Of a stretch of DNA of 64,000 nucleotides, positions 1 to 64,000 are shown in pieces. Position 1 is the stretch's first letter. The number at the start of each line of letters is the position of its first letter. The DNA is taken from NCBI RefSeq assembly GCF_030697375.1, contig NZ_JAUYQD010000026.1, forward strand, positions 1 to 64,000, written 5' to 3'. The notes beneath the pieces are model-generated. The model made no database searches. It was given only the letters and a program-made list of their open reading frames with translations, and was not told where the DNA came from. This stretch comes from Rhodoferax sp. GTDB taxonomy: Bacteria > Pseudomonadota > Gammaproteobacteria > Burkholderiales > Burkholderiaceae_C. Position numbers and translations under genes: made by a program.

Positions 1-202
1 GCACAGGGGCCAGGCGCGGGGGCACGTGGTTGCACTGCACCCCCGGACTTCCCTGACCGAGCTGGCTGAGCCGTTTTCGCGCTCGCGATACATAGGACTG
101 ACTGACGCCAAAGCGCGTTGCCACGTCCTTGAGCAGCCCCGTTGTTGCCAATACCCGATCGCGCAGATCTTGCGCAAGGGGTTTGCCGCGTTGCCACGAC
201 AT
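1..202 (-). CDS. IS630-type transposase, N-terminal part (runs off left edge)
   Basis: An open frame starts at ATG 202 and runs off position 1 without a stop. The visible 67 residues start MSWQRGKPLAQDLRDRVLA and contain a helix-turn-helix (DVATRFGVSQSYVSRARKR), the layout of the N-terminal DNA-binding region of IS630-family transposases. The catalytic DDE part would lie outside the window. A separate IS630-like C-terminal fragment sits at about 25512-25815 and is probably from a different element. Family assignment rests on recall of the N-terminal pattern, so it is moderate. Confidence 0.55.
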   Translation of the reverse strand, partial: MSWQRGKPLAQDLRDRVLATTGLLKDVATRFGVSQSYVSRARKRLSQLGQGSPGVQCNHVPPRLAPV

Positions 203-574
203 GATGCTTACCTCCAAATCGGGCTTGGGTCACATTTTTCACATCCAGGTTCCCGTGCGCTCTTTGCCGGTTGGGGTGCTTTTGCTCTAGGTGCACGCAT
301 TTGCAGCCCTTTAACGCGATGTCCAGCGCAGCAAAACGTGCTCTATAAGTTGGGCTTTGCCCCACATGTTGGCCATCAAATCCCAAAAAAAGTGGCTTGC
401 AGCCTTGCTTGCGCTGTTTTTACAGCCTATTAAACGGATAACGATATTCTGGCAGCCCAACATAACACTGATGATCGATTCCTGGGCTACGAGCCGACTC
501 AAGGAGCAGATTCGGCAGGCGTATTCAATGACCGCCACCGCTCGCATACCTATCACCCACAGGGCAAGAACCCA
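203..574. other. Intergenic stretch, no convincing gene
   Basis: This 372-bp stretch lies between the transposase start and the acyl-CoA dehydrogenase stop. Short open frames exist on both strands, but none has a good ribosome-binding site, recognisable domain or plausible composition. It may hold the terminal region of the insertion sequence whose transposase begins at 202; I could not identify its terminal inverted repeat. Confidence 0.5.
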
Positions 575-1705
575 TCAACCCAAGGCCCGCTGAATGATGA
601 TCTTCTGCACGTCGCTGGTCCCTTCGTAAATCTGGCACACCCGCACGTCACGGTAGATACGCTCCACAGGGAAGTCGCTCACGTAACCGTAGCCGCCCAG
701 GGTCTGGATGGCGACGCTGCAGACTTTCTCGGCCATCTCGCTGGCGAACAGCTTGGCCATGGCGGCCTCTTTCAAACAAGGACGTCCGGCGTCGCGCAGA
801 CTGGCGGCGTGCCAGATGAGCTGGCGCGCGGCTTCCAATTGCGTGGCGCATTCGGCCAGGCGGAAACCCACAGCCTGGTGGTTGAAGATGGGTTGACCGA
901 AGCTCTGGCGCTCCTTGGCGTAAGCCACGGCCACTTCAAAGGCGCTGCGCGCCATGCCCACGCTTTGTGCGGCAATGCCGATGCGCCCGCCCTCCAGCCC
1001 GCCCAGGGCGATGCCGTAGCCTTCGCCCTCTTTTCCGATCAGGTTTTCCGCCGGAATCCGGCAGTTGTCAAAGTTGATCTGCGCGGTGTCGCTGGAGTGC
1101 TGGCCCAGCTTGTCCTCCAGACGCGCCACCACATAACCCGGCGCGTTGGTGGGCACCAGAAAGGCGCTCATGCCCTTCTTGCCCGCGCCCTTGTCGGTGA
1201 CGGCAATCACGATGGCCACATCGCCATGCTGGCCGCTGGTGATGAACTGCTTGACGCCGTTGATCACGTACTCGTCGCCTTCTTTCACTGCGGTGGTGCG
1301 CAAGGACGAGGCGTCCGAGCCCACATGCGGCTCGGTCAGGCAAAACGCGCCCAGCAACTCGCCGCGCGCCAACCTGGTGAGCCAGTGTTGCTTTTGCTGG
1401 TCGTTGCCGTACTTCATCAGGATGGCGTTGACCGGGCAGTTGGTCACGCTAATGGCCGTGCTGGTGCCGCCGTCCCCGGCCGCAATTTCTTCCAGCACCA
1501 GCGCCAGCGTCACATAGTCCAGGTGGGCCCCCCCAAACTCCTCGGGCACACAAATGCCGTAGGCGCCCAGCGCGGCCAGCCCCTGGTGCGCGTCTTTGGG
1601 GAAGTGGTGCTCCTTGTCCCAGCGGGCTGCGTGTGGCCACAGCTGCTCCTGGGCAAAAGCGCGCACCGCGTCGCGGATCATTTCCTGGTCGAGAGTAAGT
1701 ATCAA
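575..1705 (-). CDS. Acyl-CoA dehydrogenase (short-chain type)
   Basis: FAD-dependent alpha,beta-dehydrogenation of acyl-CoA, with electrons passed to ETF. The 376-residue length is usual for the family. The order is N-terminal helical domain, middle beta domain (FCLTEPHVGSDASSL and QFITSGQHGDVAIVIA) and C-terminal helical domain ending IYEGTSDVQKIIIQRALG, where Glu361 is the usual catalytic base of butyryl-CoA-type enzymes. The predicted start is a TTG at 1705 preceded by GGAGG, and that GGAGG lies in a dispersed repeat (1709-1760); ATG at residue 9 is the alternative. It lies on the same strand as the thiolase upstream, so a fatty-acid or branched-chain catabolic role is likely, but the substrate cannot be read from the sequence. 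Confidence 0.93.
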   Translation of the reverse strand: MILTLDQEMIRDAVRAFAQEQLWPHAARWDKEHHFPKDAHQGLAALGAYGICVPEEFGGAHLDYVTLALVLEEIAAGDGGTSTAISVTNCPVNAILMKYGNDQQKQHWLTRLARGELLGAFCLTEPHVGSDASSLRTTAVKEGDEYVINGVKQFITSGQHGDVAIVIAVTDKGAGKKGMSAFLVPTNAPGYVVARLEDKLGQHSSDTAQINFDNCRIPAENLIGKEGEGYGIALGGLEGGRIGIAAQSVGMARSAFEVAVAYAKERQSFGQPIFNHQAVGFRLAECATQLEAARQLIWHAASLRDAGRPCLKEAAMAKLFASEMAEKVCSVAIQTLGGYGYVSDFPVERIYRDVRVCQIYEGTSDVQKIIIQRALG

Positions 1706-1708
1706 ATT

Positions 1709-1760
1709 GGCCTCCAGCCCTTATGGAACCTGCGCAAGCAGCTCCTGAATTTATAGCAAA
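1709..1760 (-). repeat. Dispersed palindromic repeat, copy 1
   Basis: Shares the core TGCGCAAGCAGCT followed by TATAGC and preceded by CTCCAGCCC with other copies in this window. It lies directly upstream of the acyl-CoA dehydrogenase start and supplies the GGAGG that serves as its likely ribosome-binding site. Confidence 0.7.
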
Positions 1761-1796
1761 ATAAAAACATTGCGAAATCGTGGAAGGTCATCCACT

Positions 1797-2498
1797 TCAC
1801 TCTGCAACCGGTTTGAAACGACTGCCGACCAATCGAAACCACCGTGATGCGGTCGACAAGGATGTATTTCGGGGCTCTGGGCCAACCATGCGCGTAGTAA
1901 TTTCAAGCAAATCCAGAGCATCACTTTGCGATGGGAGCAACTGCAATTTGACCCACGTTTGCTCACACGCACTGGGCGGAACTGCTACTGAAGATGAACC
2001 GCATGCACCCAAATTGTTTGCAAATTCGGCACGATGCAGTTCTTTCAATGTCCAACCATCAAAACGCACCAAAGAATGTACAAAATCCTCAGTCCCTTGC
2101 CCAGAACCATACTGTTCCAGCAATGCAATTTCGCCGTAACGTCCGGTGACCTCCGCGAGCCCCAAAGACCGGGAATAGTCAATTTCCCTGGCTTGTTTCA
2201 AGTTAGGTCGGTATAAAAAAGTGCCTGCTGAGAAATTACGGCCTCGGTCAGGAAACCAGACAGACACCAGCAGGCCAGTCTCCTTTTTCCCGACAGCTAT
2301 TTCATGGATGCTGCGGATCCAAATTCGCCCCCCCATATCGGCCTGGTTTTTGACCCCTTTGTTCATGGCACCAAGTAAATCCTTCTCCGATGGCCATGCA
2401 GGAACGCTGTCAGGCGCAGCCCATGCCCCTGACAGCAATGCAAAACCCAGTACGAATAGGATGCCGATGCGTTGCACCAGCCAACACACCTTGGCCAT
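1797..2498 (-). CDS. Hypothetical exported protein
   Basis: Not recognised. The ATG at 2498 gives MAKVCWLVQRIG followed by a hydrophobic stretch ending in LLSGAWAAP, a good Sec signal peptide with cleavage after AWA. An in-frame start six codons upstream (2516) is possible. The mature part of roughly 205 residues has no motif I know; it contains two Cys near LGACGSSS and PSACEQTW that could form a disulfide. The base composition is visibly less GC-rich than the flanking metabolic genes. It sits between thiolase and acyl-CoA dehydrogenase on the same strand, which suggests a later insertion into a catabolic cluster. Confidence 0.7.
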   Translation of the reverse strand: MAKVCWLVQRIGILFVLGFALLSGAWAAPDSVPAWPSEKDLLGAMNKGVKNQADMGGRIWIRSIHEIAVGKKETGLLVSVWFPDRGRNFSAGTFLYRPNLKQAREIDYSRSLGLAEVTGRYGEIALLEQYGSGQGTEDFVHSLVRFDGWTLKELHRAEFANNLGACGSSSVAVPPSACEQTWVKLQLLPSQSDALDLLEITTRMVGPEPRNTSLSTASRWFRLVGSRFKPVAE

Positions 2499-2574
2499 CT
2501 TCACCGTCCTACACACAAGCGCGAGACATGGATCGTCAAGCCTTGCGACTGCAATGGTTTAAACCCCATCCGAT

Positions 2575-3768
2575 TCACACCAACTCGATCGCCATGGCCG
2601 TCGCTTCACCCCCGCCAATACACAGCGTGGCAATGCCTTTTTTCAGACCCCGTGCCTTCAAGGCATGGATCAAGGTCACCAGGATGCGCGCACCGGACGC
2701 GCCAATCGGGTGGCCCAGCGCACAGGCGCCGCCGTTGACGTTGACCTTGTCGTGCGGAATGTCCAGGTCGTGCATCAGCGCCATAGGCACCACGGCAAAG
2801 GCTTCATTCACCTCCCACAGATCCACGTCGGCCGCGGTCCAGCCGGCCTTGGCCAACACCTTTTGCACCGCACCCACGGGGGCGGTGGCAAACCAGTTGG
2901 GTTCCTGCGCGTGCACCGCGTGGGCCACGATGCGGGCCAGCGGCTTGCAGCCCAGCTCGGCGGCGGTGGTGCCGCGCATCATCACCAGGGCGGCGGCGCC
3001 GTCGTTGATGGAGCTGCTGCTTGCAGCCGTGATGGTGCCATCTTTCTTGAAAGCGGCCTTCAAGGTGGGGATCTTGTCGAGCTTGATCTTGCCGGGACCT
3101 TCGTCGATGGACACCAGCACCTCACCGGCCCGGGTCTTCACCGCCACGGGGGTGATTTCGGCCTCAAACGCTCCATTTTGAATAGCTGCCTGCGCACGCT
3201 GCACGCTGGCCGTGGCGAAATTGTCTTGTTGTTCGCGGGTGAAGCCGTACTTGGCGGCGCAGTCCTCACCAAAGGTGCCCATGGAGCGGCCGGCCTCATA
3301 AGCGTCCTCCAGGCCATCCAACATCATGTGGTCCATGACACGGTCGTGGCCGATGCGGATACCGCTGCGGCCTTTGGGCAACAAATGCGGTGCGTTGGTC
3401 ATGCTTTCCATGCCACCGGCCACCAACACATCGGCGCTGCCAGCCAACAGCATGTCGTGCGCGAACATGGCCGCGCGCATGCCGGAGCCGCACATTTTGG
3501 ACAGGGTCACCGCCCCGGCGCTCTTGGGCAAGCCGCCCTTGAATCCGGCTTGGCGGGCAGGCGCCTGGCCCTGGCCGGCCATCAGGCAGTTGCCAAAAAT
3601 GACTTCGTTGACCAGTTCAGGCGTGAACTTGGAATTTTGACCGGCGCGCTCCACCGCCGCCTTGATGGCGGCGCCGCCCAGATCGTGCGCAGCCAGGGAG
3701 CTGAAGTCGCCTTGAAAGCCTCCCATGGGGGTACGGGCGGCGCTGACGATAACGATGGATTCGGACAT
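2575..3768 (-). CDS. Acetyl-CoA C-acetyltransferase (thiolase)
   Basis: Catalyses thiolytic cleavage or Claisen condensation of acyl-CoA. The start chosen is ATG 3768 (MSESIVIVSAARTPMGG), eight bases after AGGA; the longer open frame upstream is not needed. It has 397 residues, normal for the family. The active-site residues are visible: nucleophilic Cys93 in LSKMCGSGMRA, His353 in NGGACALGHPIGASG and Cys383 in CIGGGEA. A 30-bp perfect palindrome of LiuR type lies 38 bp upstream of the start, so the gene probably completes leucine/isovalerate degradation (acetoacetyl-CoA to acetyl-CoA), though it could also serve polyhydroxybutyrate synthesis. Residues AQAAIQN are encoded by a repeat-like stretch. 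Confidence 0.95.
   Translation of the reverse strand: MSESIVIVSAARTPMGGFQGDFSSLAAHDLGGAAIKAAVERAGQNSKFTPELVNEVIFGNCLMAGQGQAPARQAGFKGGLPKSAGAVTLSKMCGSGMRAAMFAHDMLLAGSADVLVAGGMESMTNAPHLLPKGRSGIRIGHDRVMDHMMLDGLEDAYEAGRSMGTFGEDCAAKYGFTREQQDNFATASVQRAQAAIQNGAFEAEITPVAVKTRAGEVLVSIDEGPGKIKLDKIPTLKAAFKKDGTITAASSSSINDGAAALVMMRGTTAAELGCKPLARIVAHAVHAQEPNWFATAPVGAVQKVLAKAGWTAADVDLWEVNEAFAVVPMALMHDLDIPHDKVNVNGGACALGHPIGASGARILVTLIHALKARGLKKGIATLCIGGGEATAMAIELV
3170..3205 (+). repeat. Dispersed palindromic repeat-like segment inside thiolase (copy 2, weak)
   Basis: The stretch around 3173-3196 contains CATTTTGAATAGCTGCCTGCGC, close to the repeat core. It is read by the thiolase as RAQAAIQNGAFE, which is also acceptable native thiolase sequence, so it may be a chance resemblance. 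Confidence 0.35.
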
Positions 3769-3805
3769 GGGTTTTCCTCGTGGTGGGTTAAAAAGCAAGG
3801 TGCAA

Positions 3806-3835
3806 ACAATTGACGTTTACGTAAACGTCAATTGT
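3806..3835. promoter_or_regulatory. LiuR-type operator upstream of thiolase
   Basis: A perfect 30-bp palindrome whose half-site reads ACAATTGACGTTTAC, centred between 3820 and 3821. The inner 22 bp are identical to the palindrome at 11555-11576 beside the liuR gene. LiuR, a MerR-family regulator of branched-chain amino acid degradation in proteobacteria, is known to bind TTGACGTTTACGTAAAC-like sites. The location 38 bp upstream of the thiolase start fits operator function. Confidence 0.85.
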
Positions 3836-3896
3836 GACAGAAGTTGACCCCCACAGGATTGCGGAGGCCTTGGCAGCGCACCTCCGCCGCCGCGCG

Positions 3897-5720
3897 TTAT
3901 CCCTGCTGATGGATAAAGCGCTTCTCGCGGTCGTAGGGAAACACGTCATGCACATGGCCGGCCAGGATGCGGTCCTTGTGGGTCTGCCAGAAGGCGGCTT
4001 CCAGCAGGTCGGCGTGGTGTTTCATGAACATCTCCCGCACGGCAGGGTTGCCCAGCAGGAAGGGGCCAAAGGTTTCCGGGAACACGTCTTTGGGGCCGAC
4101 GTTGTACCAGATCTCGCCCGACATTTCGTCTTCTTCGTTGCGCGGCGCGGGCACCTTGCGGAAGTTGCAGTCGGTGATGTATTCGATCTCGTCGTAGTCG
4201 TAGAACACGACCTTGCCGTTGCGGGTGATGCCAAAGTTCTTCCACAGCATGTCGCCGGGGAAGATGTTGGCCGCCACCAGGTCCTTGATGGCGTTGCCGT
4301 ACTCCACCACGCCGCGCTCGATCTGCACCCGCGCCCGCACCGCCGCTGGTGACAGGTCTTTGGCATTGGCGCCACCGGCGTCAAAGGCCTCTTGCAGGTA
4401 GATGTTGAGCGGGATCATGCGCCGCTCGATGTAGACGTGTTTGATGATGACTTCGACCTTGCCGTCACCATCGCGGTCGCTGATTTCCAACTGGCTGGGG
4501 GCGAATTTCTGGATCTCGGCAATCAGCTCATCGTCAAAGCGGTCGCGCGGGAAGCCCACTTCGCTGTACTCCAGCGTGTCGGCCATGCGCCCCACCCTGT
4601 CGTGCTGCTTCACCAGCAAATACTTGCCCTTGATCTGCTCGCGGGTGGTGTCTTTTTGCGGCGGGTAGTAGTCCTTGATGACCTTGAACACATAGGGGAA
4701 GGATGGCAGATCGAACACCAGCATGACCATGCCCTTGATGCCGGGGGCGATGCGGAACTTGTCGGTGCTGTGGCGCAGGTGGTGCAAAAAGTCGCGGTAA
4801 AACAGGGTCTTGCCCTGCTTGGCCAGACCTAAGGCGTTGTAGATTTCGTTGCGCGGCTTCCTGGGCATCATGCTGCGCAGGTACTGCACATAGGCGCTGG
4901 GAATCTCCATGTCCACCATGAAGTAGGCCCGGGCAAAGCTGAACAGCATCAGCAGGTCGTCGTCGCCAAACAGCGCCGCGTCGATCACCAGCTTGCCCGC
5001 CTTGTTGTGCAGCACCGGCAGCGCAAACGGGAACTCGTTGAATCCGTTGATGAGCTTGCCGACGATGTAGCAGCCCTTGTTGCGGAAAAACAGGCCGGTG
5101 AGCACCTGGATCTGGAAGTTGGCGCGCAGCGTGGCGTCGCCCAGACGCTCGGCCATGGCGGTGGCGACCAGGGCGGCGTCGCGCTCCAGGTTGGCAAAGG
5201 CCAGGCGCAGATCAAAATCCTGCACCATGCGCACCAGCACTGCCTGCATGGTTTCGCGCGTCGGGTAGTAGCAGTGGTAGGTGGGGCGTTTCTCGGACTC
5301 GTCGTTTTCGATGTACTCGGTGCTGACCGCCGGGCGCACAAAGATGAAGTCGTTTTGAAAGTAGCTGCGGTGCAGGATCTTGGTGGTGACCGAGTTGAAA
5401 AAGGTTTCCGCCAGCTCGGGCTGGTGGTGGTTGACCAGCAGGCCGATGTAATGCAGCTTGATTTGCTGCCAGATGTCCATGGACTGCTCGCCGGCCTTGA
5501 ACTCGCGCTCCAGCCGGTTAGAGCATTCCTTGACCCGCAGGTCGTAAAACTCGATGCGCTCGCGCTGCGCACGCTGCTGGCCGTGCCAGTCGGCGGTCTC
5601 GAAGCGGTGCTTGGCGCGGGCCGACTCGGTGCGAAACAGGCGGTAGTGGCGGTTGAAGCCGTCCATCATCGCCTTGGCGACGTCATAGGCAATAGAAGAG
5701 TCCAGACGGGTAGGAAACAT
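3897..5720 (-). CDS. aceK: Isocitrate dehydrogenase kinase/phosphatase
   Basis: Bifunctional enzyme that phosphorylates and inactivates, or dephosphorylates and reactivates, isocitrate dehydrogenase to divert isocitrate into the glyoxylate bypass. It has 607 residues, close to the usual 580-600. Recognition rests on the N-terminal helical regulatory region ([21 protein letters not shown]), the ATP-binding loop region [21 protein letters not shown] around residue 325, and the protein-kinase-like part with [16 protein letters not shown] and [21 protein letters not shown] precedes the ATG. No aceA or aceB lies in the window. The gene stands alone; a repeat copy lies between it and the carbonic anhydrase gene upstream. 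Confidence 0.96.
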
Positions 5721-5733
5721 GAGAACGACCTTA

Positions 5734-5783
5734 TGCTATGTTTTTGGTAGCTGCTTACGCACTATCTACGGGGGCTAGACGCC
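5734..5783 (+). repeat. Dispersed palindromic repeat, copy 3 (near-complete)
   Basis: One of the fullest copies: GCTATG, spacer, GGTAGCTGCTTACGC, spacer, CTACGGGGGCTAGACGCC. It is intergenic between the aceK start (5720) and the carbonic anhydrase stop (5797). Used here to define the plus orientation of the family. Confidence 0.85.
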
Positions 5784-5796
5784 TTTTTTGTATAAA

Positions 5797-6456
5797 TTAT
5801 TTATGGCGCGGCACCAAACGCACCCCGGAGATGGCTTCCCCGTACAGCGTGTCCAGGTGGGCGTTGCCTTTGACGTTCATGTGCAGGTCCTGCACCAGAC
5901 CGTCGTGCAGGCCGTAGACCCAGCCGTGCAGGGTCACGTCCTGGCCGCGGCCCCAGGCGTCTTGCAGCACGGTGCTTTGGGCGACGTTGACCACCTGCTC
6001 GATCACATTGAGTTCACACAGCGCGTCGGCACGCCCGTGCTCGGGCAAGAGCTCCAGCAGGTGTTTGTGGCGGTCCCGCACGTCCTGGATGTGGCGCAGC
6101 CAGTTGTCGGCCAGGCCGATGCGTGCGCCTTCCAGCGCCGCCTGCACCCCCGAGCAGCCGTAGTGCCCCACCACCATCACATGCTGGACCTTGAGCCGCT
6201 CCACCGCAAACTGGATGGTGGACAGGGCGTTGAGGTCGGAGTGCACCACCACGTTGGCGATGTTGCGGTGCACGAAGATCTCGCCGGGTGCCAAGCCGAT
6301 GATTTCATTGGCGGGCACGCGGCTGTCGGAGCAGCCAATCCACATGTACTTGGGCTTTTGCTGGGTACTCAGACGGGTGAAGAAGCCGGGACGGCGTGCT
6401 TCCATCTCGGCGGCCCATTGGCGGTTGCTGGCGAAAAGATCGTTCAGTTCAGACAT
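5797..6456 (-). CDS. can: Beta-class carbonic anhydrase
   Basis: Cytosolic zinc enzyme for CO2/bicarbonate interconversion, supplying bicarbonate for carboxylations. It has 219 residues, typical for the can/cynT family. The zinc ligands and catalytic dyad are visible: Cys42, Asp44 and Arg46 in GCSDSRVPA, and His98 with Cys101 in VGHYGCSGV. The start MSELNDLFASNRQWA matches family N-termini. The next gene upstream on the same strand, the sulfatase-like protein, ends 9 bp before it, so the two are probably co-transcribed. Confidence 0.96.
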   Translation of the reverse strand: MSELNDLFASNRQWAAEMEARRPGFFTRLSTQQKPKYMWIGCSDSRVPANEIIGLAPGEIFVHRNIANVVVHSDLNALSTIQFAVERLKVQHVMVVGHYGCSGVQAALEGARIGLADNWLRHIQDVRDRHKHLLELLPEHGRADALCELNVIEQVVNVAQSTVLQDAWGRGQDVTLHGWVYGLHDGLVQDLHMNVKGNAHLDTLYGEAISGVRLVPRHK

Positions 6457-6465
6457 GGTGGATTC

Positions 6466-8472
6466 TTATTTTTTGAGTGCGTTGCGTACATTCCAGTCCA
6501 GCAGGCCATAACGCGCACGCTCCTGCTGGTCGTCCAACGCGTTGAAACGGCAGTCTGCCGTCGATTTTTGTGCCGAACTGCAGACAAAGGAGGCTGGGTT
6601 GCCCAGTTGCCACATGCCTTGGGCATTGCGGGCTTCGCCGGTGAAAAACATGGCGCGAGGGGCATCGACGGGGCTGGGTGGAGCGCCCACGGCCCGCAGC
6701 AGGTTGCGCCCCGAGTTCACATAGGGGCCGGTGATGCCGGCCAGCGGCAGCAGGGTGTTAAACATGTCTCGGTGGCTGGCGGGCAAAGCCTGTTGTGCCC
6801 CACAGGCCAGCCCCTCGCCCCAGATCAAAAAAGGCACTTGGCGCAACAGGTAGCGGCGCTGCGCTTCGGCATAGATACCGAAGGAACGCACATTGTGGTC
6901 GCCGGTAGCGGCCACCAGGGTGCTGGCTCGGAGCGGGCCTTGTTGCACCTCCTGCACAAAAGCGCCCAGCAGGTCGGCGGCGTAGTGGTAGGAGTCCAGA
7001 TTGAGCCGCAAGGTGTCGGAGTTGGTCTCGCCACCCCACAGGGCCATGTCGCGCGGCACGCGCTGGTAGTCGGCAGGCAGGTCGTAGGGCGGGTGGTTGG
7101 TGGAGGTGAGCACAAACACAAAAATCGGCTTGTCCACCGGCTGCGCGGCCAGGCGCTTGCTCAGGTATTGGAAGACATAGCTGTCCCACACGCCCCAAAT
7201 GCCCAGCGTGGCCTCGGGGTAGGCCTCTTTCAGGGTGTTGGCGTCCACCACCTCGTCAAAGCCCTGCACCTTGAGCACCCGGTTCAGGTCGCGCCAGCCC
7301 GAACGGGCCGAGGTGACAAACAGGGTCTGGTAACCGGCGTCGCGCACCACCTTGGGGATCGCCCAGGGGATGGGTTTGCGGCCAGCGTCACCCAGGGTCA
7401 GCGGCGTGATCGGCGAGGAGAAAAGAATCGCCTCCAGAGAAGGGTGGGTGCCGGGCTGGGCCGAGTCGAAGTTGCTGAAGTGGCAGGCGTGGTCCAGCGT
7501 GGGCGCCAGGCGGCCCAGCACATCAAACTTCGGCGCCTGGTAGAGCATGGGTTCGGCGCTGAAGGACTCCATCAGGAAAAACACCAGGTTCTTCTTGGGA
7601 GCACCTGCGGGCAGCGGATCGTGCGCAGTCAGCGCGGCCTTCACCTCGGCCTCGCTGCCGTGGGGCAGGCCCAACACTTCGGCGGCCGCCAAAGCGTTGT
7701 CAAAGCCCATGGATTTGAGTCCGGCCAGCGGGTTTTGCAGGTTTTGCGAGAGGCCCCGGCTGTCCCAGGCGTATTTGAGGGCGATGACACCGTTGGGCAC
7801 CATGTCGTTGAGAAACTGGGAGGTGGTCACGGTCAAATGCTGGCGCTGCAGCGCCATCTCGCGCAGCGTGCCTTTGCCCGCAAAGACCAGCGCAAAGAAC
7901 ACCACCACCGCCACCACGGCCTTGATCGCCCAGTGGCGGGTCTGCAAAAGCGTGTCGGGGTTCAGCCGGGCCAGCAGTCGGCGGTGCAAGAACACCGTGG
8001 CCGCACTCAGGCCCAAGGCCAGCAACAGCGTCCAGACCACCGGAAAATCGCGCCAGATGGTTTCCAACACGGCGGCGGTATCGTCTTCCACCAGGCCAAA
8101 CACCAGCGAATCGATGGGTGTTTTGTAAAAACCGAAGTAATGCAGATTGACCAGCGACAGCATCACGTAAACAAAGGCCAGACCCCCAGCGATGCGGCCA
8201 TTGGCCTTGCCCGAGACCCAGGGCAGCACCAGCAGGAGCAGAACCCCGGCGATGGCGCTGACCTTCAAATCGAAGCGAAAGCCCTGAAACACCACCGTGC
8301 CAATGTCATGCGGCGGCACTTGGTAACCCGCAGGCCAGAAATAGGCCAGTTGCCCCAACCGGATGAGGGTCAGGGCCACCACCAGCGGCACCACCAGCAA
8401 CCAGGCACGGACCAAGCCACGCAGGAAGCCGTGAAAAAAGGAGGAAAAAATGCGGGTTACAACAGACGTCAT
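6466..8472 (-). CDS. LTA-synthase-like membrane sulfatase/phosphotransferase
   Basis: Polytopic membrane protein with an extracytoplasmic alkaline-phosphatase-superfamily domain. About five N-terminal membrane segments lie in the first 190 residues (for example LLVVPLVVALTLIRL, AIAGVLLLLVLPWVSG and TLLLALGLSAATVFL). The soluble domain follows, with metal-site motifs LVFFLMESFSAEP, DSAQPGTHPSLEA (candidate nucleophile Thr), FVLTSTNHPPYDLP and ATGDHNVRSFG. This matches the LTA synthase/phosphoglycerol transferase group found in Gram-negatives, which may modify periplasmic glucans or lipids; the true substrate is unknown. Its ATG overlaps the stop of a duplicated ivd 3' end (ATGA), a relic of former coupling with ivd. 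Confidence 0.85.
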   Translation of the reverse strand: MTSVVTRIFSSFFHGFLRGLVRAWLLVVPLVVALTLIRLGQLAYFWPAGYQVPPHDIGTVVFQGFRFDLKVSAIAGVLLLLVLPWVSGKANGRIAGGLAFVYVMLSLVNLHYFGFYKTPIDSLVFGLVEDDTAAVLETIWRDFPVVWTLLLALGLSAATVFLHRRLLARLNPDTLLQTRHWAIKAVVAVVVFFALVFAGKGTLREMALQRQHLTVTTSQFLNDMVPNGVIALKYAWDSRGLSQNLQNPLAGLKSMGFDNALAAAEVLGLPHGSEAEVKAALTAHDPLPAGAPKKNLVFFLMESFSAEPMLYQAPKFDVLGRLAPTLDHACHFSNFDSAQPGTHPSLEAILFSSPITPLTLGDAGRKPIPWAIPKVVRDAGYQTLFVTSARSGWRDLNRVLKVQGFDEVVDANTLKEAYPEATLGIWGVWDSYVFQYLSKRLAAQPVDKPIFVFVLTSTNHPPYDLPADYQRVPRDMALWGGETNSDTLRLNLDSYHYAADLLGAFVQEVQQGPLRASTLVAATGDHNVRSFGIYAEAQRRYLLRQVPFLIWGEGLACGAQQALPASHRDMFNTLLPLAGITGPYVNSGRNLLRAVGAPPSPVDAPRAMFFTGEARNAQGMWQLGNPASFVCSSAQKSTADCRFNALDDQQERARYGLLDWNVRNALKK

Positions 8473-8474
8473 GC

Positions 8475-8523
8475 CATGGTTTCAGCGAACAATTCTCGAC
8501 CGATGAGCATACGGCGGATTTCG
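8475..8523. repeat. 49-bp direct repeat, left copy (relic of ivd 3' end)
   Basis: Exactly identical over 49 bases to 9431-9479, which is the 3' end of the ivd gene. On the minus strand this copy reads through the ivd C-terminus ([14 protein letters not shown]) and then Ala-stop, the stop TGA overlapping the ATG of the sulfatase-like gene at 8472. It marks the pre-insertion junction. Confidence 0.95.
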
Positions 8524-8548
8524 ATTTTTCATAGCATCCCCCAGACTA

Positions 8549-9379
8549 TCAAAGTGGGTTGGGCTGTTTCACAGCGGCTTGGTACTTTACACATGCTGTC
8601 CGCATCTTCTCCATATTTTCCGAGGGTTCATATTCAAGTGTGTCTGGGCCATGTAGGGACTTGAATTGGTATTCAAGAATTTCCGGAGACTCTTTGGAGA
8701 AATCGCACAAAAAACTGTGAAATGAATCCTCTTGGAATGTACCCTCCAGCCGAATGGCCGTGATGTGAAAAGTACCTTCTCGCAAACAAAGGCGGTTAAC
8801 AATTCCGTCGTGCCCAAGCAGAGAGACAACACAATCGTTCTTTTCAAACTCAAGATATCCGCCATCCCTCAACAATGGATGTAGCTCTTGAAATGCTCTA
8901 AATTCACGAAATTCTCCAGTTGCGTAGCTCACCTGCTGTGCGGGATAGGGATTGCCGCCGCCAGAGGAATAGGTAAAGACCAAATACTTCCCCAACTGGT
9001 GAAACGCGTACTGCGTGCATGCGTTATGCACCTTCCGACTGCTCGCTGTAAGGTACAAAGGCTCATTCAAGGCAATTGATATTTCCTGCCCATTGAGAAA
9101 TCGTAGTCCAATGGCTTCCGCCATAAAAAATCCGCTCCAAGGATCTGTTGATTCACTTGCAATGGACGCATTGAAAAACAGCTTTGAAATGCGGTTTTTC
9201 AGAAATACCGGTGGCGGGCATTCGAAGACAGATCGCGCCACTCGTTCAGTGGCGGGCTCGGTCAAAGTTGGCTGAACATTGCGCTTATCAGTGGGCTCCT
9301 GATTGAAACAAGCGACCAAAAAAATACAGCACGTGGCAGCAATACTTGATCGCCACACAAAAGAAAAGAAAGATCCCAC
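8549..9379 (-). CDS. Hypothetical lipoprotein on a 956-bp insertion
   Basis: Not recognised as a known family. The 276-residue product starts MGSFFSFVWRSSIAATCCIFLVAC, a lipoprotein signal with lipobox LVAC and lipidation at Cys24, so it is probably anchored in a membrane facing the periplasm. The mature part has several Cys (ECPP, HNACTQY, KNDCVV, NRLCLR, LCDF, TACVK) and aromatic-rich strands but no catalytic motif. Coding DNA is clearly AT-richer than the neighbours. It lies between two exact 49-bp copies of the ivd 3' end, so it was inserted after the ivd/sulfatase operon had formed. Function unknown; a surface or immunity-type lipoprotein is one guess. Confidence 0.75.
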   Translation of the reverse strand: MGSFFSFVWRSSIAATCCIFLVACFNQEPTDKRNVQPTLTEPATERVARSVFECPPPVFLKNRISKLFFNASIASESTDPWSGFFMAEAIGLRFLNGQEISIALNEPLYLTASSRKVHNACTQYAFHQLGKYLVFTYSSGGGNPYPAQQVSYATGEFREFRAFQELHPLLRDGGYLEFEKNDCVVSLLGHDGIVNRLCLREGTFHITAIRLEGTFQEDSFHSFLCDFSKESPEILEYQFKSLHGPDTLEYEPSENMEKMRTACVKYQAAVKQPNPL

Positions 9380-9427
9380 TTGCGGTAAATGTTTTTGTAA
9401 AGTTGGACTGACACTAAATGCCAGGCG

Positions 9428-10606
9428 CTACATGGTTTCAGCGAACAATTCTCGACCGATGAGCATACGGCGGATTTCGCTGGTACCGGCGCCGATCTCG
9501 TACAACTTGGCGTCGCGCCACAAACGGCCCAGCGGGTATTCGTTGATGTAGCCGTTACCACCAAAAATCTGCACACCCTCGCCGGCCATCCAGGTGGCTT
9601 TCTCGGCCGTCCACAAAATCACCGAGGCGCAGTCCTTGCGCACCTGGCGCACATGCTCCAGCCCCAACAGGTCCAGATTTTTGGCCACGGTGTAGGCAAA
9701 GCTGCGACCGGCCTGCAGCACGGTGTACATGTCGGCGACCTTGCCCTGGATCAGCTGGAATTCACCAATGCTCTGGCCAAACTGCTTGCGGTCGTGGATG
9801 TAGGGAATCACGTTGTCCATGACGGACTGCATGATGCCCAAGGGGCCGCCGGTGAGCACCGCGCGTTCGTAGTCCAGCCCGCTCATCAGCACCTTGGCGC
9901 CGCCGTTGACGCTGCCCAGCACATTGGCCAGGGGCACTTCCACGTTGTTGAACACCAGCTCACCGGTGTGGCTGCCGCGCATGCCCAGTTTGTCGAGCTT
10001 TTGCGCGATGCTGAAGCCCGGCATGCCCTTTTCGATCAGGAAGGCGGTGACGCCGCGGGCGCCCAGCTCGGGCTCGCTCTTGGCGTAGACCACCAGGGTG
10101 TCAGCGTCGGGGCCGTTGGTGATCCACATTTTGTTGCCGTTGAGCAGGTAATAACCGCCCTTGTCTTCGGCCTTGAGCTTCATGCTCAGCACGTCGGAGC
10201 CAGCCCCGGGCTCGCTCATGGCCAATGCGCCCACATGTTCGCCGCTGATCAGCTTGGGCAGGTATTTGGCGCGCTGGGCCTCGGTGCCATTGCGCTTGAT
10301 CTGGTTGACGCACAGGTTGCTGTGCGCGCCGTAGGACAGGCCCACGCTAGCCGAGGCGCGGGAAATTTCTTCCATGGCGATCATGTGGGCCAGGTAGCCC
10401 ATGTTGGCGCCACCGTATTCCTCGCCCACGGTGATGCCCAGCACGCCTAGGTCACCCATCTTGCGCCACAGGTCCATGGGGAACTGGTCGTTTTTGTCAA
10501 TCTCGGCGGCACGGGGGGCGATCTCGGCTTGCGCAAATTCGCGCACCGCGTCGCGCAGGGCGTCAATGTCTTCACCGAGTTGGAAATTCAGGCCGGGCAG
10601 GTTCAT
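9428..10606 (-). CDS. liuA: Isovaleryl-CoA dehydrogenase
   Basis: Oxidises isovaleryl-CoA to 3-methylcrotonyl-CoA in leucine degradation, passing electrons to ETF. The start chosen is ATG 10606 ([18 protein letters not shown]), after GGAGAC; the open frame extends much further upstream but overlaps the thioesterase gene. It has 392 residues. The isovaleryl-specific catalytic base is visible as Glu247 in [13 protein letters not shown], and the C-terminal site that carries Glu in other acyl-CoA dehydrogenases reads [12 protein letters not shown] (Gly), as in true isovaleryl-CoA dehydrogenases. The last residues ETM and stop TAG come from an insertion junction; the relic copy at 8475 suggests an ancestral ETMA end. 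Confidence 0.96.
9431..9479. repeat. 49-bp direct repeat, right copy (functional ivd 3' end)
   Basis: Identical to 8475-8523. This copy is contiguous with the rest of ivd and still encodes its C-terminus. The offset between copies is 956 bp, the size of the inserted unit that carries the hypothetical lipoprotein gene. Confidence 0.95.
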
Positions 10607-10641
10607 TTTTTGTCTCCGTTGGGTTGGTTCAAGGGTGGGTT

Positions 10642-11073
10642 TCAATAGGTCTTGGGCACAGGCACCAGGGTTTGCTGCATCACTGCGCAAGGGCTTTGCG
10701 TGCCGTCGGGCGCTACGTGCACCACTTCGGCGCTGGTCACGATCAGGCGGCGGCCGGCCTTGACCACACGCCCCGTGGCGCGCAACTCGCCCGCCTGAAA
10801 GGCCGCCAGGAAATTGATCTTGTATTCCGCCGTGGTCACTTCCATGCCTTCGGCCGCAGTCGTCAGCCCGGCATAACCACCGGCAATGTCCGCCAGCGCG
10901 CCCATGGCACCGCCATGGAAGCCATCCTGTTGTTGCGACACCTTGTCCGAGTACGGCAAGGACAGCTCCACCAAACCCGGCTCCACCCGCAGCAGGCGGG
11001 CTCCCAGGTGGCGCATCATGCCCTGGCGGTCCAGGCTGTCCTGGACCCGCATCCAAAGGGGATCAGTCTGCAT
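10642..11073 (-). CDS. PaaI-type hotdog thioesterase
   Basis: Predicted acyl-CoA thioesterase of the hotdog fold, 143 residues. The start is ATG 11073 ([20 protein letters not shown]); it overlaps the liuR stop by 11 bp, indicating coupled translation. The PaaI signature is visible in [20 protein letters not shown], with the conserved HGG..A.LAD core, followed by [22 protein letters not shown]. It probably hydrolyses excess acyl-CoA in the leucine/isovalerate pathway, as it sits between liuR and ivd; substrate preference is not readable. Confidence 0.9.
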
Positions 11074-11491
11074 GGGCGGCGGCACCTGTGGCTTTGGTGG
11101 GCTTTTTGTCACTTTTGGCGAGCAAGGCCCGGGCTTCCCGCTGGTGCTCCTTGATCTCGTCGAGATTGGCTTGCAATTCGGCCATCTGCTCTTCCACCTG
11201 TTTGCGGTGGGCGGCCAACACATCCAGAAACTTGGTGAGCTGTGCGCCGGTGTCGCGTGGGCTGTCGTACATCTCGATGATGTCCTTGGCCTCGGTCAGG
11301 CTCAATCCCAGCCGCTTGGCGCGCAAGGTGAGCTTGAGGCGGGTACGGTCACGCCCGCTATAGACTCGGCTGCGTCCCCCCGGCCCGTTGCGCTCGGGCT
11401 GCAACAGCCCCAGATCTTCGTAAAAACGAATGGCGCGGGTGGTAAGGTCGAACTCGCGCGCAAGGTCGCCAATGCTGTAGGTGATGCTCAT
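11063..11491 (-). CDS. liuR: MerR-family regulator of leucine/isovalerate catabolism, LiuR
   Basis: DNA-binding regulator of 142 residues. The N-terminal winged helix-turn-helix reads TYSIGDLAREFDLTTRAIRFYEDLGLLQPER, the classic MerR motif, and is followed by a coiled-coil dimerisation helix (about 80-125) and a Lys/Ala-rich tail with no metal-binding Cys. It heads the set liuR, thioesterase, ivd. A 22-bp palindrome of LiuR type lies 63 bp upstream of its start, between it and the divergent hydrolase gene, and a second identical core precedes the thiolase gene; autoregulation and control of both are therefore likely. Confidence 0.92.
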   Translation of the reverse strand: MSITYSIGDLAREFDLTTRAIRFYEDLGLLQPERNGPGGRSRVYSGRDRTRLKLTLRAKRLGLSLTEAKDIIEMYDSPRDTGAQLTKFLDVLAAHRKQVEEQMAELQANLDEIKEHQREARALLAKSDKKPTKATGAAAHAD

Positions 11492-11554
11492 AAAGTGTTT
11501 GGTACCAGGGCGACAGTCTTCTCGGAAGCTGCCCCCTACAATGTGCCGAATCAG

Positions 11555-11576
11555 TTGACGTTTACGTAAACGTCAA
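11555..11576. promoter_or_regulatory. LiuR-type operator in divergent liuR/hydrolase promoter
   Basis: A perfect 22-bp palindrome of the half-site TTGACGTTTAC, centred between 11565 and 11566, 64 bp upstream of liuR and 26 bp upstream of the divergent hydrolase ATG. Identical in its core to the site at 3806-3835. Confidence 0.88.
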
Positions 11577-11601
11577 TTATGTCGCAAAAAGAGAATTCAC
11601 C

Positions 11602-12672
11602 ATGAACGAATTGGAACTGCAACTCCATTACCCCCTGGGCGACGCCCTCCCCCCCAATGGGCGCTGCCTGGAGGTAGCCCCTGGCGTGAAGTGGGTGCGC
11701 ATGGCGCTGCCCTTTGCGCTGAACCACATCAATCTGTGGCTGTTGCGCGACGAAATGGAGGGCCCATCCGGCCCGGTTCAGGGCTGGAGCATCGTGGACT
11801 GTTGCATCCACCACGCACAAGCCCAGGCGCAGTGGGAAGAGATATTTGCCCATGAGTTGGAGGGGCTGCCGGTGCTGCGCGTCATCGTCACCCACATGCA
11901 CCCCGACCACATCGGCCTGGCCGACTGGTTGTGCCAGCGCTGGAATGTGCCTTTGTGGATCAGCGCCACCGACTACCAGGTGGCCCGCTTTGGCTGCATG
12001 GGGCCGACCGCCTTTGGTGGCGAGCCGGCCGCCGTGTTTTTTGCCTCCCACGGACTCAACAACCCGGAGGTCATGGCGCAGATCCGTTCGCGCACCAACT
12101 ACTTCCCCTCCCTGGTGCCGTCGGTCCCGGCACAGTACCACCGCATGATGAACGACGATGTGTTGCGTATTGGTAAACACACTTGGCGCTGCATCAGTGG
12201 TTATGGGCATGCGCCAGAACATATTTCCCTGTATTGCGAAACCTTGGGTGTGCTGATTGGTGGCGACATGATGCTGCCGCGCATCTCCACCAATGTGAGC
12301 GTCTACGAGCAAGAGCCCGAAGCCAACGCCTTGGCCCAGTTTTTGGACTCCATCGACAAATTCAAGTCGCTGCCAGCGGACACGTTGGTGCTGCCCTCCC
12401 ACGGTAAACCGTTCACCGGCCTGCACCAACGGATTGAACAACTGCACACCCACCACCACGACCGTTTAGCCGAAGTCCTGGACGCCTGCACTGCCCAGCC
12501 CTGCAGCGCAGCCGACGTCTTGCCCGTGCTGTTCAAGCGCCCGCTGGACCTGCACCAGACCACCTTTGCCATGGGGGAATCCATTGCACACCTGCACAAG
12601 CTGTGGTTCGACGGGCAGTTGGTTCGCACCCTGGGGAGCGACAAGGTCTTGCGTTTTCAGCGCCGGGGCTAA
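11602..12672 (+). CDS. Metallo-beta-lactamase-fold hydrolase
   Basis: A 356-residue protein with the MBL zinc signature THMHPDHIGLADWL (HxHxDH), then a downstream His in SGYGHAPEHISLY, Asp in LIGGDMMLPRIS and a final His in VLPSHGKPFTGL, giving a complete dinuclear site. The C-terminal part (about 270-356) resembles the winged-helix extension of LACTB2-like hydrolases. It is divergent from liuR and shares the LiuR-type operator, so a role in acyl-CoA thioester hydrolysis or in the leucine pathway is a reasonable inference. The ATG follows GAGAATTCACC. Confidence 0.9.
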   Translation: MNELELQLHYPLGDALPPNGRCLEVAPGVKWVRMALPFALNHINLWLLRDEMEGPSGPVQGWSIVDCCIHHAQAQAQWEEIFAHELEGLPVLRVIVTHMHPDHIGLADWLCQRWNVPLWISATDYQVARFGCMGPTAFGGEPAAVFFASHGLNNPEVMAQIRSRTNYFPSLVPSVPAQYHRMMNDDVLRIGKHTWRCISGYGHAPEHISLYCETLGVLIGGDMMLPRISTNVSVYEQEPEANALAQFLDSIDKFKSLPADTLVLPSHGKPFTGLHQRIEQLHTHHHDRLAEVLDACTAQPCSAADVLPVLFKRPLDLHQTTFAMGESIAHLHKLWFDGQLVRTLGSDKVLRFQRRG

Positions 12673-12767
12673 AGCGACCTTCCATCCCAATTCTTGATCT
12701 CAGTTAAGTTCAAATATTGCAGAACATTTAAACTGACTTCCATAAGAATCGCCCAGGGAAGTTCGAA

Positions 12768-14537
12768 ATGAAGCACCTCTTGAATCAACTCACCATCAAA
12801 GCCAAACTGGGGCTGCTGACGGGAATCAGCGTTTTGGGCTTGGTGGTCGTGAGTGTATTTTTGACCATAGGCCAATACCAGCAAAGCTTGCAAGCCCGTG
12901 AAAATCTGGTGCAACGCGCCGTGGAAACGGCGACGGGCGTGCTGGCCTGGGCCCAACAATTGGAAGCATCCGGCAAGGTGCCACGCGAGCAGGCCCAAGA
13001 AATGGCCAAGACTGCTATCGGGCAAATGCGCTACGACACCAAGGAGTACTTCTGGATCAACGACATGCAGGGCACCATGCTCATGCACCCTATCAAACCT
13101 GAGCTGGTCGGAAAAGGCGGCGACGCCGTTCGTGATCCCAATGGGTTTCTGGTGCTGGAGGAAGCGGCCAAAAAAGTACGACAGTCGGGCGCAGGATTTA
13201 TGTCCTACCAGTGGCCCAAACCCGGCAAGGACGCGCCGGTAGGAAAAATCTCCTATGTGCAGGGCTTCGCGCCTTGGGGCTGGGTCGTCGCCTCCGGTTT
13301 GTACATTGACGATCTGCGGGAGGAATTCATTGCCAATGCCATGCGCCTGGGGGTGCAGGTGCTGGCGGTGCTGCTCGTCGTCGGGGGAATGGCCTTTGCC
13401 ATTTCCAGCGCCATCGCGCGGGGCATCGGCAAAGCGGTGCGGGTGGTCGATGCCATGGCGCAGGGTGATCTGACGGTGTCCATCCAAGCCAAGGGAGGCG
13501 ACGAAGTAGCGGGTCTTTTGCGGGCCATGGCGGCCATGCAAACCAATCTCTCCAAAGTTGTGACGTCGGTGCGCCAAGGGTCGGAAAGCGTGGCAACGGC
13601 CAGTGCGGAAATCGCCTCCGGCAACCACGATCTGTCAGCCCGCACCGAAGCGCAGGCCAGCGCACTGGAGGAAACAGCCGCCAGCATGGAAGAACTCAGT
13701 GCCACCGTCAAACAAAACGCCGACAGCGCCCGCCAAGCCAACCAGCTTGCACTCAATGCGTCCAACGTCGCGGTGCAAGGCGGCGCCGTGGTGGGTCAGG
13801 TGGTAGAGACCATGCGCGAGATCAATGGCTCCTCCCGCAAGATTGCCGACATCATCCAGGTGATTGACGGCATTGCGTTTCAGACCAATATTTTGGCGCT
13901 GAACGCAGCCGTCGAAGCCGCACGCGCCGGTGAACAAGGCCGCGGCTTCGCGGTGGTGGCCAGCGAAGTCCGCTCCCTGGCCGGGCGCTCGGCCGATGCC
14001 GCCAAAGAGATCAAAACCTTGATCAACGCCAGCGTAGAGCGGGTAGAACATGGCACCACCCTGGTCGATCAGGCGGGTGCAACCATGAGCGATGTGGTCG
14101 GCTCCATTCGCCGGGTGACCGACATCATGGGCGAAATCAGCGCGGCCAGCAATGAACAGGCTTTGGGGGTCACCCAGGTGGGTGAAGCCGTATCCCAGAT
14201 GGACCAGGTCACCCAACAAAATGCGGCCTTGGTCGAGGAAATGGCCGCTGCGGCCAGCAGTCTGAAATCGCAGGCCCAGGAACTGGTGCAAAACGTGGCC
14301 CTCTTCAAACTGCACGGCAACACATCGGCGGCATCGTCCTTCACGGCACAAACCCGCCGCCAAGTGCCAAGCTCCGGTCCTATTGCCCGGATTGCACCCA
14401 AATTGGCAACAACTGTTCAGGGTGGCACCAAAGCCCCAAAACTTGCAGCACAGGCACCAGCCAAACCCCCTTCAGCGCCGGCAAGCCCCGCCAAAATTAC
14501 GCCTGCCGGTGGCGGTGATGACTGGGAAACGTTTTAA
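12768..14537 (+). CDS. Methyl-accepting chemotaxis protein with single-Cache sensor
   Basis: Transmembrane chemoreceptor, 589 residues. First membrane segment about 13-33 ([19 protein letters not shown]); periplasmic single-Cache domain about 35-190 with [21 protein letters not shown] and [20 protein letters not shown]; second membrane segment about 197-218; HAMP; then the signalling hairpin with [39 protein letters not shown] (given here as its hallmark). The Pro/Ala-rich tail ends in DWETF, the CheR/CheB docking pentapeptide. Such Cache domains often sense small carboxylates; the ligand here is unknown. GGGAAG precedes the start. Confidence 0.95.
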
Positions 14538-14680
14538 ATCTCTATTTCGGGTGGCAAAACGACGGAGTTGCGGGGATGTTGACTTCTGACAATACACCTG
14601 CAAAAGCGCTCGCTCTTGTCACCGGGACGCTATATAGTAGTTCGGTGCCCATGTCCATCTACCAAATTTAAGGGGGTTTT

Positions 14681-15550
14681 ATGCAGTTGAAGTCAGTCCT
14701 GGTCAGTTGTGCTTTTCTTTTCGCAGCCATCCATGCGTATGCTGCAGCGACCATCCAGTCATTGAATGGCGATGTGCGCGCCGAGGCAACGGGGGGCGCA
14801 GCGTCGGCTGCCACCAGCAGCCAGCGTCTGGATGCGGGCGCCACCGTGCATACCGGGGCCAACGGGCAAGCCATGCTGCGTTTTGACGACGGTCAACTGG
14901 TGGCACTCAGCCCCAACAGCAGCTTCAAAATTGAACAGTTCCGCTACGACGCCGCCAAACCCGAACAAAATAACGTCGTTATGTCCTTGTTCAGGGGTGC
15001 CTTGCGGATGGTGACGGGTCTCATTGGCCAACGCGACCACAGCAAGTTCGCGCTGAAAACGCCCACCGCAACCATCGGCATCCGCGGTACCGATTTCATG
15101 CTGGCGCTGGCAAACCAGTCCTATGTACAAGTCATTCAGGGCGGCGTCGCGGCCACCAATGCCGCTGGCACCGTGGCCTTTAGTGCAGGAACCACCGGCA
15201 TGGTGGCAGGAGCCTCGACACTGGCCACGAGCGTTGCAGCATCCGCGATTCCAGCCTCGGTCGGAGCGACCTTCTCGTCCCTCGGCTCCTTGTCGATGGC
15301 CGCAGGTGCCGCAGCAACGGGCGCAAGCACCGGCGCTGGTGCCACCGGAGGCACTGCGGGCGCATCTGGAGGTGCTGCCGGCGCGGCCAGCGGAGCAGCC
15401 GGAGCCACCAGTGCAACCGCAGCAGCGGCCGGTGGTGTGGGCGCCGCCGGCCTTACCGCTGGCGTTGTGGCTGCGGCGGTGGTCGCCGTGGTCAGCACCC
15501 CAACAACCACAACGGGGACTACCGGCACCACGGGTACAACAAGCCCCTAA
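14681..15550 (+). CDS. FecR-domain protein with low-complexity Ala/Gly/Thr tail
   Basis: Exported protein of 289 residues. A Sec signal peptide covers about 1-22 (VLVSCAFLFAAIHAYAA). A FecR domain follows (about 50-150): GATVHTGANGQAMLRFDDGQLVALSPNS, MSLFRGALRMVTG and TPTATIGIRGTDFML. The last 130 residues are a repetitive Ala/Gly/Ser stretch ending in Thr-Gly-Thr repeats, probably disordered or surface-exposed. FecR domains without a membrane sigma-regulator segment are common in periplasmic or surface proteins of betaproteobacteria. No partner gene is adjacent. AGGGGG precedes the ATG. Confidence 0.88.
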   Translation: MQLKSVLVSCAFLFAAIHAYAAATIQSLNGDVRAEATGGAASAATSSQRLDAGATVHTGANGQAMLRFDDGQLVALSPNSSFKIEQFRYDAAKPEQNNVVMSLFRGALRMVTGLIGQRDHSKFALKTPTATIGIRGTDFMLALANQSYVQVIQGGVAATNAAGTVAFSAGTTGMVAGASTLATSVAASAIPASVGATFSSLGSLSMAAGAAATGASTGAGATGGTAGASGGAAGAASGAAGATSATAAAAGGVGAAGLTAGVVAAAVVAVVSTPTTTTGTTGTTGTTSP

Positions 15551-15604
15551 TGGGCAAGGCAAGGGGCCGCGGCCAATAAAGATCGGCCCGTCCCCCTGCA
15601 TTTT

Positions 15605-16612
15605 CTACTTCCAGCGCGGCACCAAGTCGTCCTTGAGCTGTCCGCGCAGGTCCGCGTAGTCGGGCACCACCGAGCGCACGGTGTCCCAAAACCGGGGACT
15701 GTGGTCCATCACCCGCAGATGGCTCAGTTCATGCGCCACCACATAGTCGATCACCGGTTGGCGAAAATGTATCAGGCGCCAGTTCAGGCGAATAGAGCCA
15801 TCGGTGCGGGCGCTGCCCCAGCGGGTGCCGGCATTGCTCAGACCCAAACGGCGCCATTGCACCTGTAGGAGCGGCGCAAAATGGTCGAGCCTTTGTTTGA
15901 AATTCTGTTGCGCCTGGCGCATCAACCAAGCCTGCACCGCATCGCGTATTTGTTCGGGACTGGCGGATTTGGACAGTCCCACCCGCAAGGTGTGCAGCCC
16001 CATGGGCAACCCCAGTGCGTTGGTGGGTGCTAGGTCCAGTTGCGCACCCGCGGCCTTGAAGGCATGGGTCGGGTCCAGCAGCACCATCACACTCTCGCCC
16101 AAAAACGGCAGCTCCGCGCCGTCTCGCCACACGATCTGCGCTTCGTCCCGGCGATTTTGGCGCTCACGCGTCTCGCCGAGTTTGCGAAGGACCCAAAGTG
16201 CCTTCTCTTGCAAGGCCGCCTCCACCTCGAAAATCGGCGTCCATTTGGGAGCACGCACCACCAGACCATCGGGGCCCACCACGAACCCAATGGTGCGGCG
16301 TTTGGCGCGTTCAAAAACATAGGCCACCACGGCATTGGCCAGCCGCGCTTCCCGGTTGGCACGCGGATGCACAAAGCGGGCAGGCGCGATGGCCTGACCG
16401 AGGGTCTGCACTGGCAGCGCCATCCGCTCCGGCGTCACATTTGCTATGTTTTTAATAGCTGTCTGCGCAGGCTCCACGGGGGCTAGAGGCATAAATGATC
16501 CATCATCTTTACCCGTTGGGGGCTTGCGAGCACGCACAGGCGACGGCGCCTGGGCCACCGGTACGGGCAAGGCATCAAACAGGTCCAGCGTGTACTTCAG
16601 CAAAGGATGCAT
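15605..16612 (-). CDS. YgjP/WLM-type zinc metallopeptidase
   Basis: Predicted metal-dependent hydrolase of the YgjP (DUF45, M48-like) family, 335 residues. The zinc motif HELSHLRVMDHSPRFW (HExxH plus downstream His) is at the C-terminus, preceded by WRRLGLSNAGTRWGSARTDGSIRLNWRL, the typical family core. The N-terminal 60 residues are not conserved; residues PLAPVEPAQTAIKNIAN (about 42-58) are encoded by a dispersed palindromic repeat read in frame. It lies 48 bp downstream of plsC on the same strand. Confidence 0.9.
   Translation of the reverse strand: MHPLLKYTLDLFDALPVPVAQAPSPVRARKPPTGKDDGSFMPLAPVEPAQTAIKNIANVTPERMALPVQTLGQAIAPARFVHPRANREARLANAVVAYVFERAKRRTIGFVVGPDGLVVRAPKWTPIFEVEAALQEKALWVLRKLGETRERQNRRDEAQIVWRDGAELPFLGESVMVLLDPTHAFKAAGAQLDLAPTNALGLPMGLHTLRVGLSKSASPEQIRDAVQAWLMRQAQQNFKQRLDHFAPLLQVQWRRLGLSNAGTRWGSARTDGSIRLNWRLIHFRQPVIDYVVAHELSHLRVMDHSPRFWDTVRSVVPDYADLRGQLKDDLVPRWK
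16442..16490 (+). repeat. Dispersed palindromic repeat, copy 4, inside the YgjP gene
   Basis: Near-complete copy: GCTATG, spacer, AATAGCTGTCTGCGC, spacer, CACGGGGGCTAGAGGC. The metallopeptidase reads its complement in frame as LAPVEPAQTAIKNIA with no stop. Confidence 0.85.
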
Positions 16613-16660
16613 ATCGGCGCCTGCAGTGCAGTGTGTGGCCCGCTTAGGCTTGAGCCCGGC

Positions 16661-17404
16661 TTAGGAATGCGGATAGGCGTCAGGGTCCAGGCGGCGCATT
16701 TCCGCCTCGATCCAGGCCTCCACCTCGCGCATCAGCTCTTTGGGCTCGCGGCCCACGCTGGGAATGGGTTTGCCAATCGACACATCCACCACCCCAGGGA
16801 ACTTGATGTAACTCATGCGGGGCCAGCATTTGCCGGAGGTGACGGCGATCGGGATCACGGGCGCCCCCGCTTCCACCGCCAGCCGGGTGCCCGCCGTCTG
16901 GTAAGTGCCTTTTTCACCCCGTGCCATGCGGGTGCCTTCGGGAAACATGATGACCCAGGTGCCCCGCGCCAGCAAAACCTTGCCACGTGCGATGACGTGT
17001 TTCATGGCCAGGGTCCGCGACTCCCGGTTGATGTGGATCATGTCCAGCCGCGCCATCGACCAGCCAAAAAAGGGAATGCGCAAGAGCTCGCGTTTGAACA
17101 CATAGGCCAGCGGATGCGGCATCAAGGTGGGCAAGAGCAGGGTCTCCAGCGTGGACTGGTGTTTGGACAGCAAAACCGCCGGGTTGTTGGCCCCCGCAGG
17201 CAGATTCTCCATGCCGGTGACGCGCACCTGGATGCCCAGAATCACACGGGCTCCCCAGATCACCAGCCGGAACCAACCCACGGCAAACCACCACAGTGGC
17301 GTGCGGCGCACACCTATGGAAATCACCACCAGGGTGAGGCCCCAGGGAATGACCGTGATAAACATCCAGGCCATGTGCAACAGAGAACGGATCACAGGCA
17401 TCAT
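16661..17404 (-). CDS. plsC: 1-acyl-sn-glycerol-3-phosphate acyltransferase
   Basis: Membrane acyltransferase making phosphatidic acid in phospholipid synthesis. It has 247 residues. An N-terminal membrane region (MAWMFITVIPWGLTLVVISIG) is followed by the acyltransferase motifs KHQSTLETLLLPT (block I; Glu where most PlsC have Asp), FFGWSMARLDMIHINRES, FPEGTRMARGEKG (block III) and VPAVVIPIAVTSG-like block IV (GAPVIPIAVTSGKCW). The start overlaps the gmhB stop as ATGA, so translation is coupled. Confidence 0.93.
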   Translation of the reverse strand: MMPVIRSLLHMAWMFITVIPWGLTLVVISIGVRRTPLWWFAVGWFRLVIWGARVILGIQVRVTGMENLPAGANNPAVLLSKHQSTLETLLLPTLMPHPLAYVFKRELLRIPFFGWSMARLDMIHINRESRTLAMKHVIARGKVLLARGTWVIMFPEGTRMARGEKGTYQTAGTRLAVEAGAPVIPIAVTSGKCWPRMSYIKFPGVVDVSIGKPIPSVGREPKELMREVEAWIEAEMRRLDPDAYPHS

Positions 17405-17961
17405 GCCGCTGCCGCCTCGCGTGCGATCAAGAAATCGGCAAAGGCGGCCAGATCGTCATGCACCCGGGTTTCTTTGGGAAATGTTTCCGGCAGGGGGCGC
17501 CCCTGCAGGACAGCACCCTTGCCGGTGAGCACCAGGTGCGGCTCACAGCCCACCGCCACCCCTGCCAGCACATCACGTGCGGTGTCCCCCACCGTTGGCA
17601 CGCCTTTGAGGTCTATCCCGTAGCGCTCGCCAATCTGCTCGAACAAACCAGGTTCGGGCTTGCGGCAGCGGCATTTTTCGTCGGGCGCGTGGGGGCAATA
17701 AAAGATGGCATCCACCCGCCCGCCCACCGCAGCCAACATGGAGTGCAGCTTGGCGTGCATGGCGTTGAGCGCCGCTACATCAAACAGCCCCCGGCCCAAA
17801 CCCGACTGGTTGCTGGCCACCACCACATGCCAACCGGCATGGTTCAAGCGGGCAATGGCCTCCAGGGCACCGGGCAGTGGCTGCCACTCGTGGGGTGACT
17901 TGACGTACTCCACACTGTCTTCGTTGATGGTGCCGTCGCGGTCAAGAATGCAGAGTTTCAT
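17401..17961 (-). CDS. gmhB: D-glycero-beta-D-manno-heptose 1,7-bisphosphate 7-phosphatase
   Basis: HAD-superfamily phosphatase of ADP-heptose synthesis for the lipopolysaccharide inner core. It has 186 residues, the normal length. HAD motifs are visible: LDRDGTINED (nucleophile and acid Asp), VVVASNQSGLGRG, the zinc-binding loop CPHAPDEKCRCRKPEPGLF, and VGDTARDVLAG. It sits between glyS (36 bp upstream) and plsC (4-bp overlap), the usual glyQ-glyS-gmhB-plsC order in this group. Confidence 0.95.
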   Translation of the reverse strand: MKLCILDRDGTINEDSVEYVKSPHEWQPLPGALEAIARLNHAGWHVVVASNQSGLGRGLFDVAALNAMHAKLHSMLAAVGGRVDAIFYCPHAPDEKCRCRKPEPGLFEQIGERYGIDLKGVPTVGDTARDVLAGVAVGCEPHLVLTGKGAVLQGRPLPETFPKETRVHDDLAAFADFLIAREAAAA

Positions 17962-17997
17962 GGAAGGTTCGCAGATTTCGCAGTAGGTGGGGCCGGT

Positions 17998-20118
17998 TTA
18001 AGAAGCCAGCTTGGACAGATCGGCCACGCGGTTCATGGCGACATGCAGGCATTTGAGCAGACCCAGGCGGTTCAGGCGCAGGTCCAGCTCCTCGGCGTTG
18101 ACCATGACGTCCTCAAAGAAGGCATCGACGGGCACACGCAGGGCGGCCAGGGACTGCAAGGAAGCGGTGTAGTCGCCCGCCTCCCACTGGGTGTGCGCCT
18201 GGGGCAAGACGGTTTGCATGGCCGCATACAAGGCTTTTTCAGCCGATTCCTGCAGCAGCACCGGGCTGACATGGGCGTCCACATCGTCGGTTTTTTTCAG
18301 GATGTTGCCAATGCGCTTGTTGGCGGCGGCCAGGGCCGCGCTTTCCGGCAGCGCGGCAAAGGCACGCACGGCCAGCAAGCGCTTGGATACATCGCCCAGG
18401 CGTTGCGGGCGCAGGGCCAGCACAGCGTCCACCTCCTGCGCGCTGTAACCCTGCTCGCGCAGGGAACCAGCCAAGCGGTCGTAGATGAAGTCGACCAGGG
18501 GCCCCGAAGCGTCGCTGATTTTGTCGCCAAACACGGGAACCGCTGCGGCCACCAGCTCGGCCACCTGCAAGGGCAAATCTTTTTCCACCAGCATGCGAAT
18601 CACGCCCAAGGCGTGGCGGCGCAGGGCAAACGGGTCTTTATCGCCCGTGGGTAAATTGCCAATACCGAACATGCCCACCAGGGTTTCCAGCTTGTCGGCC
18701 AGCGCCACCACCAGTCCCACGTTGTTGCGTGGCAGTTCGTCGCCGGCAAAGCGGGGCTTGTAATGGTCTTCGATGGCGTGGGCGACTTCCGTGCCCAGGC
18801 CGTCGTTGAGCGCGTAGTAGCCGCCCATGATGCCTTGCAGCTCGGGAAATTCGCCGACCATGTCGGTCAGCAAGTCGGTCTTGGCGAGTTGGGCCGCGGT
18901 ATCGGCCGCGCTGGCCAGCAGCTCGCCACCCAGTTGCAGGCCTATGGCTTTCGCAATGGCACGGACGCGCTCCACCCGCTCCCCCTGGGTGCCCAGTTTG
19001 TTGTGGTAGACCACTTTGCCCAGGGCGTCCACGCGGGAGGCCAGCGTTTTCTTGCGGTCCTGGTCAAAGAAAAACTTGGCGTCGGCCAGACGCGGCCGCA
19101 CCACGCGTTCGTTGCCGCCAATCACCGCGCTGGCATCGGCCGGGCTGATGTTGCTGACCACCAAAAACTGGTGGGTCAATTTGCCAGCGGCATCCAGCAG
19201 CGGAAAGTACTTCTGGTTGGCCTTCATGGTCAGAATCAGGCATTCCTGGGGCACATCCAGGAACTGCTTCTCGAACTCGCACACCAGCACATTGGGGCGC
19301 TCCACCAGCGCCGTCACTTCGTCCAGCAAAGCGTCGTCGTCAATGGCCCTGGCCCCGCCGCCCACACGGGCGGCCGCTGCGGCCAGTTGGCGCACGATCT
19401 CCGCGCGGCGCTCGGAAAAACTGGCAATCACCGCGCCGTCCCGCGCCAGGGTGGCGGCGTAGCTGTCGGCATCCGCCAGCAGCACCGGCGACACCGCAGC
19501 CTCAAAGCGGTGACCCTGCGTAGTGTTGCCCGCATGCAAGCCCAGCACCTGGACCTGCACCACATCAGCGCCATGCAAGGCCACCAGGCCATGCGCCGGA
19601 CGCACAAAACTCACGCTACTCCAGCCCGGCAGCTCGCAGCCGCTTTCCAGCTGGTAACTCATGACCTTGGGGATGGGCAGCTTGGCGATCGCATCTTCGA
19701 TGGCTTTTTGCAGTCCGTCCACCAGCAAGGCTCCCTTGACCGTGCTCTCAAAAAACAGGGCTTCGGCTTTGCCGTCCATGGCGCGTTTGAGACCCACCAC
19801 CGCCGTACCGTCTGCGCCCAGCGCTTGCAGCTTCTTGAGCAAAGCAGGCGTGGCATGGCCCGACGCATCCAGTCCCACGCTCACCGGCATGAGTTTTTGC
19901 GACACCGCTTTGTCCGCCGCCTGCGCCGCCACACCAGACACGTGGACCGCCAGCCGTCGGGGGGATGCAAAGTGGCACACCGCCGAATCCGCAAAGGCCA
20001 AGCCCTGCACCTTCAGCCCGTCTGCCAGCACGCTGGAAAACGATTCACCCAGTTTCTTGAGCGCCTTGGGCGGCAACTCTTCCACAAACAATTCAACCAA
20101 CAGGTTCTTTATCGTCAT
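17998..20118 (-). CDS. glyS: Glycine--tRNA ligase beta subunit
   Basis: Beta subunit of the tetrameric alpha2-beta2 glycyl-tRNA synthetase; it contributes tRNA binding and anticodon recognition. It has 706 residues, typical for the subunit. Recognition rests on the N-terminus NLLVELFVEELPPKAL, the B3/B4-like middle (LTMKANQKYFPLLDAAGKL and GNERVVRPRLADAKFFFDQDRK), the HD-like region (HYKPRFAGDELP) and the C-terminal anticodon-binding domain. It follows glyQ after 105 bp containing two tandem hairpins. Confidence 0.97.
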   Translation of the reverse strand: MTIKNLLVELFVEELPPKALKKLGESFSSVLADGLKVQGLAFADSAVCHFASPRRLAVHVSGVAAQAADKAVSQKLMPVSVGLDASGHATPALLKKLQALGADGTAVVGLKRAMDGKAEALFFESTVKGALLVDGLQKAIEDAIAKLPIPKVMSYQLESGCELPGWSSVSFVRPAHGLVALHGADVVQVQVLGLHAGNTTQGHRFEAAVSPVLLADADSYAATLARDGAVIASFSERRAEIVRQLAAAAARVGGGARAIDDDALLDEVTALVERPNVLVCEFEKQFLDVPQECLILTMKANQKYFPLLDAAGKLTHQFLVVSNISPADASAVIGGNERVVRPRLADAKFFFDQDRKKTLASRVDALGKVVYHNKLGTQGERVERVRAIAKAIGLQLGGELLASAADTAAQLAKTDLLTDMVGEFPELQGIMGGYYALNDGLGTEVAHAIEDHYKPRFAGDELPRNNVGLVVALADKLETLVGMFGIGNLPTGDKDPFALRRHALGVIRMLVEKDLPLQVAELVAAAVPVFGDKISDASGPLVDFIYDRLAGSLREQGYSAQEVDAVLALRPQRLGDVSKRLLAVRAFAALPESAALAAANKRIGNILKKTDDVDAHVSPVLLQESAEKALYAAMQTVLPQAHTQWEAGDYTASLQSLAALRVPVDAFFEDVMVNAEELDLRLNRLGLLKCLHVAMNRVADLSKLAS

Positions 20119-20139
20119 TTCAATCCTTAGCTTCAGTGG

Positions 20140-20215
20140 GGGACAGCGCTGCGCTCAGGTCTGTCCCGCGTCTATTCGGTCGAGGGCAGAGCGTTGCTGC
20201 GCTGTGCTCTGTCCC
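20140..20215. repeat. Two tandem hairpins between glyQ and glyS
   Basis: The first hairpin pairs GGGACAG (20140-20146) with CTGTCCC (20161-20167). The second pairs GGGCAGAGC (20184-20192) with GCTCTGTCCC (20206-20215), with one bulge. The two share the GACAG/CTGTCCC ends and are related. Neither has a T-tract, so they are not ordinary terminators. Confidence 0.6.
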
Positions 20216-20223
20216 GCAAGGCA

Positions 20224-21129
20224 TCACGCGGTCTTCTTCGCCATTTGCTCCACCCACGCCCGGGGTGCCATGGGGAAGCCCAGGCGTTCGCGGCTCTCAA
20301 AGTAGCTTTGCGCCACGCTGCGCGCCAGGTTGCGGATGCGGCCAATGTAGGCGGCCCGCTCGGTCACGCTGATGGCGCCGCGGGCGTCCAGCAAATTGAA
20401 GCTGTGCGCTGCCTTCAGCACCTGCTCGTACGCGGGCAAGGCCAGTTGCGCTTCAATCAAATGCTTGGCCTGCTTTTCGTGCGCGGTGAAGGCCGTGAAC
20501 AAAAAATCGGCATCGCTGTGCTCAAAGTTGTAGGTGGACTGCTCGACCTCGTTTTGCTTGTACACGTCACCATACGAGAGACCCTCGGTCCAGGTCAGGT
20601 TGTAGACGTTGTCCACCCCCTGTAGGTACATGGCCAGGCGTTCCAGGCCGTAGGTGATTTCGCCGGTGATGGGCTTGCAATCAATGCCGCCGACTTGCTG
20701 GAAGTAGGTGAACTGCGTCACTTCCATGCCGTTGAGCCAGACCTCCCAGCCCAGGCCCCAGGCGCCCAGCGTGGGGTTTTCCCAGTCGTCTTCCACAAAG
20801 CGGATATCGTTTTTCTTCAGGTCGAAACCCAGGGCTTCGAGCGAACCCAGGTACAGCTCCAGGATGTTGCTGGGGGCGGGCTTGAGCACCACCTGGTACT
20901 GGTAGTAGTGCTGCAAGCGGTTGGGGTTTTCGCCGTAGCGGCCGTCTTTCGGCCGGCGGCTCGGTTGCACATAGGCCGCCTTCCAGGGCTCGGGCCCCAA
21001 CGCTCTCAAAAATGTAGCGGTGTGCGATGTTCCGGCGCCGACTTCCATGTCGTAGGGCTGCAAAAGGGCGCAGCCCTGGCCGGCCCAGTATTCCTGCAGG
21101 CGGAGAATGATTTGCTGAAATGTAAGCAT
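20224..21129 (-). CDS. glyQ: Glycine--tRNA ligase alpha subunit
   Basis: Catalytic subunit that adenylates glycine and charges tRNA-Gly. The start is ATG 21129 ([20 protein letters not shown]), giving 301 residues, the family length; the longer open frame upstream is non-coding. Hallmarks are [51 protein letters not shown] and the class II motif region [21 protein letters not shown]. It is first in the glyQ-glyS-gmhB-plsC run. Confidence 0.97.
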
Positions 21130-21230
21130 GGTGTTGGGACTGTCGCACCCCGCAGGCCATTCCCCGTGGATGCCACGGGATGCGAAGACCTTACACGGTG
21201 CGAGAACTGGCGATTGAGTAAATCGACATT

Positions 21231-22853
21231 TTACGGGGGACCGGCATCTTGCCGTGGCTGGCGTGCTTGGCGCGCCGCCCAAACCCATACCAGCAGCCCC
21301 CACAGCCACAGCGGCCACAGGCCCACGCGGGATGCCCACCACGCAAAAGGCGTCATGCCGGTGCGCCCTTCCACCCTCCCTTCCAGCACACCCCGGGTGT
21401 GGCGCGGCAGCGATGCGGTGACGTGGGCATGGTGGTCCAGGATGACCGTGGCACCGGTGTTGGTGGCCCGCACAAAGGGACGCTGGAACTCCAATGCCCG
21501 CATGCGGGAAATGTGCAGGTGCTGGTCAATCGCCACCGTGTCGCCAAACCAGCCGATATTGCTCACATTGGCAAACAGGGTCGGCGCCGACGCGCTGTCC
21601 CAAAAACGGGTGGCCAACTCCTCGCCAAACAGATCTTCGTAGCAAATGTTGGGCGCCACCCTTTGGCCCGCCACGGCGAATGACGGCTGCCCCAGGCCAC
21701 CCCGGTTGAAGTCGCCCAAAGGGATGTTCATGAGCGCGGTGAACCACTTGAACAGCGGAGGGATAAACTCCCCAAAAGGCACCAGGTGGTGTTTGTCGTA
21801 GCGCCAGGTGTCCGCCAGCCCGCCGCGCAAACCCAGCACGGAATTGGTATAGCCTTCCGCGTAGCTCCCCAGTGGAATGCCGATGAGTGCGGCTTGCTTG
21901 CTATGGAAAAAGCGGCTCTGCAATGCCTCCCAGTAGCCTGTTGGCAGTTGTTGGGGCAACACCGGCACAGCGGTCTCCGGCGCCACCACCAATTCACTGC
22001 GGTTGGCCTGCAATTGCGCTTCGTACCATTGCAGTGCCAGCGGCACCCCGCTACCTGCCTCAAATTTTTCGTCTTGCGGAATATTCCCCTGCAACAGGGT
22101 GACGGACAGGCTGCCTGCCGGCGTGGACCAGTCATTTACATGGGAGGGAAGCACCAAGGGAGCACCCCACACCGCCGCCACGGCGACGGCATGCCGCCAA
22201 CGACCACGCCCCAGCAAGGCCAATGACATGGCGGACCAAGCTGCCAGCGCAGCCACGCCATAAGCCCCCACCCAAGGTATATACCAGGCCAGGGGTCCGT
22301 CGATATGCGCATAACCTATAGCGCCCCAACCAAAGCCGGTCAACCAGATACCGCGCGCCATCTCGGCCAGCGTCCACAAGGCGGCGAATGCCAGGCTGGA
22401 GACCAAGGGAGCGGTGCGGCTCAGGCGCCAGTACAAACCACAAACCACCGCGTAGTACACACTCAGTGCGCCTGCTAGAGCCACTACGGCCACCGCCGCC
22501 AGCAAGCCGTGCAGACCCGCGTAGGTATGCATGGCCACATAAAGCCACCAAAATGTGGCACTCAACCACACAGTGGCAAACCACCATCCGAGGGCTGCCG
22601 CCTGCCGCCTACAGGTGCTGCGCTGCAGCGTCCAGGCAAAGGTGGACAGAGCGAGCCATTGCATCCACCACAGTGGATTACCCTTAGGAAAATAATCATC
22701 AAAAGGCCACGCGATGCTTGCTGCTTGTGCGCAAGCAGCTATCAAAATAATAGCAACTGTGGCAATCAGCTGAGCGTACCCTGCTGGCCGCCCATTGGTA
22801 TGGGGCAGCAAGTTCAAGGAAACAGGTCTGAGGAGGGCGCGACTTTGAACCAT
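21231..22853 (-). CDS. lnt: Apolipoprotein N-acyltransferase
   Basis: Inner-membrane enzyme that N-acylates the lipidated Cys of lipoproteins, the last maturation step. It has 540 residues: about seven membrane segments in the first 220, then a nitrilase domain with the catalytic triad Glu in [13 protein letters not shown], Lys in [15 protein letters not shown] and Cys in [13 protein letters not shown]. The ATG overlaps the corC-like gene end by 40 bp. Residues [13 protein letters not shown] in the first membrane segment are encoded by a dispersed-repeat core read in the opposite sense to the other proteins. Confidence 0.95.
22729..22754 (-). repeat. Dispersed palindromic repeat core, copy 5, inside lnt
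   Basis: Contains GCGCAAGCAGCTATCAAA then AATAGC, the repeat core. It encodes part of the first hydrophobic segment of Lnt (AIILIAACA), so the hydrophobic translation is tolerated there. Confidence 0.7.
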
Positions 22854-23683
22854 TTCACTGCGCCGCCTTTGGTATGCAACACAACGAAATCGAGTCCGCC
22901 CAATGCGAATTTCTCGCCCCGTTTGGGAACATGGCCCATTTCATGGGCAATCAGCCCACCGATGGTGTCAAAGTGGTCTTGCGGGTCGGAATCTTTCAGG
23001 GTCACAGAAAACGCGTCATTGACACGCTCAATCGGCGTATCTCCACTGACGCGGTAGGTTCGATCGGCCAAGCCGAAGATGTCGCCTTCGTCTTCGGCAA
23101 TGTCGAATTCGTCTTCAATTTCACCAACGATTTGTTCCAGCACATCCTCAATCGTAATCAGGCCGGCCACGCGACCAAACTCATCGATCACGATCGCAAG
23201 ATGGTTTCTATTGCCGCGAAACTCACGCAGCAGATCGTTCAAGCCTTTGGTTTCGGGCACAAAAACGGCCGGCCGCAGCAACGCACGGATGTTGAATTCG
23301 GGCGCCCTTTGCAGTTTCAGCAGGTCTTTCGCCAGGAGTATGCCAATGATGTTTTCGCGCTCGCCGTCGTACACAGGAAAACGGGAATGCGCAGTGTCGA
23401 TGATGGTGTTGATCAACTCGTCGAAAGGCGCTTGGATATCCACCAGATCCATGCGCGTTGCCGGCACAAGCACGTCGCCAGCCGTCATGTCCGCCATGCG
23501 GATCACACCTTCCAACATGGCGCGGGATTCTGCGCCGATAATTTTGTTGTCTTCCGCGTCTACCAGCGTCTCGATCAACTCCGCCGTCGAGTCAGGGCCA
23601 GGGTGAATGAACTCAGCGAGTTTTTGCAAAAATGTGCGCTTGTCTTCCTTGTCGGCATGACGGGCGGGATGTGGTTCAGACAC
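22814..23683 (-). CDS. CorC/YbeX-like CBS-domain protein
   Basis: A soluble 289-residue member of the HlyC/CorC family that lacks the DUF21 membrane domain. Two CBS domains (about 68-125 and 130-190) include MTAGDVLVPATRMDLVDI, SRFPVYDGERENIIGILLAKDLL and NHLAIVIDEFGRVAGLITIEDVLEQIVGEIEDE. A C-terminal transporter-associated domain (about 205-285) contains YRVSGDTPIERVND and FDTIGGLIAHEMGHVPKRGE. Classic genomic partner of lnt; proposed roles are magnesium/cobalt efflux or ribosome-related functions. It overlaps lnt by 40 bp, so the two form one operon. Confidence 0.92.
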   Translation of the reverse strand: MSEPHPARHADKEDKRTFLQKLAEFIHPGPDSTAELIETLVDAEDNKIIGAESRAMLEGVIRMADMTAGDVLVPATRMDLVDIQAPFDELINTIIDTAHSRFPVYDGERENIIGILLAKDLLKLQRAPEFNIRALLRPAVFVPETKGLNDLLREFRGNRNHLAIVIDEFGRVAGLITIEDVLEQIVGEIEDEFDIAEDEGDIFGLADRTYRVSGDTPIERVNDAFSVTLKDSDPQDHFDTIGGLIAHEMGHVPKRGEKFALGGLDFVVLHTKGGAVKWFKVAPSSDLFP

Positions 23684-23768
23684 AGAGGTGAGGGCATGGA
23701 CAGCCGTTGCTTCGGACCCTCAAGGATAGCGGATTTGAACGTACCTCTCTAACCATGCCCCCCAGACG

Positions 23769-24500
23769 TCAGGGAGGTGCACGATTTTGTGCGTCCAGCA
23801 CGCCGCGCCGAACCTCCTGCAAAGTGGCAAGAAAGCTCCAAAATTGTTTTGCCTGCGCTTTGAGACGGTAGTCCGCTTGGGCAATTTGTTCTTCCAGCAT
23901 TTCGGTCACGCGGCTATCCAAAGTGGCCCGCGGCAAGCGCAGGTGCGCTTCTGACTCGGGGCCGTCGCGCTCCACCGTGGCACCTGCATTACGGGCAATG
24001 GACAGCATTGCCACGTTTTCGCTAAGCGCGTGGATGAACATCAAACTGACACCGTCATTGGCGGCATGCATGGCCGCCCTGTCGAACAAACGTGCACCGT
24101 AGCCGCGGCCACGCGCAAACGGCAGCACCGATACGCCGAATTCAGCACAGGATTCATAGCCACCATCTTTGGCATTTGCCAAATGGGCCATGGCGATCAA
24201 CTCCAGCCTGCGGTTGTAAATTCCAAAAATCTCGTCCCGCTCAAAATCCAGCGAATCCACATACCGTTGAATTTGCGAGTCCTTTGCCAGGTACCCAAAA
24301 CGCAAGTACCGATCCCGATCATCTAACGCCAGCAAGTGTTTTGCGATGCGACCACGATGGTTGGCCCCCAGTGAGCGAATGGGCACCATGATGGGAGCCA
24401 CCCGCGTCACGGGCCCAGCATCCCCATCATCCGTCGGCGGGCGCAAGAAGTCTCTACCAACCTCAAACGAGGCCTTGATGAAATCAGTTGTATCGACCAT
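23769..24500 (-). CDS. GNAT-family N-acetyltransferase
   Basis: A 243-residue protein. The acetyl-CoA-binding GNAT core lies about 65-180, with ELIAMAHLANAKDGGYESCAEFGVSVLPFARGRGYGARLFDRAAMHA; RGRGYGARL is motif A. It then reads FIHALSENVAMLSIARNAGATVERDGPE, a typical motif B. The C-terminal 60 residues are helical and outside the GNAT fold. Substrate unknown. It lies 85 bp upstream of the corC-like gene on the same strand and may be co-transcribed. Its upstream side faces the mobile-element zone. Confidence 0.85.
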   Translation of the reverse strand: MVDTTDFIKASFEVGRDFLRPPTDDGDAGPVTRVAPIMVPIRSLGANHRGRIAKHLLALDDRDRYLRFGYLAKDSQIQRYVDSLDFERDEIFGIYNRRLELIAMAHLANAKDGGYESCAEFGVSVLPFARGRGYGARLFDRAAMHAANDGVSLMFIHALSENVAMLSIARNAGATVERDGPESEAHLRLPRATLDSRVTEMLEEQIAQADYRLKAQAKQFWSFLATLQEVRRGVLDAQNRAPP

Positions 24501-24632
24501 GACTCAAATGTAGGGTTTTCACCTAGTATTGTCACCTCAAAGAACAATGTGCCGCGCACATCGGCGACACATACCCTGGTTACACCGCTAAAGTGGCGTA
24601 ATTTCTTCACGCCGTCCTCTTTTAGTGTCCGG

Positions 24633-24705
24633 ATAGGGGTAGGGACGGACACGGTCCTCCCCTACCTCCGAACCGTGCGTGCGGTTTTCCCGCACACGGC
24701 TCTCC
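24633..24705 (-). mobile_element. Group II intron remnant: domains V and VI only
   Basis: On the minus strand, 24702-24670 folds as a textbook group II domain V: an 8-bp lower stem GAGCCGTG/CACGGTTC containing the AGC triad, a 2-base CG bulge, a 5-bp upper stem TGCGG/CCGCA and a GAAAA loop (33 nt). Directly 3' lies a GC-rich domain VI hairpin (GGTAGGG paired with CCCTACC) with an A eight bases before the intron end CCCCTAT. Nothing 5' of about 24705 is intron; the mosaic insertion sequence abuts there. The ribozyme is therefore dead. Between 24501 and 24632 I see no gene. Confidence 0.85.
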
Positions 24706-24896
24706 AGTTATTGATCCGGCCTAATAAAGTGGGAATTTTTCTGAAATTTCAGTAACTTCTCTTCATTAACTCAAGGCAGGACTACCCCGTTTGCAAGGCT
24801 GCAGAGTGGTTAGACTCCCAACTCCTCGAAACGAGCCACCATACAAAGCTGCCGATTGCAGCACGAAACGCCCAACCTGCTATATCCACCCAAGAG

Positions 24897-25513
24897 ATGA
24901 CACCGCTGGTCAAGAAGCTGGTGGAGCAGATAGACGCGTTACTGGAGGCACTGCAACGCGCCACCGGTGAAATCCAGCAGATGCGCGATGAAATCGCTGT
25001 GCTCAAAGGCAAAAAGGCCAAGCCGAAGTTCAAGTCCAGCAAGATGGATAAAAACACGGACAAGAACAAAGACCAGGAAGGGGACGACGACGAGGATGCA
25101 TCGCCAGCGGACGGGGACAAAGTCAAACGCGCAGGTTCGGCCAAGCGAAGCAAAACCGCAGGCCTACAGATTCACGAAGACCGCGTAATCGCCCCATCAC
25201 CCCCCATACCTGCTGATGCACGGTTCAAAGGCTACCGGGACTTTGTCGTTCAAGGGCTGGTCATCAAAGCCCACAACATCCGCTACCGGCTGGAGTCCTG
25301 GCTCACCGTCGAGGGCCACTGGCTGACAGGGGAGTTGCCCGCATCGGTGCAAGGTCACCACTCTGACGCCGAACTGCGCAGTTTCATCCTGCACCAGCAC
25401 AACCACTGCCATGTGACACAGCCCTTGCTGCTGGAGCAATTGAGGCAATGGGATGTTGACATATCGGCAGGCTAGATTAACGCATTGCTCAGCGCCGACA
25501 AAGCGATGTTCCA
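24897..25513 (+). pseudogene. Transposase 5' fragment (IS66-like or unclassified), broken
   Basis: The open frame starts MTPLVKKLVEQIDALLEALQR, a coiled coil, followed by a Lys/Asp-rich linker and then FKGYRDFVVQGLVIKAHNIRYRLESW and SFILHQHNHCHVTQPLLLEQLRQW. I recall this pattern from transposases with an N-terminal coiled coil that are usually listed as IS66-like. A TAG at 25473-25475 replaces an expected Gln codon (DISAG-stop); the same frame then continues INALLSADKAMFHG before the sequence switches to an IS630-type frame. So there is both a nonsense mutation and a 3' truncation. Confidence 0.7.
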
Positions 25514-25815
25514 TGGGCAAAAAGGTCTTCCTGATTCTGGACAACTTACGGGTGCATCACAGCAAAATTGTCAAGGCTTGGGTAGCTGAGCCAAGCACGC
25601 AAATTGAGCTGTTTTATCTGCCCAGCTACAGCCCTCAACTCAACCCCGAGGAGCGGCTCAACGCGGACTTGAAGCAGGCAATGGGAAAAAAAGTTCCGGT
25701 GCGTACCAAGGTCCGTTTACGCGAGGCGGCCAACGAGCACATGGCCATGCTGGACAGAACCCCGGAGCGGGTTATCAGCTATTTCCAGGATCGCCGCGTG
25801 CGCTATGCGGCTTAA
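25514..25815 (+). pseudogene. IS630-type transposase C-terminal fragment
   Basis: Reads MGKKVFLILDNLRVHHSKIVKAW and then LFYLPSYSPQLNPEERLNADLKQ, the second Asp (LDNLRVHHS) and Glu (NPEERLN) of the DDE domain of IS630 transposases. The N-terminal helix-turn-helix and first catalytic Asp are missing, so it cannot be active. It is fused out of frame to the preceding transposase fragment. Confidence 0.85.
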
Positions 25816-25839
25816 TACTTCACCGGGCTGAATCAATAA

Positions 25840-26391
25840 CTACCGCGTTCCATCCAGTCCCGCACGCACGGTCGGATCGAAAGCCGAACCGTTTCCCGAG
25901 CTGGGTGGTCCAAATTGTCGGTCGTGCAGATCCACCAAGGTCATCATGGCATCTACGGCCTTTTGGTTGAAGCCGACGCGGGCTTTCCCCATGCCGTCAC
26001 CCCCGCCCATGATCAACTTGCTGATGTACGTGCTGCATCCTTTGTCGCCCCACAAGGAGCGAATGGTGTTGGCAATACGCTGGTGGTGAAGCTCGACCAC
26101 TTGCAATGCGTTGTCGATTTGCTGCGCCAAAGGCAGCTCTTCCAAAGCCATCGGTTGTGTAGGTGTATCCCAATCGTCTGGCACCACGGCGTTGCTCGTC
26201 TGCGAAGGCTCCACCGCTTTCTCGACGCGCGGCACGTGGGATTTGGAATCCAGGTCCGCCAAAGCGCTGTCCCACAGGCCCCAGCCCGTTTCTTGGTCGT
26301 CTTCAATCACCTCCAGCCCGCGCGCATTCCGCCCATTTTTACTGGGTGGGCTCTCTGATTTTTTTCCCTTGCCAAGAAACCGACTGAACAT
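25840..26391 (-). CDS. Hypothetical protein, C-terminus probably cut by an insertion sequence
   Basis: Not recognised. The 183-residue product starts MFSRFLGKGKKSESPPSK, with a charged, disordered first half and a helical second half (PLAQQIDNALQVVELHHQRIANTIRSLWGDKGCSTYISKLIMGGGDG). No signal peptide or known motif. Its TAG stop at 25840-25842 uses the outermost bases of the mosaic insertion sequence (reading DGTR-stop), so the native C-terminus was probably longer or different. An IS5-group element begins 46 bp upstream of its start, which may separate it from its promoter. Confidence 0.65.
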   Translation of the reverse strand: MFSRFLGKGKKSESPPSKNGRNARGLEVIEDDQETGWGLWDSALADLDSKSHVPRVEKAVEPSQTSNAVVPDDWDTPTQPMALEELPLAQQIDNALQVVELHHQRIANTIRSLWGDKGCSTYISKLIMGGGDGMGKARVGFNQKAVDAMMTLVDLHDRQFGPPSSGNGSAFDPTVRAGLDGTR

Positions 26392-26436
26392 GAGGTGTCC
26401 TCTAATTTTGCGTGGATATTACTCCACGGCACCTAG

Positions 26437-27618
26437 GGAAGGTCTGAATAACTCACCGCCATTTAGAGTAGTGGGTGGTTGGTTTTCAGATTGTGAGATT
26501 TCACGCGCATTTCCTTGAAACCCCGGCGTTTTTGGTGTCCATTGGGACCTTTTCGGTCCTTGACAGGGCATTGGCCCTGTTTTCGGGCGCACTCATCCCT
26601 GCACCGCCATCAGTTTGCCGCGCACCATCCACAAATTCGATAGCGCAAACAGCGTATAGAGCTGCGCCGTGTTTTTCTTCAAACCACGGTAGCGCACCTT
26701 CACAAATCCGAACTGGCGCTTGATCACCCGAAACGGGTGCTCCACTTTGGCTCGAATGCCCGCTTTGAGCTTTTCAGCCTTATCGATCAGTGCCTCTGCC
26801 GGGTTTTCCTTATTGAGCGCTTTGCGCTTGCCCGGCCCCATCGCAATATGCCAGGTGACTTCCCCCTTGGCATCGGCTCGCTTCTCGATTCCCTGGTATC
26901 CCGCATCCGCGTGGACTGTGACTTCCTGCCCGTGCAGCAGTGAATTGCCCTCAGTCACATCGCCCACCTTGCCCGAGGTACCGCGTACGGTGTGCACCAA
27001 GCCTGACTCTGCGTCCGCGCCAATGTGGGCCTTCATGCCAAAGTACCACTGATTGCCTTTTTTGCTGGAGTGCATTTCAGGGTCGCGTGCCTTGCCTTTG
27101 TTCTTCGTTGAGGTGGGCGCTGCAATCAGGGTTGCGTCCACCACCGTGCCAGCCTTGAGAAGTAGGCCACGCCGCGTCAGTAGATCGTTGACGGTTTGGA
27201 GGATTTGCTCCGCCAACTTGTGTGCTTCCAGCAGGTGGCGAAAGCGCAATATGGTGCTCTCATCGGGCAGTCGCTCAAACTCTTGTAGCTGGGCAAATTC
27301 GCGGTACAGCGGTGTGTCAAAGAAGGCTTCTTTCATCCCCGGATCCGACAGCGTGAACCATTGCTGCATGAAGTGGGTGCGCAGCATGGTTGGCAATGGA
27401 AATGGCGGACGACCATTCTTGCCTTCGGGGTAGTACGGAGCAATGAGGGCTATCAGATCGGCCCACGGAACCACTTGCTCCATCTGTTCGAGGAACTCGC
27501 GTTTGCGGGTTTTCTTGAGATTCAGATTGAGGCCCAAGGTGGCTTGTTTCATGCTATGTATTTTATAGCAATTGGAGAATTTTCTACACGAAACTCTTGG
27601 GAGTTATGCAGAGTTTCC
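26437..27618 (-). mobile_element. IS5-group insertion sequence, complete, with CTAG target duplication
   Basis: A 1182-bp element. The left end GGAAGGTCTGAATAACTC (26437-26454) and the right end, read on the other strand, GGAAACTCTGCATAACTC (27618-27601) match at 15 of 18 positions. It is flanked by CTAG at 26433-26436 and 27619-27622, a 4-bp duplication fitting the YTAR target of the IS5 subgroup. One intact transposase gene lies inside. The undamaged target duplication suggests a fairly recent insertion. Confidence 0.93.
26593..27552 (-). CDS. IS5-family transposase
   Basis: DDE transposase of 319 residues, intact. The N-terminal part reads MKQATLGLNLNLKKTRKREFLEQM and PTMLRTHFMQQWFTLSDPGMKEAFFDTPLYREFAQL; catalytic residues are expected at Asp in VVDATLIAAPTST, Asp in VHADAGYQGIEKRAD and Glu in AKVEHPFRVIKRQFG, the YREK-like end of the IS5 group. 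It fills the 1182-bp element bounded by inverted repeats, so the element is probably still mobile. Confidence 0.95.
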   Translation of the reverse strand: MKQATLGLNLNLKKTRKREFLEQMEQVVPWADLIALIAPYYPEGKNGRPPFPLPTMLRTHFMQQWFTLSDPGMKEAFFDTPLYREFAQLQEFERLPDESTILRFRHLLEAHKLAEQILQTVNDLLTRRGLLLKAGTVVDATLIAAPTSTKNKGKARDPEMHSSKKGNQWYFGMKAHIGADAESGLVHTVRGTSGKVGDVTEGNSLLHGQEVTVHADAGYQGIEKRADAKGEVTWHIAMGPGKRKALNKENPAEALIDKAEKLKAGIRAKVEHPFRVIKRQFGFVKVRYRGLKKNTAQLYTLFALSNLWMVRGKLMAVQG

Positions 27619-27800
27619 CTAGGTACGCTACCCCCTTCATGACACTGGCTGCACTGACTAGTCCGAATGATTACTTCAATGGGCAGGCCTTTGGAGAAAC
27701 AGGCTGCCGCCGCCAGCTTCCCCAAAAAAAGGGACTGGCAGGCTGCGACAATGGCGCTCTTTCAATTCCTTGGTACGGGTTTGTTCAACCCTCAAGCACT

Positions 27801-28883
27801 ATGCCCACTTCTCCCCCTGGCGCAGCCCGCGCCTTCACCCTCAGCGACTTCGATTTCACCCTGCCTGAGCCCCTCATTGCACAGCATCCCGCACCTGTGC
27901 GCAGCGGCTCCCGGCTGCTGGACGGCACGGCCGCGACGCCCGTGGACCGCATCTTTCGGGAACTGCCTACGCTGCTGCGCGCCGGTGACCTGCTGGTGTT
28001 CAACGACACCAAGGTCCTCAACGCCCGGCTGTTTGGAGAAAAACCCACCGGCGGCAAGCTGGAACTGCTGATCGAGCGGGTGCTGGGCGGCAACCAGGTG
28101 GCCGCGCACATGCGGGTGAGCAAAAAGCCCGAAGTGGGCACCACCGTGGCCCTGGTGGGCGCCCCCGGCACCCACGACAATTTGCGCGCCACGCTCCTGG
28201 GGCGCTGGCCCGACGCCGAGGGTGCGATGTTCCGCTTTGTGCTGTCCAACGACGCGGGCGACGATCCCCACACGCTGATGGAGCGCCACGGCCATGTGCC
28301 GCTGCCGCCCTACATCACCCACAGCGACTCGCCCGAAGACGTGGCCCGCTACCAAACCGTGTTCGCCAAAAACCCCGGCGCCGTAGCCGCGCCCACGGCC
28401 GCGCTGCATTTTGACGAAGCCCTGCTGGCGACGCTGGACACCCTGGGCGTACAACGCGCCCACGTCACCCTGCATGTGGGCGCAGGCACTTTTCAGCCGG
28501 TCAAGACCGAGAACCTGGCGGAACACCAGATGCACAGCGAGTGGTACGACGTGCCCGCAGCCACCCAACAGGCCCTGGCCGACTGCCGTGCGCGCGGTGG
28601 CCGTGTGGTGGCGGTGGGCACCACCACCGTGCGCACCCTAGAGTCCTGGGCGCAAACCGGCCAAACGCGTGGCGACACCCGCATCTTCATCACACCGGGG
28701 TTTGACTTTCAATGGGTGGACATGTTGGTCACCAACTTTCACCTGCCCAAGTCCAGCCTGATGATGCTGGTCAGTGCCTTTGCCGGGCATGCGCAGGTGA
28801 TGGACCTGTACCGCCACGCCATTGCTCAGGAATACCGGTTTTACAGCTATGGCGACGCCATGCTGCTGGCCAAACAGGCTTGA
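27801..28883 (+). CDS. queA: S-adenosylmethionine:tRNA ribosyltransferase-isomerase
   Basis: Transfers and isomerises ribose from S-adenosylmethionine onto preQ1-tRNA to give epoxyqueuosine. The start is ATG 27801 (MPTSPPGAARAFTLSDFDFTLPEPLIAQ), giving 360 residues; the long frame upstream reaches into the insertion sequence and is not credible. Hallmarks are LIAQHPAPVRSGSRLL, LLVFNDTKVLNARLFG, LPPYI, GAVAAPTAALHFDEALL and GTTTVRTLESW, FITPGFDFQWVDMLVTNFHLPKSSLMMLVSAFAG. tgt follows after 33 bp. The insertion sequence ends 182 bp upstream and may affect its promoter. Confidence 0.96.
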   Translation: MPTSPPGAARAFTLSDFDFTLPEPLIAQHPAPVRSGSRLLDGTAATPVDRIFRELPTLLRAGDLLVFNDTKVLNARLFGEKPTGGKLELLIERVLGGNQVAAHMRVSKKPEVGTTVALVGAPGTHDNLRATLLGRWPDAEGAMFRFVLSNDAGDDPHTLMERHGHVPLPPYITHSDSPEDVARYQTVFAKNPGAVAAPTAALHFDEALLATLDTLGVQRAHVTLHVGAGTFQPVKTENLAEHQMHSEWYDVPAATQQALADCRARGGRVVAVGTTTVRTLESWAQTGQTRGDTRIFITPGFDFQWVDMLVTNFHLPKSSLMMLVSAFAGHAQVMDLYRHAIAQEYRFYSYGDAMLLAKQA

Positions 28884-30472
<1,589 letters not shown>

Positions 30473-30569
30473 TGCATTCCTTTACAGTGCCGCGCACCCG
30501 GTGTGCCGACAACGGCCAGGACTGTAAAACACAAGGCTTGCACGCACCTTGACCCAGCACAAAGATGCC

Positions 30570-32342
30570 TTAGAACGTCTCCCAGTCGTCATCCCCTCCC
30601 GCCGGGGTGGCCTTGGTGGTGGTTTTGGGAACTACTTTGGGAGCTACTTTGGGTGCAGGCTTGGGCAACGCGGGGGCGGCCGAGGCCGGAGTGCGCACGC
30701 TTGCTGGGGCTTTAAGGGCCGCGGGTTTGGCGGATACGCGCTGGGGAAGCGCTGTACGAACGGACAGGGTGGGCACGGGCGCAGCACGGCGCCGCCCTCC
30801 ATCGGCCAAATTAAAGACTGCCACGGTATGCACCAAGTCGTCTGCTTGGGATTTGAGGCTGCTGGCCGCTGCGGCCATCTCTTCGACCAGCGCTGCGTTT
30901 TGCTGCGTGACCTGGTCCATCTGGGAGACGGCCTCCCCGACCTGCGAGACACCCAGACTTTGCTCATTGCTGGCCGCACTGATTTCGCCCATGATATCGG
31001 TCACCCGGCGGATCGAAGTGACCACCTCGGTCATGGTGGAGCCGGCCTGATCGACCAGGGCCGTGCCGTGTTCCACACGCTCGACGCTGGCGTTGATCAG
31101 CGATTTGATTTCACGGGCCGCTTCGGCCGATCGCCCGGCCAAGCTGCGTACTTCGCTGGCCACCACGGCAAAGCCTCGCCCCTGTTCACCGGCGCGCGCT
31201 GCTTCCACCGCAGCGTTGAGCGCCAGAATATTGGTCTGGAATGCAATGCCATCGATGACGCTGATGATGTCGGAAATCTTGCGCGAAGATGTATTGATGT
31301 CGCGCATGGTTTCCACCACCTGCCCAACCACCGCGCCGCCTCTGACCGCCACATCCGAGGCACTCATGGCCAACTGGTTGGCTTGGCGCGCACTGTCGGC
31401 ATTTTGTTTGACGGTGGAACCCAGCTGCTCCATGGAAGCGGCTGTTTCTTCCAAGGCGCTGGCCTGACTTTCGGTGCGGGAGGACAAATCATGGTTGCCT
31501 TGCGCGATTTCGGCGCTGGCAGTGGCCAGACTCTCGGAGCCCTGGCGTACATTGCTGACCACCTGGGTCAGGCTTTCCTGCATCAGCTTGAGGTGGGCCA
31601 TCAGGCTGCCCGTGTCTCCAGGCTTCAAATCGATCGGCAAACGCAGATCCCCCGCGGCCACGCTTCTGGCCACATCGGTGGCTTGCGCAGGCTCGGCGCC
31701 GAGTTGCCGACCGAGACCGCGAATCAAGAAAAAGTTGTACGCGCCCGACGCAATCATGCCAACCCAAAAGATCGCAACACACAGCAAGGAGATGGTGTTG
31801 TACATCGACTCCGCATCGGTAAAGGCTTTTTGCGCGCCGTCCAACTGCGCCTGGATCAAAGCCTTGATGCCGCTGTGCACCGGAGCGTACAGCGGCCCCA
31901 CCTTTTCGGTCGTCAAACGCTGGGCTCCGGCCATGTCATTGGCACGCAAGGCGGTCAAGGTCGGCAAGAGGCCTTCCTGCACAAACTTCCCCCGGTCAGC
32001 GGCAAAGCTCTTGGACAGCGTCTGTACCTCGGGTGTGAGCTGGGTGGCCATGAAGGCGTCCCAGGATTTGGTAATGGCCGCAATATTGGACTCTACCTTG
32101 GCGGTGGCGGCGGCGATCACTTCCGGCGTGGGGTTCGCCAGTGCCGTGGCGATGGACAGGCGATTTTCAAGAATCAGGGCCTCAATGTCCCCCATCTGTC
32201 CGACCGGTACCGTACGGTCTGCATAGACCGCCCTGAGCGCGAGATTGGACGTCCCCATGCCAAACAGCCCCAGGCCTGCAATGAAGATAACCAGGGCGGA
32301 CATCATGCCCCCTAAAACCAGCAAACGCGTTGAGATTTTCAT
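30570..32342 (-). CDS. Methyl-accepting chemotaxis protein with four-helix-bundle sensor
   Basis: Chemoreceptor of 590 residues. The start chosen is ATG 32342 (MKISTRLLVLGGMMSALVIFIAG); a TTG six codons upstream extends the open frame but is less likely. Membrane segments lie at about 6-28 and 190-210, enclosing a helical sensor (about 30-188) of the Tar/4HB type. HAMP and the signalling hairpin follow ([19 protein letters not shown]). A long Ala/Pro/Lys tail ends DDDWETF, the CheR-docking pentapeptide also present in the receptor at 12768. It lies 109 bp downstream of the FIST gene, same strand. Confidence 0.95.
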   Translation of the reverse strand: MKISTRLLVLGGMMSALVIFIAGLGLFGMGTSNLALRAVYADRTVPVGQMGDIEALILENRLSIATALANPTPEVIAAATAKVESNIAAITKSWDAFMATQLTPEVQTLSKSFAADRGKFVQEGLLPTLTALRANDMAGAQRLTTEKVGPLYAPVHSGIKALIQAQLDGAQKAFTDAESMYNTISLLCVAIFWVGMIASGAYNFFLIRGLGRQLGAEPAQATDVARSVAAGDLRLPIDLKPGDTGSLMAHLKLMQESLTQVVSNVRQGSESLATASAEIAQGNHDLSSRTESQASALEETAASMEQLGSTVKQNADSARQANQLAMSASDVAVRGGAVVGQVVETMRDINTSSRKISDIISVIDGIAFQTNILALNAAVEAARAGEQGRGFAVVASEVRSLAGRSAEAAREIKSLINASVERVEHGTALVDQAGSTMTEVVTSIRRVTDIMGEISAASNEQSLGVSQVGEAVSQMDQVTQQNAALVEEMAAAASSLKSQADDLVHTVAVFNLADGGRRRAAPVPTLSVRTALPQRVSAKPAALKAPASVRTPASAAPALPKPAPKVAPKVVPKTTTKATPAGGDDDWETF

Positions 32343-32451
32343 GAGATTCAGTCTCTGCAAGGTTGAAGTCAGGCCTCAGTGTACAGGGGACACACTGGTT
32401 TTGAGCCCGGTGTGCGAAAGCCTCAAAAAATGTCCTCCCCCCCGTGGCCCA

Positions 32452-33747
32452 CTAGCCCTGGGTGGTAAAGACCGTCATCACACCGGTGAAGCCATACAGG
32501 TGGTTGCGGGCAATTTCCCCCCCGGCAAAAAAACCCACCAAAGGCACATCTCCCAGCGCCCGCCGCACGATATGCATCTCGGCACTGGGGCCGCCAAAAT
32601 GTGCGCCACCCCGCCCGGAACAACTGATGTAGACCGCGCCTGCAATGCGCCGCGCGGCCAGCGCAGTCGTTTCCGCTTCGCCATCGGCCAGCGCCATGGC
32701 GACTTCCAGAGGCAGCTCTTCGGGCTCCAGTTCTTCGCGTATTTCTGCACAGATACGCATCAGGTCGGCCTTGGCCGCCTGCACATTGCGCTGGCAAAAC
32801 GTCAGATGCATGCCGACTTCCACCTGGTCTGCCACCGCCACGCCGCGCCGCCCGGGGTCCAGGCCAATGATGTGGCGCACCACCACGTCGCTGCCAAAAC
32901 TGCCGGTCTGGTGCAAGGTGGCGCCACCCAAATGGTCTTGGTGGCTGGGGCTCGGGTGATCTTCCTGGGGGCGTACCAGGCCCACCAGGGTGGCGCGCAC
33001 CACCGCCAGGGCTTCCTGGGGCTGGTCCAGTGTGATGGCCAGGTCGTTCAGCATCACATCCAGCGCCGGTTCACCGTCCAGCGCAATCACCACGTTGTTG
33101 TCGGCTTGGGTGACCACCCGCGCACGCGAAATGGGCTTGCAGCCCTGGGTCACCCGGGACACCAGGCCCACACCAGGCCCAAACGCCACACCGCTGAGGC
33201 CTCCGCGAAACACCCCGCTGGCATTGCCATGTCCACTGATGTTGCCATCCCCCGCCACTGCAAACTGCACACTGGCGCCACGGCTGCTGGACAGGCCTCC
33301 AAACAGGTACCCCGTCTCCGTGCGTGCCGCCATTTCGTCGATCAACTCCCCCAGCTCCAGGGTGCTCGCATCGGCATGCACCAAGGCGGTATGCGCCTCA
33401 AAGCCCAGCCCCAGCGGGGCCACGCCTGAAAACACCCGAAACTGGTCGCTGGGCAATTCCAGCAACATGACGGCCATGGCGGGCTCGTCAAAGTACTCCA
33501 CGTTGTTGCAGGCGATGCCGACCCCCACGGTGCCCGACCAATCGGTCACCAGCGGGAGTTCCGCGCCCAGGTGCTCCAAAATAGCTTGGGCATCGTCGGC
33601 ATAGTGGTCCGTGATGTAGAGCAATGCCAGGGTGGGCGAGGCGACACAGGCGGGCAGCGCCATTTGTGCCCGCAACTGCGCCAGCACCAGTGCGGCCGCC
33701 ATTTGCCACTGCGGATGGGTGGCGTGTGCGTAGGGAAAAGTTGCCAT
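32452..33747 (-). CDS. FIST-domain sensory protein
   Basis: A 431-residue cytosolic protein with FIST_N (about 15-200) and FIST_C (about 215-425) domains, proposed to bind small ligands such as amino acids in signal transduction. Support: LALLYITDHYADDAQAILEHL, WSGTVGVGIACNNVEYFDEPAMAVML, GYLFGGLSSSRGASVQF, and the C-terminal AVYISCSGRGGAHFGGPSAEMHIVRRALGDVPLVGFFAGGEIARN with VMTVFT. No output domain is attached; the chemoreceptor gene directly downstream is a plausible partner. Confidence 0.9.
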   Translation of the reverse strand: MATFPYAHATHPQWQMAAALVLAQLRAQMALPACVASPTLALLYITDHYADDAQAILEHLGAELPLVTDWSGTVGVGIACNNVEYFDEPAMAVMLLELPSDQFRVFSGVAPLGLGFEAHTALVHADASTLELGELIDEMAARTETGYLFGGLSSSRGASVQFAVAGDGNISGHGNASGVFRGGLSGVAFGPGVGLVSRVTQGCKPISRARVVTQADNNVVIALDGEPALDVMLNDLAITLDQPQEALAVVRATLVGLVRPQEDHPSPSHQDHLGGATLHQTGSFGSDVVVRHIIGLDPGRRGVAVADQVEVGMHLTFCQRNVQAAKADLMRICAEIREELEPEELPLEVAMALADGEAETTALAARRIAGAVYISCSGRGGAHFGGPSAEMHIVRRALGDVPLVGFFAGGEIARNHLYGFTGVMTVFTTQG

Positions 33748-33831
33748 GTGCGTTGAGCGTTATCGGCCAGGCTCAGAAACCAGGCCCCAAGCGCGGGGCG
33801 GGGCCGGGTTGCTCATGCCTCGCGGGCTAGC

Positions 33832-34524
33832 TTATTTGGTCCGGGGGGCGGTCTTCCTGGCCGACTTCGCCGCCGGCGTGCTGGTGCGCCGGGTGGCCGC
33901 ACCCACCACTTTTTTGCCCGATTTCATGGCCTCTTTGGCCATGCCGGTGGCCATGTTTTTGGTGATGTCCACGGCGGACTTGGCGGTGGCCTCTTTCACC
34001 GCACCGGCGGCAATTTGCTGGAACTGCTGGGTCAGCGAGCCCCACAGCTGCAAGGGGTCGATCAGGCCGTTCATGCTGCCCACGGCCTTGGCACTTTTGC
34101 TGTCTTTGCTGGCCGACTTGCTGCTGCCGGTGGCCACATCGGCAATGGTCTTGGCCGTGCTGGCGGCGCGCTCGCTCACCCGCTGCACGCCGGAATACAC
34201 CGAATCGGCGGCTTTGAGTTTGAGTGCATTGGCCACATCACCAATGTTGAAGTTCATGCCCTTGAGCGTGTTCAGGGTCATTTTTTGCACTTCCAGCGCC
34301 TGGATGGTGGCTCCCAGTGCCCGGGAGTTTTGCTCCAGCCAGAAGTGCACGTTTTTGAGTTCTTCGATGCGTTTGTCCAGCTCTTCCACATTCAGCGTGG
34401 GGGCCACCCAGTTGCCCAGATTGGGCATTTGGGGGATGTTGCTGCTGGCGCCTTTTGCCAGATTCTGCAAAAAATCAAAGCCAGGCACGAATTTTCCGAA
34501 ACCCGTGGTGTCCGAATCGCTCAT
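33832..34524 (-). CDS. phaM: PhaM-type polyhydroxyalkanoate granule regulatory protein
   Basis: Granule-associated protein that, in Ralstonia/Cupriavidus, activates PHB synthase and tethers granules to DNA. The start is ATG 34524 (MSDSDTTGFGKFVPGFDFLQNLAKG) after GGAGG, giving 230 residues. Conserved N-terminal region: VAPTLNVEELDKRIEELKNVHFWLEQNSRALGATIQALEVQKMTL. The C-terminal AAKPA-like basic tail (KKVVGAATRRTSTPAAKSARKTAPRTK) is the DNA-binding end. This implies PHB storage. No phaC is in the window. Confidence 0.88.
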   Translation of the reverse strand: MSDSDTTGFGKFVPGFDFLQNLAKGASSNIPQMPNLGNWVAPTLNVEELDKRIEELKNVHFWLEQNSRALGATIQALEVQKMTLNTLKGMNFNIGDVANALKLKAADSVYSGVQRVSERAASTAKTIADVATGSSKSASKDSKSAKAVGSMNGLIDPLQLWGSLTQQFQQIAAGAVKEATAKSAVDITKNMATGMAKEAMKSGKKVVGAATRRTSTPAAKSARKTAPRTK

Positions 34525-34634
34525 AAATCCTCCAAAAGGCTTGGGTGTCAAGCTGGTGGCCGCAGCTTAACCCAATGCGCAAGGCTTGGCGACCACGATT
34601 TCCCAGGCACGCCCCCAAAACGCCAGGCCCCGGT

Positions 34635-35180
34635 TCAAGGCAACCACTTCTTCAACATGGCGGCGTCGGGCGGGCCAATGCTGCGCTGCACCGAGCCCTT
34701 GCGCCCCAGCAGCACGATGTAGGGGGTGACGTTGGGCCACTTCGGGTCCACGCTTTGGCGGATGGCGGGCTCAAAACCGTCAAAGGCGTAAAACCGGGTG
34801 GCGCCTCCAAAGTGGTGGGCATGGGCCAAGGCGCGCTCGCCCTGCACGTCCATCATCACGGCGGCCAACTCCACTTTTTGGTGCGATGCGGCGATGAAGG
34901 TCTGCAGCTTGTGGAAGGCGTCCGGGCAGGTGGGGCAGTAGCTGGTGGTGAACACATAGGCCGCCGGGCGCGGACTGCTTTTGAGCAGCTGGGCCCAGGT
35001 GGTTTCATCAAAATCCGTTACCGATGCTACGGTATTGATAGCTGCTTGCGCTTTATGGACGGGGGCTACAGGGGTATTTGACCATGCAAACAAGGGCGCG
35101 GCGGCCGCCAGCAGAAGCCCACGCCGCGTGGTGCGCAGCCATGCCGCCGGCAAGGGCGACCACTCAGAACGTGATGTCAT
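34635..35180 (-). CDS. Thioredoxin-like protein with CPTC motif, exported
   Basis: Last gene of the copper locus. The start is ATG 35180 (MTSRSEWSPLPAAWLRTTRRGLLLAAAAPLFAW), with a twin-arginine-like export signal, giving 181 residues. The thioredoxin-fold part has AYVFTTSYCPTCPDAFHKL (Cys82, Cys85) and ends in a cis-Pro region (NVTPYIVLLGRKG), so redox or metal-delivery activity is likely. The start overlaps the BNR gene stop by 17 bp. Residues VAPVHKAQAAINTVA, just after the signal, come from a dispersed palindromic repeat read in frame. Confidence 0.82.
   Translation of the reverse strand: MTSRSEWSPLPAAWLRTTRRGLLLAAAAPLFAWSNTPVAPVHKAQAAINTVASVTDFDETTWAQLLKSSPRPAAYVFTTSYCPTCPDAFHKLQTFIAASHQKVELAAVMMDVQGERALAHAHHFGGATRFYAFDGFEPAIRQSVDPKWPNVTPYIVLLGRKGSVQRSIGPPDAAMLKKWLP
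35025..35071 (+). repeat. Dispersed palindromic repeat, copy 6, inside the thioredoxin-like gene
   Basis: Near-complete: GCTACGG, spacer, TGATAGCTGCTTGCGC, spacer, GACGGGGGCTACAGG. Read on the minus strand in the same frame as copy 4 (VAPVHKAQAAIN). Confidence 0.85.
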
Positions 35181-36468
35181 GGACTTGCACCTCGGTTGTA
35201 TTGCGCCACACCACCGCCATGCGCGGACCCTGCTGCACCAGGCGGGGGAAGTCGTTGTCACCCTGCACCTGGCCCAGGGTCTGCAGGCGAAAGCTCTGGC
35301 CCCCATCGGTGGACAACCAGGCCTTGAGCGTGCTGGTCCTGCCGTCGATGCTGCGCCAGACCACGGCCACGCGCGGGCCATGGGCCATCACGTCCGCATG
35401 CTCGGCCCGTTCATCGGGCAGCAGGCGCACCGTACCCGGCTGCGGGCTGCCATCGGCATGGAGCCGACCGTAGCGCACCCCCGCCACGGGGTCCCGGCCC
35501 TGCTGGCGAATGCCGAACCACACCGTGTGAAAACCGTCGCCCGCCGCGGCCAGGCCGGGGCCGTGGTGCGGACAGCCATCCACACGCCATTCATCCAAGG
35601 TGGCGCGCACGATGGGCGGCTGGGTGGCCGGTGTCAAGGCGACCAGGGCGTGGTCGCGCACATTGGGGTCAAACACATGGCGCCACATGGCGCGCAGCAC
35701 CCCGTCGCTGCCCTGCGCCACCGCGATACGGCAGCATTCGCAGGAGTGGTCCGCCACTTTGAGGTCCGGGCCGAAGGTGGCGCCGCCATCGGTAGAGACG
35801 TTGCGGTAAATAGCGGCACCGCGGTAGCTGGATTTACCCGCCACCTTGGGCGCGGCTTCCAGGTCGCGCTTGTCGATCCAGACGGTGTGCAATACGCCTT
35901 GGGCGTCAAAGCCCAGCGACTCAAAGCGGTGGGTGATGATCTGGCGGTCGGCATGTACGGTATAGGGCACAGAAAAGGTCTGGCCCGCGTCCACCGAACG
36001 CAGCATGCGCACATAGCCGGTATTGGGCTTGGCCAAGGGCTGGGTGTAGGCAATCAGCACCGTGGCACGGGGGCCAAACAGCAGCTTGGGGCGATTTTCG
36101 CCATCGGCCGAGATGGCGTCGCCGGCCGTATCCAACACCCGCGGGGCACTCCACTGCAAGGCGGCGGCCCCCACCGGCAAAGGCGCACTCTGGACAAACA
36201 ACTGGCCTTCGGCGTTGAGCCCGACCAGCCACAAGGCGCCGTCCGGCGCCACGGCAACGCCGGTGCCCAGCTGGGGCCGGGGTTTGCGCGCCCCCGGTGT
36301 GCTGGTACTGGCTGCGGCCACGGCAGGCGAAGCCGCCGCAGCCGCCACCTCGGCAGCTTGCGGGTGGGTGCTGTGTTGCGCCCAACTGGTGGCACACAAG
36401 ACCAGGCTGGCCGCCAGTACGGCCACCCGCCTGCAAACGGGGAACTTGAATCGTTGAAAAAACATCAT
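35164..36468 (-). CDS. Exported BNR-repeat (sialidase-like propeller) protein of the copper locus
   Basis: A 434-residue secreted protein: Sec signal about 10-31 (VAVLAASLVLCATSWAQ), an Ala-rich linker, then a beta-propeller with Asp-box-like repeats (SVDAGQTFSVP, STDGGATFGPD, STDGGQSFRLQ). No sialidase catalytic Arg triad or Tyr could be assigned, so a glycosidase role is doubtful. The motif HSCECCRIAVA near residue 235 is a Cys/His cluster that could bind copper. It lies 24 bp downstream of exbD, within the TonB/copper operon. Confidence 0.82.
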   Translation of the reverse strand: MMFFQRFKFPVCRRVAVLAASLVLCATSWAQHSTHPQAAEVAAAAASPAVAAASTSTPGARKPRPQLGTGVAVAPDGALWLVGLNAEGQLFVQSAPLPVGAAALQWSAPRVLDTAGDAISADGENRPKLLFGPRATVLIAYTQPLAKPNTGYVRMLRSVDAGQTFSVPYTVHADRQIITHRFESLGFDAQGVLHTVWIDKRDLEAAPKVAGKSSYRGAAIYRNVSTDGGATFGPDLKVADHSCECCRIAVAQGSDGVLRAMWRHVFDPNVRDHALVALTPATQPPIVRATLDEWRVDGCPHHGPGLAAAGDGFHTVWFGIRQQGRDPVAGVRYGRLHADGSPQPGTVRLLPDERAEHADVMAHGPRVAVVWRSIDGRTSTLKAWLSTDGGQSFRLQTLGQVQGDNDFPRLVQQGPRMAVVWRNTTEVQVHDITF

Positions 36469-36492
36469 GGACCTCGGTTAAGGAAAAAGGGA

Positions 36493-36903
36493 TCAGTGGA
36501 CCGGCTCGGTGATGAAGCCGATTTTGCGCAGGCCCGCCTGCTGGGCGGCAGCCATGGCCAGGGCCACGCGTTCATAGCGCACCGCCTTGTCGCCGCGGAT
36601 GTGCAATTCGGGCTGCGGCTGTTTGCCGGCAGCGGCCTGGAGCTGCAACGCCAGGTCGGCCTCGGCCAGCGGGGCCTCGTTCCAGTAGTACTGGCCTGCG
36701 GCGTCCACACTCAGGCGGATGGTTTCGGGTTTGCTGTCCTGCGGCTGGTTGGTGGCGCGCGGCAGGTCAATGTTCACCGCGTGTTTCATCACGGGCACGG
36801 TGATGATGAAGATGATCAGCAGCACCAGCATCACGTCCACCAGGGGCGTCATGTTGATCTCGTTCATCACCTCGTCGTCGGCGTCCTGGGTTCCGAAAGC
36901 CAT
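36493..36903 (-). CDS. exbD: ExbD/TolR-family biopolymer transporter
   Basis: Inner-membrane energiser subunit of the TonB system, 136 residues. A single membrane helix (PLVDVMLVLLIIFIITVPVM) carries the conserved Asp used for proton flow. A periplasmic domain follows (INLPRATNQ-like NIDLPRATNQPQDSK; LHIRGDKAVRYERVALAMAAAQQAGL). It begins 5 bp after exbB. Confidence 0.94.
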   Translation of the reverse strand: MAFGTQDADDEVMNEINMTPLVDVMLVLLIIFIITVPVMKHAVNIDLPRATNQPQDSKPETIRLSVDAAGQYYWNEAPLAEADLALQLQAAAGKQPQPELHIRGDKAVRYERVALAMAAAQQAGLRKIGFITEPVH

Positions 36904-36908
36904 GGCGT

Positions 36909-37637
36909 TCAGGCCTTGCGCAAAGGCAGCACGGTGGCGCCTTTGAACGCATGGGGCGCACCGACGCGCGCACCGGTGACAAACAGGGCATGCAGGTCGT
37001 GGGCAAAGCGGTTGAGCTTGGCCAACACCCCTTTGTTGCCGCGCACCAGGGCGTTGTAGCCCAGCACCGCGGGAATGGCGACCGCCAGACCGAGCGCGGT
37101 CATGATGAGCGCCTCACCAATCGGCCCCGCCACCTTGTCGATGGTGGACTGGCCCGAAGCACCGATGGACAACAAGGCGTGGTAAATGCCCCAGACCGTG
37201 CCAAACAGTCCGACAAACGGCGCCGTCGAGCCCACCGAGGCCAGCACCGCCAGCCCGGACTGCAGGTGGGCGGTGGCGTCGTCCAACGCGCCGCGCAGGC
37301 AGCGGGTGACCCAGTCGCTGCGGTCCAGCGAATCGATCAGTTGCCGGTTACCGTCTTCGGGTTGCAGGTGGGCGTCGGCCTCTCGGCCCTTGAGGGCCAG
37401 CTGGCGGAACGGGTTGGCCACATCGCCTCCGAGTTCCTGCAGGCCCGCCTCGAAATCACGGGCATGCCAGAAGCGCTCCAGGGCGCGGGCCTGCACCGCC
37501 ATCTGGCGCAGGCCCAGTACCTTGACCAGGATGACCACCCAGGACGCCAGTGACATGCCCAAGAGCAGCAGCGCCACGGTGCGGGTGACCATGTCGCCTT
37601 GGGTCCAAAGACTGAAAAGACCAGATTGTGTTTGCAT
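36909..37637 (-). CDS. exbB: ExbB/TolQ-family proton channel
   Basis: Inner-membrane proton-channel subunit, 242 residues. The start is ATG 37637 (MQTQSGLFSLWTQGDMVTRTV); the longer open frame upstream enters tonB. Three membrane segments: about 15-37, 130-152 (LAVLASVGSTAPFVGLFGTVWGIYHAL, the ExbB signature) and 175-198 (PIGEALIMTALGLAVAIPAVLGYN). It lies between tonB and exbD with 7- and 5-bp gaps. Confidence 0.95.
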   Translation of the reverse strand: MQTQSGLFSLWTQGDMVTRTVALLLLGMSLASWVVILVKVLGLRQMAVQARALERFWHARDFEAGLQELGGDVANPFRQLALKGREADAHLQPEDGNRQLIDSLDRSDWVTRCLRGALDDATAHLQSGLAVLASVGSTAPFVGLFGTVWGIYHALLSIGASGQSTIDKVAGPIGEALIMTALGLAVAIPAVLGYNALVRGNKGVLAKLNRFAHDLHALFVTGARVGAPHAFKGATVLPLRKA

Positions 37638-37644
37638 CAACAAG

Positions 37645-38355
37645 TTACTCCGAATAATTGAATTTGATGGGTATGGTCGCCCACATGGCTTCTGGAACAC
37701 CCGCGCGTTTGCCTGGAACATAGTGCCAGCCCCGGGCGGTGGCCAGCGCGGCTTGGTCCAGCCGGTCGAAACCGCTGGACTGGCTGATTTCGGCCCGTTG
37801 CGCCACCCCATCCACCCCGATCCAGGCACGCACCATGACCAGGCCCTGCTCCCCCAGCCGCTTGCTCATGGGCGGGAAAACGGGTTTGGGGTTGTGCAGA
37901 TAGTCAGCATCGCTGGAGGGCAACTCGACCCTGGGCGCAGGCGGCGCCACGGCCACGGCCGCGGGCGTTGCTGCCTGCGGTGCGGCCATGGGTGGCGTCG
38001 GCGCGGTGGACGCCACCACGCCGGTGGGTGCGTGGGGTGCAGGCGCAGCGTCCGCAATAGCCACCGGCATGGGCGCGGGCGGCAAGGCGGCCGCTTTTTG
38101 TGGCAGGGCTTGCGCTGCCGCGACCGACTGTTTGGGCGGGGGCACCGGGGGCGGTGTTTCGGCCTTGGGCCGTGGCGGCTCCACAAACTCAGCAATCACC
38201 TCCACCGGCGTCACCACCTCGACCATGCGTGCCAGCAACCCACTTTGCAAGGCCCACAAGGCCCCCACATGCAGCAGCACCACGCCAGCGGCAATCGCCA
38301 GGGGGCGGCGCCGCGAGCTCGCGAAAACCTGGGGTGTGCTCATATTGCGGCCCAT
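37645..38355 (-). CDS. tonB: TonB-family energy transducer
   Basis: Periplasm-spanning protein linking ExbBD to the outer-membrane receptor. It has 236 residues: one N-terminal membrane anchor (LAIAAGVVLLHVGALWAL), a Pro/Ala-rich spacer (PPRPKAETPPPVPPPKQ), and a C-terminal TonB domain about 155-236 (NPKPVFPPMSKRLGEQGLVMVRAWIG and GFDRLDQAALATARGWHYVPG). The first ATG overlaps the receptor stop (TAATG), giving translational coupling; a second ATG four codons later is possible. Confidence 0.93.
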   Translation of the reverse strand: MGRNMSTPQVFASSRRRPLAIAAGVVLLHVGALWALQSGLLARMVEVVTPVEVIAEFVEPPRPKAETPPPVPPPKQSVAAAQALPQKAAALPPAPMPVAIADAAPAPHAPTGVVASTAPTPPMAAPQAATPAAVAVAPPAPRVELPSSDADYLHNPKPVFPPMSKRLGEQGLVMVRAWIGVDGVAQRAEISQSSGFDRLDQAALATARGWHYVPGKRAGVPEAMWATIPIKFNYSE

Positions 38356-40682
38356 TATTTCAGGCTGTAGCGCAGCTCGGTTTGAAACGACCGCTGGGGC
38401 AGGCTGTGTGCCTGCCAGGCCTGGCGGTTGCTCAGGTTGTCAATGCCCGCGCTCCAGGTCCAGTCCTTGGCAAAATGCCAGGCGGTGTGCACATCCACCT
38501 GGTTCACGCTGGAGGTGCCGCCATACACATCCGGGTTGCTGTCGGTGTTGCGCTGGGTGTTGTACATGGGCCCGGCCACACGCCACGCCCCCGAGAACAG
38601 CCACTGCGCGTTGGGCCGGTAGCTGGTTTGCAGGGTGTAGCGCTGCGCCGGTATGCGCAACCAGCTTTTGCCCTCCGAGGCAGGTAGGGCCGCGTTCTCC
38701 ACCACCCGTGCGTCGGCCCAGGTGGCGCTGCCACTGAAGTTCAGTCCCGCCACCAAGACATCGCGGCTTTGCCACGACAGCTCCAGCCCGTTGGTGACCA
38801 CGCGGTCCACATTGCTGACCCGGGTGACCGTGGGGGTGACGGTGGCATCGGTCTGGCGCAGGATCGTGTCCTTCACGTCGTCGCGGAACAGACTGATACG
38901 CACCGAGTGTTTGTCCAAAAACGACTCTGCCGACAACTCCACCGAGGTGGACTGCTCCGGGCGCAAATTGGGGTCGCTCACGGTCACGCTGGTGCCGGTC
39001 TTGGTGCCATTGAACAGCTCATCCACATTGGGAAAACGCACGCCCTTGCCCACACTGGCCTTGAGCAGCAAGTCGTCCCGGGCCGCCCACGCCAAAGAGG
39101 CCTTGGGACTGGTGGCGACAAGTGTTCGGCTGGGGTAGCTCACCGGGGCCACGCCGGTGAAGAACTGCGACCCGTCGTAGGAGGTGAACTGCTCCTGGCG
39201 CACGCCCAGCGTGAGCATCAGGTCGGGGGTCATTTGCCAGGCATCCTGTCCATACAGGGCGGAGATGGTGGTCTTGCCATCGTAGTTCTGGTTGAGCGTG
39301 GTCTCGGCGTTGCGCCAGTCGGTGGCGTTGTTCACCACGTTGTTCAAGTGGTAGTCGTTGCGGTGCAGGCCGAACACCAGCGCATGTTTGGCGTTGCCCC
39401 AGTCGCCTGGGCTGGGCGTGTAGGTGGTTTGCACCTCGAAGGTGTTCCAGCCGGTGCCGTCGCGGTGCGTCACGGTCCCGGAGCCCCCCAGGGCGGCCAC
39501 CGGCTGTGCGGTGTAGGCCGCCCGGTTGACGTCACTCAAAATATGGTAGTCGGTCACCACCACGGAGGTATTCCACCCGGTGGCATGTTTGGTTTTCCAG
39601 GTCAAACCCAGCTGGCGGTTGTCTTCGTCCCGCTGGCTGGGCGCAAACGGGCTGGCCGCCGCCGCGCTGCCAGCCACCAGATTGAACCCGTTCGCGCCAT
39701 CGTGGACCAGACCACTCCAGACCGTGTTGCCGGCCGCATCGCGCAACCAGCTTTGGGTGGTGACAGTGCTCTTGTTGCGCCACAGGGAGATGCGCCCTTC
39801 CAGCTCCTGGGTGGCTGAGAGCGCGTAGCCCAGGCGCACGTTCATGGTGTCTTGCACCGTGTGGTCGATGCTGGTGGCGCCGAACAGGGCGCGGTCCACG
39901 TTTTCAGGATTTTTGTCAACCGCCATCCCGCTGACCCGCGTGCCCGCAGGCGCCGCAAACTGCCCGGCGGCCGTGCGCAAGACGTTGGCATACCCCATGG
40001 GGTGGCCGGTGACATCCTGGTGCTGCAGCCCCAGCACGTACCACAGGCCGGAATCCAGTTTGGACGCAATGCGCCCGGAGCTCATGGAGCCCTGGTAGGT
40101 CTCGCTGGTGTTGTATTCCTTGAAGGGCTGGCTGTTGTACTTGATGCTGGCCGAGGCCTCCAGGCCCTGCGGTTTGCGCTCGGTGATGGCCACCGTGGTG
40201 CCCATGGAGTTGCCGGGATAAATCGCCGAGTACGGGCCGTAGAGCATGTCCACCCGTTCAATCGACTCGTTGTTCACCATGTTCCAGCGCGGCGCATCAA
40301 AGCGGCCCAAAAAGGTGGAGATCAGGTAGCCGTCCAGGTACACCAACGCGCGCCCCGGCTCCGTCACGCCAAAGCTGCGCCCGCCCACATTGGCGTTGCG
40401 GTCGCCAAAATAGCGTTTGCGCACCGTGGTGCTGGGCAGGTAGCGCAGGGCGTCCTCCGCATTGAAGAGGTTTTGCTCTTCCAGGTCTTTCGCCGTTTTG
40501 CTGGCCGTGCTGTTGGGCAGGTTGGGGTCGAGCTGGGCGCGGGTCTCGGTCACACTGATGGTTTTGAGCTGGGCTTCGGTGGCAATGCCCTGGGCCAGGG
40601 CGACGGCGGGGATCAGCGCCAGAGCGGCCACTAAAGGGTGAAGGCAGGCTGAGGCGCCTACGGCAAAGCGATTCTTACGCAC
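38355..40682 (-). CDS. TonB-dependent outer-membrane receptor, probably for copper
   Basis: A 775-residue receptor beginning at GTG 40682 after AGGAAA. Signal peptide about 1-31; plug domain about 40-170 (TISVTETRAQLD as TonB box, SIERVDMLYGPYSAIYPGNSMGTTVAI); beta-barrel to the C-terminal Tyr-Ser-Leu-Lys strand (FQTELRYSLK). The substrate is inferred from context: PCu(A)C chaperone, DUF2946 proteins and a dedicated TonB-ExbBD are encoded in the same operon, as with OprC-like copper receptors. A siderophore role is less likely because no iron-related genes are near. Confidence 0.88.
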   Translation of the reverse strand: MRKNRFAVGASACLHPLVAALALIPAVALAQGIATEAQLKTISVTETRAQLDPNLPNSTASKTAKDLEEQNLFNAEDALRYLPSTTVRKRYFGDRNANVGGRSFGVTEPGRALVYLDGYLISTFLGRFDAPRWNMVNNESIERVDMLYGPYSAIYPGNSMGTTVAITERKPQGLEASASIKYNSQPFKEYNTSETYQGSMSSGRIASKLDSGLWYVLGLQHQDVTGHPMGYANVLRTAAGQFAAPAGTRVSGMAVDKNPENVDRALFGATSIDHTVQDTMNVRLGYALSATQELEGRISLWRNKSTVTTQSWLRDAAGNTVWSGLVHDGANGFNLVAGSAAAASPFAPSQRDEDNRQLGLTWKTKHATGWNTSVVVTDYHILSDVNRAAYTAQPVAALGGSGTVTHRDGTGWNTFEVQTTYTPSPGDWGNAKHALVFGLHRNDYHLNNVVNNATDWRNAETTLNQNYDGKTTISALYGQDAWQMTPDLMLTLGVRQEQFTSYDGSQFFTGVAPVSYPSRTLVATSPKASLAWAARDDLLLKASVGKGVRFPNVDELFNGTKTGTSVTVSDPNLRPEQSTSVELSAESFLDKHSVRISLFRDDVKDTILRQTDATVTPTVTRVSNVDRVVTNGLELSWQSRDVLVAGLNFSGSATWADARVVENAALPASEGKSWLRIPAQRYTLQTSYRPNAQWLFSGAWRVAGPMYNTQRNTDSNPDVYGGTSSVNQVDVHTAWHFAKDWTWSAGIDNLSNRQAWQAHSLPQRSFQTELRYSLK

Positions 40683-40759
40683 GGTATTTCCTAAAATTCT
40701 TAGACGAAATCAGCCTCCAGCCCATACAAAACAAGCGTGAGGCGCTATACATTCGATAG

Positions 40760-41152
40760 CTAAAGGAAATACGGCGGGCCGCGTGGCGCAGCCGCCAGAT
40801 CAAAAGGCGTGGAGTAAAAAAAGCCAAGCCGCGCCACAGGCACGGGGGGAGCGCCCGGTACCCGCAGGGGCATACCCCAGGGCAAAGGCGGCGGCGCCAT
40901 GCGGTCGGAGGCCTGCAGGCAAAACGGGCAATGCGCCAGTGGCACTGCGGACTGCGGTCCTGCGGGCGCATCCGGCGACGGGTGGAAGACCCCGGCACTG
41001 GCGCAGAGGTCCGTCCCCATGCCCACACCGCTGCCGGCCAGCGCCAATCCATGGGACAGCGTGGGGGCCAAGGCCGCGAACACCGCGATGAGCAGCACCA
41101 ACCACACCGCCCAGGTGCGGTGCGGCAGGTGAATGCGCGGTTTCAGGGCCAT
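40760..41152 (-). CDS. DUF2946 family protein 1
   Basis: A 130-residue protein with one N-terminal membrane anchor (TWAVWLVLLIAVFAALAPTLSHGLALA), a short periplasmic region with Cys in GTDLCASAG, and the family signature AHCPFCLQASDRMAPPPLP. DUF2946 members recurrently sit with TonB copper receptors and PCu(A)C chaperones and are suspected to bind copper through the CxxC pair. It begins 20 bp after PCu(A)C and ends 77 bp before the receptor start. Confidence 0.82.
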   Translation of the reverse strand: MALKPRIHLPHRTWAVWLVLLIAVFAALAPTLSHGLALAGSGVGMGTDLCASAGVFHPSPDAPAGPQSAVPLAHCPFCLQASDRMAPPPLPWGMPLRVPGAPPVPVARLGFFYSTPFDLAAAPRGPPYFL

Positions 41153-41172
41153 GGCTTCAAGGCTGCAAGTGC

Positions 41173-41676
41173 TTAGGGCTTGGCGTGCTCACCATGCGCC
41201 ATGCCGTGCTCTGCGTGCGCGGCCTTGTGCATGGCCGGGGCCGCCATCAGCACGGGCACCTTGAGTTCCATCTTGCTCTCGGCACCTTTGGCGTCCTTGA
41301 AGAGCAGTGTCATGGGAATGCGGCTGTCTTTCACCAACGTCGCTTTCAGGTCCATCAGCATGACGTGGTAGCCGCCCGGTTTGAGTTCCACCGCCGTGCC
41401 AGCGGGCAAGTCCAGGCCGCCGCTCACCGCGCGCATTTTCATGATGTCGCCTTCCATTTTCATTTCATGGACCTCGGCCACCGCCGCCACAGGTGTGGAA
41501 ATACCCACCAGCTTGAGGCCCTCTTTGGCGGTGAGTTTCATAAATGCACCAGAGGCTTTCTGGCTCGGCACGGTGGCGCGCACCCAGGCGTCTTTGACGT
41601 CCACGGTTTGCGCCCACAGCGCGGTGGACAGGGAAACGGCCAGCAGTGCGCCAGCAAGGTGAACAATCGGTTTCAT
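41173..41676 (-). CDS. Periplasmic copper chaperone PCu(A)C
   Basis: Cu(I)-binding chaperone that delivers copper to cytochrome oxidase CuA sites or accepts imported copper. It has 167 residues with a Sec signal (LAGALLAVSLSTALWA). The ligands His70, Met81, His104 and Met106 follow the family spacing closely (VHEMKMEGDIMKM and GGYHVMLMDL). The C-terminal tail MHKAAHAEHGMAHGEHAKP is an additional His/Met-rich copper-binding segment. AAGGA precedes the ATG. Confidence 0.93.
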   Translation of the reverse strand: MKPIVHLAGALLAVSLSTALWAQTVDVKDAWVRATVPSQKASGAFMKLTAKEGLKLVGISTPVAAVAEVHEMKMEGDIMKMRAVSGGLDLPAGTAVELKPGGYHVMLMDLKATLVKDSRIPMTLLFKDAKGAESKMELKVPVLMAAPAMHKAAHAEHGMAHGEHAKP

Positions 41677-41780
41677 AAAGAGTCCTTGGTCAACAGAGAA
41701 TCAATGGAAATAGGCGCAAGCACCCACGGTGTGCATAGTCTGCAAAATCGCAGAACAAAAGTGGAGGTATGCCGCACAGA

Positions 41781-41814
41781 GACTGCGCAAGCAGCTGTAA
41801 AATCAGTAGCAAAA
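41781..41814 (-). repeat. Dispersed palindromic repeat core, copy 7 (intergenic)
   Basis: Contains GACTGCGCAAGCAGCTGTAAA then AGTAGC. It lies between the PCu(A)C start and the second DUF2946 gene. The GGGGGCTAG side is missing. Confidence 0.7.
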
Positions 41815-41832
41815 GTGCGCTGCGATCATCTG

Positions 41833-41854
41833 AAAAAAGCCCCTCCGTGGGGTC
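41833..41854 (-). terminator. Rho-independent terminator downstream of second DUF2946 gene
   Basis: On the minus strand a CCCC/GGGG hairpin with loop ACGGA is followed by six T residues. It would end or attenuate transcription between the 41890 gene and the copper operon below. Confidence 0.6.
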
Positions 41855-41889
41855 TATTCCGGGCAAGCGCCCGCCCTCAATACGGGTTT

Positions 41890-42255
41890 TTAGACCGCCG
41901 CAGGAGGTCCGCGCGCCGGAAGCGGCGATGCGGTGCGCCACGCAAGGTGCGCAGTCGGCAAGCCTTCAGGGAGGTGGTGCAAAGCGTGCACAGCGGCCAC
42001 CGCTTCCACCAAGGCGGGTGGCGGGGCACCGAGCGCCAGGCACAGCACACAATCCAGGGTGTGGTGCGAAGGGGCCGCGCCGCCCTCGTCGCCACCGGCC
42101 ACCAGTTTGACGGCGCCGGAGGCGGTACATACCAAGGTGGCGGACTGGGGCTGCACCAGGGGTGCCGCCACCGCCACGCCCACCGCCAACACAAACCACA
42201 CCAACACCATGTGGGCGAGGGTGCGGGCTTGGCGAAGGGCTTGCAGCGTCAGCAT
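41890..42255 (-). CDS. DUF2946 family protein 2
   Basis: Predicted from ATG 42255 (MLTLQALRQARTLAHMVLVW), AAGGA nine bases upstream, 121 residues; the open frame extends further but without a better start. A membrane anchor (MVLVWFVLAVGVAVAAP) is followed by CTASGAVKLV and HTLDCVLCLALGAPP, the DUF2946 CxxC signature. It is the first gene of the minus-strand copper locus, 213 bp from PCu(A)C, with a terminator-like hairpin between. Confidence 0.75.
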   Translation of the reverse strand: MLTLQALRQARTLAHMVLVWFVLAVGVAVAAPLVQPQSATLVCTASGAVKLVAGGDEGGAAPSHHTLDCVLCLALGAPPPALVEAVAAVHALHHLPEGLPTAHLAWRTASPLPARGPPAAV

Positions 42256-42393
42256 GGGGGGATTATCCTTCACCGGCCGCGTGTACACCCCTTGCCACGC
42301 GTCTACGGATTGACCCAGATCAAAGACTCCCAAGGCCAGTGTGTTGATGATGAAGCTTCATCCATCCAACCCTGCGCAAGCCTGCACTACACC

Positions 42394-42753
42394 ATGACCC
42401 CACTGGACACCACCGCATTCCAAGCGAAATTGCTGCAACAGCGCGCCTCGCTTGCAGCCCAACTGAGCGCGTTGCGCGGCGGCCCGATTGGTCGGGTGGA
42501 AGCCTCGGCCGACCACTTTGGCCGGCACGAGGACTCCACCGCGCAAACCGCCACCGAACGCGAACTCGAATTCGCCCTGGACGACCACGAAACCAAGGAA
42601 CTGGCGGCCGTGGACGCCGCCCTGCAGCGCATCGACGACGGAAGCTATGGCCAATGCACCGCCTGTGGCGTCACCATTCCACGGGCGCGCCTGCAGGCCG
42701 CGCCCGAAGCAGAGCGCTGTATTGCCTGCCAGGAAAAGGCCGAGAAAGCCTAA
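42394..42753 (+). CDS. DksA/TraR-type zinc-finger protein
   Basis: A 119-residue protein starting at ATG 42394 (MTPLDTTAFQAKLLQQRASLAAQL). It has a coiled-coil N-terminal half with acidic HEDSTAQTATERELEFALDDHETKELAAVDAAL, then a C4 zinc finger CTACGVTIPRARLQAAPEAERCIACQE. This matches short DksA/TraR regulators that enter the RNA polymerase secondary channel; the acidic tip is present but not the exact DksA DxxDxA. A 14-bp palindrome GATGAAGCTTCATC (42349-42362) lies 32 bp upstream. Confidence 0.9.
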   Translation: MTPLDTTAFQAKLLQQRASLAAQLSALRGGPIGRVEASADHFGRHEDSTAQTATERELEFALDDHETKELAAVDAALQRIDDGSYGQCTACGVTIPRARLQAAPEAERCIACQEKAEKA

Positions 42754-42797
42754 GGCCAAAAACCGGGGACAGATACCGGGGCTGTTATTCTCCCGGG

Positions 42798-43409
42798 ATG
42801 AACTACACCTTTGCTTCAGCCACGATTTTGCTGGTGCTGATCACCGACCCCATCGGCAATATCCCGATTTTTGCAGCCGCCCTCAAACATGTCGCGCCCG
42901 AGCGGCGCTCACGCGTCATCCTGCGTGAAATCCTGATTGCCTTTGCCCTGCTGCTGTCCTTCATGTTTGTGGGCGAACGCTTTCTGGAGGTGATGAACCT
43001 GAGCGAGCTGTCGCTGCAAATCGGCGGCGGTGTCATTCTGTTCCTGATCGCCCTGCGCATGGTGTTTCCACCGCCGCACGGCTCCGAGCCCGAAGTGCTG
43101 GTGGAGCCCTTGATCGTGCCGCTGGCGGTGCCCGCCGTGGCCGGCCCCTCGGCCCTGGCCACCGTGCTGCTGCTGGTGTCGCAGCAACCCGACAAACGCA
43201 TGGAGTGGATTGCCGCCCTGTGTGTCACCATGGTCATCAGCGCCGTGGTGCTGGTGTCGGCCGAGCGGATTCAGCGCATCATTGGCGACCGCTTGGTGAT
43301 CGCCGTGGAGCGGCTCATGGGCCTGGTGCTGGTGTCCGTGTCGATTGAGATGATGCTCAGCGGTGCCAAGGTCTTTATTTTGCGCCTGATGAACGGCCAA
43401 GGCCTGTAA
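42798..43409 (+). CDS. MarC-family integral membrane protein
   Basis: A 203-residue inner-membrane protein of the MarC/UPF0056 family, with six predicted membrane segments. Family motifs: LVLITDPIGNIPIFAAALKHV and PLAVPAVAGPSALATVLLL. Starts at ATG 42798 after GGG. Function of the family is unresolved; the old link to multiple antibiotic resistance was withdrawn for E. coli MarC. It lies 44 bp after the DksA-like gene on the same strand. Confidence 0.9.
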   Translation: MNYTFASATILLVLITDPIGNIPIFAAALKHVAPERRSRVILREILIAFALLLSFMFVGERFLEVMNLSELSLQIGGGVILFLIALRMVFPPPHGSEPEVLVEPLIVPLAVPAVAGPSALATVLLLVSQQPDKRMEWIAALCVTMVISAVVLVSAERIQRIIGDRLVIAVERLMGLVLVSVSIEMMLSGAKVFILRLMNGQGL

Positions 43410-43418
43410 GACTGCGTC

Positions 43419-44432
43419 TTAGGCCTGTGTGCGGGGCACCACTTCCTGCTCGATGGCGCCAAACAGGCTCTGGCCATCGGGCCCTTTCATCTCGATGCGG
43501 ATGGTGTCGCCGAATTTCATGAATTCGGTGCTGGGCTCCCCGTTTTGCAGAATTTCCATGGCCCGCTTCTCGGCGATGCAGCTGTAGCCCTTGGGCCAGT
43601 CGGTGCGGCCCTTCTTCTCCACCCCCTGGTTGCTGACGGTGCCGGAGCCGATGATGGAGCCGGCCCGCACATTGCGGGTTTTGCACAGGTGGGCAATGAG
43701 CTGCCCAAAATGGAAAGTCATCTCCGGCCCGGCATCACACATACCGACCTTGCGCCCGTTCCAGGTGCTTTGCAGCGGCAGGTGCACCCGCCCTTTGACC
43801 CAGGCCTCGCCCAGTTCATCGGGGGTGATGGCCACCGGACTGAAGGCCGTGGCCGGTTTGCTCTGCACAAAACCAAAGCCTTTGGCCAGCTCGGCCGGGA
43901 TCAGCTTGCGCAGGCTGACATCGTTGACCAGCATCAGCAGGCGGATGCCGTCGAGCGCCCGGTCGGGGGCACAGCCCATGGGAATGTCACCAGTCACCAC
44001 CGCGATTTCGGCTTCAAAGTCGATGCCCACCTCCTCGCTCGTACACACAATCGGGTCGCAGGGGCCAGCCAGGTCGTCGCTGCCGCCCTGGTACATCAGC
44101 GGGTCGGTGTAAAAACTCTGTGGCACCTCGGCCTGGCGGGCCTTGCGCACCAGCTCCACATGGTTGAGGTAGGCCGAACCATCGGCCCACTGGTAAGCCC
44201 GGGGCAAAGGCGCCATGCATTGCAAGGGATCAAACGGAAAGGCATGCCGCGCCCGCCCGGCGTTCAGGGCGTCGTACAGGTCCTGCAGCTGGGGCGAGAG
44301 GTAGTTCCAGTCGTCCAGCACCTGTTGCAGGCGGCTGGCGATGTGGGAGGCGTAGTGGGCCTGGGTCAAATCGCGCGAGACCACCAGCAACTGGCCATCG
44401 CGCGATCCATCTTTGTACGTTGCAAGTTTCAT
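43419..44432 (-). CDS. Fumarylacetoacetate hydrolase-family protein
   Basis: A 337-residue protein of the FAH superfamily (hydrolases or decarboxylases acting on oxo-acids in aromatic catabolism). Metal-binding acidic residues are visible in VGIDFEAEIAVVTGDIP, with LMLVNDVSLRKLIP and the C-terminal signature IIGSGTVSNQGVEKKG and FMKFGDTIRIEM. The N-terminal region is like the bacterial FAH group (MKLATYKDGSRDGQLLVVSRD). The nearest plus-strand gene is convergent, so it is monocistronic. Substrate unassigned. Confidence 0.9.
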   Translation of the reverse strand: MKLATYKDGSRDGQLLVVSRDLTQAHYASHIASRLQQVLDDWNYLSPQLQDLYDALNAGRARHAFPFDPLQCMAPLPRAYQWADGSAYLNHVELVRKARQAEVPQSFYTDPLMYQGGSDDLAGPCDPIVCTSEEVGIDFEAEIAVVTGDIPMGCAPDRALDGIRLLMLVNDVSLRKLIPAELAKGFGFVQSKPATAFSPVAITPDELGEAWVKGRVHLPLQSTWNGRKVGMCDAGPEMTFHFGQLIAHLCKTRNVRAGSIIGSGTVSNQGVEKKGRTDWPKGYSCIAEKRAMEILQNGEPSTEFMKFGDTIRIEMKGPDGQSLFGAIEQEVVPRTQA

Positions 44433-44557
44433 GGCGGAATTGTCGCTCTAAACTGATTTCTGGCGGGACAGACCGCTGCCACACGCAGTGTTCCTCAACT
44501 GATTAAACTAGAAACCTTATAGCGTGCAGGACATTGCACGAGACCCCTTCACCACCC

Positions 44558-45703
44558 ATGTTGCACACCCTTCTCCGTTTTACCCAAAAACCCTCCGCCG
44601 GCCATGCGCCCCGGCAGTGGCCCCGTTTGGCCCTCCTCACCGTGGGCGTCTTGCTGGGGCATGGGGCCGTGTTGATGGCGGCACCGCTGTCCCTGGGCGC
44701 GTCGGCAGAGCCGCGCAGCACCGAAGCGCTTCGCTTTACCTTCCGCACCGTCGCCCAGACGCCGCCCGGCGCCCTTGCCGACACCCCGGTGCCAGAAGTC
44801 AAGCCAGCATCGGCGCTCAAGCGGAGCCCGCCAGCGCTGGCGACCGCCCCGCCCATCGCCGCCCCCGGGGCCTCGCAAAAATTTAAAGCCATTCGAGCCG
44901 AAACACCCGCCAACAGTGCGCAGACAGCTCCTGAATTGATAGCAAAAGAGAGCCCCCTGGGTGAACCCATGGCACTGGCCGCGTTGGCCCCCACCGCAGC
45001 GCGGGTGGAAACAGCCCCAGCGGCGGCGACGCCCCCAGCGGCCGCCGACCTGGCGGTGCACCACTACACCATTCCGGGGGCCGCGCGCCTGAGTTATGAC
45101 GTCAAGATTGAAATCAAGGGCATCCCCTTGTCGGCCAACGGTGAGTTGCTGTGGCAGCACGACGGCAAAACCTACGATGCCCGGCTGGAATACCGCCACG
45201 TCTTGCTGGGCTCCCGGGTCCAGACCAGTACTGGCCAGCTCACCCCCCTGGGGCTGGAGCCGGTTCGTTTTGGCGACAAGGTGCGCAGCGAGGTGGCGGC
45301 CCATTTCGAGCGCAGCAAAAACAAAGTCACATTCAGCGCCAACACCCCAGACGTTCCCTTGCTGCCCGGCGCGCAAGACCAGTTGAGCGTCTTCATGCAG
45401 CTGGCCGCCATGCTGGGAGGTGCACCCCACCGCTTTGCCGCCGGCACGGACATCCCTTTTCAGGCCGTGGGACCACGCTCCTCGGAAACATGGACCTTCA
45501 AAGTGGGCGCCGTGGAGCTGCTGACCCTGCCCGGTGGGGCCGTCAAAGCGCTCAAGCTCACACGCGACGCGACCGGAGAACACGACTCCAAGGGTGAAGT
45601 CTGGTTTGCCCCGGACCTGGGTTACCTGCCTGTGCGCATTCGGCTGTCCCAGGCGAATGGCGATTTTGTCGAACAGCAATGGCGCGCCACGCAAAAACCT
45701 TAA
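44558..45703 (+). CDS. DUF3108 domain protein, membrane-anchored
   Basis: Starts at ATG 44558 (MLHTLLRFTQKPSAGHAPRQW), 381 residues. One membrane anchor (LALLTVGVLLGHGAVLMAAP), a long Pro/Ala linker to about residue 165, then the DUF3108 beta-rich domain (ARLSYDVKIEIKGIPLSANGELLWQHDGKTYDARLEY to LGYLPVRIRLSQANGDFVEQQWR). Probably an envelope protein; function unknown. A degenerate dispersed repeat lies in the linker, read as NSAQTAPELIAK. Confidence 0.82.
   Translation: MLHTLLRFTQKPSAGHAPRQWPRLALLTVGVLLGHGAVLMAAPLSLGASAEPRSTEALRFTFRTVAQTPPGALADTPVPEVKPASALKRSPPALATAPPIAAPGASQKFKAIRAETPANSAQTAPELIAKESPLGEPMALAALAPTAARVETAPAAATPPAAADLAVHHYTIPGAARLSYDVKIEIKGIPLSANGELLWQHDGKTYDARLEYRHVLLGSRVQTSTGQLTPLGLEPVRFGDKVRSEVAAHFERSKNKVTFSANTPDVPLLPGAQDQLSVFMQLAAMLGGAPHRFAAGTDIPFQAVGPRSSETWTFKVGAVELLTLPGGAVKALKLTRDATGEHDSKGEVWFAPDLGYLPVRIRLSQANGDFVEQQWRATQKP
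44887..44946 (-). repeat. Dispersed palindromic repeat, copy 8, degenerate, in DUF3108 linker
   Basis: Diverged copy retaining AGTGCGCAGACAGCTCC and TTGATAGCA. It is translated in the same frame as copies 4 and 6 (AQTAPELIA). Confidence 0.6.
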
Positions 45704-45804
45704 CACCGCCGGTCCATACACCATTGCATTCGTCAAAATACTGTTACCCTTGAATTACTCAGCGGAAAACCCACCTGCGCTGCATACTTTGATTCTTGAC
45801 TGCC

Positions 45805-46146
45805 ATGCACACGCTCTACGATTCGGAAACCTATTCTGTGACCCATATGTTGGCCAATGCGGAGGTCGATGGCTTGAGTCCGTCGGGCAACGCATCCCAC
45901 GGTGCGGCGGCCTTTGGGCCGGAAAAAACAGCGCAGTATCCGCGTGGGGTGCCGATACTGGCACGCCACGGCTTTGAGATTGTGGACAAACGCTCCGGCA
46001 AAGAGGTGTACCTGGACGGCTCCTGGGCCGAACTTTTCCAGCAACGCATCATGGCCTGGCAGGCGAACACCCCGACCCAGGAAGAAGTAGAAGACACGCT
46101 GGAGCAATACGCCGAGCTGGCGCAAAACCCGGTGGTGGTGCACTGA
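45805..46146 (+). CDS. DUF3567 family protein
   Basis: A 113-residue small cytosolic protein (MHTLYDSETYSVTHMLANAE) with the DUF3567 features GFEIVDKRSGKEVYLDGSWAELFQQRI and a helical acidic C-terminus. The family is largely confined to betaproteobacteria and has no known function. It lies between the DUF3108 gene and purU, all on the plus strand. Confidence 0.85.
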   Translation: MHTLYDSETYSVTHMLANAEVDGLSPSGNASHGAAAFGPEKTAQYPRGVPILARHGFEIVDKRSGKEVYLDGSWAELFQQRIMAWQANTPTQEEVEDTLEQYAELAQNPVVVH

Positions 46147-46194
46147 GGGCTCGCTACCCAAGCAGCGCACAAGTGCTGCGACAATCTTGTTCCT

Positions 46195-47043
46195 ATGAAC
46201 AAGACCTATATTCTTACCCTCTCCTGCCCCGACCGGCTGGGTCTGGTCCACGCGGTGTCCGGCTTCCTGATGGAGCGCAACGGCAATATTGAAGAGGCCG
46301 CCCAGTACAACGACCCCGACACCGGGCTGTTCTTCATGCGGGTGCAATTCAGCTGTACCCAACTCAGCCCCCAGGACTTGCGCACCCAGCTGGAATTTTT
46401 CGCCGCCCCCTTCAGCATGCAATGGAGCTTGCACGCCACGGCGCAGCCCATGCGCACGGTGCTGCTGGTCAGCAAAGAGGGGCACTGCCTGAACGACCTG
46501 CTGTTCCGCTGGAAAAGCGGCCTGCTGCCGCTGGACATCCGGGCCATCATCTCCAACCACCGCGAGTTCTACCAGCTGGCGGCCAGCTACAACGTGCCGT
46601 TTCACCACCTGCCGGTGACAGCGGCCAACAAGGCGCAGGTGGAGTCCCGGCAACTCGAAATCATTGAGGCCGAGGGCGCGGAACTGGTGGTGCTGGCGCG
46701 TTACATGCAAATCTTGAGCGACGAGTTGTGCCGCAAGCTCTCGGGCCGGGCCATCAACATCCACCACTCATTTTTGCCCAGTTTCAAGGGCGCCAAGCCC
46801 TACTACCAGGCGCACGACCGGGGTGTCAAACTGATTGGCGCCACGGCCCACTATGTGACTGCCGACCTGGACGAGGGCCCCATCATCGAGCAAGACGTGG
46901 CCCGCGTGGACCACAGCAAAACAGTGGAAGACCTGACGACCCAGGGCCGTGACACCGAAAGCCAGGTGCTGGCCCGTGCCGTCAAGTGGCACAGTGAGCA
47001 CCGGGTGCTCATCAACGGCCACAAGACCGTGATCTTCAAATAG
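46195..47043 (+). CDS. purU: Formyltetrahydrofolate deformylase
   Basis: Hydrolyses 10-formyltetrahydrofolate to formate and THF, balancing one-carbon pools. It has 282 residues. An N-terminal ACT-type regulatory domain (YILTLSCPDRLGLVHAVSGFLMERNGNIEEAAQYND) is followed by the formyltransferase-fold hydrolase with catalytic Asn/His/Asp in INIHHSFLPSFKGAKPYYQAH and ATAHYVTADLDEGPIIEQD. It converges on the chemoreceptor gene, with a 12-bp palindrome GGCTTATAAGCC (47043-47054) between them. Confidence 0.96.
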   Translation: MNKTYILTLSCPDRLGLVHAVSGFLMERNGNIEEAAQYNDPDTGLFFMRVQFSCTQLSPQDLRTQLEFFAAPFSMQWSLHATAQPMRTVLLVSKEGHCLNDLLFRWKSGLLPLDIRAIISNHREFYQLAASYNVPFHHLPVTAANKAQVESRQLEIIEAEGAELVVLARYMQILSDELCRKLSGRAINIHHSFLPSFKGAKPYYQAHDRGVKLIGATAHYVTADLDEGPIIEQDVARVDHSKTVEDLTTQGRDTESQVLARAVKWHSEHRVLINGHKTVIFK

Positions 47044-47056
47044 GCTTATAAGCCCC

Positions 47057-48769
47057 TTACGCTGCGGCCTTCAGGTCGAAGCGGCCGACCAACTGGTCCA
47101 GCGCCTGGGCCTGTTCGTCCAGGGACTGGGCGGCAGCGGCGGCCTCTTCCACCAGGGCCGCATTTTGCTGGGTGCTTTGGTCCAACTCGGAAATGGCGCG
47201 GTTGATCTCCCCGATACCAGAGCTTTGCTCGACCGACGCGCCGGACAGCTCTTCCATCACCGTGCTGACCTGCTGCACCGTTTGCGCCAGATCGGCAATG
47301 GCCTGACCGGCCTTGTGGGCCAGTTGGGATCCGTCTTTCACCTGGCTGGTGGAGCTTTCAATCAGGGTGCTGATTTCTTTCGCGGCCTTGGCACTGCGTT
47401 GTGCCAGATCGCGCACCTCGGCCGCCACCACCGCAAAACCACGGCCTTGCTCACCGGCATGGGCCGCCTCCACCGCCGCATTCAAGGCCAGAATGTTGGT
47501 CTGGAACGCAATGCTCTGGATCACGCTGATGTTGGAGTGGATCGCCTGTGTGCTCTTGCTGATTTTGTCCATGGTGGACACCACGCTGGCCACCACCTCC
47601 CCCCCTTGCTGGGCGGCATGGTTGGCGGAATTGGAGAGTTGCGCGGCGTGCGCGGCGTTGTCGGCGTACCGTTTGGCAATAGCCGTCATCTGCAGCACGT
47701 TGGCGTTGGTTTTCTCCAGCGACGCCGCTTGCAGCTCGGTGCGCTGCGACAAGTCCAGATTGCCCATGGAAATTTCGCGTGACGCATTGGCCACCATTTT
47801 GGAGCTTTCGGCAATTTCACCCATGGTATCGGCCAACTGGCGCTGCATTTCACGCAGGGAATACAGCAGGCTCTCGGTGTCGTTGGCTTCCAGCCGGATG
47901 TTCATGCTCAGGTCCCCATGGGCAATGCGGCTGGCAATCGACTTGGCAAAGGCAGGCTCGCCGCCCAGCTGGCGCGTCAGGCGGCGCATGACCCAGGCAC
48001 TGATGCCCAGGGACAAAACAATCAGCGCCAGCGTGATACCCAAGACCCACACGACCGAGGTTTTGTAAATACTCGCAGCGTGCGAAATCGTGGCTTCGGC
48101 CGACTGGCTGCGTTGCAACACCAAGGCATCCACAATTTTCTCCAGCTTGCGGGTGTCGTTGAGCAGTCCGGCGTCTTCCAAGGGCACCTCCCAGCTCATC
48201 TCCAGCAACTCCAGCGGCTGGGCTTTGACCATGGTGACAAAACCCCGCACCCGCTTGGTCCAGCCTGCCATGGCGTCCACCAGCTGTTTGGCCACCGTGG
48301 TCGCCTCGGTGCTGTTGGAGAGGGCCTGGATGGTGGCCAGTTGTTTGTCAATATTGCCCAATCCGGTTTCCACATCGTTGCCCAACGCGGTGCGCTCGGC
48401 AGCGGTGGAGGCGGTCAGCAGCTGCTTTTGCGCGCGGCTGACGCGCAGCACAAAGCCGCGCACCCGCTCCGCCGCCTGGCCCGCCGCGTACTCCTGCGCG
48501 TAAATGGTTTGGGTGGATGCGTTCAGACGCCCCATCTGAAACAGGGAGAAAACGCCAATGACGAGCGCGCCGATCAGGATGCTGGCAAAGGCCATGCGCA
48601 AGCTCGCTTTGACCGACAGGCCTTCCAAAACGCGAACCCGTGGCAAACGGATGCCATTTTTGAGTTTGGGCAAAACGCCCGCCAAGCCTTTGTAAGGCTC
48701 AGTCGATTGAAACGCCATGGTCGCATCGGATATCGATGGCGACGCGGTTCCAGGCTGGGCAAGTTCCAT
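47057..48769 (-). CDS. Methyl-accepting chemotaxis protein, third receptor
   Basis: A 570-residue chemoreceptor starting at ATG 48769 ([20 protein letters not shown]) after GGAG; a TTG seven codons earlier is less likely. An unusually long cytosolic N-terminus of about 55 residues precedes the first membrane segment ([19 protein letters not shown]). A helical periplasmic sensor (about 80-235) leads to the second membrane segment ([22 protein letters not shown]), HAMP and the signalling hairpin ([24 protein letters not shown]). It ends [14 protein letters not shown] and lacks the C-terminal WETF pentapeptide found in the other two receptors, so adaptation may depend on assistance by them. Confidence 0.94.
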
Positions 48770-48818
48770 AGTTGTGCTCCGACATGCCAATTGCAGAAAC
48801 CTGCAGGATAGCCCTATT

Positions 48819-49664
48819 TTAGAGGGCCACCCCCATCTTTTCGCCTAGGCGTATACCCTTTGCAGCAGCCCACTGTGGGTTGAATTGCATCGTCGTATTC
48901 GGAAAAAGCATAACCACCGTGGACCCGAGCAGGAACCGCCCCATTTCTTCGCCTTGGCGCAAAGTCACGGCGCCCTCGGCATACTGCCACTCACAGATGT
49001 GCGGTCTGCGCGGCGGGTTGACCTGCCCGTGCCAGACCGTGGCCATGCTGCCCACGATGGTGGCGCCCACCAGGGTCAGCACAAAAGGCCCCCGGTCGGA
49101 ATCGAAGACACAGACCACCCGCTCGTTGCGCGCAAACAGGCCTTGCACACCGCGCGCCGTGGTCGGGTTCACCGAAAACAGATCGCCGGGCACGTAAATC
49201 ATGCGCCGCAGGCGGCCGTCACAGGGCATGTGGATGCGGTGGTAATCGCGGGGGCTTAAGTACAGCGTGGCGAAGCTGCCGTTCTCAAACTCGGCCGCCA
49301 GCGCAGCATCGCCCCCGACCAATGCGGTGGTGCTGTAGTGGTGGCCCTTGGCCTGGAAAATCTGGTCTTTCTCGATGGGTCCGAACTGGCTGATGGCGCC
49401 GTCCACCGGGCAAATAAAGGCGGCCTGGGCCAAGGGCCGTGCGCCGTCTTTCAGCGGACGGGTGAAAAACTCGTTGAAGGTGGCGTAGCTGCCGATGTCC
49501 GGGTTGTGCGCCTCGGCCATGTTGACCTGGTAACGCTGGACAAACCAGCGGATCAGCGCCGTGGTCCAGCGCCCGCCACGGGCGCCTGCGACCTTGCCTG
49601 CAAAAATGGTCAGGGCTTTTTTGGGGAGAAGGTACTGCGGCAATACCGCGAGGGTGTCGGACAA
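48819..49664 (-). CDS. psd: Phosphatidylserine decarboxylase proenzyme
   Basis: Forms phosphatidylethanolamine. The chosen start is TTG 49664 (read as [21 protein letters not shown]) after GGGAG; the open frame extends into the LysR gene on the other strand and has no ATG in a plausible place. It has 281 residues. The self-cleavage and pyruvoyl-forming motif is LGST (Ser248) in [13 protein letters not shown]; other conserved parts are [42 protein letters not shown] and [16 protein letters not shown]. Divergent from the LysR gene, 76 bp apart. Confidence 0.94.
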
Positions 49665-49740
49665 AAGCGGCTCCCGATGGTGAAAGAGGTAGGGCAAACA
49701 GGGGGACTGCACCCAAAGGCCGCGAATTATAGTGGGGGGT

Positions 49741-50712
49741 ATGAACGTCGCCCCCACCCTTCTCGCTTCGCGTAGCACGCTGCCCCCCGAGGGGGCGCCC
49801 CTTGCCTCGGGGCGGCCCAGCGGCAATGGCAGCGCCCGCATCCCCCCCATCCAGTGCCTGCTGACCTTCGAGGCCCTGGCCCGCCTGCGCAGTGTCACCC
49901 AGGCCTCCGAAGAACTGTGCGTGACCCCCAGCGCCGTGAGCCACCGGGTGCGCCAGCTGGAGCAGATCATCGGCACCAAGCTGTTTGGGCGGGCCGACTT
50001 TTCCCTCACCACCGAGGGCAGTGAATACCTGGCCCATGTGCGCGAAGGCCTGGCGTCACTGCAAAAGTTCCCCTCGTCGGCCGCCGCACCCGGCAAACGC
50101 AAGCTGCGCCTGGCGGTGACCCCCACCTTTGCCCGCTCCATCCTGATCCCGCGCCTGCGCCAGTTCACCGAGGCCTATCCAGAGATTGACCTCACGCTGC
50201 AGGTGTCCATCCCGCTGCTGGATGTGGTGGCCGAAGACGCCGACCTGATGGTGCGTTTTGGCCCGGGCCGTTATGCCGACATGGAGCATGTCTGCCTGAT
50301 GAAGGACGAGGTCACACCCCTGGCCTCGCCCGCCTTCGTGCGCGAGCACGGGCCGTTCGAGTCGGCGCAGGACCTGGACAACCTGCCCCTGCTGCGCAGC
50401 CCGCTGGAGCCCTGGCGCACCTGGTTTGCCGCGCGGGGCTTGGACTGGCCGGAGCCCATCGACGGTTCGCAGTTCAATGACATCGGCCTGATGTGCGACT
50501 GCGCCGCCGCCGGCATGGGCATCGGCCTGGTGCGCCTCAAGCTGGGCGCGCCCTGGCTGGACAACGGCTCCCTGGTGCGACTGGGCAGCAACGACGTTTT
50601 CGGCAAAGACGTGCCCAGCCCCCACGCCCACTACCTGTGCTGGCGCACCGGCATGATGGACCGCTGGGAGTGTGCGGCGTTTGCGGAGTGGTTGAAGAAG
50701 GTGGTGGTGTAA
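49741..50712 (+). CDS. LysR-family transcriptional regulator
   Basis: Starts at ATG 49741 and has 323 residues. The helix-turn-helix is IPPIQCLLTFEALARLRSVTQASEELCVTPSAVSHRVRQLEQIIG, followed by the periplasmic-binding-like effector domain (LRLAVTPTFARSILIPRLRQF onward). It is GcvA/TrpI-like. The first 35 residues (LASRSTLPPEGAPLASGRPSG) precede the helix-turn-helix and are encoded by a GC-rich repeat (49752-49826); a start nearer IPPIQ is not available as ATG. The target is unknown; the divergent psd or the downstream glcD gene are candidates. Confidence 0.9.
   Translation: MNVAPTLLASRSTLPPEGAPLASGRPSGNGSARIPPIQCLLTFEALARLRSVTQASEELCVTPSAVSHRVRQLEQIIGTKLFGRADFSLTTEGSEYLAHVREGLASLQKFPSSAAAPGKRKLRLAVTPTFARSILIPRLRQFTEAYPEIDLTLQVSIPLLDVVAEDADLMVRFGPGRYADMEHVCLMKDEVTPLASPAFVREHGPFESAQDLDNLPLLRSPLEPWRTWFAARGLDWPEPIDGSQFNDIGLMCDCAAAGMGIGLVRLKLGAPWLDNGSLVRLGSNDVFGKDVPSPHAHYLCWRTGMMDRWECAAFAEWLKKVVV
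49752..49826 (+). repeat. GC-rich intergenic-type repeat within LysR N-terminus
   Basis: Contains CTTCGCGTAGC, GCTGCCCCCCGAGGGGGC and CCTCGGGGCGGCCCAGCGGC, a hairpin-forming sequence that I recall as common between genes in Comamonadaceae. Here it lies in the psd-lysR divergent region and is read as the first 30 residues of the regulator. Only one copy is in this window. Confidence 0.5.
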
Positions 50713-50807
50713 GGCCGCGGGATTTCACACAGGCGTGCAAGTTTCTTCACACCACGGCCCTCCCATTTGCCTTAGAGTCCCCAGCAAAGACACAGGAGCC
50801 GCCCTTC

Positions 50808-52310
50808 ATGCACGCCACCCCGCCCGCATCCGCCACCGAATTGCTACAAAAAAAGGAGCTGCTTGCGCAGGTACTGCGCGGGCTGGAACCACATTTACCC
50901 CAACATTCCCTGCTCTACCACACGGAAGACACCACGCCCTATGAATGCGACGGCCTGACCGCTTACCGCGAGCGCCCGCTGCTGGTGGCGCTGCCCGAAA
51001 CCGAGGCCCAGGTGCAGGCGGTACTGAAGACCTGCCATGCCCTGAACGTGCCGGTGGTGGCGCGCGGCGCGGGCACCGGGCTGTCGGGCGGCGCCATGCC
51101 GCACAAGCTGGGGGTGACGCTGTCGCTGGCCAAGTTCAACAAAATCATCCAAGTGGACCCGCGCAGCCGCACGGCGGTGGTGCAGTGCGGCGTGCGCAAC
51201 CTGGCCATCAGCGAGGCGGCGGCGCCCCACGGCCTGTACTACGCGCCCGACCCCAGCAGCCAGATCGCCTGCACCATCGGCGGCAATGTGGCCGAAAACT
51301 CGGGCGGGGTGCACTGCCTCAAATACGGCCTGACCCTGCACAATGTGCGCAAGGTGCGCGGCTTCACCATGGAGGGCGAACCCATCACCTTTGGCTCGGA
51401 CGCACTGGACGCCTGCGGCTACGACCTCTTGAGTGTGGTGGTGGGCAGCGAAGGCATGCTGGCCATCATCCATGAAGTCACCGTGCAACTGATCCCCAAA
51501 CCGCTGCTGGCGCGCTGCATCATGGCCAGCTTTGACGACATCCGCAAAGCGGGCGATGCGGTGGCGGCGGTGATCGCAGCCGGCATCATCCCGGCCGGCC
51601 TGGAGATGATGGACAAACCCATGACGGCGGCGGTGGAGGACTTTGTGCACGCCGGCTACGACCTGACGGCCGAGGCCATTTTGCTGTGCGAGAGCGACGG
51701 CACGGTGGAGGAGGTGGAGGAAGAAATCGGCCGCATGAGCGCGGTGCTGCGCACACACGGCGCCACCGCCATTGCCGTGAGCCAGAACGAGGCCGAACGT
51801 TTGAAGTTCTGGAGCGGGCGCAAAAACGCCTTTCCGGCCAGCGGGCGCATCAGCCCGGACTACATGTGCATGGACTCCACCATTCCGCGCAAGCGCCTGG
51901 CCGATATCCTGCTGGCGATCCAGGAGATGGAGAAAAAGTACCAGTTGCGCTGTGCCAACGTGTTCCACGCGGGCGACGGCAACCTGCACCCCTTGATCCT
52001 GTTCGATGCGAATGACCCCGACCAACTGCGCCGCTGCGAGCTGTTTGGCGCCGAGATTCTGGAAACCAGCGTGGCCATGGGCGGCACCGTCACCGGCGAG
52101 CACGGCGTGGGCATCGAGAAGCTCAACAGCATGTGTGTGCAGTTCAGCCCGCAAGAAAACGCCCAGATGATGGGTGTGAAGCTGGCCTTCGACCCCCAGG
52201 GTTTGCTCAACCCCGGCAAGGTGATTCCCACCCTGCAGCGCTGTGCCGAGTACGGCAAGATGCTGGTGCGCGGGGGCAAAATTTCTCACCCGGACTTGCC
52301 CCGGTTTTAG
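50808..52310 (+). CDS. glcD: FAD-linked oxidase, glycolate/D-lactate dehydrogenase GlcD type
   Basis: Flavoprotein of 500 residues starting at ATG 50808 after AGGAG. The FAD-binding PCMH domain contains PVVARGAGTGLSGGAMPHKLGVTLSLAKFNKI and IACTIGGNVAENSGGVHCLKYG; the C-terminal FAD-oxidase domain has FHAGDGNLHPLILFDA and GTVTGEHGVGIEKL. This is the GlcD pattern; glcE and glcF are normally adjacent but are absent here, so partners must be elsewhere or it acts alone as a 2-hydroxyacid dehydrogenase. Residues LLQKKELLAQ near the N-terminus come from a dispersed-repeat core. Confidence 0.9.
   Translation: MHATPPASATELLQKKELLAQVLRGLEPHLPQHSLLYHTEDTTPYECDGLTAYRERPLLVALPETEAQVQAVLKTCHALNVPVVARGAGTGLSGGAMPHKLGVTLSLAKFNKIIQVDPRSRTAVVQCGVRNLAISEAAAPHGLYYAPDPSSQIACTIGGNVAENSGGVHCLKYGLTLHNVRKVRGFTMEGEPITFGSDALDACGYDLLSVVVGSEGMLAIIHEVTVQLIPKPLLARCIMASFDDIRKAGDAVAAVIAAGIIPAGLEMMDKPMTAAVEDFVHAGYDLTAEAILLCESDGTVEEVEEEIGRMSAVLRTHGATAIAVSQNEAERLKFWSGRKNAFPASGRISPDYMCMDSTIPRKRLADILLAIQEMEKKYQLRCANVFHAGDGNLHPLILFDANDPDQLRRCELFGAEILETSVAMGGTVTGEHGVGIEKLNSMCVQFSPQENAQMMGVKLAFDPQGLLNPGKVIPTLQRCAEYGKMLVRGGKISHPDLPRF
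50842..50870 (+). repeat. Dispersed palindromic repeat core, copy 9, inside glcD
   Basis: Contains TGCTACAAA, spacer, GGAGCTGCTTGCGCAGG. It is translated as LLQKKELLAQ, the same frame as copy 10 (LLSNLELLAH). Confidence 0.6.
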
Positions 52311-52391
52311 CCCAAGAGCTTTCTATAATGGGCCGGCCTCCAAGCCGGAGGCAGATTTCCATAATTCACAAAATCTCAGGAAGAATTCCCT

Positions 52392-52688
52392 ATGTTCAAG
52401 TCCCTTGTATCCACATTGCTCATCAGCGTCGCTTTGGTTGGCTGCGCAAACCAGCGTTTTAATGTGGCTGGTGAAGGCTCCAGCACCGCGCCCAAGCTGG
52501 AAGACCGCCAGTCCTTCTTCATCAGCGGACTGGGACAAAAGCAAACCATTGACGCGGCAAAAATCTGCGGCGGCGCGGGCAAGGTTGACACTGTCGACGT
52601 AGAGCACACCTTTGTGGATGGACTGCTGGGCTTCTTCTCGCTCGGTATTTACACCCCACGCACCGCACGGGTGTATTGCAAGGCCTAA
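52392..52688 (+). CDS. bor: Bor/Iss-family lipoprotein
   Basis: A 98-residue lipoprotein with lipobox LVGC (Cys18). The mature sequence closely follows phage lambda Bor and plasmid Iss: SFFISGLGQKQTIDAAKICGG and TFVDGLLGFFSLGIYTPRTARVYC. Bor/Iss are outer-membrane lipoproteins linked to serum resistance in E. coli. No phage genes are adjacent; the gene stands alone with its own terminator, so this is a chromosomal homologue. Role in this organism unknown. Confidence 0.88.
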   Translation: MFKSLVSTLLISVALVGCANQRFNVAGEGSSTAPKLEDRQSFFISGLGQKQTIDAAKICGGAGKVDTVDVEHTFVDGLLGFFSLGIYTPRTARVYCKA

Positions 52689-52706
52689 GCCACCTTCAGC
52701 GCAACA

Positions 52707-52735
52707 AAAGCCCTTCCTTCGAAGGGCTTTTTTTT
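52707..52735 (+). terminator. Rho-independent terminator after bor
   Basis: Stem AAAGCCCTTC paired with GAAGGGCTTT, a four-base loop and a T8 tract ending at 52735, 19 bp after the bor stop. The A-run on the other side may let it also serve the convergent carboxyltransferase gene. Confidence 0.9.
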
Positions 52736-52737
52736 GC

Positions 52738-54579
52738 CTACCAGGCATCCACACTCGGCCCCGTCCAAGGCCCCACCTTGGCCGATTGCAGGCCCGCCAC
52801 CAGCCACGGCCGGGTTTGCGCCGGGTCGATCACGGCGTCAATCTCCAAGGTGGTGGCCATGGGGATCGCGCCGCCGTTGTCATACTGGCGTGCCAGCAGA
52901 TTCTGAAACAAGGCCTCGCGCTCAGGGCCTGCGGGCACGGCTTCCAGCTCCTTTTTAAAGCCCAGGCGCACCGCGCCCTCCAGCCCCATGGCGCCAAACT
53001 CGCCGGTGGGCCAGGCCACGGTGAACAGGGGCGCATGGAAACTGCCCGCCGTCATGGCCATGGAGCCCAGGCCGTAGCCCTTGCGCAGCACCACACTGAA
53101 AAACGGCACGCGCAAATGGGCGGCGGCGATGAACAGGCGGCTCACATGGCGCACCTGGGCCTGCGCTTCGGTGTCCGGCCCCACCATGAAACCGGGCGTG
53201 TCCACCAGGCTCACGATCGGCAGGCCGTGGGCGTTGCACAGTTGCATAAAGCGCGCGGCCTTGTCGGCGGCATCGGCGTCGATGGCGCCGCCCAGGTGCA
53301 GCGGGTTGTTGGCCATGAGGCCCACTGGGCGCCCTTCGATGCGGGCCAGCGCGGTGTGGATGCCCACCCCAAAGCCGATGCGCAACTCCAGCAGGCTGCC
53401 CGCATCGGCCAGCCCCCGCAGCGCGGCACGGGTGTCGTAGACGCGCAGGCGGTTTTCGGGCACCACCTCGCGCAGGGCGTGCGCGGGCGGCGCGGTCCAG
53501 CTAGGCGCCGTGCCTTGGAAAAAGGACAGGTAGTGCTGGGCGGCGGCCACGGCCTGGGCCTCGTTCTCCACCAGAATGTCGATCACGCCATTGCCATGCT
53601 GCACGGCGCTGGGGCCGATTTGTTCGGGTTTGAACACGCCTAGGCCCCCGCCCTCCACCATGGCCGGGCCACCCATGCCGATGTTGCTGGCGCGGGTGGC
53701 GATGATCACGTCGCTGCAGCCCAAGAGTGCGGCGTTGCCGGCAAAACAGCGCCCGGCCACGATGCCCACCACGGGCACCTGGCCGTTGAGGCGGGCAAAA
53801 CTGGCAAAGGTGGCGACGTGCAGCCCGGCCACGATGGGCATGTCCACATCGCCGGGGCGCCCGCCGCCGCCTTCGGCGAACAGCACCACGGGCAATTGGT
53901 TTTGCAGGGCGATTCCCAGCATGCGGTCGGTCTTCTGGTGGTTGCGCAGGCCCTGGGTGCCGGCCAGCACGGTGGCGTCGTAGGCCATGACCACGGTGCG
54001 CTGGCCGTTCACACAGCCGATGCCAGTCACCATGCCGTCGGCCGGGGTGTTCTGGACCAGGTCGTCGGCGCTGCGCCGGCGGCTCTGGGCCGCCACCGCC
54101 AGCGCGCCGTACTCGACGAAGGAGTCCGCGTCGCACAGGTCGGCTACGTTCTCGCGGGCGCTGCGCAGGCCCTGCGCGTGGCGCTTGGCCATGGCTTCGG
54201 GGCGGCTGGCGTCCAGGGTGTGGGCATGGCGCTGCTGGACCTTGCGCAAATCGGCACGCGGCGCATCGGCGTGGTCGGGTAGCGCGGGTGGTGCAGGGCT
54301 GGCGCCGGGTTGGGAGGGGATTTTATTGGTCTTTTCTGCCTCTAGCCCTTGCGGAATATGCGCAAGCAGCTCTAAATTTGATAGCAAATCACCTTCTGCC
54401 ACCGCTTCTCCGGCGGCATAGAAATGGAACTGCACCCGCCCCGCCTGGGGTGCGTGCACTTCGTGTTCCATCTTCATGGCCTCCAGAACCAGCAGCACGT
54501 CGCCAGCGGCCACGGCCTCGCCGGGCTGAACCAGCCATTGCACCAATTGCGCCTGTAGGGGGGATCGAATTTCTAGCAT
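52738..54579 (-). CDS. Biotinyl-domain/carboxyltransferase fusion (acyl-CoA carboxylase type)
   Basis: Starts at ATG 54579 (MLEIRSPLQAQLVQWLVQPGE), 613 residues. Residues 1-75 are a biotinyl carrier domain with the biotin-accepting Lys36 in LEAMKMEHEV. After a linker of about 60 residues (part of it, LLSNLELLAHIPQGLEAE, from a dispersed repeat), residues about 135-610 form a carboxyltransferase of the acyl-CoA carboxylase beta type (GMVTGIGCVNGQRTVVMAYDATVLAGT, GGGGRPGD, GGPAMVEGGGLGVF, LVDTPGFMVGPDTEAQAQVRHVSRLF). No biotin carboxylase gene is near, so its partner must be elsewhere. The substrate acyl-CoA is unknown. Confidence 0.88.
   Translation of the reverse strand: MLEIRSPLQAQLVQWLVQPGEAVAAGDVLLVLEAMKMEHEVHAPQAGRVQFHFYAAGEAVAEGDLLSNLELLAHIPQGLEAEKTNKIPSQPGASPAPPALPDHADAPRADLRKVQQRHAHTLDASRPEAMAKRHAQGLRSARENVADLCDADSFVEYGALAVAAQSRRRSADDLVQNTPADGMVTGIGCVNGQRTVVMAYDATVLAGTQGLRNHQKTDRMLGIALQNQLPVVLFAEGGGGRPGDVDMPIVAGLHVATFASFARLNGQVPVVGIVAGRCFAGNAALLGCSDVIIATRASNIGMGGPAMVEGGGLGVFKPEQIGPSAVQHGNGVIDILVENEAQAVAAAQHYLSFFQGTAPSWTAPPAHALREVVPENRLRVYDTRAALRGLADAGSLLELRIGFGVGIHTALARIEGRPVGLMANNPLHLGGAIDADAADKAARFMQLCNAHGLPIVSLVDTPGFMVGPDTEAQAQVRHVSRLFIAAAHLRVPFFSVVLRKGYGLGSMAMTAGSFHAPLFTVAWPTGEFGAMGLEGAVRLGFKKELEAVPAGPEREALFQNLLARQYDNGGAIPMATTLEIDAVIDPAQTRPWLVAGLQSAKVGPWTGPSVDAW
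54337..54389 (-). repeat. Dispersed palindromic repeat, copy 10, in carrier/carboxyltransferase linker
   Basis: Near-complete: TGCCTCTAGCCCTTGCGG, ATATGCGCAAGCAGCTC, TTTGATAGC. Read by the gene as LLSNLELLAHIPQGLEA, at the end of the biotinyl domain and start of the linker. Confidence 0.85.
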
Positions 54580-54708
54580 GCTGGCATTGTGGGACAGCAC
54601 TGGGCTGCCAGCCACGGGTGATGGTCATCTGCGGGACAAGGGTGATGGCAGCGTGGTGAAATACCTTTCTTGAGAATTCCGACCACCCCCAGCTAAAGGC
54701 ATCCGGCT

Positions 54709-55716
54709 ATGCAACTCGCTCCTTTGATTGAACTCAGCCGAGGCGGCACGCCCGAATGCCTGCACTTCGGCTCCGTGGCGGTGGTCAACACCCGGGGGCA
54801 ACTGCTGGCCCAGGCAGGCGATCCCCATGGGATCACCTTCACCCGCTCCACCCTGAAAGTGCTGCAGGCCCTGCCCTTTGTCGAGGCCGGTGGGCCGCAG
54901 CAATTCGGGTTTTCAACCGCGCAGGTGGCCCTGCTGTGCGCCAGCCACAGCGGCGAAGACATGCACGTCACCCAGGTGCAGCACATGCTGGAGACCACCG
55001 GCCTGACGTACAAAACCCTGCGCTGCGGCTGCCATGTGCCGGGCATCTTCACCCTGCTGGACCAGGCACCGCCCGCAGGGCTTGTGTTTGACGAGCGGCA
55101 CCACAACTGCAGCGGCAAACACGCCGGTTTTCTGGCCTACTGCGTGCAGCACGACCTGCCGCTAGACGACTACCTCAACCCCAGCCATCCCCTGCAGCAA
55201 GCCATTCGCCGCGAGGTGGCCCGGGCGGTCGGCATGGACACGGCGGATTTGAAAATGGGCATCGACGGCTGCTCGGCCCCCAACTACGCCATGCCCCTGT
55301 CACGCCTGGCCTATGGTTATGCACGGCTGGCCAGCGGTGAGCGCGATGCCGAGTTGGGCGGCAGTTTCGCCCCGCTTCTGGAGGCCATGACCACGCACCC
55401 CGAGATGGTGAGTGGCACCGGGCGCAGCGATCTGGCCTTCATGCAGGCCGGGCGCGGCGACTGGGTGAGCAAGGTGGGCGCCGACGGCGTGCAGGTGGTG
55501 GGGAGCCAAAGCCGGGGCGAGGCCTTTGCCATCAAGATCAGCGACGGCAACAAAGCCGCCCTGTTTGCCACCACCGTGGAGGTGCTGGACCAGCTGGGCT
55601 GGCTGGACGACGCCGCCCGCCAAGCCCTGCAGCCCTGGCGCGCACAAACGCTGCTCAATGCCCGAGGCCTCCCCGTGGGGGAACGCCGGCCGGTGTTTAC
55701 CTTGCAAAAACCCTGA
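54709..55716 (+). CDS. Asparaginase of the Rhizobium etli AnsA type
   Basis: Predicted L-asparagine amidohydrolase, 335 residues, of the class unrelated to E. coli AnsA/AnsB. Hallmarks are ALPFVEAGG, LLCASHSGEDMHV, LRCGCHVPG, HHNCSGKHAGFLAYC (Cys-Lys catalytic/zinc region) and KMGIDGCSAPNYAMPLSRLAYGYARL. Start MQLAPLIELSRGG. Divergent from the carboxyltransferase gene, 129 bp apart. Confidence 0.9.
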   Translation: MQLAPLIELSRGGTPECLHFGSVAVVNTRGQLLAQAGDPHGITFTRSTLKVLQALPFVEAGGPQQFGFSTAQVALLCASHSGEDMHVTQVQHMLETTGLTYKTLRCGCHVPGIFTLLDQAPPAGLVFDERHHNCSGKHAGFLAYCVQHDLPLDDYLNPSHPLQQAIRREVARAVGMDTADLKMGIDGCSAPNYAMPLSRLAYGYARLASGERDAELGGSFAPLLEAMTTHPEMVSGTGRSDLAFMQAGRGDWVSKVGADGVQVVGSQSRGEAFAIKISDGNKAALFATTVEVLDQLGWLDDAARQALQPWRAQTLLNARGLPVGERRPVFTLQKP

Positions 55717-55731
55717 ATCGAAGGCCCGGGC

Positions 55732-56427
55732 TCAGTCCCGCCGCAGGGTGAAGGTCTCAAACAAGGCCGCCACACGCTCCACCAGCTCCGCGCTGGGGTA
55801 GCCCGCCGTGCTGGCAGCGCCCAAGGCCGGGTCCACGCAGCCCGTGCCGCGAAACACCTGCAAGGCGTAGTGGCGCACGCCCAAGGCGCTTAAAGTTTGC
55901 GCCAATGCCAGAAGGTCTGGCTCGGACTGCAGGGCCGGGTGCACCGTGGTGCGGAATTCGTGTGCCACGCCGCTGGCCAGCACCTGCGCGGCACTGTCCC
56001 AGACCCCTCGCGCACTGTCGCGCACCCGGGTGATGGCGTCATAGCCCTGCGGCGTCGCCTTGATATCCATACCCACCCAGTCCACCAGCGGCAGCACCTC
56101 CTGCAGACGCCGGGGGTACATGCCGGCAGTGTGCAGACCCACACAGAAGCCCAGCGTGCGCACTTGGCGCATCGCCTCCGCCAGTGCAGGGTCCATGGTG
56201 GGCTCGCCGCCGCTGAAGACCACTGCGTCGATCAGCCCCACGCGCCGCTGGAATAGCGCCAGCACCTGTGCCCACGCCACCGGGCTGTCTTCGGTGCGGG
56301 GCTGCAAATGGGGGTTATGGCAATACGCGCAAGCCCAGGGACAGCCCTGCACAAACACCACCGCCGCCAATTTACCGGGGTAGTCGGTGGCGGTGAAGGG
56401 CGTGATGCCGCCTACTTTGAGTGGCAA
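55732..56427 (-). CDS. nrdG: Anaerobic ribonucleotide reductase activating enzyme
   Basis: Radical SAM enzyme that generates the glycyl radical on NrdD. It has 231 residues, starting at TTG 56427 (read MPLKVGGITPFTATDYPGK), inside the last codons of the 65-residue gene upstream (16-bp overlap), so translation is coupled. The 4Fe-4S motif is Cys29, Cys33, Cys36 in FVQGCPWACAYCHNPH; VVFSGGEPTMDPA is the SAM-binding GGE motif. Longer than E. coli NrdG (154) and of the PflA-like type common with this NrdD class. Confidence 0.93.
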   Translation of the reverse strand: MPLKVGGITPFTATDYPGKLAAVVFVQGCPWACAYCHNPHLQPRTEDSPVAWAQVLALFQRRVGLIDAVVFSGGEPTMDPALAEAMRQVRTLGFCVGLHTAGMYPRRLQEVLPLVDWVGMDIKATPQGYDAITRVRDSARGVWDSAAQVLASGVAHEFRTTVHPALQSEPDLLALAQTLSALGVRHYALQVFRGTGCVDPALGAASTAGYPSAELVERVAALFETFTLRRD

Positions 56428-56609
56428 TTGCGCTCGCTGAAATAGGTGCGCTCATGGAATTCGCCCTTCTTGCCGGTGTTGAAGGACGCCATGGGCCGGT
56501 GGTAGCCCATCACGCGGGTCCACACTTCGCAGCGTTGGCGTTCGTCGTCGCGCAGGACGAGGGTGGCGGCTTGGGGGGCCAGGAATTGTTGTTCGCTCAG
56601 ATCGGTCAT
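56412..56609 (-). CDS. Separate glycyl-radical segment of anaerobic ribonucleotide reductase
   Basis: A 65-residue protein starting at ATG 56609 after AAGGA. The body CEVWTRVMGYHRPMASFNTGKKGEFHER is the C-terminal glycyl-radical region of NrdD enzymes; Gly35 in RVMGY is the expected radical site. The main nrdD gene upstream ends without this region. The two frames differ and are separated by 67 bp with a proper ribosome-binding site, so this is a true separate gene rather than a simple nonsense mutation. It overlaps nrdG by 16 bp. Confidence 0.82.
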   Translation of the reverse strand: MTDLSEQQFLAPQAATLVLRDDERQRCEVWTRVMGYHRPMASFNTGKKGEFHERTYFSERNCHSK

Positions 56610-56676
56610 CGGGGGTTTCCTTGGAGGTTTGTCGGTAGGGATTCGTTACTGCTGCGCAGCGCGGGGTGCATGCGGC

Positions 56677-58716
56677 TCAGTGCGCTGCTTCCAATTGCTT
56701 GCGGGCAATCAGATCGGCATCACACTTGGGGCAAAAATCGTGGCGCCCGCCCAGGTAGCCGTGCTTGGGGCAAATCGAAAACGTGGGCGTGACGGTGATG
56801 TAGGGCAGGCGAAAGCGCGACAGCGCGCGTTTGACCAGTTGGCGGCAGGCTTCGGCGCTGCTCAGCGGCTCGGTCATGTACAGGTGCAACACGGTGCCGC
56901 CGGTGTATTTGCGCTGCAGGTCGTCCTGCATCTCCAATGCCTCGAACGGGTCGTCGGTGTAGCCCACCGGCAACTGGCTGGAGTTGGTGTAATAGGGCAT
57001 GTCTTTCGTGCCCGCTTGCAGAATGTCGGAGAACTGCTTGGCGTCTTCCTTGGCAAAGCGGTAGGTGGTGCCTTCGGCTGGGGTGGCTTCCAGGTTGTAC
57101 ATGTGGCCGGTCTGGTCCTGAAACTCCAACATGCGCGCCCGCACATGGTCGAGCAAACGAATGGCGAAGGCGTGGCCCCACTCGGTGCTGATGTCCTCGC
57201 GGTCCTGGGTGAAATTGCGAATCATCTCGTTAACGCCGTTGATCCCCAGTGTGGAGAAGTGGTTGCGCAGCGTGCCCAGGTAGCGCTTGGTGTACGGGAA
57301 CAGGCCGTTGTCCATGTGCCGCTGGATCACCTTGCGCTTGATCTCCAGGCTGTCGCGGCCCAGTTCCAGCAGGGTGTCCAGTTCTTTCAGCAGGCCCGGC
57401 TCGTCGCCCTGGTGCAGGTAGCCCAGGCGCGCGCAATTGATGGTGACCACACCCAGCGAACCCGTCTGTTCGGCCGAACCAAACAGGCCGTTGCCACGCT
57501 TGAGCAACTCGCGCAGGTCCAGTTGCAGGCGGCAGCACATGGAGCGGATCATGTTCGGCTTGAGTTCCGAATTGATGAAGTTCTGGAAGTAGGGCAAGCC
57601 GTACTTGGCCGTCATCTCGAACAGGGCTTCGGCGTTCGGGCTGTACCAGTCGAAGTCTTCCGTCATGTTGTAGGTGGGAATGGGAAAGGTGAACACCCGG
57701 CCCTTGGCGTCGCCTGCCATCATCACCTCGATGTAGGCGCGGTTGACCATGTCCATCTCGGCCTGGCAGTCGCCATAGGCAAAGTCCACCTCCTGGCCCG
57801 CAATCACCGGCACCTGTTCACGCAAGTCTTCCGGACAAATCCAGTCGAAGGTCAGGTTGGTAAAGGGGGTCTGGGTGCCCCAGCGGGAGGGCACGTTCAG
57901 GTTGTAAATCAGCTCCTGCAAACACTGGCGCACGGCGGCATAGTCCATGCGGTCCTTTTTGACGAAGGGTGCCATGTAGGTATCGAACGAACTGAAGGCC
58001 TGCGCCCCGGCCCACTCGTTTTGCAGCGTGCCCAGAAAGTTGACGATCTGCCCGACCGCGCTCGACATGTGTTTGGGCGGGCCGCTCTCCACCTTGCCCG
58101 GCACCCCGTTCAGGCCTTCATTGAGCAGGGTGCGCAGCGACCAACCGGCGCAGTAACCGGCCAACATGTCCAGGTCATGGATGTGTATCGCTGCGGTACG
58201 GTGTGCCGCACCCACCTCGGGCGGGTAGACGTGGTTGAGCCAGTAGTTGGCAATCACCTTGCCCGAGACATTGAGGATCAGGCCGCCCAGCGAATACCCC
58301 TGGTTGGCATTGGCGTTGACACGCCAGTCGAGCTGCTGCAGGTACTCGTTCATGCTGGACTCCACGTCCACCAGGGTCTTGCGGTCGTTGCGCAGCTTTT
58401 TGTGCTGCTCGCGGTAAACGATGTAGGCGCGCAGGGTCTTGGGGTAGCCGGCGTCGAACAGGGCGGCTTCGACTGCGTCCTGGATCTGCTCGATGTGCGG
58501 TGTGGCGTGGCCCTGGACCTTGATTTTTGGCACCACCAGGTACTGGGTGAGGCGCAGCGCCTCGGCGCCATCAAACTCAGCCGTGACCTGCGCCGCCCGC
58601 TCCAGGGCCTGTGCAATTTTGCACGCATCGAAGGGTTTGATGCCTCCGTCGCGTTTGATGATGTGGGTGAAGACGGGTGCGATATGTGAGCTCAATGTTA
58701 TCCCCTGAAACACCAT
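56677..58716 (-). CDS. nrdD: Anaerobic ribonucleoside-triphosphate reductase, main chain lacking radical segment
   Basis: Oxygen-sensitive class III ribonucleotide reductase, 679 residues. N-terminal ATP-cone (about 14-105: IKRDGGIKPFDACKIAQALERAA) and the ten-stranded barrel with substrate-site Cys in MIRSMCCRLQLD and TINCARLGYLHQ. It ends SICPKHGYLGGRHDFCPKCDADLIARKQLEAAH, the zinc region, and stops before the RxxGY glycyl-radical motif, which is on the 65-residue gene 67 bp downstream. The start may be ATG 58716 or a TTG seven codons later after GGGG. An FNR-type box lies 74 bp upstream. Confidence 0.93.
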   Translation of the reverse strand: MVFQGITLSSHIAPVFTHIIKRDGGIKPFDACKIAQALERAAQVTAEFDGAEALRLTQYLVVPKIKVQGHATPHIEQIQDAVEAALFDAGYPKTLRAYIVYREQHKKLRNDRKTLVDVESSMNEYLQQLDWRVNANANQGYSLGGLILNVSGKVIANYWLNHVYPPEVGAAHRTAAIHIHDLDMLAGYCAGWSLRTLLNEGLNGVPGKVESGPPKHMSSAVGQIVNFLGTLQNEWAGAQAFSSFDTYMAPFVKKDRMDYAAVRQCLQELIYNLNVPSRWGTQTPFTNLTFDWICPEDLREQVPVIAGQEVDFAYGDCQAEMDMVNRAYIEVMMAGDAKGRVFTFPIPTYNMTEDFDWYSPNAEALFEMTAKYGLPYFQNFINSELKPNMIRSMCCRLQLDLRELLKRGNGLFGSAEQTGSLGVVTINCARLGYLHQGDEPGLLKELDTLLELGRDSLEIKRKVIQRHMDNGLFPYTKRYLGTLRNHFSTLGINGVNEMIRNFTQDREDISTEWGHAFAIRLLDHVRARMLEFQDQTGHMYNLEATPAEGTTYRFAKEDAKQFSDILQAGTKDMPYYTNSSQLPVGYTDDPFEALEMQDDLQRKYTGGTVLHLYMTEPLSSAEACRQLVKRALSRFRLPYITVTPTFSICPKHGYLGGRHDFCPKCDADLIARKQLEAAH

Positions 58717-58777
58717 AGGTAGTGCGGAGACGAATGCTACCCACTATATGTAGTGCCAACAAGCCCAGTTAAATTTG

Positions 58778-59452
58778 TTATCGGGATCGTTGATCTGGAT
58801 CAGAAGTTGGTCGATATCCCAGTTGTTGCGCCACAAAACCATCAAACGCGGCCACCAGGGGTTGCAGTGCCTGGGGGTCGCGCCCCAGTTGCGCCAAGGC
58901 GGCGCAAGTCGCCTCCAGTGTGGACAGTTGGTCCGGGCGATGGGCTTTGCGGATGCGGTAATTGGAAGCCGGCAGGTCGCACAAAGACAGGCGGGGCAAC
59001 TGCTGCAAGAGTGGATTGAGGTACAACATCTTGCGGCTCTTGCGCCAAGTGCCGTCCAACACCACCAAGCGCAATTGCGCGGGATCACACAGCACCGCTG
59101 GCTCCAGGGCGGGATGCGCCGCGATGCCCATGGAGCGGTCGTGCGGGGTCTGGGGGTACAACAAAACCGTGGTTTTAGGCTGGTTGGCCCCTGCCCCAGG
59201 CCGAAAAGGCGCCGTCAGCAGCGCCTGCAATTCCTGCGGCGCAAACACCTCCCCGGTCACCATACGGCTGTTTGGCAAGCTCATATGCAGCAGCCGCGCA
59301 CTGCCTTTGGCCTGGTTCACCTCCAGCGGATGCTGCAAGACCAGCACCTCCACCGCATGGGTCACCGGCACCACCCAAGGGCAGATACAGCTGCTTTGGG
59401 GGCGCAGGCAACACACACAGCGGGTGCGGCGAGAGGGAGTCGGGGTGGTCAT
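58778..59452 (-). CDS. tapT: DTW-domain tRNA-uridine aminocarboxypropyltransferase
   Basis: Transfers the 3-amino-3-carboxypropyl group of S-adenosylmethionine to tRNA uridine (acp3U). Starts at ATG 59452 (MTTPTPSRRTRCVCCLRPQSSCICPW), 224 residues. The N-terminal Cys cluster CVCCLRPQSSCIC is typical, and the DTW-family core is LRLVVLDGTWRKSRKMLYLNP (Asp-Gly-Thr-Trp) followed by LCDLPASNYRIRKAHRPDQLSTLEA. Same strand as nrdD, 61 bp upstream of it; the FNR-type box lies in its last codons. Confidence 0.9.
   Translation of the reverse strand: MTTPTPSRRTRCVCCLRPQSSCICPWVVPVTHAVEVLVLQHPLEVNQAKGSARLLHMSLPNSRMVTGEVFAPQELQALLTAPFRPGAGANQPKTTVLLYPQTPHDRSMGIAAHPALEPAVLCDPAQLRLVVLDGTWRKSRKMLYLNPLLQQLPRLSLCDLPASNYRIRKAHRPDQLSTLEATCAALAQLGRDPQALQPLVAAFDGFVAQQLGYRPTSDPDQRSR
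58790..58803 (-). promoter_or_regulatory. FNR/Anr-type box upstream of nrdD
   Basis: TTGATCTGGATCAG matches the TTGAT-N4-ATCAA consensus at nine of ten positions. Its centre is 80 bp upstream of the nrdD ATG. A candidate -10 hexamer TATAGT lies at 58748-58743, about 51 bp from the box centre, which would fit an FNR site near -61. Anaerobic control of nrdD by FNR is well established in other bacteria. Confidence 0.6.
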
Positions 59453-59613
59453 GGAGGTCGCAAGCAATGCGTCGGAGCGGGTGGAGCCGGGGTGGTAAAA
59501 GTAACAGTTTGTACTTTTCGCCCAAGCATAGCCCGAATGGGCCATTGGCCGCTATGCTTGCCCGCGAGTGAATTCGTTGGGCGACCCACAATAATATTGA
59601 GATGGGGTCGAGG

Positions 59614-59639
59614 GAGGTCTCAATGGGTGTTGAGACCTC
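59614..59639 (+). promoter_or_regulatory. 10-bp inverted repeat upstream of the cyclic-nucleotide-binding gene
   Basis: GAGGTCTCAA (59614-59623) is perfectly repeated inverted as TTGAGACCTC (59630-59639) across a six-base loop. It ends 27 bp before the ATG and 15 bp before the GGAGG ribosome-binding site. It could be an operator or a 5'-leader hairpin. No T-tract follows, so it is not a terminator. Confidence 0.65.
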
Positions 59640-59666
59640 GGTAGCAACGTTTGCGGAGGCCTCACC

Positions 59667-60158
59667 ATGTATACGAATCCCCAGTTTTCAAACAAGACCG
59701 ACATCCAGGGCCTGATCCAGGCCTTTGTGCTCAACCACGGAGAGAACGCCCTGAGCAGCAAGGTCACAGCCGCCCAATGGGAAGCTTTGGCCAACTACAT
59801 GCAGCCGTTCACCCTGGCGCAAAGCCAGGTATTGATCAAACAAGGCGCCCACGACCGCACCCTGTATTTTGTGGAAAGCGGCAGTTTGAGCGTGCATTTT
59901 GAGGACGAAAAGGAACGCATCCGCCTGGCGCTGGTGGGTTCCGGCTCGGTCCTGGGCGAAGGGGGTTTCTTCTCCCACCTGCCGCGCAATGCCACCGTGC
60001 AAGCCGCCACCGAATGCAAGATGTGGGGCATCACACCCAACCGGTTTGCGGAACTTTCGCAACGCCTGCCCGCAGCAGCCTTGGCCTTGACCATGGCACT
60101 GGGCGCCATCGTGTGCAAACGCATGCAGGACCGCCGCCGGCGTATTGCGGTCACCTGA
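59667..60158 (+). CDS. Cyclic-nucleotide-binding-domain protein without DNA-binding domain
   Basis: A 163-residue protein consisting of one cNMP-binding/Crp-like domain (about 28-150): QSQVLIKQGAHDRTLYFVESGSLSVHFED and GSGSVLGEGGFFSHLPRNATVQAATECKMWGITPNRF. The usual phosphate-binding-cassette Arg-Ser/Ala is RNATV. It stops at RMQDRRRRIAVT, with no helix-turn-helix, so it is unlikely to be a transcription factor. Its neighbours suggest a stress role. GGAGG precedes the ATG. Confidence 0.85.
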   Translation: MYTNPQFSNKTDIQGLIQAFVLNHGENALSSKVTAAQWEALANYMQPFTLAQSQVLIKQGAHDRTLYFVESGSLSVHFEDEKERIRLALVGSGSVLGEGGFFSHLPRNATVQAATECKMWGITPNRFAELSQRLPAAALALTMALGAIVCKRMQDRRRRIAVT

Positions 60159-60339
60159 AACGGGGCATTCGCAAGTCCCCCCTGCGCCCAACACACGGGC
60201 CTCCGCATGGGCGCCCGACACGGTTGATTCTGTTGCGTTTTCTCATCCAATTCGCGGTGGGGCAGGCCTAGCATTCCTTTGCACGCTGTGCACCAAGGCA
60301 TGAAGTATCCGGCCCCTCTCTGAACCGACAAGGAACACC

Positions 60340-60798
60340 ATGGAAACGACCTATGTCCTGATCGCCGATGCCCACCGCGCACGCTGCTACGAGCGGCAAC
60401 TCCCGGGCCATGTACTGGTGGAGGTGGCCGATTTCGTGTTTCCGCAAACCAGATCCTCCGCTGAAACGGATGCCGGTGATTGGACAGGCCCAGCCGACAA
60501 AGGCCATGGCCGCACAGCCCACGCCGGCACGCAGTTCGAACCACGCACCGAAGTGCCCGACAAAGAGCGCGCCAACTTCGCACAACAATTGGCCACGTAC
60601 CTCAATGCCGCAGTGGCTGAACAACGTTGTCACGCACTGGCTCTGATCGCCACCAGTCCTATGCTGGGCGATCTCAAGCCCTTGCTGGCTCCAGCCGCCT
60701 CCAAGGCTCTGCGCCGTACCGTGGCGAAAGACCTCACCCATTACACCGGGCCAGAGTTGTACGAGCGTGTCAGCCGTGCCCTGGAGTGGCCCGATTGA
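60340..60798 (+). CDS. Host-attachment-protein family (baeRF-like) protein
   Basis: A 152-residue protein of the family annotated as host attachment protein after an Agrobacterium gene, distantly related to eRF1-like folds. Features: TTYVLIADAHRARCYERQLPGHVLVEVADF at the N-terminus, a linker DKGHGRTAHAG, then FAQQLATYLNAAVAEQRCHALALIATSPMLGDLKPLL. In other genomes it is often found with stress genes; a role in translation or stress is inferred, not shown. AAGGA lies upstream of the ATG. Confidence 0.82.
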   Translation: METTYVLIADAHRARCYERQLPGHVLVEVADFVFPQTRSSAETDAGDWTGPADKGHGRTAHAGTQFEPRTEVPDKERANFAQQLATYLNAAVAEQRCHALALIATSPMLGDLKPLLAPAASKALRRTVAKDLTHYTGPELYERVSRALEWPD

Positions 60799-60849
60799 GG
60801 GGCGATGGGCAAACAACCCGGGGCTGCGTCCAAACCGGGGCCATTAGGG

Positions 60850-62772
60850 TCATGGCCCACCCAGCGCAAGCTCTGGTTTCAATTCCATGGCCAAGGCGCG
60901 AATAGCGGGCTCGTCCAGCGTTTCCTTGTCCAGCAAGGCGCGTGCGCCACGCTCCAGCACATCGCGGTTGGTGCGCAAAATAGCGGTCGCCCGCGCGAAG
61001 CCGTCCATCACGATGCCCCGGATGGCTTCGTCAATTCGCCGCTGCGTTTCCTGCGACATGGAGGCGGCGTGGGGAAACACGGCTTCCGGCACATCCAGCA
61101 TCTGCGGGCGCTGCTGCTCCAGTGCCACGTAGCCCAAGCCCTCGTCCATACCGTAACGGGTCACCATGTCGCGGGCCATGCCGGTGGCCTTGACCAGGTC
61201 ATCCGCCGCCCCGGTGGACAGCACATTGAACACCAGCTTTTCAGCCGCACGCCCGGCCAGCAAGACCGCTATTTTTTGCTCCAGCTCAGGGCGGGTGACC
61301 AGGTAGCGGTCTTCGGTGGGGCGCTGGATGGTATAGCCCAAAGCGCCAATGCCGCGCGGGATGATGGACACCTTGTGCACCGGGTCCGTGCCTTTCTGCG
61401 CCAGCGCCACCAGCGCATGGCCCATCTCGTGGAACGCCACGGCTTCGCGCTCTCGGGGGTTGAGCACCCGGCTCTTGCGCTCCAGGCCGGCCACCACCCG
61501 TTCCACCGCGGCCGTGAAGTCTGCCAGCGTGACATGCTCCGCTTTGCGCCGGGTGGCCACCAGCGTGGCTTCGTTCACCAGATTGGCCAGGTCCGCACCG
61601 CTGAAGCCGGGGGTCAGGCCGGCGACGTCCTCCAACTTCAAGCGGGCGTCCAAGGTGATTTTGCGCACATGCACCTTCAGGATATCGGTGCGGCCCTTGC
61701 GATCCGGGCGGTCCACCAGCACCTGGCGGTCAAAACGGCCCGCGCGCAGCAGGGCGGGGTCCAGCACTTCGGGGCGGTTGGTGGCCGACAGAATGATCAG
61801 GCCGACCGAAGAGTCGAAGCCATCCATTTCCGAGAGCAGCTGGTTCAGCGTCTGCTCCTTCTCGTCATGTCCACCCAAACCCGGAAAGGCGCCACGGGCA
61901 CGCCCCAGTGCGTCCAATTCGTCGACAAAAATGATGGCGGGAGCCCGCAAACGCGCCTGCTCGAACAAATCCCGCACCCGCGCAGCCCCCACACCGACAA
62001 ACATCTCGACGAACTCGCTGCCCGAAATCGAAAAGAAGGGCACGCCCGCCTCCCCCGCCACCGCTTTGGCCAACAGGGTCTTGCCCGTGCCCGGCGGCCC
62101 CACCAGCAGCACCCCTTTGGGAATATGGGCGCCCAAACGGCCATATTCCTGCGGGTGCTTGAGGAAGTCCACCACCTCTTCCAGCTCGTGGCGTGCTTCA
62201 TCAACCCCGGCCACGTCGGCAAAGGTAATACCCGTGTTGGTTTGCACGTAAATCTTGGCGCGGCTTTTGCCAATGGAGAGGAAGCCGCCCATGCCCTGCT
62301 TCTCGGCGAAATTGCGAAACAGGAAAAACCAGACTCCAAAAAACACCAGCGCGGGCAAGGTCCACGACAGCAGGTCTTTCAGAAACGTGTTGTCCACCAC
62401 CCGGGTGTAGGGCACCTTGTATTTTTCCAGGCGCGCAGCCAGCTCGGGCTCCACCCGTACGGCTACCAGGGTGGTCTTGTTTCCATCCGCGGCTTTGAGT
62501 TGCCCAACGACGGTTTTCTCGGACACCGTGACGTTGTCAATGCGCCCCTCCTCCAGGGCCTTTTCAAATTCACTGTAAGGCACCACTTGCGCATGGCTGG
62601 CGTACTGCCACAGGTTTTGGAGCACCAGCAACAGGACGAGCGCTATGGCCCAGTAGCCCAGATTCCACGTCTGCTTCTTGTCCAATGCCTGCCCCCACAC
62701 GGTACGGGTTGAAGCCTTCAGGCTACGCGCGGGCGCTATCGCAGGTGTGCGATTTCTCAAAGGGACTCGCAT
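60850..62772 (-). CDS. ftsH: FtsH-family membrane AAA protease, accessory type
   Basis: ATP-dependent zinc protease. It has 640 residues from ATG 62772, but the first 30 residues are unlike FtsH and have no good ribosome-binding site; a TTG at 62682 (read [12 protein letters not shown]) after GGGGGC is a credible alternative. Membrane segments at about 41-55 and 137-152. Walker A GPPGTGKT (225-232), Walker [12 protein letters not shown], second-region [21 protein letters not shown], zinc motif HEMGHA (448-453). It differs from housekeeping FtsH in sequence and in its context next to degQ, and so is probably a second, stress-linked copy. Confidence 0.92.
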
Positions 62773-62843
62773 TAGCGCCCACTAGCATCCGGGTTCGAAG
62801 CGGAGGCTGGTGCAGAGTGCAAACCCTTTGAAAAGGACGATCC

Positions 62844-64000
62844 ATGCGACGCAAAACACTCATCCTGGCGTTGATCACGGCGGGCTTGGTGATGGCCGCA
62901 ACATCGGCGGCCTTCAGCATCAATCCCATGCACTGGTTTTTCCCCAAAACCCAGTTCGGTACCGCGTCCACCGACGCAGTGGCCCTGGCGCAAGCGCCGA
63001 CGCCGGCACCTGCCGCCGTGCCTGCCTTGCCCAGCGGCAGCACCCCCAATTTTCGCGCCATCGTGCAAACGGCGGGGCCTGCGGTGGTGGGCGTCACCGT
63101 GGCCGGTCTGCACACTGCCGACCCGGATGAATTCGCGTTGGATCCCAACGATCCATTTTTCCAATTTTTCCGCGGCTTACCGGGCTTTCAGTGGCGGATG
63201 CCCAGGCAGGGCCCGGGAGGCACCATCCCGTTTCGCAGCCAAGGATCCGGCTTCATCATTGACAGCGACGGCCTGATCCTGACCAACGCACACGTGGTAC
63301 GGGACGCCAAGGAAGTCACCATCAAACTCAGCGACCGGCGCGAGTTCAAAGCCAAAGTGCTGGGCAGCGACACGTCCACCGATATTGCCGTGCTGCGCAT
63401 TGATGCCAAAAATCTGCCGGTGGTGCGCCTGGGGGATGCACAGCAGCTCCAGGTTGGCGATCCCGTGCTGGCCATTGGCTCGCCTTTTGGTTTTGAGCAA
63501 AGCGCCACCCAGGGCATTGTGAGCGCCAAAGGCCGCTCGCTGCCGGGCGATGCCGCAGTACCTTTCATTCAGACCGACGTGGCCGTGAATCCGGGGAACT
63601 CAGGCGGCCCCCTCTTCGACGGCACCGGCGCGGTGGTGGGCATCAATGCACAAATCTATTCCCAGTCAGGCGGCTACCAAGGCCTGTCGTTTGCCATTCC
63701 CATCAACGTGGCACTGAAAGTGAAAGACCAGATCGTCGCGACGGGGCAGGCCTCGCATGCCCGGCTGGGGGTCACCGTTCAGGACCTGAACCAGGCCTTG
63801 GCAGAGTCTTTCGGCTTGGCTCGGCTGGAGGGTGCGTTGATCACCCAAGTTGCACCGGGCAGTGCAGCCGCCAAGGCCGACCTGAGCCCGGGCGACGTGA
63901 TCACGGAGTTCAATGGCGAGCCCATCCTCCGCGCGGGGGATTTGAGCAGCCGCATCAGTCTGGCAAGGCCGGGCGAAACGGTACGACTCCACGTCTGGCA
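62844..64000 (+). CDS. degQ: DegQ/Do-type periplasmic serine protease (runs off right edge)
   Basis: Starts at ATG 62844 after AAGGA and is open to the window end (385 codons). A signal/anchor (TLILALITAGLVMAATSAAFS) precedes the trypsin-like domain with catalytic His150 (TNAHVV), Asp180 (STDIAVL) and Ser253 (NPGNSGGP). The first PDZ domain begins near residue 310 (ARLGVTVQDLNQALAESFGL). A second PDZ is expected beyond the edge. Divergent from ftsH with 71 bp between. Periplasmic protein quality control. Confidence 0.93.
   Translation, partial: MRRKTLILALITAGLVMAATSAAFSINPMHWFFPKTQFGTASTDAVALAQAPTPAPAAVPALPSGSTPNFRAIVQTAGPAVVGVTVAGLHTADPDEFALDPNDPFFQFFRGLPGFQWRMPRQGPGGTIPFRSQGSGFIIDSDGLILTNAHVVRDAKEVTIKLSDRREFKAKVLGSDTSTDIAVLRIDAKNLPVVRLGDAQQLQVGDPVLAIGSPFGFEQSATQGIVSAKGRSLPGDAAVPFIQTDVAVNPGNSGGPLFDGTGAVVGINAQIYSQSGGYQGLSFAIPINVALKVKDQIVATGQASHARLGVTVQDLNQALAESFGLARLEGALITQVAPGSAAAKADLSPGDVITEFNGEPILRAGDLSSRISLARPGETVRLHVW

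Follow-up and report, generated by a model that had tools for sequence, protein, structure and literature searches.

A dispersed repeat of Comamonadaceae genomes that lies between and within genes, and its possible link to RAYT-type transposases

Introduction

What kind of element recurs along a single stretch of Rhodoferax DNA, both in the gaps between genes and inside the genes themselves? The stretch is a 64,000-nt window from contig NZ_JAUYQD010000026.1, in which a sequence-only reading had marked ten copies of a palindromic repeat, seven of them in coding sequence, and had likened them to the Rickettsia palindromic elements. Here we ask whether the repeat is genuine, where its copies are kept, what they do to the proteins that they enter and which enzyme may have multiplied them.

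Results

A repeat family of one bacterial family

The dispersed repeat exists. Its core, at up to two mismatches, occurs 19 times in the window against 4.3 expected, and none of 100 shuffles held as many. The pattern GCTA-N10-AGCTGCTTGCGC, at up to one mismatch, has 336 matches in the genome and its reversed form none, and a 61-column profile found 68 copies (at least 20 bits) in 544 kb of the genome and none in reversed sequence, 54 of the 68 having also served as its training set. We estimate about 700 copies genome-wide. Profile scores are bimodal, with 68 matches at 5 bits or more and the same 68 at 20 bits or more, and isolated halves are rare in the profile scan (2 and 3 at 15 bits); units are mostly whole. 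The conserved unit is about 70 nt long (roughly profile-frame positions 4 to 73), running from some 4 bases before GCTA to some 18 bases past GAGGC. Its GC content is about 47%, and its ends fit TTTTG...CAAAA loosely at most, the right end being weakly conserved.

A scan of related genomes had been proposed earlier. With the pattern as the query, counts above two per genome were confined, across the genomes covered, to one family, and the genera named are Comamonadaceae. Core spelling is genome-specific among the matches listed. With one repeat copy as the query, a single plasmid record of 72,556 matched, and weakly, so we set plasmid spread aside.

Within the window (Table 1), a model trained on ten copies (nine of those first marked and the one at 40707), R1, recovers those ten at E < 2e-19, which is circular, and adds one match of 27.8 bits in the thiolase gene. 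There both Pfam domains align without a 20-residue insertion, and this match is probably native coding sequence. Nine of the ten copies first marked are thus good members, the one near 3170 is doubtful and one had been overlooked. A simple gene caller places six copies in coding sequence (thiolase, YgjP, thioredoxin-like, DUF3108, GlcD and biotinyl carboxyltransferase); the seventh, in Lnt, is in frame only with the longest start. A Pfam search of the thioredoxin-like gene gave no match, and its name is that of the sequence-only reading.

Table 1. Repeat copies in the window, with their settings and the evidence for each
Positions	Strand	Setting	Evidence	Relative G648
1704..1764	-	Intergenic; abuts 5' end of acyl-CoA dehydrogenase gene (575-1705 -, Pfam)	R1 69 bits, profile 71.5	
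3163..3223	+	Doubtful copy in thiolase gene (2575-3798 -)	R1 27.8 bits	Also present
5728..5788	+	Intergenic; adjoins aceK (3897-5720 -)	R1, profile, Pfam	Common
16436..16496	+	Antisense copy in YgjP-like metallopeptidase gene (15605-16612 -); peptide FMPLAPVEPAQTAIKNIANV	R1, profile, Pfam, orthologues	
22701..22761	-	Leader or N-terminal extension of lnt (21231-22853 -), at its 5' end	R1, profile, Pfam	
35019..35079	+	In thioredoxin-like gene (34635-35381 -), antisense	R1, profile, orthologues	
40707..40767	-	Intergenic (simple gene caller); overlooked at first	R1 56.3 bits, profile 50.6	Common
41757..41817	-	Intergenic	R1, profile	Common
44890..44950	-	In DUF3108 gene (44558-45703 +), residues 111-131, ahead of domain (206-370)	R1, profile	Not in orthologue
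50836..50896	+	N terminus of GlcD-like FAD oxidase (50808-52310 +), sense, read ELLQKKELLAQVLRGLEPH	R1, profile, Pfam, orthologues	
54332..54392	-	Sense copy between biotinyl and carboxyltransferase domains (52738-54615 -); peptide DLLSNLELLAHIPQGLEAE	R1, profile, Pfam, orthologues	

Placement between genes and the question of RNA structure

In 464 kb of sequence, 61 copies divide into 31 intergenic, 25 in genes and 5 partial. The intergenic copies (30 of 31 placed) lie in tandem, convergent and divergent gaps in the proportion 23/6/1, against 122/15/50 for all gaps longer than 60 bp. In a count of 33 intergenic copies, 17 are no more than 15 bp from a 3' end and 4 are that close to a 5' end. 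Copies between genes are often retained directly 3' of stop codons and seldom in divergent promoter gaps. Copies are mostly single: among 400 there are four neighbour pairs less than 200 bp apart (some loci overlap), three of them inverted. In one genome (G204), two inverted pairs are listed, 78 bp apart.

Crowding behind genes, together with hairpins in the consensus, is what one would expect of a structured RNA (a terminator, stabiliser or regulator) that had spread for its function. We consider this very improbable. The palindrome noted earlier stands as far as the consensus hairpins go, but its arms lack convincing co-variation: in 500 shuffles, the observed covariation score and pair types were equalled or exceeded 37 and 40 times. 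Perfect 5-bp arms occur in only 21 of 61 copies, the two orientations behind genes are about even (8 and 9), and an Rfam search gave no match at the gathering threshold. A retained hairpin was dropped as an explanation for the same want of co-variation.

Copies inside genes

That the repeat is often read as peptide is upheld by the 25 of 61 copies that lie in genes and by a marked bias in how they are read. Two of the six frames account for 20 of the 25, a skew beyond what stop codons alone predict: of the 31 intergenic copies, 17 and 14 keep two further frames open, and copies in genes use these frames once and not at all. The commonest frame, xAIxxIAACAxSTGAxG, is found in 12 of 25, and the AQ(A/T)A(I/P) frame picked out by the sequence-only reading is the other favoured one (8 of 25). 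The bias probably reflects tolerance of the peptides, which are presumably made; copies in genes would be retained where they can be read, chiefly in two frames encoding small or hydrophobic residues, and would become protein segments of about 20 residues, either added or substituted.

Both outcomes appear among the homologues. TlyA-like and CCA/poly(A)-polymerase-like proteins have additional residues at the copy. For GlcD, ROK and Uup, homologues lacking the copy are no shorter at the site, and the GlcD orthologues shown without it are of equal length. Such length-neutral sites may have arisen by insertion followed by a compensating deletion. It is also conceivable, if unlikely, that the repeat often overwrites resident DNA of equal length, annealing as single-stranded DNA and being incorporated like an oligonucleotide rather than inserted. 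If so, segments of about 20 residues would have been rewritten in conserved proteins such as ROK kinase, Uup, GlcD and perhaps phosphoglucose isomerase.

Presence and absence in relatives

Comparison of orthologues, which had been suggested as a check for clean presence and absence, gave a mixed result. The copy is present in 19 of 30 YgjP loci (own included) and 9 of 22 carboxyltransferase loci (own left out), and the GlcD, ROK and Uup sites are not clean insertions. Between genes, clean empty sites exist: at one beside YgjP, three loci are filled and one is empty, with a net difference of 6 bases, and a second is a conserved intergenic site in other genera. Eight of the 11 window copies are shared with matching flanks by the close relative G648, and thus little recent movement is seen; the DUF3108 copy is lacking in the orthologue of G648, which is 57% identical and longer by 4 residues.

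Selection or biased uptake, rather than the copying of a unit, could in principle have built up a functional DNA signal, such as an uptake sequence or a chromosome-organising site. Several results would suit such an origin, namely the frame preference in genes, the length-neutral sites, the genome-specific core spellings among the matches listed, the single plasmid record matched by one copy and a core that diverges less between two species than its flanks do (25/266 vs 221/1359, p 0.004, 7 copies). We nevertheless hold it to be improbable, since partial matches form no continuum, halves are few and empty sites are clean; known uptake signals are, moreover, much shorter than this repeat. It was the missing score continuum that led us to drop an uptake-sequence origin. 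In the same count, from which the thiolase copy was left out, loops diverged at 27/133 (20.3%) against 221/1359 (16.3%) in flanks (p 0.22), and hypervariable loops and gene conversion between copies were likewise rejected.

RAYT-type transposase genes beside the repeat

Three Y1_Tnp genes are present in this genome, among them L175, with a direct copy on either flank. L359, its 88% relative in G648, is flanked likewise. The L175 protein scores 69.5 bits against the NCBIfam model for REP-associated tyrosine transposases, under the cut-off of 80. The third gene, L176, has no copy, and the L175-type RAYTs of two other genomes have no flanking copy (G653) or a weak one, downstream only (G663). We scored a 3'-flank copy as a partial profile score above 0 within 110 bp of the 3' end. 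In a set of 50 RAYT loci, which are related rather than independent (the 30 best matches and 20 picked for high copy number), such a copy occurs at 10 of 28 loci where the genome carries 15 or more copies (11 of 29 counting L175) and at 0 of 21 where it carries at most 4 (Spearman 0.41, p 0.003). It is also found at 12 of 26 loci reached via named records, at least one of which is in the set of 50 as well. Genes generally have it in 21 of 262 cases (8.0%, RAYTs included) and 13 of 378 (3.4%). The downstream copy has one orientation only, being on the same strand as the RAYT at 0 of 50 and 0 of 26 loci. Even in copy-rich genomes over half of the RAYTs score no downstream copy, and a few have an upstream copy instead (4/50 and 3/50 on the two strands). 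In RAYT flanks, a TGTCCC box and GGGGTCAGATTCC-like repeats are better conserved than the copy.

We favour, at a probability of roughly 0.55, a REP-like non-autonomous element that is probably served by RAYT. The repeat would be a chromosomal unit of about 70 nt with short consensus hairpins, multiplied in Comamonadaceae genomes and most likely processed by the host's own RAYT-type enzymes, Y1 HUH transposases that act on single-stranded DNA. Many of these enzymes have a copy just 3' of their own gene, and on this reading they would move the repeat. Against this explanation, RAYT genes reach far more widely than the repeat, being present in 278 of 299 family genomes, most of them poor in copies, and one genome with 41 copies (G547, 100% complete) has no RAYT match at 1e-20. 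Being too widespread, RAYT presence was dropped as a predictor of copy number. Also unfavourable are the several length-neutral copies in genes, which simple insertion does not predict, and the lack of an established terminal inverted repeat or target duplication.

Alternatively, a miniature transposable element may have been moved by another transposase, the RAYT-side copy descending from a single ancient insertion and passed down together with the gene. This is a real possibility, with the odds clearly against it. The loose TTTTG...CAAAA ends agree with it, as do a RAYT presence untied to copy number and the genome without RAYT; beside many RAYTs, moreover, the copy is degenerate and without its TTTGCT end, and length is kept in many flanks, so that one old insertion could have been carried along. 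On the other side, copy-bearing RAYTs sit, by eye, in differing gene contexts.

Discussion

A REP-like element moved by RAYT would have close parallels. As PMC3733652 describes them, REP/REPtron systems (GTAG/CGTC, RAYT/TIRYT) likewise have hundreds of chromosomal copies, favour 3' ends and convergent gaps, adjoin Y1 HUH transposase genes and have some copies in genes. REP sequences number more than 100 per genome, as does the repeat here (336 pattern matches; 68 in 544 kb), and flank RAYT genes, as copies do here on both sides of L175 and on the 3' side at 10 of the 28 loci in copy-rich genomes and 12 of the 26 reached via named records, the rest being without. However, REPs are 20-40 bp long in that description and our repeat about 70 nt, and the GTAG/CGTC tag at one end is missing here: of 61 copies, 6 have CTAC, the complement of GTAG, at columns 39-42 and 17 have it somewhere in columns 31-61; GACG occurs in 7 of 61. 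Close inverted pairs are not a feature of this repeat, which further differs from REP in its asymmetric unit, its mostly single copies and its large share in genes.

The likeness to Rickettsia palindromic elements (RPE-1, RPE-4 and RPE-6, as cited in PMC3733652) holds for the way of working, since both, compared by description, supply in-frame peptide segments to unrelated genes. They differ in bacterial class; of our repeat, moreover, roughly half the copies lie between genes, and some of those in genes are length-neutral. BRE, as described in PMC3110155, is like our repeat found in beta-proteobacteria, Polaromonas and Rhodoferax among them, with some copies in genes; strain T118 of R. ferrireducens is reported to have 4 copies and Polaromonas strain JS666 to have 29. 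By its description it is set apart, and identity was dropped: BRE measures 75-91 bp at 69% GC in Bordetella and forms tandem arrays, whereas our repeat has about 47% and is mostly single.

We found no description of the Comamonadaceae repeat in the open-licence literature searched; two of four core strings occur there, once each, in two papers unrelated by title. Rhodoferax, Polaromonas, Acidovorax and Comamonadaceae are all absent from the main text of PMC3733652, and the taxon names looked for in PMC6006769 were not found.

The repeat adds a very abundant family to the few known cases in which mobile repeats supply protein sequence. Because related genomes carry or lack individual copies, they form a natural series for studying how proteins absorb 20 foreign residues. 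To our knowledge, movement of REP-like DNA by RAYT is still without demonstration in cells, and the repeat offers a way to ask whether these enzymes do so. The enterobacterial RU repeats (PMC2759123), which reportedly have open frames, lie in genes and have been proposed to form peptides, are by description similarly small and mobile; at 103-168 bp and in other hosts, they differ from our repeat. RAYT-like genes with GGGGWSAS repeats are described in PMC3733652, and a repeat of that type, GGGGTCAG, is also seen here.

A dispersed repeat above chance expectation

The sequence-only reading proposed that a palindromic unit is dispersed here at more than chance copy number, and wider scans bear this out. 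With two mismatches or fewer, its shared core matches the window 19 times where 4.3 would be expected, and none of 100 shuffles reaches that number. Our search model, an alignment of ten window copies, returned the same ten at E < 2e-19 plus a weak eleventh in a thiolase gene; as these copies had served to build it, the independent test lies outside the window. In the whole genome, GCTA-N10-AGCTGCTTGCGC occurs 336 times with at most one mismatch and the reversed pattern never, and the ten-copy model gives at least 150 matches (the best 150 of 4858 candidates scored). A search of 464 kb with a position-specific profile trained on 54 copies yields 61 copies, against none at 15 bits once the sequence is reversed. 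At 20 bits or more, 544 kb (the same 464 kb and 80 kb more) contains 68 copies against none reversed, with all 54 training copies among the 68 (44 checked, 10 from the window). Scaled to 5.78 Mb, this amounts to about 700 copies.

The consensus, TTTTGCTAT-N7-ATAGCTGCTTGCGCA-N3-TCTACGGGGGCTAGAGGCCTATTTGAC..AAAA, holds a short GCTAT/ATAGC palindrome and a TGC/GCA hairpin, and is conserved over a span that starts some 4 bases ahead of GCTA and ends near profile position 73. The five-base arms are perfect in 21 of 61 copies and keep at least four pairs in 45, and co-variation between them was examined and is not convincing. Mean identity to the consensus is 74% (61 copies), and fragments or half copies are few. 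At locus L171, four copies lie in a local array whose segments are partly duplicated, with 87-96% identity over 66-178 bases for most segment pairs.

Distribution and turnover

Among 300 genomes of the order, more than two matches occur only within the same family. Three of eight same-family genomes drawn besides our own hold 50, 29 and 19 matches; counts across 299 family genomes range from 0 to 345, with at least ten in 61 by hand count of the list. One exact pattern, scanned in named genomes, hit 104 stretches; the genus-named records are Polaromonas, Rhodoferax, Curvibacter, Hylemonella and Giesbergeria, all Comamonadaceae, and one Acidovorax record marked contaminated, the remainder being unclassified bins. 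Core spelling often differs between genomes (CTCGCGC, CTTGAGC or CTAGCGC, among the matches listed for G509, G578 and G553 at no more than one mismatch), which suggests that the repeat was amplified separately in different lineages.

Clean presence and absence among orthologues, as the sequence-only reading anticipated, was found in part. Copies are present in some and absent from others at the YgjP (19 filled among 30 genus loci, counting our own; orientation constant), carboxyltransferase (9 of 22, own not included), GlcD (14 of 20, own not included) and thioredoxin-like (6 of 8, own included) sites. Carboxyltransferase linkers that carry the copy are about as long as those that lack it. Between genes, one site is clean and empty in one locus and filled in three others (L232 versus L231, L233 and L239; net 6 bases), and a second, in other genera, is filled in six stretches and clean and empty in four.

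A close relative, G648 (Burkholderiales bacterium RIFCSPLOWO2_12_FULL_61_40), matches long window stretches at 78-94% identity, mostly at least 85%. Of 18 own copies probed, eight (the doubtful thiolase one included) have a G648 counterpart between matching flanks, one more (copy 71567) has a counterpart in poorly matching flanks, and nine have no comparable flank pair. One of these nine, in the DUF3108 gene, is missing from the orthologue in G648 when the proteins are aligned; the G648 protein is 4 residues longer there. With eight copies in common and this one difference, turnover looks slow. The element core has diverged less between the two species, at 25 of 266 positions against 221 of 1359 in its flanks (p 0.004), which, from only seven copies, hints at constraint on, or homogenisation of, the element.

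A possible link to RAYT genes

Three Y1_Tnp genes occur in the genome. One, at locus L175, lies between two directly oriented copies; in its protein, an HUH-like NHVHLL and a tyrosine motif, YIELNPVRAG, can be recognised by eye, and its score against the REP-associated transposase model falls short of the cut-off. Related RAYTs (REP-associated tyrosine transposases) are nearly universal in the family (278 of 299 genomes). In a set partly hand-picked for high copy number, an opposite-strand copy occupies the RAYT 3' flank at 10 of 28 loci where the genome has at least 15 copies, and at 0 of 21 where it has at most 4. A second set, overlapping the first in at least one locus, gives 12 of 26; the background for genes in general is 21 of 262 and 13 of 378. 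The copy behind RAYT genes is usually joined to a TGTCCC box rather than to its own TTTGCT end. Alternatively, the repeat may be an unrelated mobile element, with the copy beside RAYT genes descending from one old insertion. The 3' flank enrichment leads us to prefer a REP-like element served by RAYT, to which we assign a probability of roughly 0.55.

Elements of this kind are already known: PMC3733652 describes REPs that lie next to RAYT genes, with some copies within genes, and counts Rickettsia elements among them. Our repeat differs from those REPs in size and tag and, judged by description, does not fit the BRE of PMC3110155. Beside many family RAYT genes (L183-L226 and L359-L384) lie a TGTCCC box and GGGGTCAGATTCC-like inverted repeats, an arrangement resembling the TIRYT structures of PMC3733652.

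Copies within genes

With positions from our own simple gene caller (coding fraction 0.89), the 61 copies in 464 kb divide into 31 intergenic, 25 inside genes and 5 partial. Divergent gaps are avoided, holding 1 of 30 intergenic copies; 17 of 33 have a gene's 3' end no more than 15 bp away. Profile scores are lower in genes, averaging 52 bits against 64 (p 0.005). Same-strand frame 1 serves 12 of the 25 in-gene copies and antisense frame 1 serves 8. Of 31 intergenic copies, 17 have same-strand frame 0 open and 14 have antisense frame 0 open, yet these frames are used by 1 and 0 in-gene copies. Two further frames, almost always closed between genes (open in one of the 31 and in none), are each used twice. 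Typical peptides are xAIxxIAACAxSTGARGLF and xxxLAPVxxAQxAIxxIAxx.

Five proteins holding six copies were compared with solved-structure sequences. In a TlyA-like protein, 40 unaligned residues start inside the copy, against 6 in the homologue; a CCA/poly(A)-polymerase-like protein is longer by 18 residues at its copy. Alignments run without a gap through the copy in a ROK kinase and through the first copy in Uup, which has 12 fewer residues directly behind that copy; the second Uup copy falls outside the aligned part. Phosphoglucose isomerase is near length-neutral, two residues shorter than one homologue and, against another, with 8 extra offset by 7 fewer downstream. Against fetched relatives (protein names by eye), MoeA-like and YgjP copies appear inserted, and those in GlcD, dioxygenase-like and LysE-like proteins, like both in a dehydrogenase-like protein of 997 residues, leave the length unchanged to within two residues. 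Across 208 comparisons with sequences without a copy, many of low identity and not independent, the commonest single class is no length change (31 rows). Length-neutral copies in conserved proteins are the strangest part of this repeat; these comparisons fit an insertion offset by a compensating loss, the decay of an older copy and overwriting alike.

Other sequences in the window

The GC-rich repeat has nine scattered matches in G648, where the corresponding site is clean and empty; by description it is possibly the published BRE. G648 appears to have one 49-base repeat without the 907 bases between. The paired palindromes are perhaps an operator.

Coordinates of individual features (window positions unless a locus is named)
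Feature	Position	Strand	Remark
Weak eleventh copy	3163-3223		thiolase, doubtful
DUF3108 copy	44890		
GC-rich second repeat	49751-49827		about 75 nt
Identical 49-base direct repeats	8475-8523; 9431-9479		956 bases apart
Near-identical palindromes	3804-3836; 11549-11581		core TTGACGTTTACGTAAACGTCAA
Repeat array	L171 2463-8174		
Group II intron match	24633-24704	minus	55.9 bits
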